DNA of 64,000 bases from Asterias amurensis. Its lineage: Eukaryota > Echinodermata > Asteroidea > Forcipulatida > Asteriidae. Below, one piece after another: positions 1 through 64,000 of the stretch (position 1 is its first letter; every line of letters starts with the position of its first letter). Made by a program: the position numbers and the translations under genes. The notes under the pieces are model-generated. The model was not told the DNA's origin and made no database searches. It was given only the letters and a program-made list of their open reading frames with translations. The stretch is from contig NC_092665.1 in NCBI RefSeq assembly GCF_032118995.1, positions 10,830,512-10,894,511 on the forward strand, written 5' to 3'.

Positions 1-257
1 TGCCACTATGCTTGTGCCGATTCATCCATCAATTCAATTAATTTGAAAGTACCACTTTATCTTGGGTTGTAAAGGCCAGGGGGACTAAAGTATTTCAAAC
101 CGTGACGTAGTTAATGTTTGTGTCGTAATTACCGGTTGTTTAATAGGTGGCGTAAGTCACTGTCTGTCATAATGGCCACGCATATCGAAGGACAGCCCTG
201 TTGGTGCATATACACCGATGAAGTCAGGATGTGATGTGATCGTGATGTAAGAATTGT

Positions 258-598
258 CGAATTGTTTCACGACATTGCATACGTGTGCGCACATATTCGC
301 GAATTGTTTCACGACATTGCATACGTGTGCGCACATATATGCGAATTGTTTCACGATATTGCATACGTGTGCGTACATATTCGCGAATTGTTTCACGACA
401 TTGCATACGTGTGCGCACATAATATTCGCGAATTGTTTCACGACATTGCATACGTGTGCGCACATAAATATGCGAATTGTTTCACGACATTGCATACGTC
501 TGCGCACATATTCGCGAATTGTTTCACGACATTGCATACGTGTGCGCACATATATGCGAATTGTTTCACGACATTGCATACGTGTGCGCACACGTTTG
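258..598. repeat. 42-bp minisatellite, about 8 copies
   Basis: The unit begins gaattgtttcacgacattgc and ends with cgtgtgcgcacatattcgc. It recurs every 42 bp with a few substitutions (attcgc/atatgc variants) and small 2-3 bp insertions. Because 42 is divisible by three, long open frames appear on both strands, but these are by-products of the repeat. The unit holds short palindromes (tgtgcgcaca, ttcgcgaa). Confidence 0.95.
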
Positions 599-1026
599 CG
601 ATACGCGATGTCCCTTCGGGGCCACCATAGTTGAGGCATCCAACAGCCAGCTTAATTGTCTAACGATATTGCAGCAACGGCATTCTTTCTCATATGGGGC
701 ATGACTAAACGTACACCAGTCGGTTGACGACGCGACCCGGGCAGCACAACGACTGTGTTGGCCAACTTCTGTCGCCGTCATGTTCGCCACAACTATCATT
801 TTCGTTGACGTTCTAGCGGTTTTTTTTTACTCTTCTTCTGTATTATGTTGGTTCAAAATCATATGGAGATGGTCCTGATTCCACTCTTTGAATTATTTGC
901 GTAAAAGCAGCAAGGAAAAACTCGTCCAAACTGCTGTAAGAAACCGTGACTGAAAGCTTGATCGTTTTTGTTTTGAGTGCGAGTAAGAATAGCCGGGCAC
1001 CCTTATACCGGGCACCCTTTGTGGGG
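599..1026. other. no recognisable feature
   Basis: Single-copy-looking AT-rich DNA between the minisatellite and a SINE. I see no coding exon, promoter or repeat here. Confidence 0.4.
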
Positions 1027-1383
1027 TGTCGTGGCCGAGCGGATAAGAGCATCGAATTCAAGCTCTGATGCTTCTGTTCAGCAGAGTGTGGGTTCGAATC
1101 CCAGTCGTGACACTTGTGTCTCTGAGCAAGACACTTAACTATAATTGCTTCTCTCCACCCAGGGGTAAATGGGTACCTGTGAGGGCAGAGATGGTTCTTG
1201 TGGTTGATTTAGCCGAGTAGCGCATATTAATGTTGCACAGGTTGCATACTCCCTACCAGGGAGCTGAGATGGTTTAAGGAGTGAATTAAGGCCCAGTGAC
1301 CAGGGGTTATAATGTGAAGCGCTTTGGGACGCCCCCCATGGGTGTGAAAAGCGCTATATAAAAACGGGTTATTAATTATTATT
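1027..1383 (+). mobile_element. tRNA-Leu-derived SINE, full length
   Basis: The first ~87 bp resemble a tRNA-Leu(CAA): A box tggccgagcgg, B box gggttcgaatccc, and a terminal stem of gtgtcgt with cgtgacac. A body follows, then a 3' tail with aatgtgaagcgctttggga and aaaagcgctatata, ending in a TTA/ATT-rich tail. This head-body-simple-tail layout is typical of tRNA-derived SINEs. The tail motif recurs alone at 2.5 kb, supporting a dispersed family. Confidence 0.85.
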
Positions 1384-2063
1384 ACCGTAAGCATACGTTT
1401 GCCGATACCTGCGTTTAGTATGAACTACTGCAACACACACGCGAGCATAGATGTGTCTCACACACGCGGTCTCTTTTCACACGTACACTATAGCTTGGTG
1501 CAGTCATTACGTCATAATGTCCCGGATATGGCGGGAACTTCAAACAAAATGGTCGCGCCCAGTCAACGCGGATGGATGAGCGCAAAAGACAATAACTTCG
1601 TATTGGATAACGAAATATGAATAGCCGCCTGTGCATTATAAGCTTTATAACATCTTATTTCAGACTAGGTAACGATTTTAAGGGACTGGAATTGCCCTTT
1701 AAAGGAATGTTAAGAAACAAAATCTATTATAAATTTATATAAAATTAACACGGTCTAATGATGATGATAGTTGAAAACATCCCTTGAAATATTTCTGTCT
1801 GAAATGTCAAATTTGATGAGAAATAAATATTCTAACCTTACTTTTGGAGTTTATCGCCCAGTGAGCGTTTTATTCACTTTGATTTTGGCATTGATGCAAT
1901 GCAAAATTTGTAATATTTTTATCACTATTCTCTCGTGACCCAAATGGCCAATCGACCTCAAACTTCTACAGGTTAGTCAGTTTTATGTATATGGCGGATT
2001 ACATAAAGTGAGTACATTGCCACCAACTGTTTTGTTAGCTAAATCTAATTCTGTAATGTTCCT
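1384..2063. other. no recognisable feature
   Basis: AT-rich intergenic DNA. Short open frames on both strands near 1.4-1.6 kb show no domain or splice support. Confidence 0.35.
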
Positions 2064-2450
2064 TTAAAGACAGTGGCCACTATTGGTAATAACTCAAAAT
2101 CCAGTCTTCTTACTTAGTGTATCTCAACATATGCATAAAATAATAAACCTGTGTAAATTTGAACTCGATTGGTCGTCGGTTTTGCGAGATAACTATGAAA
2201 GAAAAACACCCTTGTCACACGAAGGTGTGTGCTTTCAGATGCTTGATTTCGAGACCTCGAATTTGTAAACTTGAGGTCTCGAAATCAAATTCGTGGAAAA
2301 TTACTTCTTTCTCGAAAACTACTTCACTTCAGAGGGAGCCGTTTCTCAAAATGTTTTATACTACCAACCTCTCCCCATTACTCGTTACCAAGTAAGGTTT
2401 TATGCTAATAATGATTATGAGTAATTACCAATAGTGTCCACTGCCTTTAA
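2064..2450. mobile_element. TTAA miniature element (cagtggacac family)
   Basis: It starts TTAAAGACAGTGGCCACTAT and ends AATAGTGTCCACTGCCTTTAA, so the ends are inverted repeats flanked by TTAA. Inside, a second inverted repeat (gatttcgagacctc / gaggtctcgaaatc) forms a central hairpin. It is one of about a dozen copies in the window and has no coding capacity. Confidence 0.85.
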
Positions 2451-2502
2451 CCAGTGTAAAATGCGGCGACGAACCTCCTACAAAAGAGAACTTGTTGCTA
2501 AT

Positions 2503-2608
2503 GAGTGAGTTAAGGCCCAGTGACCAGGGGTAATAATGTGAAGCGCTTTGGGAAGCCCTCCGGGTATGAAAAGCGCTATATAGAAACGGGTTATTATTAT
2601 TATTATTA
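2503..2608 (+). mobile_element. truncated SINE tail
   Basis: This matches the 3' portion of the 1.03-1.38 kb SINE (aaggcccagtgaccagggg, aatgtgaagcgctttggga, aaaagcgctatata) and ends in (TTA)n. The tRNA-like head is missing: it is a 5'-truncated copy. Confidence 0.8.
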
Positions 2609-2756
2609 AATTATGTACCAGTAAGTTGAAAGGAAGCGCACATCAGTCATTTTGTATGAAGAAATCGGTGCAACTTTTAAAGATGAAATTGTAATTAAAA
2701 GAATAGCTTCAAAAAGAAAGAAAAAAACAATAAACAAATTGCGATAACACGTTAGG

Positions 2757-3472
2757 TTGTCCCGTTATTGATGTCGTCAACAGTCCCCAAATAGTACACG
2801 TGGATGGATAATTTAATATTCTTCCTTAAAATGTTAAAAGCGAGACCGGATCGTAGCTCGTACAGTCAGGATACAGCGATTTCCTCCGGTAGTCTTAAGT
2901 TCTCGCATGCACTGACCCCCAGATTCAGCTTATGCTTTGTTGTTTTGACTTGACTTGACGGTCGGGGCACCATTCCCACAAAACAAGCAGGCATCGTGCA
3001 TCGTGCAGGAAAAACCATGCTGTCTGAATGTGTGTGTTTTTTCTCGTAACGGCAGTCAATCCGCACCACACACAAATTAATTTCATATTATCTGCAAAAT
3101 ATCCATGGGTTTTCGTGCGTGACCTCATTATGAAAAAAATTAATGAGTCAAAAGGGCTTCTACGGTTCTATCATTCATACAAAACGACAGATATGCTCTT
3201 TATTTCAATGTACTCATACATAATTTCTGCCAATATTTTTTAAGAAAAGGGCTATGAAGCCCTTTGGACTAGTTAAATATTCAAACCGAGGTCAAGCATG
3301 AAAAACACACAAAACACTGCAGATAAAACCCGGCATTTAAGCTTACTACCGCACGGGTTGTGAATTGACTGAAATAGGATCCTGACTGGACTAGCTATGA
3401 TCTGGTCTAGATTTAACATTTTCAGGTAGAATATAAAATAATCTGGGGACTGTTGGCGACAAACGGGACAAA
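2757..3472. mobile_element. foldback element, copy 1 (gtcaacagtcccc ends)
   Basis: The left end (cccgttattgatgtcgtcaacagtcccc...gcgagaccggatcgt) is the diverged reverse complement of the right end (gatctggtctag...ggggactgttggcgacaaacggg). Inverted arms are about 100 bp. A second copy lies at 8.09-8.50 kb. Homology between the copies continues another ~230 bp rightward (3473-3705 with 8505-8770), so the repeat unit is larger than the foldback. Confidence 0.7.
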
Positions 3473-3705
3473 CTGCCGTTTTTTTTTATTTCTTTATTTC
3501 TTTTTGAATCCGTTTTAGACGTACAAATTTATCTTTTTTTTAAATTGGAGTTGCGACGATTTGTTTTCATACAAAACGACCAATATGCTGATACTTTTCA
3601 GAAAAGCCTTAAAAGACTAAATTCCAGAAGCCCTTTTGACTAATCAAATATTCATACCGAGGTCACGCACGAAAATCCATAAATATTTTGCAGATAAAGG
3701 GAAAG

Positions 3706-4204
3706 GATTTTGTATAATCAGGATGAAATGACAAGAACGCGATGATGTGAAGCGTAAATCATTACGGGGTGCTGTCCAGGGCCAGCGCTTGGACAGGACA
3801 ATTATTGGCAAAATTAAGTGCTACAAATTCTATTGAAAAAGGCCAGCTTTTTTTATGTATTATCACATGATGTATAAAATAGCAAATAATATGTGAACAT
3901 TTTGACTCAGATGGTCATCGAAGGTGCACAAGAATGTAAACAGAAAAAAAACGTGTTTGCTTTCAGAAGCCTTAACAAGTATATGGTTACTTTACTAACA
4001 AGTACCGTCTTTCTTAAAAACTACATTCCTCGAGATTTTTGTGTAAATACTAATAATTTCTTTTGCCTTTGAACTGAGATTGTCTTATTTGCTTTTGAAC
4101 GTTGTTGATGGGAGACGATGGGGTCGCCAGTTGGATAATATAGAAAACTACATTCTGGGTGCCTGCCGTTCTGGTACATTATTCTACATTTCAGACGTTT
4201 TTTT
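3706..4204. other. no recognisable feature
   Basis: AT-rich DNA with short homopolymers between two mobile elements. No gene signal seen. Confidence 0.35.
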
Positions 4205-5001
4205 TTAAAGTCACCTGGAAGTGGTATTTTTTTTAAATAAAGCTTTTGTCACTAAAATATGTGTTTTTACGAGAGGAATGTAAATAAAAAACTAACTAAG
4301 GTTTAAAAATATTAGTTTTGATTGTATTTACAAATTTACGAGTAGGCCCCGACCCGAGAGGGCGCTGTTCGTGACGTAATTCAAGGCGCGATATTTGAAG
4401 AGAAAATTTGTAGTCAGGCCCCCGTACATTACGTCTTTCAGATACCTTCTTCGATTTCCCACTAGCTGGAAAAATTGTTGGGACGGCGTCGTGTTTAAGA
4501 ATGGCTCTTCTCGTCATGTCAAATGAGTGGTGTGTCCCGGCACGACGGCTCGAAGTGTTCGCTGCAGAGCGCTGAAAAAGACGTCGGACCGGACCACTTT
4601 GCTCTAGTTAATCTGACTTTCGCAGCCCACAACCGCCTATACTTGGGATCTGCAGGAAATAGATGAAGACTGACCCCATCTTTAGTTGTTTTGCTGCATC
4701 CAGCAGCAATACACCTGGTCGGCATTGCCGGAAAAATGCCAGAAAAAAAACCGCAGCGTACAAACTCACGTCTTAGAATTACATGTACTTTTGCACGTGT
4801 GTTTATCTACGCATCGAGGCAAAGTCTTCCTTTTCCTACGTCACAAAAGGGGTAGGCGGAGTCAACCCCCCAAGCACTTAACTAATTTTTTTAACATATA
4901 AATCGTGACAAACAATTACTCAAAAAATTGTTTTATTGTTAATAAAGATATACTCTTATGTTTAAAAGAAGAAATAAAATCCTATTTCCAAGTGCCTTTA
5001 A
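4205..5001 (-). mobile_element. Kolobok-like TTAA element with THAP remnant, copy A
   Basis: TTAAAGTCACCTGGAAGTGG begins the element and a diverged inverse (tatttccaagtgcctttaa) ends it. TTAA sits at both edges, as expected for a TTAA target duplication. The minus strand encodes an N-terminal THAP zinc finger (separate entry) followed, in another frame, by a segment with a DAVPTIF motif that follows the zinc finger in many THAP proteins. Kolobok transposons are known for TTAA duplications and THAP-containing transposases. At ~800 bp this copy is a non-autonomous or decayed derivative. Confidence 0.7.
4296..4725 (-). pseudogene. THAP-domain ORF remnant inside copy A
   Basis: Reading from 4725 downward, the frame opens MPTRCIAAGCSK and has the C-x4-C zinc-binding start of a THAP domain, a central LHLFP block and WAAKVR, then the second half C-S-E-H-F (CSEHFEP). 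It stops at 4519 after 68 codons. The next segment (4517-4296, starting MTRRAILKHDAVPTIF) lies in a different frame, so the ORF is interrupted by a stop or frameshift. THAP domains bind DNA; here it would have guided a transposase to its ends. No catalytic region follows. Decayed fragments of the same coding region are in the elements at 41-42 kb and 51-52.5 kb. Confidence 0.75.
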
Positions 5002-6041
5002 ATAACTGAATCGAATCAGTTTTACTGACTTTTGTTGACAAAATTGTATTAGAATGAGGCGGCTCTAGCTCTTTAGACCAACCCCGTGCACCGCCCAAAT
5101 ATCCCTACCCGATGCGACCATGCCCTTCAAGCTGTTCAAGCTTGGCAATATCTATTCAAACAGTCCAAAGGTTTAATGAACCAAAGGCTAAATTCTTTTT
5201 TAAAACAATGACGCAAATTTATTGAAATAATGCACGGGAGCCTCCTTGAGTTTGGCAAAAGCAAACAATTTTATCAGTGCATTTTCCTGTTTTTACTTAC
5301 AATAACAAATGTTATCTCTTGGGAACACGTACACCGAACGCATTTGTCATTGTTTGTTCGTCCAGTTGTGTTATCACATGAACTTGATATCAACACTGCA
5401 TAACTAAAGTTTGTTTGCCTGTGTATCTCTTTACACAAAATATCGGAAAATAAGAGTTTGTGTTGAGCCCAAACTCGTTAAAACATTTCTCTCTAAACCA
5501 GGACATACAAAGGACTTAAAGTCACTACATTGTGTGGACCTCTTCCGTTCTCAGGTTCACACTTCGCAAGACGCGTTCACCACACACACCAAAATGTGTA
5601 CACGCCTGCAGCCGTGGACTTCCGATTTTCCCTCTTTTGTTTATTTTCTAACTTTTTGCAACAGCTCCCATTGGTTTGGTACACGTTTTTGAACTGTGGA
5701 CCGTAGATCCTACTGTCATCTTGCTTGAATGTGTAAACATACTCACACCACACACACACGAGCAAACAAACAAAACGGTTATTGTATTTTATTCGTTTAA
5801 AACATTTTCGTATCGGGGATAAAAATGATAATTAAACAAGTATACAGTACTCTACTCAAATCCTTGTACCAAATAGTGTAGTTTTCATAGTATTATCAAA
5901 CTGTGTTTATTTTATTTCCCTTAACAAACAATAAATAATACTCAATATCGACTTCAAGTTTACTCCAACCTCGTTCCCAGTGCTGTACAATCTCACCGCG
6001 CAATTGTTTTCTTTCCCACAATGCTTTGCTTGGACGTTTTA
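5002..6041. other. intergenic DNA with a duplicated block
   Basis: About 5290-5460 (ttatctcttgggaacacg..., ...ctctttacacaaaatat) resembles 37245-37410 (ttatcacctgggaacatg..., ...ctctttgtataaaatat), a diverged duplicate 32 kb away. The rest shows no gene or named repeat. Confidence 0.45.
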
Positions 6042-6216
6042 ATAGACCTTATGCATTGACGTCATCCAGCGGCCCTCTGAGTGGAAAAACGGTGACGAAA
6101 CAATCGAAACGCACAGATTTGTACGCGCGGCGCACAGGATTGGCCAATGAACAACTTCCTTTTGACCTCTAGGTGAGGGAGCCCTACTAAAATGACGTCA
6201 TGTGCATAATGTCTAT
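6042..6216. mobile_element. short inverted-repeat element
   Basis: The left end aatagaccttatgcattgacgtcat is matched by the right end atgacgtcatgtgcataatgtctat in inverse orientation. The ~175-bp interior has no coding capacity. A MITE-like element is the simplest reading. Confidence 0.6.
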
Positions 6217-6366
6217 GGGTAGAGGTTGATAGTATAAAACATACGATACACATTACAATACAATAATCTTTATTAGATCCCAAAAAGGGTAATTCAAATA
6301 CTCGCATACAGTAAAAACTTTGACACATTAAAAACATTAAAAAAGAGACAATGGCTATTTACAAGA

Positions 6367-6517
6367 GACCCTTCCCATGAAATATGTAAATTGCACATAG
6401 CGCGTGCGCACTAACGTTTTGGTTGGCAAAATGAGAGGACATCGCGCTTGTTTGTACACGACTAATGGCTGCGTGACGCAGACGCGATCGTGCGTCTGCT
6501 CAGTAATGGGAAGGGTC
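6367..6517. mobile_element. short inverted-repeat element
   Basis: It is bounded by gacccttcccat and atgggaagggtc. A strong internal palindrome (gcagacgcgatcgtgcgtctgc) lies near the right end. It has no coding capacity and resembles a small MITE. Confidence 0.5.
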
Positions 6518-7265
6518 CATTATCACTGTGGTCGATCCATAGAGCAATATATATAGCTCTATGGGTCGATCCAATCTGTATTACAGACTGCGCAGAACGC
6601 GCTGTCAAAATACGCACCAATTCATAGAGCAACTTGCCCCTCTCATTGGTTTTCGATCTTGTGATACGTCAAACTATATGTAGTTGAGGGTGACAACATA
6701 AAAAACCAGTGCTTCTCTACCGGGGTTTAGTGACGAGAGGTATCGACACTGCGCGCTACCCATGGTAGCGAAACAGTGTCAGCTCTAACGTAATCCTAGT
6801 CTTGGCCCAAAATATCACTGATCTATAAGGCTTGGTATAATATTATTGCGTTCTTTTGTAAATCGATACAGCGCGTCCTCTTGCGGCTTGATTCACAACT
6901 TGACTGTGTGCGGAATGGTATACGCCGAGGCTAAATCTGTGAGTTTACACACAGATGCTTCTGCAGGGTAGGGAACTTTCCGCCAATCAAAAGCGAAGGT
7001 GAACCCTTACCATAAACCACGCCGGAACCTTATATACACAAGGGTCGAGTTGACTATGATGCACCATGTCTGACCGTTATCAAGAAGCCAATTCAACAAA
7101 CTTTTGTTGTTTTATAATTTTGTTCAACCCAGATAAAGTTCTCCCACTCTAAGATAACATGATTGTGCCACATTGTAAGATAACAAGTATCATTTTAGTA
7201 AAGTAATTTATAAGGTTTTGCTGGAGATAACATAACAGTAAGGGTTAGGCCTACTGCCTACGAAA
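6518..7265. other. SP1 5' flank, no further feature identified
   Basis: Intergenic DNA upstream of the SP1 promoter. It contains scattered palindromic bits (gcgctacccatggtagcg near 6751) but no gene or repeat I can name. Confidence 0.35.
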
Positions 7266-7361
7266 GACGTCATGGCATATTGAACATCTAGTCTATATAA
7301 GTTACCTGACGGTTTGCAGTCTTTACACTTCAGCCGAACTGAATGATCGACCACCTTGCAA
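7266..7361 (+). promoter_or_regulatory. SP1 core promoter and 5' UTR
   Basis: A cAMP-response-like gacgtcat (7266-7273), a TATA box (tatataag, 7294-7301) and, 27 bp on, a conserved cttcagccgaactgaatgat block (7328 on) containing the palindrome TTCAG-CCGAA-CTGAA. The same TATA, spacing and block precede SP2 and SP4, so this is likely the shared transcription start region. The start codon follows at 7370. Confidence 0.8.
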
Positions 7362-7369
7362 CCGTCATT

Positions 7370-19712
<12,343 letters not shown>

Positions 19713-20554
19713 AACTTAGCTCACATTTATCGACTGATTATTTCTGGTGAATTATGTTTTAAGCTTTAAAACCTCCTGGGCACAATTTATCCGCATCCCG
19801 GGTCCCATAAATTGTGCCCTTTCTTGCTTTTAGAATGATGCAGAAAGTGGTTATAAATAATGGGACCTTTAACTCGGATCCTGAGTCAGTTTGACCCATT
19901 TCGTTTTAAAACAGATTCCGTGTCAAACTTTCCAAGAAACGGGTCAGGCACCACGGGACTTAGATCAGTTTTAAGATGGGAGCTTTTAGTTTAGAGTGTT
20001 ACTGGATTTTGATCGAGTTTATTAAAACAATAATAACAGGGAGACCGAATGTTGTGGAAGATGTTTAATTAACAATCACAATCACAATCACAATCACAGA
20101 AAGTCGTTTGGGAAAACGGCAGGCGATTGCAGATAACTGTACATTTAGGGAAGTCAAGAAAAGTTGCATGATTTCTGCAATATGAAACCAAAAAAGCAGT
20201 ATTTTAGGCAAACAACACAAAATAAGTTTCATACTTTGAACAATGTGATGAACGAGTACAAATAAAATAAAAAATTGATTTTCTACAACCAGAAAAGATT
20301 AACGAGCTAACAAACAAGACAAACAACACCAGCTGTGTAGTCTGCCACGTGCAGCCTCCCGAAATTAAATGTTACTCAACCACAAGTCAATTATCCACGT
20401 CTCCCTAATAAGTAACTTTTGAATTAAGCTGACATAGCCTACTTAGGTATTCTGAACAATAAAACCAGATGACGTGTGCAATAAAAATAACTGTTGTGTT
20501 ACCGTGTTTGAATTTTTATTTGATTGATATTGTTTTCAAAAGTTTATATTCATG
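19713..20554. other. SP1 3' UTR and flank
   Basis: After the SP1 stop codon there is AT-rich DNA with candidate polyadenylation signals AATAAA at 20458 and 20480. A short caatca tandem (20072-20098) is present. No other gene seen. Confidence 0.45.
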
Positions 20555-20924
20555 ATAATAAAGGCAATAATGATAATGTGGCTTCTTATATAGCGTACAT
20601 GTCCGTCACACAGTGACGCTCCTGGGGCTGTATACGTACATTATTTTCTGACAGATGTGGGACTACATTTTTGAATTATGAGACTTAATTCTGATAGCAC
20701 AATGTAACTCTTTACAAGATGCTGTGGCGCATTTTGCTGCCGATCGGACCAGGAACACTGGGGCGAACCCCTTCTCGTGTCGATAAGTGCACTGTTTTGT
20801 TTACATGCGTTACATCACACATGGGACCAACGACTTAACGCCCCATCCGAAGGACGAAGCAATGGTTTAGTGTCTTGCTTAAGGACACAAGTGTCACGGC
20901 TGGGGATTTGAACCCACACATTGT
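20555..20924 (-). mobile_element. tRNA-derived SINE, reverse orientation
   Basis: The right end (gtgtcacggctggggatttgaaccca) is the reverse of a tRNA-like B-box region, and gacgaagcaatggtttagtgtcttgcttaagg repeats the body seen at 18.55 kb. The left end is a TAA/AAT-rich tail (ataataaaggcaataatgataatg). The A-box part of the head is missing. Confidence 0.65.
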
Positions 20925-21123
20925 ATGGTGTTAAGATCATTTGGGCGACTGTCGTTAAAGACGAACCAGTGATAGACATTCGTTGGGCGAAGCCTTCACA
21001 ATAGATGATTTAATGCCCTCTAAATAACTACTCAGATTGTTGTTCATGAAAACTGCACAGTTTGCTGCCCTCGAATGGCAGTCTTCCTCGGCATAGGAAT
21101 CAACAATTGGTGTTGAAATAACG

Positions 21124-21622
21124 CCGGTGTGGCGGTTTCAACTTTCCGCTGTGTTCAGTTTTCCGAATGACCAAATACGGTAGCATTACGTCATGCGATG
21201 CCTGCGCACAGCAAGCGAAAGTAGTCCATTTTTAGAGCCGTATTGAGTCGTCCGTTACCCTCCGATAGCTGTCATGGCGGCGTCCACGAGCCGAGTACAA
21301 CTAGCGGCAAACGCGTGGATCGTATGAGTTGTTTTTTATGTAAGCGGAGTGTGACCTGCCTAAAGTTGTACCCATGAATACATGTAAAGATGGGGCAAGA
21401 GATTATGTGACTATACACAGAAAAGAATCGTAATAATAAACAATTTGGGGTCACTGCTGAGAGAACTACAGTACTCGCCAGGGTACTCGCGGCGGTATCT
21501 GACAGGTCACCCGGAAAACTGAACACGCCGGAAAGCTAAAACCGTTCGAACAACGTGATGATATGTCCGACTACGTCACCCGGAAAACTGAACACGGCGG
21601 AAGACTGAAACCGCCACACCGG
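21124..21622. mobile_element. CCGGTGTGGCGG inverted-repeat element, copy 1
   Basis: It starts ccggtgtggcggtttcaact and ends with the inverse (actgaaaccgccacaccgg). The ends extend ~40 bp as inverted repeats around gtgttcagttttccg. About 500 bp; no coding capacity. Copies 2 and 3 are at 25.0 and 44.3 kb. Confidence 0.85.
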
Positions 21623-21701
21623 GCACAAACATTTGGAAGGAAGTTGGTTGTTACTCCGAAAAAGACCATAACAACATTATAGAGGACCAGATTTAGACTA
21701 T

Positions 21702-23030
21702 TGAGTCACACTAATTGCAAAAGTTTGTTTTATTGCTGATTCTTGTTTATTGGGTGGTTATTGATGACATATCCAAAATCGGACAAGAGTTTCAAGCCAG
21801 AAGTGACCTAATTTGCATATTTAAATTAGGTGGTAATTAGCAATCTTTAAAGTCAATTATCTCTAAAACTACTCATTTTATGGACAAGGTTTGTGTTAGA
21901 GGTGAACAGAAACTTGACCCAGAGATTCTAAAAAACATATTTGTTTACTCGATTGACCCTTTCCAAATAACTTGTCAAAGGTCAAGGGGTCAAACATGCG
22001 TTTAATTGGTTTTCTCCACTCAGGCATTGCATCAGGTGTGTCTATCGTCTATGAACTGTGGCTGCTTTCTTCAACGTTTGCCATGGACACAGGGACAACA
22101 GTACCGACGGAGAGCTATAACATACATCGATCAGCATAATGAAACTATATCAGGCCACCCCTATTGCAGTTTTTAAGAACACCTAAAAGAAACCGCAATG
22201 ACGTAGTCAATCTTCAGCCAAGTCAGAATAAACCTTGATTTGCGGCCACTCAACAAGGTTGCAAAAGTCTCAAAGTGTCACACAATCAAATAACTACACA
22301 CAACATTTGATGGTTCAAGAACCCACTTCTACACCGGGTTAACTTGCAGACCTAAGTGTGCAATGACAAAAAACAAAGCAAACCTGATGATTGGGGGGGG
22401 GGGGTGAGATCTGCTACCAGAGAAAAGGACAACAATCCAGCTCTGGTCGATTTTTGAAACACATGAAGTTGACATCTTAATAACAATAAGACTTGTAATG
22501 CGCATGTATCCACCCTGCTGGGTGTTCAAGGCAAAGTAAAAATATATTTAAAAAAACACCTTTACCTTTGACCTTGCTGGTTAGAGAGGTCATTTGAGTG
22601 AATGTTATGTCATTGAATTTCATTGATGGAGGTCAATTGGTACATGGGGATTCATTGAACCCGAAGAATTCATTCATGGTATTTATTACACTGTCATGAT
22701 ATGCCATGTAAATGCACTTGAGTGTAGAAAACTGTGTTTAACCCCTTGACCTTTGACCTAGTTATTTGGGAAGGGTCAATCGAGTCTAAAAATATGTTTT
22801 TCAGACTATCAAGATCAGGTTTCTATTCACCTCTAACACAAACCTTGTCCATAAAATGAACAGTTTTAGAGATAACTGACCTTAAAGATTGCTAATTACC
22901 ACCTAATTTAAATATGCAAATTAGGTCACCTCTGGCTTGAAACTCTTGTCCGATTTCGGATATGTCACCATCAACCAACCAATAAACAAGATTCAACAAT
23001 AAAACAAACTTTCGCAATTTGTGTGACTCA
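21702..23030. mobile_element. DNA element with ~295-bp terminal inverted repeats
   Basis: The left arm 21702-21995 (tgagtcacactaattgc ... gtcaaggggtcaaac) and right arm ~22736-23030 (gtttaaccccttgac ... gcaatttgtgtgactca) are reverse complements with only scattered differences. They enclose ~740 bp without a recognisable transposase. It is a non-autonomous element with long inverted repeats. Confidence 0.85.
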
Positions 23031-23364
23031 ACATGAAAAAAATGTCGGATTAGAAGATATGAATTGATGTATAGGTAACCTGAAAGTAATGCATTTGACA
23101 AACCTTAGGTTTCCCGATAAGGACAATGTTCTTCATGCTAAGATTTGAAAAAGCTGCAATAAGAAAGACAATTTATCTCCTTGCATTCCCCTAGAACAAA
23201 ATGCCTGGAAATACGATCCACTTGTTAGTCCACAGGGCGCTGTACAATGTGAAGACGTCATCATACGGCATTGAATGTTGCACAAGAAAGGATATTCAAC
23301 AGACCATTATACGAATAGAGGCGGGAGGAACCCATTGACTTGGCTATTCTATTATTTTATCTTA

Positions 23365-24190
23365 AATGTCTCCCCTGTCTTTATCCGCAAAAATAACGAC
23401 AGGTTCCTGCTGCCAGATCCAGTGATTCCATTGGGTACAGTGACATGAAAATTCCATATGCCCAAACAGTACACTGCTGTCACGATAATAATACTACTAA
23501 TAGTAATAAGACTTGTAACGAATGAGGTCAAAGGTGAAAGTACATGGAGGCAGCTGGCGTAATTCACATGTTAATATTAAAGAGTGGAACCGCAGGCATC
23601 ATGTCCATCATGGACAATGGGATCTTTAAAGGAGCAACTACACCCCACCTCAAAAGCAACTTAAAACTGTGACACAAACAAAAGTAACAGAAACCTAATT
23701 AAGAATGTGCAAGAGGACGAACACGATATTGAGAGTGCCCCCACGCGGTAAAATATACGTCGGATTGACAGATTGCGCACTGACAAATCTATAAAACATG
23801 TAGCCTGAACGTCTGACGTCGTTCTTCGAGGCTCGTGACTAACGCCAGAGACTGGCAAAAAAACCGGCGTGAGGTTTGACCTTTGACCTCTCATAGAGAT
23901 ACGCACAAATTCTACACCAACATTACCAAACAAGTACCGTATCCACCAAGCATTTACTGTATGCATACCACCACACAAGGGGACACACACGTGCGGACGA
24001 CCGAAAGTAAGCTTTCCATATCTGTATTTTGATTGGCCAACCGAGGTGACCTCAGACAATCAAAACAAACACATGTACGGTAGCTTTTAGTCAATGCATT
24101 TATCCAATGGTATCATTATACCCAATGGAATCACTGGATATTAATAGCTGTTACCTGTCTTTATCCGTAAAGACAGTGGCCTAGTCTATA
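23365..24190. mobile_element. inverted-repeat element R (gtctttatcc / gatccagtgattcc ends), copy 1
   Basis: The left end (cctgtctttatccgc...agatccagtgattccattgggta) is mirrored at the right (tacccaatggaatcactggatat...acctgtctttatccgtaaagaca). The interior carries gcctgaacgtctgacgtc and ggctcgtgactaacgc, which recur in copies at 28.8 and 44.2 kb. This copy lacks the insertions seen at 44.3-45.3 kb and serves as an empty-site reference. Confidence 0.7.
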
Positions 24191-24419
24191 AAACATGCAA
24201 ATTAAAATTGTACAACGCCCTCTTGTGGTTAATTGTTTCCCTCTAGGCCGACACGAGTGCATCCGACGTTGTAATTTATAGGCATTTCCTGTCACAAATT
24301 ATTATGATTTCAACCTTATCCGACGTGTTCCAGTCAGTATACAGGTATAATTCTTGGGGCAGAATATGAGCCAGTCAGTGTGAGCCACGAAAGCAATCGA
24401 AAATGGTAAGCTAACAGCA

Positions 24420-24945
24420 CCGCAAGTAACTTTTACACTTGAGTGATGTCATCGACACTGTTGATTACATCATCCTTCTGTCTCGGCTCCAGAATTACCT
24501 TGGCATGCATGATACTGCCCTGGCATGGTGCAAATCTTTGCTCTTCAATAGAAGTCAGCGTTTGTATATCGGCACTGCGATGTTGTCCTGAATTACTCTG
24601 TGGCAGGGGGCCATTGCTGGACCCGCAGTGGTTTACGATACACTTTACTCATAAGTGACATCATCTTCAAACTAAATCATCATGTGTACGGAGACGATTT
24701 TACTCATACATCAAGCTTAAATCTTCTTAACAAAACACAGATGACCCATTTTCAAGTCATGAAAAAATGCACCCGAGAGAAGTCTAAAAGAAACTACTTC
24801 TTATTTGAGAATTTTTGCAATTTAAGAATGTTGTCACTGACTGGGTTTTCATTCACCAGTAAATTTTGTAGCAAATTGCGTGAATTCTGTGTGCTACATC
24901 ACATGCTTCTTTCAACGTGTATAAAAGGTGTCGCACTGTAGGTCA
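24420..24945 (+). pseudogene. LINE reverse transcriptase relic (CR1/L2-like)
   Basis: From 24442 the frame reads DVIDTVDYIILLSRLQNYLG, a good match to the D-x-x-x-A-F-D-T-V-D-H-x-I-L-L motif A region of CR1/L2-type reverse transcriptases. It continues through NRSQRLYIGTAMLS to a stop. After frameshifts comes GPLLDPQ (G-P-L-L-F-like) and then HHVYGDDFTHTSS, the Y-x-D-D catalytic motif, near 24680-24710. Stops and frameshifts show it is dead. The plus-strand orientation is opposite to the LINE ends at 37.6 and 63.4 kb. Confidence 0.8.
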
Positions 24946-25005
24946 CAAAAGAAAACGACGAAATCGTCGGCTTGACACAATGCTATAAAACAGGTAAGAC
25001 TTAAG

Positions 25006-25514
25006 CCAGGTGTGGCGGTTTCAACTTTCCGCCGTGTTCAGTTTTTCGAATGACCAAATACGGTAACATTACGTCATGCGATGCCTGCGCACAGCAAGCG
25101 AAACTAGTCCATTTTTAGTGCCGTATTGAGTCATCCAGTAGTCTCTGGTAGCTGTCATGGCGGCATCAACGAGTACAACGAGCGGCGAACGCGTGGATCG
25201 TATGAGAGAATTTGGTGTGAAGACAAAGCAAATTATCATTTATTTAACCAGTGGTACATATACCGAACGAGCGTCAGAGAAGCAGAAAAATGTTTTTATT
25301 GTTCTGGTTTAGTTTATTAAATTTATTTATTACCATTTTTTGTTTTATAAACTACAGTACTCGCCAGGTACTCGCGGCGGTATTTTTGTCTGGCTACGTC
25401 ACCCGGAAAAATTGAACACGCCGTAAAGCTAAAACCGTTCGAACAACGTGTTGAAATGTCCGACTACGTCACCCGGAAAACTGAACACGGCGGAAGACAG
25501 AAACCGCCACACCG
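25006..25514. mobile_element. CCGGTGTGGCGG inverted-repeat element, copy 2
   Basis: Nearly collinear with copy 1 at 21.1 kb, including ccaaatacggtaacattacgtcatgcgatgcctgcgcacag and the gtagctgtcatggcggc block. The ends are ccaggtgtggcggtttcaac and gaaaccgccacaccgg. Confidence 0.85.
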
Positions 25515-26936
25515 GTTTATATATTCTGCAAACTCGAAAGCGATACGAACGTTGATTTCACAATAAATCTTAACAGTTGAACAGTGTTCACCTCTTACAA
25601 AGCATTCACTCAGAAAACAAACAATCTGACATTACTACATTACTTCAGAGGGAGTTGTTTCCCACAACGTGTTATACTGTTAACAACTCTGCTATGCTCG
25701 TTACAAGGTCAGTTTTTAAGTTATATTTATATTGAGTAATTACCAAACGTGTACCTCAAACGTGCGTCAAAGAAGTCCAGTCTTTATGAAGTAATCATCT
25801 CTGCAAATACTTGTTTTGTTTATCTTTTTATTTCGAAGGAATGGTGATGTATAACAAGTTTAACGAAAACGGTATACGAAAATCTTCATCATGCATTAAT
25901 TCTAAAGTGATATTGTCCTTCACATTTGAACTGCCACATTGCTTTCCAATGGGGATTTTTTTTTCTTTTTCAAATCGATAACAAAAACGGAAAATTCAAG
26001 AAAAACAAAGAGACATTTTGTTTGAGGATGTCAATTCTAATTTACGGAGACAGTTGCCAGTCGGTAAGAGCAAACACTTTGTACATTGACTTTCAATAGT
26101 AAGTGGGTCAGGACCTAGGGTACACTCGTTGGGCGGACCTCGGGCTTTCTTGAAGTCGTTTGCAACAAAGATTTTCAAAAGATATAGAGCAAGTTTAAAA
26201 AAATGCTTAACAGAAAAGCAAGTCAACCATTTTCATCTTCATTAAGTATTTTGGTTTATTAATGCATAATTATTATTCAGGTAAAACGTAATTCGTCACT
26301 GTCGGTTAAACAGAACCATAAGTAAATTTGATTAATCATACGTACGTCTAATTGTTAAACTACCGAACTCTGTAATGTTCCGTCGGTTGACTATAGTTGA
26401 CTTTGCGAAAACAGACGAAGTAGACAAGAATGTAATTTTATGAGAAATGTTATAATATGCATGAATTACTTTTGTTTTGCTAAATTAATGTGTTTTGGAA
26501 GTAAAATATATATATATATTTTTTTAAGGACTCACTCAAATGAAAATGACATAAAACCCTTACTGTGTTTTGGATCAGCTTGTGTGTGTTTTATAATGAC
26601 TCACAAATTGATATCATGATCTTCAAAATGTTAGTAGCGGCTACTGAAACGCAATTCAAACGCAACTGAAACGCAATTGAAACGTTAATCGATGGACAGT
26701 AGTTGGAAATCTTCGTTTAGACTCCATGTGTTGCTGTTGCACAACCGGTACCGATTTTGGGTCAAAAAGTGAAATAAATGCAAAAAATATAATTGTTCAA
26801 TGATTTCTTTCAACACAACACCCCTCCAGCTTTGAAATGGTTAAGCCCTTAGTGGGGTTTCAAATCATAGCATCTTGTGGCCGAGGCTAGTTGCCCTTTA
26901 GACCTGGTCCGGGAGACCATTCGGTTGGACTATAAT
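25515..26936. other. intergenic, with one fragment of the TTAA miniature family
   Basis: 25625-25760 (acttcagagggagttgtttcccac...gagtaattaccaaacgtgtacc) is the right half of a cagtggacac-family element. The rest (including an (at)n run near 26508 and a run of acgcaattgaaacg repeats near 26650) shows no gene. Confidence 0.5.
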
Positions 26937-27149
26937 CAATAGACGATGTGACCGTTGTTTACATTTAAACCGCCCTCTGTTGACAAAACACTATATACGT
27001 CATGTTTCGCCGGGCACTGAGTTGCGTAGTCGTAGTAAGATTGCGTACACTTTCTAGCTGGCTGCCAAAATACAAAGGTTTTGTCCGGCGGTATGCGCGC
27101 GAATCATGTTATGGTTTTCGTGTGACGTCAGAGGTCACATCGTCTATTG
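26937..27149. mobile_element. short inverted-repeat element
   Basis: Bounded by caatagacgatgtgacc and its exact inverse ggtcacatcgtctattg, ~213 bp, no coding capacity. Confidence 0.65.
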
Positions 27150-28811
27150 CTTTCCAACAATAGTTTTTCAAAAGAGACGAATTCCATTGATTAGATATCT
27201 TGGTTTCCTTAAAACATCAATGGTATCTTTTAGGAAAAAATATTGTATCTGCACCTGTTCTTAGATAAAAAAAAAACCACAATGTTGTCAACAAACACAG
27301 ATAACATACTTATTTCGTCTGTAAAAACGTTAATATTTCGATAAGCTTGACCAAATTCATAATCAAACCACATGATAGCCTTGCTCAAGGCAGTCGCATT
27401 ATTCGCTCCGAAAAGACGCCACTGTAAACCCACCCGTATACCCTGTTCGTGGTGCGTGCGATCACACCGCATGACCCACCCGTATACACACTGTCACATC
27501 GTACGACTACTGTGCACACAAGTCATCCGCACTCTTACCACTAATTTTACACGAAAGTGTGAAAATACTCCGCATATGAAATTTATCATTTATTACCCCG
27601 CTACGCGTTTCAACGAATTTGGACAGATTGGTGTGATTCCAGCAACAGCTAGCTTCAGTAGGATTTAAAACTTTGCATGATGGAAATACGATTATGTAGT
27701 TGCTGTATGTTGTTTGTTATTCATATCATAGTGCTCATCCATACAGCCACGTGCGTACACATTCTCCTACAACGTTCACAAACTATTTACCACCTTTAGC
27801 CATAGTGTGGTTTTTGTCAGGTTCTGTGTCATTAATCGAGGCATTGTCCCATTTATTAGTGTGGTTGGTGGTTTCAACATGGTCAGTGATGGCTGACTTG
27901 TGTTGCTCGGTAATAGAGGAAGAGCGACTTGACCGGGTGTAGGGTCGATTTTCAAACTTAAGGACAATTAGTCCCAACCATGTTTACAACGCCCCTTTTT
28001 AAACGTACCTCTAGTAATGTAGGTAACATCTACATACATTTTGGATTCGTTGAAACGAATCTATTAATTCGAGGTCTTTAGCAATCCAGATGTTTCACCC
28101 AAACACCTGAATCTAAGAAGAACAACAACACCTTTACCCCACACTTTTATCTTGAACAATTTAGATCCAAGTTCATGCAGTTACTTAGTGGGGTGCCTTG
28201 CGAAACGAGCCACCACGCTAGCCTAACATAACGATTGTTTACAGTACAAACTCTTGGTGGCGCTCTTTATTGTTGAGGTCCAAAATTAGACTTAATACTA
28301 TGCAAGGTTTCTAACACTACTAACATGCATTTTCAAATCTTTGTAAGGTGGACTAAGGGAGATTCTGTTTGGGGTCAGAGTTAGAATTGACTGTTGTAGA
28401 GTTCTCAAGATTCATCAGGGCGATGTCACTCGCAATCCAACTGATGACCAGCACCATCATCATAATATATATGTCTCCTCCAAAGGACGGGGACAAAATT
28501 GCTTATTTGGACGGATGAACTAACCGAGAATACCTTATGTAAGCAGTGCAATGCATCAAGTGTATTAAATACAAACGCTGAACAAAGAAACCAAGAATCA
28601 AAACGTTAACATACGGACACATTACGTTATTGTTGTTTACATGATCTGTGTGCTGGGAGAAATCATTCAGCTTGTCGTCGAGCAAAACCCCGTATTTGTG
28701 TACGCGTCCATGTTTAGTTCGTGCGGTATAAGGATGAAATATTTATGGTAAAAGTAAAGCGCCCTCTTATGTTGAAATAATTTCCCTATTTGTACGACAC
28801 GAGGTAGACCT
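27150..28811. other. no recognisable feature
   Basis: Intergenic DNA with several short open frames on both strands. None has a domain, splice context or repeat support that I can see. Confidence 0.35.
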
Positions 28812-29160
28812 GGCTCCTGTCTTTATTACTCAGATCCAGCGATTCCATTAGATACAATAAAATCATTGGATAAACGTGCACAGTATTGTGACCTTTCAAT
28901 AGATGTCAAAACAGTACACTCCTATCACGTCCGCTATAGAGTTTGACCCCGTATAAATGCGAAATGACTATAGGTCAAACGGGCATGTATACGCCGGCTG
29001 GAGGGCCGGTCTATGGCTTTATTCACGAGCCTCTAAATATGACGTCAGATGTTCAGGCTAGACATTTTATCCAACGTTATCATTGTATCAATGGAATCAC
29101 TGGATCTAAGTGGCATGTACGTGTTATTACCATTGTGGGTGAAGACAGGGGCCCAGTCGG
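28812..29160. mobile_element. inverted-repeat element R, copy 2
   Basis: The left end tcctgtctttatt...agatccagcgattccattagata and right end tatcaatggaatcactggatct...gaagacagg are inverted. Inside is the reverse of the element's aggctcgtga and gcctgaacatctgacgtca blocks. Shorter than copy 1. Confidence 0.6.
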
Positions 29161-29746
29161 GATACAAGGGAGCTTTCGATTCGGGACGGGAGGAGGGGCG
29201 GGGGCGATAACAAATTAAAAGTATTTCTTTCAAGGGAAGATAAAACCACCAGATTGGTATATTTTATCCACATTAACTTTCTCACGTGTAATTCCAACCA
29301 TACATGTACATGCTTTGTGTACTAAATGGTGGTGTGAGCAAAGCCGGAAGACGGGACGTACATGTTAACGCATGGAGCTAGCATGTAGATACCGTACATT
29401 GGAATGTCATATCCAAAATCGATGTACAACGTAGACATGCACTGTACACATACATGTCTGGATTGGAAATTCCCTTCATTTGTACAGTGAATGGATACCC
29501 GTTTCATCTATTGTTTGATATTCCCGTAGTTTTTAACTTTGTCTATCAATCGGGAAGGGGGTATTAATGGTCGCATTCGAATTTACTCAGGCTTTACTAC
29601 TAACTATAGTATACGTGGGTACATTTACCGCATGATCTTGTTGGAACGTTCTACCATAATATTCGCGGTTTCTCGTATAATGATGTCGAATGAACGTAGA
29701 TTGGATTATGGCGTGTGATTGTGTGTTCCTTTATACACGCCTTTAC

Positions 29747-29998
29747 AAGGACACTTTTAGTAACTATCAAAGACCAGTTTTCTCACTTGGTATATCTCAA
29801 CATATGCATTTCATAAAATAACAAACCTGTGAAAATTTGAGCTCAATCGGTTATCGAACTTGCAAAATAATAATGAAAGAACAAAAAAACACCCTTGTCA
29901 CACGAAGTTGAAGCTCTAAATCCCATTACTCGTCACCAAGAAAAGTTTTATGATAATACTTATTTTGAGTAATTACCAATAGTGTCCACTGCCTTTAA
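29747..29998. mobile_element. TTAA miniature element, internally deleted
   Basis: The right end (gagtaattaccaatagtgtccactgcctttaa) is intact. The left end starts at caaggacacttttagtaactatc, and the hairpin centre is missing between acacgaagttg and cccattactcg. Confidence 0.75.
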
Positions 29999-30044
29999 GT
30001 GCTGAATGAATAAGCAGACTGGGTCAGTAATCATTGCAAAGGTC

Positions 30045-30285
30045 CATGGGCGTCAATCAGGGGTGGGACAGGGGGACATGTCCCCCCACCTTTTGGAGGG
30101 TGGGGACAAAATATCAAATGTCCCCCCACCTTTTTGACCACCTTTATCATGAAGCCCAAGTTTTGCCCTGTGTAAGACGAAACCCGGTGTCCCTATATGG
30201 GCATTAATCCTGTGGGCAAAGGATGACACAGTTTGTTGAAGGGTGAGGGACACTATATCATATGTCCCCTCTCAAAATTGGCCCT
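30045..30285. repeat. G/C-tract repeats (ggtggggaca / tgtccccccacc)
   Basis: Blocks such as tgtccccccacctttt and agggtggggacaaaatatcaaatg occur several times in both orientations, here and again at 30.43-30.48 kb. Probably part of the array that follows; family unknown to me. Confidence 0.5.
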
Positions 30286-31425
30286 AGATTGCATCACAGA
30301 GCATCTAAATTGCAAAATTCCCCGGGCCCTTAATCGGGCCCTTACCTAACGACGTAAAGGCTTCCCACACGCATGGTCCATCGTTGACAGATTTGCACCT
30401 ACGCCCTGAAAGAGTGGAAGGAACGTGAACTCCCACCCTATTTTCGAAGGGTGGGGGACACATTATCAACTGTTCCCCGTGTCTTTTGACACACCTTTAT
30501 CATGAAACTAACTCATGTTTTGCACTGCGGAACTGTGAAGCACTGGAACACAATATTCCCATTGTTCTGTTTCGTTTGCCATTTGGCCGCTAAATGGCCT
30601 AAAGATTGCACCACGGAGCATCTAAAAATACAAATTTTTCCCGGGCCCTTAAGCGGGCCCGGACCCATGCCGTAAAAGTTTCGCATTTGCCTGCTTACTC
30701 TTTGGCAGATTTGTCCCCTAAAAGTCGTGTCAAAGATTAACACCTGAACATGCTGTTAACCAAAACGATTCTACTGCTGCTCACATTTTACAGATGTTCT
30801 GTTCCATTCTGTAAGCCTCTTATTGGCCTAAGATTGCACCACACAGCATCCAGAATGCAAAATTTTCCCGGGCCCTTAAGCGGGCCCGGACCCATGCCTT
30901 AAAGGTTTCGCACTCGTGTGCTCACTCTTCGACAGATTTCCCCCCTAAAACTTGGTTCATAGATCCGAACTTGAAGATCCTGTTAACTCAAAAGGTTCTA
31001 CTGCTGCTCACATTTTACAAATGTTCTGTGCCATTCTGTATGCCTCTTATTGGCCTTAGATTGCACCTCAGAGCATCTAGAATGCAAAATTTGCCCGAGC
31101 CCTTAGGCCCGGACCCAAGGCCGTAAATTGCTTCGCGTTCCGCTTTATAGCAGGCTCCATCTTTAATACCCACCAGGGATGAACTGCCGTCTGAGCATAA
31201 GAATTCAGAAACAAAATGGATATTACGAAGCTATAATTGAGTTGTTTTTTAGGTACAATAAACCATGATAGCAAAAATAGGTGCATCATAGCTTGAAATA
31301 GGCATTAAATCTGAGAGGGGGAACATCACCCCTCAGACTCCATAGATTGCACCAGAGAGCATCTACGGACTAAAAAATTCCCGGGGCCCTAAAGCGGGCC
31401 CCGGACCCCACGCCGTAAATGTAAT
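30286..31425. repeat. five-unit diverged tandem array with GGGCCC palindrome
   Basis: The unit begins ttgcaccacagagcatctag, then cccgggcccttaagcgggcccgg (a near-perfect palindrome) and acccatgccgtaaaggtttcgc. Starts are near 30289, 30604, 30833, 31060 and 31346, so spacing is ~230-310 bp. Units 2 and 3 also share the later ctactgctgctcacattttac block. No coding frame is conserved. Confidence 0.75.
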
Positions 31426-32176
31426 GTCCCCATACTTTCAAGACGGATTGACGACCCTGCAAAGGTCATTGAATATAGTCTTATTACAGCATTGGACAGC
31501 AATATCTCGTAGTTTGAAAAGTTTGAATGCTGACCTTTTATGGTTTCATCGATCATGTCTCGTTCTGTACGTGACAATTTGAGAATAAAAAAATGTAATA
31601 CAAACCATATACCTATTTTCGTTCATAATTCCACATCACCCAATAGCGGTGGCTCCCTTCTTGTGTAGTGACTCTGGGCTTATAAGACTAACTGGGTGTC
31701 TGTTTTTAATTAAACAGTCGGTAAGCCAAAAGTTTCCACTTAAAATCAAATCAAATGCACAGTTTGATATATTACGGAGTCTAAAAGTGACCGTGTTCCC
31801 CGAAAAAAAGTATTAGACGCTTTAATCAAAACTGTCACATAAAAAAGATCGATGGTGTCCAATTGTTAACATATTTTGATGGAAAGAAAGCTGCAAAGTT
31901 TCAAATCCTACATATTTTGACGGTGTCAAGCAAGGTTAATAGGCTGGCATTAGTGTTTACAGTACTAGCACCCCTAAGCAATGATACTAGGAGCAAGTTA
32001 GATCAGCAAACTTTTGTCAACCACTAGTCATAGCTCTAAGGTTTATCTATGCACTTAATACATCCTGGCTACCAGGCAAAATCGCCGAATGGTCCATAAT
32101 GGTCAACTTTAGTCCCTATTGACTCCTTACACCCACGTCACACGCGGCGACTGTGCCACGTCACTAATGGTGGTCA
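31426..32176. other. no recognisable feature
   Basis: Intergenic DNA without a gene signal or repeat that I can name. Confidence 0.35.
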
Positions 32177-32446
32177 AGGGAGGTTTAGCTGCACTTTACG
32201 TGAGCAAAAAACGTGAACGCGAACGTCAAAAAAATTGTGTTGTTTCTAGGTGGGACGTCACCTAGCAACCACACAATTTTTAGGGCTTTATTTATTTTTG
32301 TGCTCACGTAGGACGTGTGCACGTACGTACCTGACTTGAACAAAAAAGGATGTTCATGTATGCTAAAAACGTGATATTTTAGCAATACAATAACTGACGT
32401 TCACGTTGACGTTGCTTGCGTAACGTGCAGCTAAACCCCCCTTGTA
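32177..32446. mobile_element. inverted-repeat element
   Basis: The left end agggaggtttagctgcactttacgtgagcaaaaaacgtgaacg is mirrored at the right by gttcacgttgacg...cgtaacgtgcagctaaacccccct. ~270 bp, no coding capacity. Confidence 0.65.
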
Positions 32447-32489
32447 GGTTTACGTGTAAACGCCGCGTCGCCTATGCGCACTTCACTGA

Positions 32490-32755
32490 GGGTGCGTTCG
32501 TTTAACTTCCCTGGGTCGAAACCGGTCTGCCCCCGGTGCGTTCGAATAGCTTTGACGTCATTCCAGGGGCTCACCCAGGTCAGCCCCAAGTGCCCTGCTT
32601 GTGGAATGATGGGTCACTGTGGGACCGGCCCCAGCTGTATGACGTCCCTACGAGAGCGGTGAGAGATCGTTCGTTTAGCTCTTGTCGGGGGCTCACCCGA
32701 GTGAGCACCGCGGGGGGGGGGGGGACTAAGGGAAGCTTTAATCGAACGCACACTG
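32490..32755. mobile_element. GGGTGCGTTCG element, diverged larger copy
   Basis: The left end gggtgcgttcgtttaacttccctgggtcga is typical and the right end (gggaagctttaatcgaacgcacac) is recognisable. The interior differs from the ~156-bp copies and has internal direct and inverted ggctcaccc blocks plus a poly-G run. Possibly a composite. Confidence 0.55.
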
Positions 32756-33342
32756 AATAACGCTGAGTGACATTGACCACCAAAATGGCGCATCCAAGAT
32801 TATTCTGATGATGACGACACATGAACTGGGTCCTTATCGAGTTTGCTCTCGATTGTTGGTGCAATTTTCTGTGGATTTATTGGGCAATAAATCAATTATT
32901 GTGAAGTTTTTTTCCTAACGAACGTTAATGAATATTGACCCTTTAACCCCAGTCATAAAAAAAAAAACAGCTCTGAAAAAGATCAAGAAATCAAAGGTCC
33001 TTTGTACACTTTGCCTGGTTTATTGTTCAAATGATATCAGTGTAGTTCGAATGGTTAGATAATGTTAAGATTTAATTTGAAGAAGTTAATTCAATTCCAG
33101 GATGCCACACGTGGCAGTATGTACAGTTTTGTTCTTTTGTATTTCTTTTCAGGTTTATAAAATCCATCAATCTTTGATCTTTGCGCATTCTTTGCAACAC
33201 ATTGTTCAGAATCTGAAACTTACACTTTGTTTGTTTTACATAACCTAGTTTGTGTTTTGCCTTGATAAACTAAAGAAATATGATACTGGAATATTCGTGT
33301 CTTCGTTTGAAAACTGCACAATCATTTTTAAAAAGACGAGTA
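32756..33342. other. no recognisable feature
   Basis: AT-rich intergenic DNA; no gene or repeat identified. Confidence 0.35.
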
Positions 33343-33633
33343 TTACCTCCAGACGTCTGCCGTCAATCTAAACGGCTTCTGTGCCTCACTGGTATTACTG
33401 TATGTTATAGTATACTGAAACACGATACCATCAGCTCCATTATAAAATAAAAAACTCCCCGTGTCAGGACTGATAAGGGCCCGTGGAGCCTGAGTGACCC
33501 ATTTCTTGGTTGCCCTAGTCATGAAGTCAAGACGGTAATTTTGAAGCGCGGTGTGGTTACAGCGCGATGTAGCTGCGGAGACGGTACATTCATCCTCGAT
33601 TCCAGTATGTATGTATGAGTCAGTAGCTGCCAC
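33343..33633 (-). CDS. possible orphan exon of an unidentified protein
   Basis: An open frame of ~96 codons with protein-like composition (SPDTGSFLFYNGADGIVFQY and FRLTADVW are typical phrases). It has no ATG. The minus strand offers acceptor-like AG sites just upstream (gtaggtag) and a donor-like gag|gtaata just before the stop, so an internal exon is plausible. I do not recognise the family and found no companion exon. It lies ~300 bp downstream of SP2 on the same strand but is not part of the protease fold. It could be a decayed exon or chance. Confidence 0.3.
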   Translation of the reverse strand: MAATDSYIHTGIEDECTVSAATSRCNHTALQNYRLDFMTRATKKWVTQAPRALISPDTGSFLFYNGADGIVFQYTITYSNTSEAQKPFRLTADVWR

Positions 33634-33923
33634 GTACTACCTACGACTGTTGCATGTGTATAATCGCACTGTGACTGTTGCATGAACGGCAGACAGTTAG
33701 ACAGCGCCTATCGACTTGTCATCAAGTCTATGGTTGACCAGGAGTTTATGTCAATATAATCTAGAAATGGGTAAAACTGACGTAGAGTCTGAGTTGCACA
33801 GTTACATTGTATACCGGTGTTCTGTGTCAACCTAAGCCGCTGGAGTGGGGTAAATTCTAGTCTAGGAGATTTAAGAGCTTACAATTTTAGTCACCAGCAA
33901 TATTCAGTCGTTAATCGTGAGGC

Positions 33924-33929
33924 TTTATT
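33924..33929 (-). terminator. SP2 polyadenylation signal
   Basis: AATAAA on the minus strand, 21 bp past the SP2 stop codon. The distance is short but workable for an animal 3' UTR. Confidence 0.6.
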
Positions 33930-33949
33930 TAAACAGCAGTATAAACTTT

Positions 33950-34785
33950 TTACACACATTTGACTTCGCCACTGGTTTTCTGGTCTATCCAATCACAATA
34001 GTTGGATATCTTTGTGTAGACTCCAGGATGTGTGTCTTGTGCGCAACCGATGCCCCAGCTAATAATGCCTTCAAGCAACACACCATCCTGGTGGGAGTCT
34101 GGGGCAAAGTTACTGACGATTGGACCACCAGTGTCACCCTGTTCAAAGATATAAAGCCAAAATTTATGAACAGTAGCTGATTATACTGCCTGGCTGGCGT
34201 TTTCTTCTGTTAAATAATATGTGTCTTAATGCGTTTATGATAAACGCATTGAAGTAAAAGAAACTGAATTACATTCACACAAAATATAACTCGGGCGGGA
34301 AAAGAGGTCTTGAGCAAAGTAAAACAAAATGGTTTAAAAAAACAATTTGACCGAGAGCTCTGCCAATTAAGACATCCAGCCCAATGTTAGCGGTAACCTT
34401 GTTAGTCAACTTGGGTTCAACATCTTATATGGTAAACATTGTTGTAGTTCGTGGCCAGTTTATTAGCATAATAATACATGCTGCATCAATTTGACTCGAC
34501 TGGTACGCTGAACAGTTAACCTACCCGGCATGAGTCTTTACCCCCTCCTTGGACACCTGCGCAGAACATGTTATCATTGACAGAGCTACCGTAGGCTTTT
34601 TTGCAGTCTTCTGGACTGTTTGCAAATACAACCACCTCATATAGCTCTTCTGGACGCTCCCAGTAGACGGCTACAATATATATAGAAAAGTAAACATAAA
34701 TATTTGGTTTTATCAATTTTAAAGTTATTCAAAGCTGCGTGCTTATCTGGTGCACATTTCCAGCGCTATTAGCCGCGCACCAGAC

Positions 34786-34818
<33 letters not shown>

Positions 34819-36304
34819 GGTCATTTGTAGAGTGCCAAAATCAAGAGTTTGTATCAAGACCATGTATTTGTTCATATAAATGCGCAACGGGTTAGTCTGG
34901 TAGGTTTGTTGCGGTACTGCGTCTGAAAAGGGGTCACCGTGGCATAAGTCCCCAACGATTTTATTGAGATAGATTCTGCAGAGGCAAATAAACTTACGGT
35001 GAAGGCTTCCCCATCCGGTAGAAAGCAGTTTCAGACCCGTCTTTGGCTCGCTTGAAGCGATGTTGATGGCCTGAACGTCACTGCTCATAGAGGCGGGTGT
35101 GTCCAGATGAATCAAGGCGATGTCGCTTTCCATAGTACTTTTATCAAAATTGTCGTGTACAATCCAAGTTCCTTGGATGAACTGAAGCTTTGGACTGTCG
35201 TGTTGCAGAATGTTATGATAACCGAGGCCAACGTAGTCTTTTGTACCATGTCCAAGGCTAAAACAAACAAAAATATTTTGTTAACCACATCAACAACCGG
35301 TTTTGACACTTAAAGGTAGTGGACACTATTGGTAATTACTTAAAATATTCATTAGCGTAAAACTTTACTTGGTAAACGAGTAATGGGGAGAGGTTGGTAG
35401 TATAAAACATTGTGAGAAACGGCTCCCTCTGAAGTGGAGTAGTTTTCGAGAAAGAAGTAATTTTCCACGAATTTGATTTAGAGACCTCAGATTTAGAATT
35501 TGAGGTCTGCAAGGACCGGGAGTCGGAATGCTTGACATGGCAAGGTAAGCCCCCATAACAGAAGGCCGGAAGCATCGAACCCCGCCTAAAGCAGTGGACG
35601 CTCATCTCAAACAATGTTTTTTCTAGAGAATAAATGTTTAATACAGTTTTCTGATTACCATACAACTTCTCACTGTCCTCTTATTTTGTCCAGGCATTAT
35701 GGAGTGTTGGCGCAAAGGTGCTCGTTTTAATCAAAGACCACATTATACGGATGGTCTGGTGACATCCTTGCATACAGAGAATCAAATGACGTATGAATTT
35801 TTCAAGAAGTGATCGTTTATGCAGTTAAAGTAGTATATTATAGTCGGTGAGTACTTACGAGCATTGGGCAGAGGTGACAACCCAGCTTGGGTGAACCAAA
35901 GTACCCCCACATAAGTTATCTTTATTTGGGAACATTACGGCAGCCGTGTAGGGTCGGCTGTGCGGGACAGACTCATGTCCACCAATGATGAGTGAGCACA
36001 AACAGCTTGGGATCAGCACAGCTAACAAAGAAAAGAAGGGAAAAAAAAAAAAAAAAAAAATATTTGTGTACAAAATCACTTTGTTTAAAAGGAACTCGTT
36101 TCTGAATGTTAGCAAAAGCTGCATTGCTTCATACCAGTTTAGTTTCGTCATTATTTTGGGCACATGTACATTTCAAAGTTAGACCCTCCCTAGATGTCAA
36201 TATCATTGAAACACACTGTCTGCTTTTATGGCAGTCAAGCTCACGTATATTGCTAGGCCCCAAAAGGAAAGAAACTCACCGAGCGTAAGAAGAAGACCCT
36301 CCAT
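33950..36304 (-). CDS. SP2: trypsin-like pseudoprotease (Gln-Asp-Thr in place of His-Asp-Ser)
   Basis: Five exons read downward: 36304-36280, 36021-35859, 35257-34998, 34670-34525, 34138-33950; phases 1, 2, 1, 0; 260 residues. The signal peptide ([15 protein letters not shown]...) is followed by S-L-I-I-G-G. The catalytic His is Gln61 (TSAQC), Asp108 is kept (ESDIALI), and the catalytic Ser is Thr201 (GDTGGP). The pocket Asp (Asp195 in KDSC) and the S1 disulfide cysteines remain. The residue before the G-D-T-G-G motif is Arg, not Gln. No stop, frameshift or damaged splice site is visible, so this looks like a retained non-proteolytic homologue that may act as a decoy, binder or regulator (inference). 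The gene is compact, with introns of 258-601 bp. The promoter matches SP1 and SP4. Confidence 0.9.
34785..34818. repeat. (ATCA)n microsatellite in SP2 intron 3
   Basis: About eight tandem atca units followed by aaaggtcatttgtagagtgcc. On the minus strand this resembles the end of a retroposon with a (TTGA)n tail. Confidence 0.8.
35310..35520. mobile_element. truncated TTAA miniature element in SP2 intron 2
   Basis: The left half of the cagtggacac family (TTAAAGGTAGTGGACACTAT...tttagaatttgaggtc), broken off at the hairpin centre and joined to unrelated sequence. Confidence 0.8.
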
Positions 36305-36314
36305 GGTTACTCTT

Positions 36315-36383
36315 ACAAGGTGGTCGATCATTCAGTTCGGCTGAAAGTGAATAGACTGCTAACTTTCAGCTCACTTATATAGA
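36315..36383 (-). promoter_or_regulatory. SP2 core promoter and 5' UTR
   Basis: The minus strand carries the TATA box tctatataag (36383-36374), then 28 bp later the tttcagccgaactgaatgatcgaccacctt block shared with SP1 and SP4. The ATG is at 36304. Confidence 0.8.
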
Positions 36384-36572
36384 CAAGATGTATCACGTAC
36401 GATTATGATGATTTCAATTTCATCTCACACAATTAACCTTCTTTATCGTCCTTTTTTAAACGTTATCCAACATGTGGCACTTTCACAGCCACACACTCTC
36501 TTGATACGAGTGGGAATGTTGTATCTAGGATGAACAAGATTAGCAAATAGTTTTTAATCTATAAAGTTCTGA

Positions 36573-36888
36573 ATGTTTGCTGAATTTGTCTTCTTGTTCT
36601 TTTTTCTAGGAGTAACACAAAGTGCACCATGCACTGTTGTTGAACTCGATCCCTGGGTACACATGTTTAGGCTGTCATTTGTGGTTGAGATTCGTTTCGT
36701 TCTCGGTTGTTTCTACATCTCCCTGGGTTCGGGATATTTGGCCCTTTGTGGCTCCCAACGCCCTCAAATACAATAATATCATCAGCCAAGGTGAAACAGA
36801 AGGGAAATTCCAGGAGACGAACGAGGCCACGAGAAAAGCAATTCGTTACTGGGTGCGGTCTTGGCCCACTTTGGGACCCTGACAATGT
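36573..36888. repeat. duplicated block, copy 1
   Basis: 36693-36888 (cgttctcggttgtttctacatctccctgggt...gagacgaacgaggccacgagaaa) matches 49287-49470 closely, and similarity continues patchily to ~37.5 kb against ~50.4 kb. Open frames here are not conserved between the copies. Confidence 0.65.
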
Positions 36889-37004
36889 TTAAAGGCAGTG
36901 GACACTATTGGTAAAAACTCAAAATAATTATTAGCATGTGTTGAGATAGACCATCTGTGAAGGCTAGTCTTTGACAATTACCTATAGTGTCCACTGCCTT
37001 TAAT
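36889..37004. mobile_element. minimal 116-bp TTAA miniature element
   Basis: TTAAAGGCAGTGGACACTAT to ATAGTGTCCACTGCCTTTAA with almost only the terminal parts retained. A clean minimal example of the family ends with TTAA on both sides. Confidence 0.9.
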
Positions 37005-37600
37005 TTTAGATGCTGTCTGATACAGCCTATATATCTTATACCTGCTGTGACTTTGTTTCCAGGTACACGTGCCCCTGTAAATTACTTCTTTGGAGCAGTT
37101 TTGATAGAAAATGATGAAACATATTTGGCAACTACTCTCCTAACAGGCTTGATGTGATAAAGTATCACTTAAAACAATGAATCAAACTGATTAAAACTGC
37201 GAACTAAAACATTACCAGCACCGTATCTTGTTTCCACCAACGGTAACAAATTGTTATCACCTGGGAACATGGACAACAAACGCATCTGTCATCGTTTCGT
37301 TGTTCACATGTTGTAATTGATGCAATGCACTACTGTTACTGAAAGAAGGGGGGTTGTTTTATATGTGTGTCTCTTTGTATAAAATATAGGCAAATAAGAA
37401 ATGTTTCTCTTAAGAAAAATCCCAACCCTTAAAACAACACTTCAACGCAAAGAAGCAAACACAGACACAAGCAAACACTGAAATAAACCCACACTTAAAC
37501 AAACGGAATAGTGTTAGTACTTTTTAAAAACCTCATAAATAAGATATAAGAAAAAAAAGGCATCGTGGATAACAAAGTACTGTTATAATTAATAATAATG
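37005..37600. repeat. continuation of duplicated block, copy 1
   Basis: gtgactttgtttccaggtacacgtgcccct and tgatgcaatgcac...gaaagaaggg...ttgttttatat are shared with 49.82-50.4 kb in the same order. 37245-37410 also resembles 5290-5460. Confidence 0.5.
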
Positions 37601-37835
37601 GACACTTAATAAAGCGCCGGTATCCGCCGCAAGCGGCGCTCATGGCACTACTCTACAAAGGAACAACAAGCAATGAAAGTAGCAAACAACACAAAAAGAA
37701 AATCAACTTAGCAAAAAGCTTCTCTATGAAAATGAGTTTTTAAACTGTTCTTGAATGTGTTGAGTGATTTGGAGAGTTTCACGGTGTCCAGGAGGGAGTT
37801 CCAAAGCTTTGGTGCTGCGCTCTGAATTAGTACTT
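37601..37835 (-). mobile_element. LINE 3' end fragment (CR1/L2-like)
   Basis: Read on the minus strand, 37835 downward encodes APKLWNSLLDTVKLSKSLNTFKNSLKTHF and then a stop. This is the characteristic C-terminal sequence of CR1/L2-type reverse transcriptases (P-x-L-W-N-S-L-P). An ATT-rich tail follows (37590-37610). A short 5'-truncated copy. Confidence 0.75.
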
Positions 37836-39106
37836 AACAGACATCTGTGTGCAGGTAGAACCGTTTATATTATCAAACTGGCTTAACTAAAAATTGTCCT
37901 TCCTCAAATAAGTGTTCATAAGAGTAATTTATAATATATACATACCAGTTTATTTTAATGGTTATAACGAGCTGCTCATGCAGCCCAACCTACAGATTGT
38001 GGTTTGCCAATCCAGGCCGTTTTTCCGACAATACTGTTCGTTGTACCAAGGTAGCTATTTAGTTACATACACAGGAGCTATATGAATTATTATGTTTGTG
38101 TTTTTTCCATTTTGTTATCGGCATCTCGTCCGCTGTTAGTTTGTTCATAAATATACAAATATACCAATGGTTAATTTGTGGACTCTACAAAAAAGAGCGC
38201 CACCAAGAGTTTCTTTAGGAAATGTTCACTATTGTAGCGAATTGGGTGAAGTAATAGTGTGAGGTCAGTGCACACATTCTGGATAGATTAACGACCAAAA
38301 TTGGACTTTCGTTGTTTCGAATGTTATATTTAACGTTGACTAAACTTTACTACAGTTTAAGGTGGTAAATAGTTTGTTAATGTTGTCGCCGAATGCCTAT
38401 AGCAACTTACACCAACTCGATAATTGTATTTCAACCATTCAAAATTTCAAATCCTACTAAAAGCATGGCTGTTGCTGGAAGCACAGCAATCTGTCCAAAT
38501 TCGTCCTTTAAGATTCGCAGTTTTCAAAATGCATGTTTGTTGGTACACACAAATCATTGCTGCTAATGTTTGATAGTGGTTGTGGTCATATGTTTTGATA
38601 GATTATGAAAACAATAGTAGTCTGTTATCGGTGTGTGTTGACAACATGTTAGTTTTATCCAAGAACAGGTGCAAATAATACATTTTTTCCCTGAGCGATA
38701 CGAAAGATGTTTGAAGGAAAACAAGATATTGAATCAATGAAATTTGTCCCTTTTGAAAAAAAAAAACTTCGTTGGAAAGCAATTGGTTTACTTCAACCAA
38801 ACCGTTTTTTTTTTTTTTTTTTTTTTTTTCAAGAGCTCGCTGCGAGCTTCAAATTAAAGGGGTTAATTGACCTTGTTTCACTTCTAAAGTACATTAGTGA
38901 GTTGTGGTGAAAAGTGAAGTTTTAGTCTCTAGGTAGATTTTGTCCCCCAGTGATATTGTCCATCACACGGTAACATTTGATAACATTTTGTCCGTTAGTG
39001 CCCTAGCCTTAACATCTGACGTCATACCTCGAGGTTCACAGACATCGCCATGCACCGTCCTGTCCTGATGTTGGAAGGTTTGCCTTCGCTTTACATGTAC
39101 ACATGT
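37836..39106. other. no recognisable feature
   Basis: AT-rich intergenic DNA with a poly-T run (38807-38830). No gene or named repeat. Confidence 0.35.
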
Positions 39107-39473
39107 TTAAGGCAGTGGACACTATTGGTAATTGCTCAAAACATTTATTAGCAAAAAACCTTTATTGTAATGGTGAGAGGATGATAGTATAGATGATTGT
39201 GAGAAACGGCTCCATCTGAAGTAATGTAGTTTTCGAGAAAGAAGTAATTTTCAGCGAATTTGATTTCGAGACCTCAAGTTTAGAATTTGAGGTCTAGAAA
39301 TCACTCATCTAAAAGCACAGAACTACGTGTGACAAGGTTTTTTTCAATATCTCACAACTCCGACGACCGATTGAGCTCAAGTTTTCACAGGTTTGTTATA
39401 TCATGCATTTGTTGAAATACACCAACTGTGAAGACTAGTATTTGACAATTACCAATAGTGTCCAGTGTCATTA
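39107..39473. mobile_element. TTAA miniature element
   Basis: A nearly complete cagtggacac-family copy with the central hairpin (gatttcgagacctcaag / ttgaggtctagaaatc). The right terminus has decayed (gtgtccagtgtcattata). Confidence 0.8.
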
Positions 39474-39938
39474 TAAAAGTGATTCAAAAATTGTGCGCAC
39501 AATGCACGTAGACGGCCGAAAGTGAAAAATTATATTACCCATCGGCCCAACCATAACTCAAATATGGAAAACGTCAAATGTGGTTATTCAATGAAAATTT
39601 TGTGTCGAATGAAATCACTGAGCATGTAAGAATGGTGCCCGTTAGTTTCTGTAAAAAAAAAATGAAGGACCTGAATACCAGCGCCTTCGTTTAAATAAAT
39701 GATAGCCAATTTCAATTCACTAAATGGGGACCATGCATGCCGATAGACAAAATCCCCTGGACATTTGTCTTTTTGCTCGATCGTGTAGGTCGCGTGAGGC
39801 TAAAACAAACAGAAACGACTTCGATCAAGACTACAAACAATCATGATCGTACCCTGTTGTTCCTGCGAATTATACCATGTGCTCATCATCAACGGATAAG
39901 ATTAACATTATCTGACGACCTTGTTATTAATTGAAAAT
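39474..39938. other. SP3 5' flank, nothing recognised
   Basis: Upstream sequence of SP3. It lacks the gacgtcat and cttcagccgaactgaatg blocks of the other three promoters. Confidence 0.4.
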
Positions 39939-39948
39939 CTATAAAAAT
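39939..39948 (+). promoter_or_regulatory. SP3 TATA box candidate
   Basis: ctataaaaat, 72 bp before the SP3 ATG at 40020. A faint echo of the shared start block (ttcaattcagcatc) follows at 39980-39994, but the near-identity seen among SP1, SP2 and SP4 is absent. Confidence 0.6.
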
Positions 39949-40019
39949 GAAACGAATTTCTGTTACTGCTGACCGACTATTCAATTCAGCATCTCGTCTC
40001 TACCAACACTGGCAGCAAG

Positions 40020-43000
40020 ATGTATGTCTTCCTGGCTCTCTGTGAGTATGTTTCCCCAATTGGTTTTGGGTAATTGACATTTAAATGTACGTTTCGTACT
40101 ACAAGTGAGAAACAAATTAAATCTTATAGCTCGGAGACCCAAAACCAATTTGGTGATTAACTCTTTCTAAACGAAAGAAAGCAGGTTGTAATGTTTTATT
40201 TATTATAAACCTTCATGTTTTTATTTCCATCGATTACTTTTAGCGACCTTTTTATATTTTCATATATGATGTCTATACCTCATACGTATTCATGACCGAG
40301 CGTTGGGTCCTTACTGGTATATTCATCATCACGTGACAGGTGCTTTTTTTGCTATTTACCAAGTGCGCGCGCAAGAACATCGCTCTAGCGACGTACAACA
40401 TATGAACAAATGTTTATTATGGTGCATTTTATTCTGCAGCCGTGTTTCCAAATACTTTTTTTTTACTCCAAATACTTTACTTTTTACTGTTAACCCGTTA
40501 CTCGGGTTAACAGTAAATGTGAGCTCCCCTCGGTATTGACAATTTAATTCCTTCGGCTTCGTAATAAAGTTTGTCAACATCCAATACCTCGATGAGATAA
40601 TTTCGACTATTTACCATCAAACTTTGTATTACCTCGGTAACAAACTGTGAAGTTTGATTGGTCGAGAACCAATCACGTGCCGTGCAACAAATGTGCATGT
40701 ACCATGGCTGAGTGATGTTCCCCGGTGTACATTACCTTGATCGTTCCCGCCGTAGGTCGATTTCCAGTGCTTAGTGCAAAACAACAGCAGGTTCGAGGGA
40801 ATAGGGAAAACAAATTTAAACTCTATAAAAGTTTGAGAATGGCACAAACTTTGAGAAGAGGAATAATAATAGTACCAATGTATAACAAAACAGTTGTTGC
40901 ACGCTGTGGCTGGGGTCCGTGGGTTGTGTACACCCTCGCGGGAAAATTGCACCCTCGGCTTCGCCTCGGGTGCTATTTTGCAAAACGGGCTTACAAAACG
41001 CCATGGACCCCGTCTTAGCGTGCAACAATATTTGTATAATGTTAAAGTCACTTGGATGTGGTATTTTGTCGAAATAAAGCTTTTGTCACTCAAATATGTA
41101 TTTTGATGAGTGGAATATGAATAAACAAGTAACTAGGGTTTAAAAAGGTAGTTTCCATGTTATTAACAAATTTGACAAAAAGGCCCGACCCGAGAGGGCG
41201 CTGTTCGTGACGTCAATCGAGGCGCGATGAATCGCATGCAGTGCCAACACAACATAGTGACGCTTGGCGCAAGCTAAAAACCAGGGGGAGGAAGGGGTAT
41301 TGCGCAATCATTTGCTAGCGCGTTTTGGGTACACTTCATTTTAAAATTGGTGATGACAATATTAAACTGGAAAAGTAAACATGAATACCGCTGAAATGCT
41401 ATCTTTAACAGCACTGGAAACATAACAGTACTTATTGTAAGAGCATTTTCAATTGTTAAACTGGTTAGTTTTACATAAAATGCTTAATCATTTTACCGAA
41501 ATTTTTCGTTGGCTTATTGCAGCGGCCACAACGTGTATGAATGGGTCCGGGCGGGAGTTTTGTTACAAAACGTCACCCCTAAAATGGCTATAAAGATCGA
41601 CATAATGTGAAAAAAATTATCGTTCATCCTCTGATTTGTTTTACTAAATGTTATGATGAGGGTTAGATCTTTCATTCCTGAAAGTTTAAACAAAATCCCT
41701 CCGTACATCCTCTGGATATTTGACGTTTTTTGAGAGGTATTTTTGAGAAAATGGTTTCTGCCTATACTTGGTTTCCACGCAAACGATCGTCTGTTGACGA
41801 ACGGGAACATTCGCCGCAGGTAATGTTAATTCTGAGGCAAGCGCACATCTAAAACGTAGGTGGCGGGTTCGTGGCGCCACCCCTTCCGCCCCCCCCCCCC
41901 CTGCTAAAAACATGCCCTCACAGTTGAAACAATACCTGTTTTTTCACGTTAGGTTCGTTGCGTCTTTCAGGTACCTTCTTTGACTTCTTCCCCACTAGCT
42001 GGGAATATTGGAATGGCGTCATGTTTTAGAAAAAAAAAATATCTTCATGTCAAAATGTGTAGTACTGTGTATTTCGGATTCTCGAAGCACGACGGCTCGA
42101 AGTGTTTGCTGCACAGCGCTGGAACAGACGTCGGACCGGACAACTTTGCAAACTGACCCCATCATTAGTTGTTTTGCTGCACATAACAAGCAGCAATACA
42201 CCTGGTTGACATTGCCAGAAAAATGCAAGAAAACAACATTTTCAAAACGTACAAACTAACGACTAGGACTTGAATGGACTTGCACGTACGTGTGTTCGAT
42301 GTTCGATCGAGGCAAAGTCTGCCTCGATTGACGTCACACAAGGGGAAGGCGGAGTCACCCCACAACTTTTTTAAAATGTTAAACATATAAATCGTTAAAA
42401 AGTTCTCCACCAGAAAAGTTCAAAAGTAAATAATTATTAAATGTTGGTACATACTGTCTAACTTGACATTGGCTTCTTTCAGCTGTACTGATCCAAAGCT
42501 GTTTGGGTTCCCTCATCGTGGGTGGACATGAGTCTGTCGCACACAGCCGACCCTACCAGGTAGCCATCATGGACGAGTACAAAGGTCAATTCTGTGGGGG
42601 TACCTTAATCCACGCAAAATGGGTTGTTAGCGCTGCGCATTGTTCGTAAGTAGTAACAATGATGATAATTATGATGAAATAATACACGTTATAACAATAA
42701 CAATATTGATATGTTATACAAAACAGTAGTTTCGAATCAGACGTAGAAACGATCAAAAAGTACTATGACCCAAACATGTGTTCCGATTAAATCATGCGAT
42801 TATCGGATTTTTGAAAAGCGCTTGTAACCGTTTTTAATAAAATGCATATGGGTAGAAAGATGTTGTAAAAGTAGAATATAATGATCCACACAAACACGCC
42901 TCGAAATTTCACGGTTTTCCATTTACCTCGTCATCTACCACGGTCGGTCATTTATGGCTCCCATAAATGGCCGACCCTGTTAGTTCGCAAAGTAAAAGGA

Positions 43001-46000
43001 AAACCACGCAATTTCGAGGCAAATTTGTGTGGATCATTGTATTCTACTTTTAAAACATCTTTCCAACCATATGCATTTTATTAGAAACGGTTACAAACGC
43101 CTTTTATAGACCAACTCGTCCGATCCAAGGCAACGTGATCCTTTAATAAATTGTCATCACTTCTATTTCATTGACGGTGAAATTGTGTGTTGATTGAAAA
43201 AATGGCAGCGTTAACACCGAAACAAAAGTTAATGAGAAAAAAAACGAAAATCTCTAGACTTGAATGTGATTGGCAAGAATGTACCATCGTTGGGATGATC
43301 TTCTTATACAATCACTGTACTGTAGTTTACGTGCTTAGTACTGTAATGATGATGGTGTTTAAATTGATACCACGGGTGTTGTCCGGATAGATACCCGGTA
43401 ACGTTATAGGGTGTTAAAACAGCACAAATATATTAGTAGAGTTTAGTCTCATTTTAAAAGGAAAGGTACACGTTTGGTAATTACTCCAAACAAATATTAA
43501 CTTAAAAACTGACTTGTTAACGAGCATTGGAGAGCTGTTGATAGTATAAACCATGGTGAGAAACGGCCCCCTCTGAAGTAGCATTTATTTTGAGAGAGAG
43601 GTAATTTCTCACTAAAATAATAAAAGAGTTATACCCAGAAGTATTTTATTCCTATATGAAAGCACACAAATTCGTCCAGCAAGGGTGTTTTTTTCTCTCA
43701 TCATTTTCTCGCAACTTCGCGATTTTCGATGACCAATTAGCTCAAATTTTCACAGGCTTGTTGTTTTATGCTTATGTTGGGAAACACCCAGTGCGAAAGT
43801 GACAATTACCAGTAGTGTACACTTCCTTTAAAACTCTCTGGTGTGAAGTTCGATTAATGATTTTGGGTATCTATATGTGACAACTCGACCTTATTTTGTT
43901 CATTTTGTTTTCTACCCTCTAGGTCAGGAAATGATCAGGTCGTGTATGTTGGACTGGGCTATCATAAAATTAACAAACACGACGGTCCAAAGCAGCAGTT
44001 CATCCGAGGCTATTGGCGGGTGCATGAATCTTGGAATAGTGGTGCCGGCCATACGTTGGATAACGACATCGCATTGATTGAACTAGACCAACGTGCAAGC
44101 TTAAACTCTGACGTTAAGTCCATTGGAATCTCCTTTAGCCCACCATCCAATAATTTGAAGTTGCTTGTTAGTGGTTGGGGCAACCGTAACCGTAAGTTTA
44201 AATCGGGGGCTCTCCCAATAAACAGCGCCATCTAAAGTTGCTCTTGGAATCATCATTAGTGCATAGGATGGTGTAGTATTAGCCTGAACGTCTGACATCA
44301 TTCTTCGAGGCTCGTGAATAACGCAAGAGACCGATGTGGCGGTCTCGGAGCTCCGGCGTGCTCAGAGCTCCAGATTACCAAATACGGTAGTATTACGTAA
44401 TGCCGTGCCTGTGCACACCAAGCGAAAGTAGTCGATTTTAGCGCCGTGCCGAGTACTCTCTCGAAGTAGACTTGTGTACAAGTCGTTTAAGGTCCCTCGC
44501 GGTGAGATAGTCGAGTTGCAGCGATGCTCTCCGCGCGCGAACTGATGGTTGCGCAATTACTGCGCTGTCCGACTTCAGCAGGCAGCTCGCAGTAGTCGCG
44601 CAACCAGCAGTTCGCTGCAACTCGACTATCTCACCGCGTGGGACCATAAACGACTTGTCCACAAGTCTACTCTCGTAGCTGTCATGGCGGCGCCCATATC
44701 GTGTGGTGAACGAGTGGAGCGTATGCGACAGTATTGTTAAAAAAAGGTAATCACGTTATAAAGTATTTGATGAGCGGGAATTAAAAAGAAAGTTCTTCTG
44801 AAAGCCAGAAAAGGGTTTGGGTTGCCCCTCGAAAAAGCACTCGTACGATATAAACAAAACAGGTCTCGAAGATTTGTTCGTGGCGGTAGGGGGAGGGGAA
44901 CGAGGGAGTTCAGCGCAGCGTGTTACCGGAGAGACTCACGGCCGCAACGACACCATGCTACGTCATCCCGGAGAGCTTGGCACGCCAGAGATCTGAGACC
45001 GTGATTTACTGTGTGACGAAATCCCCGGTGACGCCACCCGGAGCTCTGAGTACGCCGGAGCGCTGAGGCCGCCACAGCGGGCTCAAACATTGCAAAACCG
45101 GCGTGTAGTTTGACCTCTGACCTCAGTCGTTTCACATAGTGGGTGCGTTTGATTAGCTTCCCCGGGTCGACCCCGGTGTGTGGCGTTTTCTTTTTCCAGG
45201 ACGAACGTGTGCATATAATTACCCACGTTTGTCCTGGGGAAAAAAAAAATGCCACACACCGGGGTCGACCCAGGGAAGCTAAACGAACGCACCCATAGAT
45301 ACGCAATCAAATTACATTACGTACTTGAGAGCAGTGACTATTTTTTAGACACCTATGTCACTGCACGTGCATTGTATCCAATGAGAATCACTGGATCTAG
45401 CGGCAGTGACCTGTCTTTCGGATAAAGACAGAGGCCCAGTCTAGTTTAGTATAAACGTGTATAAAATCAGTATTAAGCACTCAGTCAGTTGAGCGAGAGG
45501 ATGTCTTCAGCCGACGCCTTCTCGGGAAACTCTGATGGTCATTTTCCACGCATCCCAGTCCAGCATCAGCGTCCTAAGCTCGGATGTTTCCTGTTGTATA
45601 GCGTCCTTCTTCAGCTGGTCTACAAATTAAGTTCTTCCCGAGTGCTTTTCGTTAAATTTATTTCCTTGTGGAATGGAGTGTCGTTGTCAATACAAATGCC
45701 ATCTCGACTAAAACGTATCGCACTATTAAAGTTTAGATAATTTCCAGCATGCTGGAGTACAAAACAATTAATCCCGACGAAAGAAACAAAGAACAGATCT
45801 CGCAGCTGTAGTTTAAACGTTTGACTGAACTTATACTTCTATTGACTTGGCTGTGACGGTAAGCATTTGAAATTGTAAATACCTACAATTACTTTTTTTG
45901 TTACAGCAAGCACCTGGGATCCTCCGATTGAACTTAATGAGGTGGTTGTGTTCGCAAACAGTTTCGATGAGTGTTCATACGCTTATGGTCAGATTACTGA

Positions 46001-47323
46001 TAACATGTTCTGTGCTAACGTCGATGGTGGAGGGAAAGATGCTTGCCAGGTAAGCCCACGTCAGTGTTATCATGGTTTTAACAATTTAATGGCCGACCGG
46101 TACAGCAGCCAGTAAACCGAAAACAAATTTAGTTACATTGGAGCACGGTTGATTTTCTCTCCTAAGACAGGCCCGACCGAATATATGGACACACTTTTTA
46201 TTTATCCTTTTTGTAAAACAAAAGTTTAACGGCAGTGGACACTATTTGTAATTATACTCAAAATAATTATTGCCATAAAACCTTACTTTGTAACGAGTAA
46301 TGGGGAGAGGTTGGTGGTATAAAACATTGTGAGAAACAGCTCCCTCTGAAGTGACCTATAGTTTTTGGAGAGAGGAGTAATTTTCCACGAATTTGATTTC
46401 GAGACCTCAAGTTAAGAACTTGAGGTCTCGAAATCAACCATCTAAACGCACACAACTTCGTGTGACAAGGGTGTTTTTTCTTCCATAGTTATCTTGCAAC
46501 TCCGACGACCGATCGAGCTTAAATTTTCACAGGTTTGTTATATCATGCATATGTTGTGATACACCAAGTGAGAAGACTGATCTTTGACAATTACCAATAG
46601 TGTACACTGTCTTTAATAGCTAAACAAAAACCAATGTAGGTAAAATGTTTTTCCACGGTCTATTCTATGTATTGCCAATGAAAGCCGTGCATGGATGGAA
46701 CAGCGGATTATTTATGCGGTGTCTTACCATCCCCAGGGCAAATCAATGGGTGCGTTCGTTTAACTTCCCTGGGTCAACCCCGGTGTGTGGCGTTTTTTTT
46801 TTGTATTTCCTGGACGAACGTGGTTAATCATCTGCACACGTTTGTTCTGGAAAAAAACACGCCACAGACCAGGGTCGACCCAGGGGAGCTAAACGAACGC
46901 ACCCAATGACAAATCAAGTGTGTAACATTGCCGGTTGAAACTGGTTTTGCTCAAAGTGTCATAATTTATGTCATTAAACTTTTTTTTACTGATACTAACA
47001 CTTAATGATGGAGCTTTTGACTCCACTGGTCTGGTAATCAGACTCGAGACAATATTTTTAAATTTGCATTGGTTTAAATCTTATCAAACTCACCGTAAAG
47101 GTGCTCATCCGCTCCTTTTACAAATTGTAAACAGGGTGACAGTGGTGGTCCGATTGTCAGCAACTTCGCTCCGAGCTCACACCAGGACGGTGTGTTGCTA
47201 AACGGCATCGTCAGCTTCGGTTTCGGCTGTGCAACAGCAACACATCCCGGAGTCTACACGAAGATTTCCAACTACTGTCCATGGATTAAAGAACACACTT
47301 ACGATGAAGTAAGCTGTGTTTAG
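40020..47323 (+). CDS. SP3: secreted trypsin-like serine protease, intact catalytic triad
   Basis: Five exons: 40020-40041, 42483-42645, 43923-44191, 45907-46049, 47135-47323; phases 1, 2, 1, 0; 261 residues. The first exon (MYVFLAL) differs from the M-x-G-L-L-L start of the others; its assignment rests on a good donor (ctctgtgagt), the right phase and an upstream TATA box. From exon 2 on it matches SP1: S-L-I-V-G-G, His60 (AAHC), Asp110 (DNDIALI), Ser202 (GDSGGP) and pocket Asp196, so Lys/Arg specificity is expected. The aromatic residue after the Ser-214 equivalent is Phe (SFGFGC) rather than Trp, which may alter the substrate cleft. The C-terminal cysteine pair is present (NYC...VSCV). Introns 1-4 are packed with mobile elements. 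The nearest AATAAA downstream is ~860 bp away (48184). Confidence 0.9.
40276..40700. repeat. dispersed repeat in SP3 intron 1
   Basis: The left part (cctcatacgtattcatgacc...tcatcatcacgtgacaggtg) matches 19285-19350. The interior has inverted short blocks (ttaacccgttactcgggttaa; gaagtttgattggtcgagaaccaatc). Boundaries uncertain. Confidence 0.5.
40892..41030. mobile_element. foldback element in SP3 intron 1
   Basis: gttgttgcacgctgtggctggggtccgtggg pairs with ccatggaccccgtcttagcgtgcaac, and caccctcggcttcgcctcgggtg forms a tight central hairpin. Confidence 0.7.
41042..42410 (-). mobile_element. Kolobok-like TTAA element with THAP remnant, copy B
   Basis: The left end TTAAAGTCACTTGGATGTGG and the following gcccgacccgagagggcgctgttcgtgacgtcaat match copies A and C. 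The THAP start survives on the minus strand only as MSTRCIAAC before a frame break, near 42165-42210. The right terminal repeat is not found, so the end is approximate. It fills much of SP3 intron 1. Confidence 0.65.
42816..43108. repeat. large near-perfect palindrome in SP3 intron 2
   Basis: Arms of ~145 bp (gcgcttgtaaccgtttttaataaaatgcatatggg ... ccatatgcattttattagaaacggttacaaacgcc) meet at ggtcatttatggctcccataaatggccgacc with almost no loop. The right flank reaches a TTAA end at 43143-43146 (aaggcaacgtgatcctttaa), so it is probably a TTAA element. Related pieces are at 57668, 60115-60270 and 62590-62824. Confidence 0.8.
43454..43831. mobile_element. TTAA miniature element in SP3 intron 2
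   Basis: A diverged cagtggacac-family copy: TTAAAAGGAAAGGTACACGTTTGG at the left, attaccagtagtgtacacttcctttaa at the right, without the central hairpin sequence. Confidence 0.75.
44331..45080. mobile_element. CCGGTGTGGCGG element, copy 3, nested
   Basis: The diverged ends (ccgatgtggcggtctcggag / ctgaggccgccacagcgg) and shared interior blocks (caaatacggtagtattacgta, gtagctgtcatggcggc) identify it. It is ~250 bp longer than copies 1 and 2, of which ~200 bp is a further insertion at 44466-44669. Confidence 0.75.
44466..44669. mobile_element. palindromic insert within the nested element
   Basis: Arms tagacttgtgtacaagtcgtttaaggtcc...gtgagatagtcgagttgcagcg and cgctgcaactcgactatctcaccg...ggaccataaacgacttgtccacaagtcta. 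The flanks tctcgaag and tctcgtag may be the target duplication. Absent from copies 1 and 2. Confidence 0.75.
45140..45295. mobile_element. palindromic GGGTGCGTTCG element in SP3 intron 3
   Basis: A ~156-bp near-palindrome: tgggtgcgtttgattagcttccccgggtcgaccccggtgtgtggc ... gccacacaccggggtcgacccagggaagctaaacgaacgcaccca. Inserted into element R copy 3 (flanks catag / tagatacgc). Confidence 0.85.
46226..46616. mobile_element. TTAA miniature element in SP3 intron 4
   Basis: Complete: TTAACGGCAGTGGACACTAT to AATAGTGTACACTGTCTTTAA with the central hairpin gagacctcaagttaagaacttgaggtctc. Confidence 0.88.
46747..46905. mobile_element. palindromic GGGTGCGTTCG element in SP3 intron 4
   Basis: Same family and layout as 45140-45295, with arms of ~65-70 bp and a short AT-rich centre. 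Single-strand folding would give a nearly full-length hairpin. Confidence 0.85.
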
Positions 47324-47370
47324 AGCTTTTGGAGAAAGTCAACTGCTACTTAATGTTGCAATTTATCAAC

Positions 47371-47755
47371 TTAAAGACACTGGACACTACTGGTAATTAT
47401 CAAAGACTAGTCTTCTCACTTGGTGTATCTCAACATATGCATACAATAACAAACCTGTGAAAATTTTAGCTCGATTGGTCGTCGGAGTTGAGAGATAACT
47501 ATGAACAAAAAATTCACCCTTGTCACACGAGGTTGTGTGCCCTCAGATTCTTGATTTCGAGACCTCGAGATTTGTGAGGTCTCGAAATCAAAATCGTGGA
47601 AAATTACTTCTTTCTCGAAAACTATACGTCACTTAAGAGGGAGCCGTTTCTCACGATGTGTTCTACTACCAAACTCTCCCCATTACTCGTTAACAAGTAA
47701 GATTTTATGCTGATAAACATTTTGAGTCATTACCAATAGTTTCTAGTGCTTTTAA
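47371..47755. mobile_element. TTAA miniature element just past SP3
   Basis: TTAAAGACACTGGACACTAC to accaatagtttctagtgcttttaa, inverse orientation of the internal blocks, with the hairpin centre gagacctcgagatttgtgaggtctc. It begins 48 bp after the SP3 stop and could fall within the 3' UTR. Confidence 0.85.
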
Positions 47756-48890
47756 GTGACTCATTGATTTACCGTAAACTAAGCAGTTAGTCTATGTTCG
47801 ATTGTAAACCTGACGAATCAACTTACCCGTTTTGATGCGTTTCAATAGCCGATAAAACTTATATAATCATGTTATTCATGAGTCTTTATAAAAAATATTT
47901 TAAAAAGCCGAACATTCCAAAATGCTGTTATATGTTTGTATGACACTTTTATTTGTTTGAATCCTACAACAACGAAACACTTCACTTTCAAAAAACTGAA
48001 AAATACACAATACATTTCTGATAAATACACAGGAGCTGTTTCCATACTTGAGTACTTGTTTTCGTAAAGGCAATATTAAGCCGACGGAACATCACCGAGT
48101 TCGGTATTTTCACAATTCATTAGACGTGTTAACTGGAACCGAAAATGAAGAATTACGTTTTTCCTGAATAATAAGAATGCATTAATAAACTAAATACTTA
48201 ATGAAGATGAAAATGATTGACCTGTTTGTTTGTTTTTTGTTCGATTTTGTATTGTTTAGACCTGCTCTAACTTCATTGAAAATCGGAGATGCAAATTATT
48301 TCAAGAGAACCCGATACCCGCCCAATACCCTGACCCACTAACTGGTGAAAGTCAATTTACAAAGCGTTTGCTCTTACCGATTGCCAATTGGTTTCCAATT
48401 TGTCCAATTTGTCATCCTCAACAGAATTACTCCCGTTTTGTTTTTTTAAGGATTCCCATTATTGAATCGATTTAAAAAAAAATAACCATTGAAAAGCACA
48501 GTGGCAATTCTAATATGCAGGAAAGAAATCGCTTCCGGCTACAACATGATTGCAGATTTAAATTTTCTTTACAATTTTTTTTTTTTTTTGATAACTGATA
48601 AAAAATTTAGTAGTTGCAAGTGACGACAACTACCTAAAGATTCGACTTACGTCAAATTTCTTCAACGTGATGAAAGTCAGGCTGCCAAACTGTTTTACAG
48701 TTCGATAAAAATGACCAAAATATCCCGTTACTCCATCAGACGCAAGGCTCTCTTAGTCCATCAGCATTGTCTACAAAGGTCTCCACAGTATCACTCCTAC
48801 ATATCTCACCAGTCTGAGTCCTTCTGTCTGGTTTTATAACCTGCCCTTTTCCCATCGTTCCTTTTGCACGAGTTTGTTTTCAGATGATAC
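47756..48890. other. SP3 3' flank, no named feature
   Basis: AT-rich. AATAAA at 48184 is the nearest polyadenylation signal downstream of SP3. No gene seen. Confidence 0.4.
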
Positions 48891-49116
48891 TTAAAGGCAG
48901 TGGACACTATTGGTAATTACTCAAAATAATGATTAGCAAAAAACCTTACTTGGTGTCGAGTAATGGGGAGAGGTTGATGGTATAAAACATTGTGAGAAAC
49001 GGCTCCCTCTGAAGTGACGTAGTTTTCAAGAAAGACGCAATTTTCTGCAAATTTTATTTCGATACACCAAGTGAGAAGACTGGTCTTTGACAATAACTAG
49101 TGTTCACTGTCTTTAA
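48891..49116. mobile_element. TTAA miniature element, shortened
   Basis: TTAAAGGCAGTGGACACTAT to actagtgttcactgtctttaa; the hairpin centre is deleted. Confidence 0.85.
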
Positions 49117-50560
49117 ACATGTCCTTCAGTAATTGTAAAGCTAACAAAGCCCGGTCCAAACTTCCTGCGAATGCGAAGCAAATGTTGACGTAACATGGTT
49201 GTTTTTGAGCGAATGCTTCGCACAAGGTGAACGCAGCTCAACCCTAACGATTTATTCGTTGCGAAATGTGAAATCATCATTCGTTTTCTTCGTTCTCGGT
49301 TGTTTCTACATCTCCCTGGGTACGGGATATATTTGGCCCTTTGTGGCTCTAACAACCTCAAATACAACCATATCATTCAGCCAGGGTGAAACAGAAGGGG
49401 ACAATCCAGGAGACGAACGAGGCCACGAGAAACGCAAATCGATACTAATTTCGGTCTGGGCCCACTCCGGGAAATAAAGATGCCGTCTGGTGCAACCTAT
49501 AATACTCCATCTGCGGCGTTTTTACACATTATGCTTAACCCAGTATATATGAGTTTGCCTTTTTTTGCATTTAAATGTTTTTGTTGCTGTTGTAATGACA
49601 TGGGGGATTTTGTTTGTCTTACATGTTGCGATTATTTCTATAGCCAGTTGACGCATGCCTTTTTAACGAGACAATTGAGACAATTGAGGCCTTCTGGTGG
49701 CCTGTCATTCTGGTGCAGCGTTGGACATTTTAAATCATTTTTTTACACCGTTTATTTTTCTCCTTTTCCGGGTGAAAATAAGGGGGACTGTGAACTCTAT
49801 CTCTACGTCATGTATTTGTTGTGACTTTGTTTCCGGGATGCACGTGCCCCTAGAGTCCCCATCCCCGGGGGCTATTTATTTTTATTTTACTTTCCCAAAC
49901 GACATTGCAATGATTTGGTAAAAGAGCAGGCTAATTTCATTATGACGTAATCTGACGGAAAGAGCCAATCACAGCGTCAGGGGAAAACAATAGTGCAATG
50001 TCGTTTGGGGAAAAAAATCAAGGCCGGGCCCAATGTCACTGCGCTGCTTAACGGTAAGCAAATTTGCGTGCTTACTGTAGCAGACAAATGTGCTTAAGCC
50101 GTAGCGTATTTCACAGGTTAGCAAAAACATTGGACTGCCTTATAGTGTTTTTACCGTGGATTTGCATTGTAACGTAATTTATTTTTGTTTACTGTACGTG
50201 ATGCAATGTACACATTATTGAAAGAAGGGTGTTTGTTTTATACCTGGTCTCTATTTGTTGAAAATATAAGCCACTAAGAGTGTTTTTTTTTTAATCATTC
50301 TTTTTAGAAATCCAAACCCTAAAAAACACACTTTATCGAAAAGAAACAAGAAATAAACAAGCAAACAATAAAACACACACGAACAAACAAACGAAATTTG
50401 CTACTTTTTTAAAACAGCACAAAATATGATAATTTGAAGAAAAAAAAATGCATCCGGGATAACAAATACTGTTTATAACTTACCGTACGTAACAAGCATC
50501 ATTGTACGGGTATAACCGCTGATACTATTAAAATGACTTACTAAAAACTGATCCAACGCC
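49117..50560. repeat. duplicated block, copy 2
   Basis: 49287-49470 matches 36693-36880 closely, 49820-49860 and 50205-50360 match 37.05 and 37.32-37.45 kb in the same order. This is a diverged segmental duplication or a long repeat ~12.6 kb from its partner. It ends close to the relic protease exon at 50.6 kb. Confidence 0.6.
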
Positions 50561-50612
50561 ATCCCCCCCACCCCCTAGAAAAAAACAAAAACAAAAAGGC
50601 GACCTGGTCATG

Positions 50613-50683
50613 AAGCTAAATCGACCCTGTATAGTTGTGTGTGGGTACCCAATTAATTGGTTCGTCAGCGCTGCGCATTGCTC
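50613..50683 (+). pseudogene. relic of protease exon 2 (fifth copy)
   Basis: tgtgtgtgggtaccc...ttggttcgtcagcgctgcgcattgctc followed by gtgagt aligns with the end of SP3 exon 2 (tgtgggggtacc...tgggttgttagcgctgcgcattgttc, gtaagt). It encodes WFVSAAHC with the catalytic His retained and a working donor. Upstream, tcgaccct may be the R-P-Y part, joined by an internal deletion. No other exon was found nearby. Confidence 0.7.
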
Positions 50684-50814
50684 GTGAGTACTTGAACGAC
50701 CTTTTTTCCTAAATAACCTTCGGATTACATTTTAAGGAGATGTATTGACGTTACTCCAGCACCTTACAACCATTATTAGAGTGCTGTTGACGGTTGGAAA
50801 ACATTGACCTTATC

Positions 50815-51141
50815 TTAAAGGTAGTGGACACTATTCTTAATTACTCAACATAATTTGTCGCACAAAACCTTGCTTGTTAACAAGTAATGGGGAGAGGTTG
50901 ATAGTATAAAACATTATAAGAAACTGCTCCCTTTGTAGTGACGTAATTTTCTACCAATTTGATTTCGAGACCTCAGATTAAGAATTTTAGGTCTCGCAAT
51001 CAAGTATCTGAAAGCGCACAACTCCGTGTGACAAGGGTGTATTTTCTTTCATTATTATCTCCCAACTTTGATGACCGATTGAGCGAGATTGAGTGAGAAG
51101 ACTCGTCTTTGACAATTACCAATAGTGTTCACTGTCTTTAA
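50815..51141. mobile_element. TTAA miniature element sharing a TTAA with copy C
   Basis: TTAAAGGTAGTGGACACTAT to ccaatagtgttcactgtctttaa. Its right TTAA (51138-51141) is also the left TTAA of the adjoining Kolobok-like element, so one inserted at the other's edge. Confidence 0.85.
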
Positions 51142-52524
51142 AGTCACCTGGAAGTGGTATTTTGTCAAAATAAAGCTGTTGTCACTACAATGTGTGTTTT
51201 GATGAGTGGGATATGAACAAACGGTTAACTTTAGGTTTTTAAGAAATAGTTTCAATTTTTGTTACAAGTTTGAAATTAGGCCCGACCCGTAAGGGCGCTG
51301 TTCGTGACGTCAATCGAGGCTCGATATTTGAAGAGAAAATGTGTAGTCTGGCCCCGTACACTACGTCTGGTTACCTGATCGGTATAGTGCCTACGTTCAG
51401 AACTACGGTCACGAGCAGACTGCACGCATTGTATGGCTGCTGTGCGGACGGTCCACTCAGATTACCCATCACGGTGAATCACATGCACATCAACACAATA
51501 TAGTGACGCTTGGCGCAAGCTAAAAACATGCCCTCAAAGTTGAAACAAGACTGCACGCATTGTATGGATGCTGTGCGGACGGTCCACTCGGATTACCCAT
51601 CACGGTGAATCACATGCACATCAACACAATATAGTGACGCTTGGCGCAAGCTAAAAACATGCCCTCAAAGTTGAAACAAGACTGCACGCATTGTATGGCT
51701 GCTGTGCGGACGGTCCACTCGGATTACCCATCACGGTGAATCGCATGCACATCAACACAATATAGTGACGCTTGGTGCAAGCTAAAAGCATACCCTCAAA
51801 GTTGAAACAATGCCCGAATTTGTTCACGTTTGGCAAATGCTCCTTTAGGTTCGTCACGTCTTTCAGGTATAACACAATATAGTGACGTTTGGCGCAAGCT
51901 AAAAACATGCCCTCAAAGTTGAAACAAGACTGCACGCACTGTATGGCTGCTGTGCGGACGGTCCACTCGGATTACCCATCACGGTGAATCGCATGCACAT
52001 CAACACAATATAGTGACGCTTGGCGCAAGCTAAAAGCATACCTTCAAAGTTGAAACAATGCCCGAATTTGTTCACGTTTGGCAAATGCTCCTTTAGGTTC
52101 GTCACGTCTTTCAGGTACCTTCTTCGACTCCTCACTGGCTGGAAAAATTGTTGGGATGGCGTCATGTTTTAGAAAAGAACTTTTCCTTTCATGTCGAAAT
52201 GTGTGTTGTATTCCAGATTCTCGAATCAAGATGGCCCGAAGTAGTTGCTGTACAGCGCTGGAAAAGACGTCGGAGCGAATTGCAAACTGACCTCATCTTT
52301 AGTTGTTTTGCTGCATCCAGCAGCATTATAGACGTGGTCGTACAACTCACGACTAGGACTTGCACGTACGTGTGTTCGATGTTCGATCGAGGCAATTCGA
52401 CGTCACAAAAGGGGTAGGCGGGTCACCCCCAAAACAACTTTATACATTTCTTAAACATATAAACCGTTACAAACATATACTCTAATGTTTGAAGAAAAAG
52501 AATTCTATTTCCAGGTGACTTTAA
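51138..52524 (-). mobile_element. Kolobok-like TTAA element with THAP remnant, copy C
   Basis: Both ends are intact: TTAAAGTCACCTGGAAGTGG and atttccaggtgactttaa, with TTAA on both sides. The minus strand retains the region after the zinc finger (52160-52060, LKHDAIPTIFPASEESKK), but the THAP start itself is deleted. It is enlarged to ~1.39 kb by an internal tandem array. The best-delimited copy of the family. Confidence 0.75.
51418..52050. repeat. 131-bp tandem array inside copy C
   Basis: gactgcacgcattgtatgg recurs at 51418, 51549, 51680 and 51928 (spacing 131, 131, 248 bp). Each unit includes cggacggtccactcggattaccc and atagtgacgcttggcgcaagctaaaa. Units are highly similar, suggesting recent amplification. 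Copy B has one such tail fragment near 41240. Confidence 0.9.
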
Positions 52525-54065
52525 GCTTTTGTAACTTCAGGCCGATTTCTTAGGTTGTTTAGGTTGACATGTAGTTCTGCATGTGAGAAACTACCGCACG
52601 CTTTTTTTATGAGAATGTTAATTTGGAGACTGGTCTCAGAATTCTTGAGCAACAGGCGGCTTTGTCTTTTAAGGGGATTGTACCACAACATTTACTTCAC
52701 TTTACCAGTGGGCGGGCCATGACAGGGTTTTAAACACCTGCCTGAACGAAAATTTTAAGTCGTGAACTTTGCTGAGTTTCACTGAAAATGTTTCCAATGA
52801 ATTAGGGAATCGAGTCAGATGGTTATAAATAGATTTCGAATGCCCTTATCCAGCGCTTTTTGGGGAGATTTGCGAAAAGCCCCTTTACGTATTAACTCTC
52901 AAAACGTCATAGTTGGGAGCTCCAATTTGTAAAGCCGCTTTGTTGCAGCGTGGATGTATAAAAAAGCAAATTCCAAGACATGACGTCAGCGGCATTGTCC
53001 TCTGACTCGCGCCGTCATTGGCAGAAGTGTTTTTAGGTTTTCAAAACCTTTAAGTTGGGGCCGGTGTTTTTAATCGATAATTACGAACAATTCAGAAGTG
53101 TACACATATCCAAATTAAATTAAAGTGGTGAACAAGTGCATTATAGACATGTTAAAATACCATTATCCGTTAAAAACATTCCGCTCAGGTAGCTGTTTGA
53201 GATGTACCTCCTTTTAACAGGCTGGTGTCTGGCGTTGTTTACAGTACTATCGGCAATAAGGAAGGGACTTGATAATTAGGCCAATGAAAACTGTGATGTA
53301 AAGTCCCCACATTGTATATTATTTCTCGGATAGCTAAAGGGGCATCCATCAATAGTTATCAAGGCTTTGCCCACCGATACCAACAATTCGTCCTTAATTA
53401 TTGTCACACAGAACCGTCTAACTTACACCACAACAATACAAAACACTTCTAAAACGAGCAAGTATAAAAGTCCATACGCCGTAACACAACAATAAAGTCC
53501 ATCGCACACTTTGGCTGGTTTATTGGTCAAAAAAGCATATCAGCAAAATTAAAGAATTGCACAAAATGGACAATAATTATACTCGACTTCTGGTTGGCTA
53601 TAATTCACTAACAGGACGCTACGTGTGGCAGCATACACGGTTATCGTTGTAGTTTTTGTTGGTTATTTGTTTTGTTAATTTGCTTGGTTGTTTCTTACAT
53701 AAGATATTCCATTTTCTGGTTGCAGAACATCCATATCTTTGTAATTTATTTCCATGTATCCATGATAACTGTTGTCTATTGTACAACAACACAAAACAAG
53801 CTACACTGTCAAATACAACGTCTCATGTCAGTATTGAACTTGTTTCGATAGGGCTTGACACGTTCGTGTGAAAGTACTTACAGTAATAATGTTTAAAATA
53901 ACCAGAAACTCATCAAAGTGACTTTGCATGCAAGTTAAAAGTCACATCCTGTCCGTGTCAACTTGAGACAAACGTGCACAATTGCGAGCCTCGTGGAACA
54001 TGGAGTGTGGGAGGTTTTAAAGCGTACAACTTAAGTTAACCTGCAATCCCTCGTTTAAATTATTC
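52525..54065. other. no recognisable feature
   Basis: Intergenic DNA between copy C and the 3' end of SP4. Short open frames only. Confidence 0.35.
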
Positions 54066-54071
54066 TTTATT
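54066..54071 (-). terminator. SP4 polyadenylation signal
   Basis: AATAAA on the minus strand 23 bp past the SP4 stop codon, the same spacing as in SP2. Confidence 0.6.
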
Positions 54072-54093
54072 AGACATCTCAATCAATTACGTT

Positions 54094-56921
54094 TTACGCA
54101 CATTTGACTTCGCCATTGGTTTTCTTACTTATCCAGGTGCAATAGTTGGATATCTTCGTGTAGACTCCAGGATGCTTATCTTCTGCGCAGCCCATACCCC
54201 AGCTTACTATACCGTCAAGCAGAACACCTGCCTGATGGGAGTCGGCGGCGAAGTTACTGACGATTGGTCCACCAGTGTCACCCTGTTTAAAGATACAATT
54301 CAAATTAATGAAACTAAATCTAGTGCTCGACTTGCTTTTACTTCCCCTTTTAAGAGTCTCACTGTGTTTCTGACTATAAATCTCAAACAATAAAGCACAC
54401 AAAAAGAACCCAATTAAAAAAAAAAGGGTCATCAGCAAAAAAAAATGTGATCGACATAATACGTGCACAGCTGAATAGCAACATATGCTGTATCAATTGG
54501 CCTCCACTGGTATCTTTTATTTGTGGATTTACCTGGCAAGCGTCTCCTCCTGCAGCACTAGCGCAGAACATACCATTAGGAAGGAGACCATAAGCATCCT
54601 CACACTCCTGATGACTTTTGGAGTAAAGAACAACCTCGTGCAGTTCATTTGCAGGAATCCAGGTGCTTGCTACAATATTCAAACAAGATAAAAAGGAAGA
54701 AAACCTAGTTATCAATCCGCCGTATCTTTGACCGTGTGCTGGCGCTCTTTTAAGAAAAATTTTTGTCTTCTGGGGGTATGCGCGATTACCATATGTATAG
54801 ATTACAATATCGGCGTTCTCCCATTTCTGAGGGCGGTATAGTTTTAAGTTGTTTCTGAGGTGGATTTTTCGGTGACGGATGTGATTTCTGGTGGTAACGC
54901 ATTCCAGTCTCATTTATTTTGTATTTTGCATTTTGCATCCATTGGGTACAAAATCTACAACCGCATCAATACTGTTACATGACATCTAAGCTCATCCTCC
55001 CAGTAAGAAACATTTAAACGCATACGGGAAAAAGCACGACTCTAAACCCTGGGCAAACCGCCGTCTAGTGGCAGTACAGTTAAACAACCGGTCATACAAT
55101 CCAGATACAATTCACAGTGAGCAATAGTGCCTACAAAATGGTCTCCGCAAACAGAAAACCTGGGCCGGGTAGCTATTGTTTGTCATAAATATAAATAAAA
55201 TAAAACTTCAGTGAGAATGTTTTGCGGGAGTAAATAAACTTACGATCAAGGTTTCCCCAGCCGCTAACCAGCAGTTCCAATCCCTTATTGGGCTCGCTGG
55301 AAGCGATGCCGATAGCTTGAACGTCGCTGTTCACAGAGGCGGGTGTGTCAAGATGAATCAAGGCGATGTCGTTATCGAGTGAGCTAAAATCAAATTGTTC
55401 GTGTACCGTCCAAGTACCTTGGATAAACTGCTGGTTCGGACCGTCGTGTTGTTGAAGGCTATGATATCCGAGACCAACGAAGTCTCTTTCACCATCTTCA
55501 ATGCTAAGAGCAAATAATAGTTATAATAATAAACACAAAAAGAGAAATGTACATGTTTGACACATTGCACCAACGTCAAATCTGGGCTACTTATTTTGGT
55601 GGTACATTTGCCCAAGAAAAGTTTATGGATCGCCCAGAAAACACTTGATTTGCCCTTGCATTAAATACATTGGACATGTTTGATAATTGTCAAAGACCAG
55701 TATTCTGCTTTGGTGTAACTCAACATCTGTGATAGTTGATTACCCTATGGGACAATTTATTTTAAGTAAACGCCTTGAGAGTAGTATAATGATCGGTGAG
55801 TATACTTACGCGCATTGTGCAGAGGAGACTACCCAGTTCGGGTGAATTAAAGTACCTCCACAGAATTGATCTTTATCCGAGTACATAATGGCTACCGTGT
55901 AAGGTCGGCTGTGTGGGACAGACTCATGTCCACCCACAATGAGGGAACTCAGACAGCTTGGCATCAGCACCGCTGTAGAGAAATTAATAGCAAATTAAAT
56001 AGCTATGCTAACATAGAAAACAGTGTTGCAGTTAAAATACCACAGTTTTGAATAGCCGTTTATACAACACATTTTAATAAACGAAGGGACAGTTTCGTGC
56101 ACTGCTCTTTTGTCGAAATCATTAACGGATCCTAAATCTACCTGGCAAGTAGATACACCAAGCCAGCGCCCAAGTCGGAGCCTAAGCCATAGAAGTAGTA
56201 AAACTTGTGTCTGCAGAATAACCTTTCCTAAAGACACTAATAGTTTTAAAAACGAAGTCTCCGACTTCCCGTGTGCTTCGAAAACCATAATGCTAAAATA
56301 ACGCAAGCGAAATGGATGAGATAATTGTATTAATCTAAAATTTAGTCCATGTTAGCTCTTTTTTAACCAAATCACCTTTGTGTATATAGGTCTGTGATTA
56401 GTTTGATAAATGTTTCCCTTGGTTAATTGCACTGATTGCAGTGTACCACTCTGAGTTGCTAACAGAAAGAGGCCAGTGAAATATAGAGCTATGACTTCAA
56501 CCAAACAGTTCGTTATGTCTGACACCATCACTTCCCCGTAAGCGACCGGCTACTTGCAGAAAAGTGCGTGGATACGTTTGGCGAAAATATGCCACCAGGT
56601 CTTAAACTTTTAGAATATTTAACACTTTCAAATGGAGGATTTTTATAGAGATGATAAACGTACACCAGGCTGATAATTGGCTTTTGATAGCTTCTCCTGA
56701 GATATTGCTGAAAATATGTACCTGTTATTGTTCACGCAAGAAAAATAAACTACAGTTCACATTTTACATAATAATAATGAGAAACGTTTCATACACTTAA
56801 AGTTCTTTAGAATGATCTAATAAATCATTTGAAAACACCAGCTGCTTTATAATCAAGCTCATGTAGATTGCTAGGCCCCCAAATTAAAGAACCCACCGAG
56901 CACAAGAAGAAGTCCGTTCAT
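54094..56921 (-). CDS. SP4: trypsin-like pseudoprotease (Gln-Asp-Thr in place of His-Asp-Ser)
   Basis: Five exons read downward: 56921-56897, 55972-55810, 55503-55244, 54669-54533, 54282-54094; phases 1, 2, 1, 0; 257 residues. The signal peptide [15 protein letters not shown]... is followed by S-L-I-V-G-G. Gln61 replaces the catalytic His (SSAQC), Asp108 is kept (DNDIALI), Thr198 replaces the catalytic Ser (GDTGGP). The pocket Asp is Asp192. Exon 4 is two codons shorter than in SP1, in the loop just before this Asp (AAGGDACQ). The C-terminal cysteine pair is present (NYC...VKCA). No disabling lesion is seen. Both substitutions are shared with SP2, so they probably arose before the SP2-SP4 duplication. 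The donor of exon 1 is gtgggt, slightly weaker than in the others. A regulatory or binding role is inferred, not shown. Confidence 0.9.
55661..55745. mobile_element. TTAA miniature element fragment in SP4 intron 2
   Basis: acattggacatgtttgataattgtcaaagaccagtattctgctttggtgtaactcaacat resembles one end of the cagtggacac family; truncated. Confidence 0.55.
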
Positions 56922-56929
56922 GATGGCGG

Positions 56930-57024
56930 TTGCAAGGTGGTCGATCATTCAGTTCGGCTGAAGTGAAGAGACTGCAAACCGTCGCTCGCTTATATAGACT
57001 AGATGTTCATCGCCTAATGACGTC
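56930..57024 (-). promoter_or_regulatory. SP4 core promoter and 5' UTR
   Basis: On the minus strand: gacgtcat (57024-57017), tctatataag (56998-56989), gacggtttgcagtctcttcac, then cttcagccgaactgaatgatcgaccaccttgcaa. The block from gacgtcat to the ATG is almost identical to SP1, including the gaacatctagtctatataag lead. Confidence 0.85.
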
Positions 57025-58009
57025 TGTCGTAGGCATTATACCGTTACACATAACCTAATTTACAATTTAATCGATTTCATCGTCTTGATATTGGTATCTA
57101 ACATTATGCCATTTCACAACCACTCACTCTCTGAGTGGAAGATTTTTATCTGGGCTGAAATATTGTTCCGTTTCTGAATTGGTATCTGTGGAATGGTGTG
57201 TTAAGGCCATATATGTAAAGTTGTTGGACCTGCGGTTGAGTTTGCGTGATGAACTGCAACCACTGGCCACATTGCCTGTTACATTCTGCGTTGAATCTTT
57301 GTTTGAATTTTGGAACTGGCTTGCAACGCTCTCGTTCGGAGACATTTGGCAACAACCATTATCAAAGTAAACGACAACTAATTGCTTTGATCACACATCT
57401 ACACGCTGTTTAAATACACCCAGTTAATTTGTCTCTGTTGTTTCAACATCTTGGTGGGTTCCCTAATGGATAGGCATATTATACAAAGACAATGGGACGA
57501 ATGAGTCAACGAGAAGCGCCCATCGCTATTGCGTGCGGTCTAGGGCCCACATAGCATTGTTTTCGTTTTAGATCCACATTATTCTTATAATTTATTCTTA
57601 TAAATTAACTTTTCGCCTGTTGTGAGTTATTTTGAATTTGGTATGTTGTCTTATGTTAATAATGGTTTTAAAGGAACACGTTGCCTTCAGATTTCACAAA
57701 ATTTCACGTTTGAGGGTGTTCCTTATACTTATTAAGAGTTGTTCTTGCAATAAAACACATTTAATGTGTTGTAATTAGTGAATGGTAATTAAAAAAACAA
57801 ACACTGACCTCTGACCCCGAAACATGGCCCGCAAAATATATACGTTTTTCAAGCCGTCAAAACGATCGTCCGTTTATGCGCGATGCACAGCAGTTAGGCT
57901 GGCACCGTAGCCAATGGCCTGGTAAACCTACCAGAAGAACACGAGGTAACATACCGTTCTCTACCATACGACGTTGTGTGAAATGTAAACACACCATTTT
58001 GCTGTCAAA
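57025..58009. other. intergenic, with a TTAA element end
   Basis: TTAAAGGAACACGTTGCCTTC at 57668 is an end of the element family whose opposite end is seen at 43146 and 62824. 57124-57345 is open on the minus strand without recognisable motifs. The rest is featureless. Confidence 0.45.
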
Positions 58010-59458
58010 ATGGATCGCCGAAAAACACAGATTCAGCTCATTGCTCTACGCAAAGAGATGATTGAAGACACGTCCAAAAAGAAGGAACGGACACCTCGCC
58101 AATCAGGGTAAGAATAATGTAGTGGGACATGGACTAGCCGACGAGAGAGAGAGAACGGACCGTGATTGTTTATACCCAATGCAATGTTATTTATTATTGT
58201 GGACATGACACGTAAATTCACAGCCGTGACAGCCGCAGCACTGAGTTGTGAAAGTACATAAATGTGCATGTACTATGACTAGGTTACATGTAATTTTGTA
58301 GATCTATTCACTCGGTGCATAGATGGGGGTGGGGATTTGAATCGAGTGTCCAGCGTCCTAATGACTTGGCATAATTTACCCTAATTTACTTCGATGCTAC
58401 AATTAAAAGAGTCGTTTATCTGGCTGGGAAGGGGAGGACTTTTGTAAAAATTGTAGAAGTACATTTTAAAAATAGTACAGATTTATTAAATGTTTTTTGT
58501 ATATTTTTAACAGTTTACCCAAAATATTGTACCCAAGTCAACCCGAATTCTTTCAAAGAAGTGTGACCTTTCAAACAATAAAAAATAAAATTGTCGAGAA
58601 CTAATAAGTTATATCAATGGTTATGAATTTCTTGTTAAAGGTACTATGTGAGCAGATGCCAGGACTTGGCGTAAACATCTTGGAGACCTCATCAAACCCA
58701 ACCAAGCTGGTGTGTTTGTACCAACTGTAGGGAGATGCCAACACAACAGGAGAGGTCATGCTGCAAACAAAGGCCGGATGAATGCTTCTCAAACTTGGCA
58801 GTAAGAGACTGATTATTTCATACTGTCAATGGCATGTGCATGTATAACAATATACACATGTACTGTCAAAGCAGTCCAGTTTTGTTACATGATATTTTGA
58901 TCTGTCCGCCCCCCCCCCCAAAAAAAAGGAAACAAAGTAAATGTGTAAACAAACATTTAATAAGGAAACACAAATTTAAGCTTTCATTCATTGTAGTTAC
59001 TTGTAAACAGCCTCCTTCGCCAACGTTGCATTACCAAAAAACTTTACACTGAACAGCCACATCCCAAATTTTAATAACATCATGTCTTTGACCAGCAGCC
59101 GATTTCACAAAACTTTACGCAACTGCGTAAGTCCACTTGTGCAACGTTTATGGAGCAACTTGCGCCATTAAAATTGCGCAGGTGGACTCACGCAGTTGCG
59201 TAAAGTTTCGTGAAATCGGCTGCAGGTAGGTAATATTTGCAAAAATGTCACTTTAATGAATCAACATCAAGTGCATGGGTTTTATATTCCGTATACATGT
59301 ACAAATAACCAATTTTTATTTTGTTAATTGTTTCAAAAATGTTTGTGTTTATATTTGAAAAGATCTTGAGGCACCTTGTTCTGGACCACCATAAGAGTTG
59401 GCACGACATCACAGGAATGACATGTACACCAGGGGAGCATGATGTACACAACAAATGA
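58010..59458 (+). CDS. small gene with P2X7-receptor-tail-like cysteine-rich domain
   Basis: Proposed exons 58010-58107, 58686-58800 and 59363-59458 (102 residues), with matching phases 2 and 0. The first ATG follows an in-frame stop. Exon 1 encodes a short charged N-terminus (MDRRKTQIQLIALRKEMIED...). Exon 2 carries W-C-x-C-x-x-C-x-x-M-P-T ... C-C ... C, the zinc-binding pattern of the P2X7 cytoplasmic ballast domain. Exon 3 (ILRHLVLDHHKSW) continues that alignment and ends in TGA. Many invertebrates have stand-alone proteins with this domain. The usual later part (cysteine and tryptophan-rich) is missing, so the gene may be truncated or have further exons I did not find. The acceptor of exon 2 has a weak pyrimidine tract. 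Function unknown. Confidence 0.45.
59095..59223. mobile_element. foldback element
   Basis: gcagccgatttcacaaaactttacgcaactgcgtaagtccac is mirrored by gtggactcacgcagttgcgtaaagtttcgtgaaatcggctgc. It lies in the second intron of the P2X7-tail-like gene. Confidence 0.8.
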
Positions 59459-60879
59459 CTTTGCCACCCAGCCAGCCTTCACAGACAACATGTGTTGTGT
59501 CAGAATGGTACTGGAAATAGAGTAACACTACCTAGTTACTGTTTGTAAAATCAGGGATATATTTCCAGATAGTTTCAACTTTCATGTACACATGATTTAT
59601 GCAAAACAGGTTTTACAAATGGCAATATTTCCTGTTTTCAACAAGTAGATTCTTATTCCTAAATTAACACATAATGTCAATATTTCAACTTATTATTATT
59701 TTCTTTTGCACATTACTTATGTCAACAACTCATTGAATGTGATGTGAGCAGAGTTTGTTTTCATCACAACGACATAATATGATTAAGTTTAATTTGAAGT
59801 ACATGGCCAATTGTTTATACAATCATCGTATTTATTGTATTATTTATTTGAGATTTCGATATTTTGTAACAACAAACACACTAGAACAACAAAATGCAAA
59901 AACATAAACAATCTGTATTCAAATAAATTTATCTGAAATATCTTTATTCTGTATTCATAAAGAGACATGGATCATAGATGCAACAAGTTTGATAAACACA
60001 GTGCCATTTCAAATTTTTAACCTTAACCCTTGCAAGTATATTTTGATTTCAACCACATGCCTGTTATGAAATGCATGGTCAGAATGATGTTTTAGAACTA
60101 GTCATATTGTTGACTAGCAGACCATGTTAGTTCGAATAAGTAAAAGTTTTAAAGGAAAACCACCCAATTTCAAGTCATACTTGTGTTGATCATTCTATTC
60201 TACTTTGAAAACATCCTTTCTAACCATATGCATTTTACAACCAAATCACTTGATCATTGGTCTCTCTAAAGGGACTTTATACCTAAGATGTTGGTAATTA
60301 CTAATTTGTGATCATAAAACTCACTTGATAAAGTCTACATGATGAGAGGCATGTCAAAGGACTTGTTTCTATACTGCAATGGTGTTTTTCTTTCACTGTT
60401 TATTGCAGCTTATGTTGCCAAATTTAGCCCAAATTGTCACAGGTTTATTATTTTATGCATAAATATTGAGGAGATACACCAAGTATTACTAAGGATACTG
60501 CATGGGACTATAGTGTTCTTTGACAAAGGCCAAATTTAATTAATGTTTGCAAATACATCGTGTACTGCTGTGAATTGTAAAAACATTCAATAAATTGTCC
60601 ATATTTTTTTATAAAGTTCCTATAAATTTGTGACAAAGATTCTCTTTGATTACATACAAACTCTAGAACTTGCCAATAATGCTAATAATGCACTGACCTT
60701 ATATCTTATGCACACCTGTACAGACAATTTTGTAGCCAAATTGTGGAAAGTTACATGGAAATTAAATTTAAGAAGTGGAAAATCTGTATTTGTGTTGTGC
60801 TACAAGTTCTTCTGTTGGTAGTAGTGGGGGGGGGGGGGATGGCTGCTGCGGGTACAGGCCATTCTTGCACCATTAGCGG
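59459..60879. other. AT-rich intergenic DNA with a repeat fragment
   Basis: 60115-60330 resembles the right arm of the 42.8-43.1 kb palindrome (gttagttcga...ggaaaaccac...tctactttgaaaacatc...ccatatgcattttac). A poly-G run is at 60828-60838. No further exon of the upstream small gene was recognised. Confidence 0.45.
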
Positions 60880-61249
60880 TAAGCCTGGGCGACTAGTGTC
60901 GCACTCCAACTATTGAATCCTGAGTCGAGTCGCGACTATTGTTTTCAACTATTCGGTTAAACGTGCTACAAAAATAGTTTAAAAAAAACTGCGTCTACCT
61001 GTTTGGTGAACCAATTTAGTCGCTCATGACTATTCATGACAACATAATTTACTTACAGAACACAGTCGGACATCAGCGACACAAATCTTCAATCTTTTCC
61101 GCTTGAATTAGACTATATTGTGCTTGCGGCACACATTGCCACAGTGCATCGTGATAATTAAAATTTTGTTGCGACTAGTGTCGTAGTCGCAACTATTGGA
61201 TGGAGGTGCGACTAGTCGATTAGTAATTTTCACTGGTCGCCCGGGCCTA
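60880..61249. mobile_element. inverted-repeat element (taggcc..gactagtcg ends), copy 2
   Basis: taagcctgggcgactagtgtcg at the left and cgactagtcgattag...ggtcgcccgggcctaa at the right, with cacctgtttggtgaacc and gtgccgc-type interior blocks shared (inverted) with 11329-11626. Confidence 0.7.
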
Positions 61250-61482
61250 ATTAGCAGAGTTTTCCTGTCCTGCGAAGAAGCTGGTTGTCATCTAACCATG
61301 CTAGGAAAACTTCTTTGATGTACGTGTACTCTTCCTTGCCCATAACGGCTTCAATAATCACATCACCACCCAGTTTTCACTGTGACCTGGGAATCAAGTA
61401 TCAATACAAAAATGTTACAAATTAATTAAATTGTTCCCCGTTACTGATTTTGTTTTGTAATTTTTGAAAAGAGTTCTTCTAG
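61250..61482. other. no recognisable feature
   Basis: Nothing identified. Confidence 0.3.
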
Positions 61483-61653
61483 ACTATGGCCTTTTTCAAA
61501 ACAACGGCTTAGGCTTTGGATTCAGCTCGGGCTAGCTTGGCCCCGCAGATGTTTGGACAATACTGAGCGTGCTTTGCGTAGGGATTCAGACAAGGGGACG
61601 GAGTCTGAAGCTGAATCCATAGCCGAAGCCGTGGTTTTGAAAAGGACCTATGG
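61483..61653. mobile_element. foldback element
   Basis: ctatggcctttttcaaaacaacggcttaggctttggattcagct pairs with agctgaatccatagccgaagccgtggttttgaaaaggacctatgg. Confidence 0.75.
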
Positions 61654-62589
61654 AAGCTTCATTTTTGTGGACAAGAGTATTAATTTATTTTAGCTTTCCT
61701 TGCCAACTACCATTTGCAGTATGTGCTCCCTGTTCAGATGCATCGCACCGTAAATTTTGCTGTCAAATGATTCTGAGCAATGTAAACAGGAGCTACCTCA
61801 AATAGTACTGTCCAAGACCAAGGTCAAGGAATTACATCCCCATAATAGACATAAACATTATTTTATAAAATAATTAATGTATACCCCGAAGAAAGGATCA
61901 TGTTGGCATATAAGACAAGTGACATCATCTATCCTATGGCGATGGACTAGTATTAGTAATAGACACCACTTTCCTGTTGCCCTGTGACTCTACATGTACA
62001 TGCAAACAACATAGAGAAATGACAGAGAAGTGAAGTCCCTGTAATTTTGTATCTAAAAACGAACTGTGGGGTATAGGCCTATGTGACTCGCAATTGCATA
62101 CTATACTTACGCGGTAAACACGGTAAACGCCTCTGACATGTCTGAGCAGATGTTTTATTGAGAGGATGAATTCTCTAGCTGTAGTTTTGGTGTGGGAGGT
62201 CATGACACGTCCATTTTCAACTCCACTCGCTAGTTAGTATACGGGTACTAGACATTCTTTCGTGTACAAAGTGTTCGCATTACTAGACTGGCCCCGCTAA
62301 AATCCTACATCGTACGAGCAAGAACGGGGAGTTCACTGCGTCTGGGGAGGTCTGGCCGCGGGGGATGATGGCCCGCTGGACGGCAGCCGCTCGGCCCCGG
62401 GACGTGGGCTGAACTTACTGCTTAGATAGATTAATAAAAAATTAATTCAACGTAGGCCCTTTTATTTTTGTTCATGAACTGTTTTTTTTTTTTTTGGAGT
62501 AACCATGGAGGAAGAGATAGATACAAATGGGTTCGTAAAATTGTTAATAATTGCTCAGTCGTATAGTTCAACGGCTGCGACTGGAAATA
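61654..62589. other. no recognisable feature
   Basis: Intergenic DNA; 62.28-62.42 kb is locally GC-rich but shows no exon or RNA gene I can defend. Confidence 0.35.
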
Positions 62590-62824
62590 AGACTAGTGAA
62601 TTTGGCGGCCATTTATGGGAGTCAAAATCTTGACCCCCATAAATGGCGGAGCGTTTTGTTTCGAGAAAGTTAGCAAAAGTGAAGCAATTCTAAGGCATGT
62701 TTGTGTAAATCATTATATTCTACTTTTTTAACATCTTTCCAACCGTAATCATTTTACATCAAACGCTTGTCATAGCCCAAAAACGCCCAACAAAGCGCAG
62801 CCCGAAGGCAACGTGTTCCTTTAA
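62590..62824. mobile_element. TTAA element fragment (aaggcaacgtgttcctttaa end)
   Basis: A central hairpin (gccatttatgggagtc...gacccccataaatggc), then the arm tctacttttttaacatctttccaacc, then the terminal aaggcaacgtgttcctttaa. The same order as the right half of the 42.8-43.15 kb palindrome; the left arm is lost. Confidence 0.7.
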
Positions 62825-63349
62825 AGACTTAATGTTAATAAACATAGGTTCGTTGTTTACCAAACATTTTAGAATCAAAGGGCTTCGGGTTACAGTTTTT
62901 CGGTAAACTTGTTTAATTCCGGGCATATGTTCCTGACCTTTGGTTTGTTAATGAAGTATTTTGTCTGCCTCTAATGCCGATTAAATAACAAAAATAAATA
63001 ATAATAGTTTGGTCAAACAAGGTATGGATACTGGTGCTAGATATTTACAAATCGGACATGTGGTTTGATAGATAAGGACGCGATAAAAAAACATGAACCA
63101 ATTTCACCTGTTTAATGCGATAACTATTTGATTCACAATCGATTAAAACCTAGAAAAAATGCTTATCACATTTCAAGTTGTTTGCAGACGAGTCAACGCA
63201 TGTTATCAGTGTTCGTTGATAATTTTCAGCCAAGACAGGTGCAATATTTTCGTAAACGATACCATTGTTATTTGAAGTAAACAAAGACAACGAATCAACG
63301 GAATTTATCCATTGTTGTCAACTTTTCGAATAGCAACTGTGAACTCCAA
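62825..63349. other. no recognisable feature
   Basis: AT-rich DNA, nothing identified. Confidence 0.35.
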
Positions 63350-64000
63350 CCGAACCGTCTCACTTAATAAATAATAAATAAAACCAGCTCTTATAAAGCG
63401 CAAATCCAAAAAATGGACATTGCGCTTTACACACAAACAAAAGCAAATAATTATAATACACTAGAATAAATAAGTTTTGAGGTTGCGTTTGAAAGCAGAA
63501 ACTGGTGGAAAGAACCTGAGGGTACGTGGTAATGTGTTCCAGAGAGTTGGCCCGAAAACACTGAACGATCCATCGCCTATCCGCCTGCTACTCTTTGGAA
63601 TGGAAAGACGAGTAACGTCCCGGCTCGATCGCAGGCCTTCCCTAGATGGTACATGGGTGGCAATGCAGTCTTTCAGGTAGACAGGCGACAGACCGTTCAG
63701 AGCTTTGAAGATGTAGAGTAGTGTTTTGAACTTGATCCGTTTGTCAATTGGCAGCCAGTGTTGAGTGTTTAATAGAGAAGATGTGGAATGACGACGTGGA
63801 ACCTGGAATACAATGCGGGTTGCCCGATTTTGTAGGCGCTGCAGACGAGTAACATCTTTGTTCTTGGATCCCAAAAGGAGTGCATTGGCGTAGTCCATCT
63901 TTGAAAGTACAAGAGCCCGCATTGCATTTGAACAAGTACACGGTCCAGAAACCTGCGAATTCTCGCCAAGTTCCACAGAAGAAAGTTAATAGATTTGCAC
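63350..64000 (-). mobile_element. CR1/L2-like LINE, 3' end, runs off the window
   Basis: From 63976 to 63461 on the minus strand a 171-codon open frame encodes the C-terminal part of a reverse transcriptase ORF: LVLSKMDYANALL, LQRLQNRATRIV, HWLPIDKRIKFKTLLYIFKA, then SFSVFGPTLWNTLPRTLR and a TAG stop at 63461. These are hallmark blocks downstream of the catalytic domain in CR1/L2-type LINEs. The 3' UTR (agcgcaatgtccattttttgg) runs to a TTTATT-rich tail at ~63365. The open frame and tail suggest a fairly young copy; the catalytic part lies beyond the window edge, or is missing. Confidence 0.85.

Follow-up and report, generated by a model that had tools for sequence, protein, structure and literature searches.

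In a 64,000-nucleotide window of Asterias amurensis DNA (the whole stretch analysed, to which all positions refer), two trypsin-like genes, SP2 and SP4, are best read from their sequences as encoding S1A serine peptidase homologues, secreted pseudo-trypsins with a signal-like N-terminus, and we put the probability that selection maintains SP2, at the least, as a binder without proteolytic activity at roughly 0.6. If they are maintained binders, the starfish would offer pseudoenzymes with a trypsin pocket and, in the same cluster, close His-Asp-Ser paralogues as matched controls, and the idea that gut pseudoproteases act as inhibitor decoys would be directly testable in starfish.

To locate the genes, four exon queries were run with tblastn on the 64-kb window, and exons were joined using the flanking splice sites. 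The window holds four five-exon trypsin-like genes of alternating orientation (+/-/+/-), all with spliced frames open from ATG to stop and with each internal exon preceded by AG and followed by GT. As the first-pass annotation described, SP2 and SP4 are interleaved with paralogues of the catalytic type, SP1 and SP3 being His-Asp-Ser. Spliced SP2 and spliced SP3 are exact matches to the A. amurensis database proteins P0004 and P0009, respectively; P0004 and the window probably derive from the same source assembly, and P0004 is thus no independent check on SP2. The genes and their parts are as follows.

7343..19712, plus strand: SP1, 270 amino acids, His-Asp-Ser; exons 7343-7394, 9416-9578, 17485-17750, 18935-19077 and 19524-19712
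36331-33950, minus strand: SP2, 269 amino acids, Gln57-Asp102-Thr195, five exons
36374..36381, minus strand: TATATAAG upstream of SP2, about 50 bases 5' of the ATG, a sequence match alone
36280..36331, minus strand: SP2 exon 0, start codon and signal-like peptide, donor GTGAGTTT; homologous to exon 0 of SP1 and SP4
35859..36021, minus strand: SP2 exon 1, end of the signal-like peptide, IIGG N-terminus, Gln57 (TSAQC)
34998..35257, minus strand: SP2 exon 2, Asp102
34525..34670, minus strand: SP2 exon 3, Asp189 (GKDSCR)
33950..34138, minus strand: SP2 exon 4, Gly193-Asp194-Thr195 (GDTGGP), Gly216, Gly226, stop codon
40020..47323, plus strand: SP3, 261 amino acids, His-Asp-Ser, identical to P0009; exons 40020-40041, 42483-42645, 43923-44191, 45907-46049 and 47135-47323
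56948-54094, minus strand: SP4, 266 amino acids, Gln57-Asp102-Thr195, five exons
56989..56996, minus strand: TATATAAG upstream of SP4, a sequence match alone
56897..56948, minus strand: SP4 exon 0, start codon and signal-like peptide, donor GTGGGT
55810..55972, minus strand: SP4 exon 1, IVGG N-terminus, Gln57 (SSAQC)
55244..55503, minus strand: SP4 exon 2, Asp102
54533..54669, minus strand: SP4 exon 3, Asp189 (GGDACQ), 2 residues shorter than SP1 ahead of Asp189
54094..54282, minus strand: SP4 exon 4, Thr195 (GDTGGP; Thr195 is present in P0019 too), stop codon

The window also contains a decayed exon-4 fragment with a stop, at 26687-26752. The surroundings of the start codon are alike in SP1, SP2 and SP4, and matches to TATATAAG before the ATG are common to the three. 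Position 56921, the right end in the first-pass annotation, is a second in-frame ATG in SP4 exon 0; the ATG that corresponds by homology to the SP1 and SP2 start codons lies at 56948. The first donor is GTGGGT in SP4 versus GTGAGT in SP1, SP2 and SP3, and the 2-residue shortening of SP4 just ahead of Asp189 is also found in the 8 alignment rows from Acanthaster and Patiria.

SP1 and SP3 have the His-Asp-Ser motifs AAHC and GDSGGP; SP2 (VTSAQC, SDIAL, DSCRGDTGGP) and SP4 (VSSAQC, NDIAL, DACQGDTGGP) fail the active-trypsin triad His57-Asp102-Ser195 and have Gln-Asp-Thr instead. At S1-site positions 189/216/226 each of the four genes has D/G/G, as in active trypsin, and SP2 and SP4 retain Gly193-Asp194. 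With open frames, splice sites and D/G/G all in place, the claim that the two are intact Q-D-T paralogues with an unchanged Lys/Arg pocket stands. By their residues they appear to qualify as serine peptidase homologues (SPH), defined as S1A domains in which one or more triad residues are substituted (PMC11172050). A sequencing error at both codons, which would have removed the claim, is excluded as a slip common to the two genes, because P0019, an SP4 relative from a short ENA contig, carries GDTGGP and the A. amurensis protein P0005 carries AQC together with GDSGGP. A search with SP4 exon 1 alone gave no candidate for a second, independent copy of its Q57, and P0019 and P0029 lie outside that exon.

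The Pfam Trypsin domain (PF00089) matches SP2 with 181 bits over residues 29-258, covering profile positions 1-220 of 220; beyond the S1 domain the scan gave just a borderline DUF1986 match, which lies inside it, and no clip domain, the IIGG following immediately after the signal-like peptide. SP4 has the same layout, its N-terminus directly after the signal-like peptide and its exon structure equal. The structure model of SP2 (pLDDT 89.6) predicts a trypsin fold, with 1an1_E as its best Foldseek match (TM 0.96 by target, rmsd 1.3); nearly all of the 50 matches listed are trypsins, many of them solved together with protein inhibitors. Among those listed is 3tgj, S195A trypsinogen with BPTI, a complex showing that loss of the nucleophile alone is no bar to inhibitor binding. 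The closest relatives of SP2 and SP4 among the matches listed are simple trypsins.

Lacking the general base, SP2 and SP4 would not turn over peptides as fast as trypsin does, but they would still be able to accommodate the side chain of Lys or Arg and to bind trypsin inhibitors of the canonical type. We consider such binding their most likely role, in a lumen shared with the triad-bearing SP1 and SP3, for example by sequestering trypsin inhibitors of prey or self; that the ligand is an inhibitor and the proteins are decoys is a tentative suggestion. Alternatively, the two may be slow or altered peptidases, with the Thr195 hydroxyl as nucleophile and water or Gln57 as a partial base. We consider this unlikely: loss of the base costs trypsin orders of magnitude in activity. 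The retained Gly193-Asp194 and S1 residues fit such a peptidase, as does a report that recombinant SerPH122 of T. molitor, with triad H-D-T, shows weak yet measurable activity toward substrates of chymotrypsin and of trypsin (PMC11172050, its reference 33); SerPH122 still has His57, however, whereas SP2 and SP4 are changed at both residues.

The other question is whether the two genes, SP4 above all, are recent dead duplicates heading for decay. The dN/dS check proposed in the first-pass annotation, made with a codon model of the four window genes, favoured maintenance for SP2 (omega 0.34; omega = 1 rejected, p = 2.8e-5) and was undecided for SP4 (omega 0.49; p = 0.06 against omega = 1). Together with the intact frame, this speaks against SP2 being a decaying pseudogene. 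Jointly, SP2 and SP4 have an omega of 0.37 (omega = 1 rejected, p = 1.5e-8), compared with 0.25 for the rest (p = 0.08); when the branch leading to both is included, the values are 0.41 and 0.20 (p = 0.002), and constraint on the pair may be relaxed. Neutral simulations starting from the SP1 frame (1000 per divergence) left no frame free of stops at divergence 0.42 (SP2; a three-point silent estimate), 5/1000 at 0.22 (the whole SP4 branch) and 217/1000 at 0.05 (the scale of SP4 to P0019), the last counting against a maintained binder.

Comparison of SP4 with its relatives was similarly mixed. In exons 3 and 4, 3/108 codons differ from P0019, compared with 17/151 in hand-chosen gap-free non-coding stretches read as codons (p = 0.016); exon 2, with 8/86 codons different from P0029, is no better conserved than non-coding sequence, and for exons 2-4 pooled the counts are 11/194 and 21/203 (p = 0.10). 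The unconserved exon 2 and the undecided omega are compatible with death of the gene, as are the altered first donor, the decayed exon-4 piece elsewhere in the window and the lack, among the matches listed, of a full-length protein more than 70 percent identical to SP4. Against it stand the full frames and GT/AG sites of both genes, the rejection of neutrality for SP2, the rarity of stop-free frames over the whole SP4 branch, the Thr195 kept in P0019 and the conservation of SP4 exons 3-4 beyond non-coding stretches; we regard decay as improbable.

The first-pass annotation spoke of a change kept in two paralogues; both are Q-D-T, but simple inheritance does not sit easily with the protein tree (20 rows, the two triad columns removed and the long-branched P0011 excluded), which places SP4 outside a group of SP2, P0003 and P0005 with support 91/92 (not starred). 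The neighbours of SP2 are thus one H-D-S and one Q-D-S protein. A sister pair by simple descent is unsupported by this tree, yet forcing the clade, at a cost of 10.6 log units, does not lead to its rejection (p-AU 0.12). With the four window genes, the codon model favours SP2+SP4 versus SP1+SP3 by 11 to 15 log units; the two results are compatible because P0003 and P0005, available without DNA, are absent from the codon model. The changes common to SP2 and SP4 show an excess of replacement over silent ones, for which changes in parallel, selection in an ancestor of both or gene conversion exon by exon could account. Six residues are unique to the pair among 13 Asterias rows, which is not far above other pairs in the same rows (SP2-P0003 5, P0005-P0003 5, SP2-P0005 3, SP4-P0003 2, SP4-SP1 2 and four more pairs 0); counted by hand along the trypsin alignment, they are at 30, 39, 55, 97, 195 and 222, Q57 being shared with P0005 as well. 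Along the branch that separates SP1+SP3 from SP2+SP4, omega is at its bound (p = 0.044 against omega = 1, or 0.056 without the two triad codons; p = 0.001 when compared with the omega that SP2 and SP4 have), but positive selection there is a hint only, since the tree is uncertain and the model does not hold under gene conversion. A fuller scenario, which we find rather doubtful, is an inhibitor-sponge set in which exons 1 and 4 became Q-D-T by selection or exon-wise gene conversion and the Arg/Lys pocket stayed intact, letting the active paralogues escape trypsin inhibitors.

S1 pseudoproteases that serve as receptor ligands carry further domains, and HGF has Gln at the His57 position. That SP2 and SP4 act as immune ligands or as cofactors in regulation, like clip-domain homologues, haptoglobin and HGF, and not as binders in the digestive lumen is very improbable given that SP2 has no domain outside S1 (the borderline DUF1986 lies inside), that simple trypsins are the nearest relatives and that SP1, SP2 and SP4 share the sequence around their start codon, even though S1 pseudoproteases are known as ligands, cofactors, decoys and scaffolds (PMC13194640) and several insect clip-A homologues keep D/G/G with the triad H-D-G (PMC11172050). 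From those clip-A homologues it follows that a kept trypsin pocket is in itself no pointer to the gut.

Returning to SP2 and SP4 as pseudo-trypsins, they have company among starfish. Six of the 25 starfish-named matches lack His-Asp-Ser, with five different triads (Q-D-T, Q-D-S, H-D-D, H-D-E and N-D-E), and all six keep Asp189. Acanthaster planci P0016 (H-D-D), P0018 (H-D-E) and P0021 (H-D-D) and Asterias P0005 (Q-D-S) and P0025 (N-D-E) resemble SP2 and SP4 in combining a changed triad with Asp189, although the triads themselves differ from Q-D-T. As far as sequences tell, this suggests that changed triads are a recurrent fate of the trypsin-like gene family in starfish. Judged by title and start of abstract, or by title alone for starfish trypsin, none of the open-licence papers listed dealt with starfish or echinoderm S1 homologues, an Asterias trypsin cluster or starfish trypsin.

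Beyond echinoderms, dead trypsin look-alikes have been described before, in the guts of insects and in mites, and neither the view that the changes are unusual nor that of an undescribed system is supported. In the beetle Tenebrio molitor, 125 of 269 S1A sequences are described as non-catalytic homologues, with Gln as the top replacement of His57 (55/125) and Thr ranking second at Ser195 (21/125; PMC11172050). Its larval-gut SerPH136 is Q-D-T, and the single-domain larval-gut SerPH384 and SerPH562 (Q-D-S) and SerPH122 and SerPH245 (H-D-T) have half of that triad (PMC11172050); like SP2 and SP4, these are paralogues, many in number, beside active enzymes. The likeness is one of description, between a beetle and an echinoderm, and the S1 site of SerPH136 is G/L/S as against D/G/G. 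Since Asp189 occurs in 0/10 homologues of the feeding-stage table (PMC11172050), the parallel with the mealworm gut does not extend to the type of pocket. An insect parallel in favour of the binder reading is Tribolium castaneum, in which ten homologue genes reportedly increase over fivefold when the diet contains inhibitors (PMC11172050). In scabies mites a single digestive protease is active and 16 of its paralogues are inactivated, and most of the dog-mite mutants retain their substrate-binding sites (PMC4930577). These SMIPP-S resemble the SP2/SP4 cluster, again by description, in uniting active and inactive members within one family, a pattern thus already on record; they differ in belonging to a parasite, and several act as inhibitors of the host's complement. 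Solved structures of these paralogues show displaced residues in the pocket and the oxyanion hole (PMC13194640), and an intact-looking pocket such as that of SP2 and SP4 may therefore not bind. Non-catalytic S1 domains are described as binding their partner via the former active-site region (PMC13194640), and the receptor ligands among them would resemble the proposed SP2 and SP4 in binding a partner without catalysis.

Exon queries against the window recovered four trypsin-like genes of alternating orientation, SP1 (+), SP2 (-), SP3 (+) and SP4 (-), each with five exons whose internal boundaries carry AG and GT, and with open frames of 270, 269, 261 and 266 residues, respectively. SP2 and SP3 are identical to the Asterias amurensis proteins P0004 and P0009 of our homologue searches, and the start-codon surroundings are common to SP1, SP2 and SP4, including TATATAAG about 50 bases upstream. 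The exon 1 positions and two further trypsin-like pieces are:

9416-9578, plus strand: SP1 exon 1
35859-36021, minus strand: SP2 exon 1
42483-42645, plus strand: SP3 exon 1
55810-55972, minus strand: SP4 exon 1
26687-26752, minus strand: decayed trypsin exon-4 piece with an in-frame stop, matched by the SP3 exon query
50658-50684, plus strand: nine residues, WFVSAAHCS, matching the end of exon 1 (E = 0.02), probably another relic or a chance match

At residues 57, 102 and 195 (trypsin numbering), SP1 and SP3 have the His, Asp, Ser triad (H-D-S), and SP2 and SP4 have Gln57, Asp102 and Thr195 (Q-D-T); the pocket residues Asp189, Gly216 and Gly226, and Gly193-Asp194 of GDSGGP, are kept in all four. 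The first-pass annotation, which claimed a Q-D-T triad in two otherwise intact genes, is confirmed here, with both spliced frames open and Asp189 and Gly193 kept. In exon 4 of SP3 (47135-47323), a gene that is catalytic by its triad, Phe precedes Gly216 (SFG) in place of the Trp (SWG) of the other three genes.

With pocket and frame retained and the base lost, the direct prediction is that SP2 and SP4 would bind a ligand without turnover. The predicted SP2 structure is that of trypsin (pLDDT 89.6), and the structural matches listed for it include BPTI-bound S195A trypsinogen, so a trypsin lacking its nucleophile is able to bind an inhibitor; from this we infer that SP2 and SP4 may act as decoys. 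One main rival, that both are slow Thr peptidases, is consistent with the low activity reported for recombinant SerPH122, an H-D-T protein of the mealworm Tenebrio molitor (PMC11172050).

The other main rival is that SP4 is in early decay. Pairwise NG86 estimates (dN, dS) were 0.21, 0.64 for SP2-SP4, 0.18, 0.45 for SP1-SP4, 0.21, 0.65 for SP1-SP2 and 0.23, 1.64 for SP1-SP3. Under a purpose-written branch codon model (GY94 type, F3x4, 256 gap-free codons, four window genes), the earlier suggestion that selection maintains both genes stands for SP2, with omega 0.34 and neutrality rejected (p = 2.8e-5), and is less secure for SP4, whose omega of 0.49 differs from 1 at p = 0.06, as decay would allow. 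Jointly, the two have omega 0.37 (p = 1.5e-8 against 1), compared with 0.25 for the rest (p = 0.08), or 0.41 against 0.20 when the branch leading to them is included (p = 0.002); the catalytic loss may sit anywhere on these branches, and part of the constraint may thus predate it. Against decay, SP4 differs from P0019, a fragment on an ENA contig that keeps Thr195, in 3/108 exon codons but in 17/151 gap-free non-coding ones (p = 0.016). In exon 2, however, it differs from the fragment P0029 in 8/86 codons, and pooling both leaves 11/194 exon against 21/203 non-coding codons (p = 0.10). One run, EPKTGSK in P0029 but EPNKGLE in SP4, contributes to the difference in exon 2 (55244-55503 in SP4); SP2, P0003 and P0005 also read EPKTG, which makes gene conversion within the cluster likely. 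Neutral simulations from the SP1 frame left 0, 5, 29 and 217 stop-free frames per 1000 at divergences of 0.42, 0.22, 0.11 and 0.05.

How the two genes came to share the triad admits several answers. In the protein tree, SP2 groups with P0003 (H-D-S) and P0005 (Q-D-S) and SP4 falls outside; a clade of SP2 and SP4 stays acceptable (p-AU 0.12), and one that also includes P0005 is borderline (p-AU 0.055). Among the 57 informative sites of the four window genes, SP2 goes with SP4 at 22; first or second codon positions account for 17 of these 22, compared with 12 of the 35 sites that support either of the other groupings (p = 0.0025). By exon, the pairing is found at 0/1 (exon 0), 7/8 (exon 1), 9/22 (exon 2), 1/12 (exon 3) and 5/14 (exon 4) sites, so SP2 and SP4 agree mainly at protein changes and near the catalytic His, while in exon 3 and at the majority of third positions the two differ. 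Three histories would each fit: selection acting on an ancestor of both, parallel change, or gene conversion exon by exon. Had the losses been independent, the chance of agreement in both Gln and Thr would be about one in seven at the mealworm frequencies (PMC11172050), which is not very unlikely.

Two full-length searches (the best 120 of 1809 and the best 120 of 626 proteins; 208 different combined) gave the best matches of SP2 and SP4 after clustering at 90 percent and are no census. H-D-S is present in 199/208 aligned matches listed. The other nine are P0004, which is SP2 itself (Q-D-T), P0005 of A. amurensis (Q-D-S), P0016 and P0021 (both H-D-D) and P0018 (H-D-E) of Acanthaster planci, all three with His57 and Asp189 kept, P0025 of A. 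rubens (N-D-E), a hamster prediction, P0121 (H-M-S), and two genomic fragments that hold some exons only, P0019 and P0029. Of the 25 starfish-named matches (P0001-P0018, P0020-P0025 and P0027; P0010 and P0011 are short), six have a changed triad, and all six keep Asp189. P0005, which adjoins SP2 in the tree, has lost His and retained Ser, possibly an intermediate state.

In 24 of 26 starfish rows with an N-terminus (the four window genes and 22 matches, leaving out P0011 as well as P0004 and P0009, which duplicate SP2 and SP3), the residue immediately preceding IVGG/IIGG is neither Lys nor Arg, and in 21 it is Leu. The 12 Asterias rows of this clade share one pattern, Ser-Leu just ahead of IVGG/IIGG with Gly, Cys, Ser or Ala in front of it, and SP2 and SP4 retain it. 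Under the usual signal-peptidase rule, a propeptide of two residues would remain, like that of granzymes. Some mealworm peptidases are cleaved after Leu (PMC11172050), and the Ser-Leu of the Asterias rows suggests activation either by dipeptide removal or by a cut after Leu, rather than tryptic activation.

The first-pass view of the pair as a candidate undescribed system is not supported: the mealworm, scabies mite and S1 pseudoprotease literature shows that the kind of gene is already known and that the triad has precedent. Echinoderm cases were not found in the open-licence papers searched, some matches being judged by title and the start of the abstract. In scabies mites, a single active digestive protease is accompanied by 16 inactivated paralogues, and the mutant proteins of the dog mite mostly retain their substrate-binding sites (PMC4930577); solved scabies mite paralogues have displaced pocket residues, and S1 pseudoproteases serve as ligand, cofactor, decoy or scaffold (PMC13194640). 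In Tenebrio molitor, 125 of 269 S1A sequences are non-catalytic homologues, with His57 replaced by Gln in 55 and with Gly (26), Thr (21) or Ser (24) at position 195, and dietary inhibitors raise homologue transcripts in a related beetle (PMC11172050). SP2 and SP4 share their Q-D-T triad with the mealworm's SerPH136, expressed at 490 RPKM in the larval gut; unlike them, all 10 homologues in the mealworm feeding-stage table lack Asp189, whereas several clip-A homologues carry the D/G/G pocket (PMC11172050).
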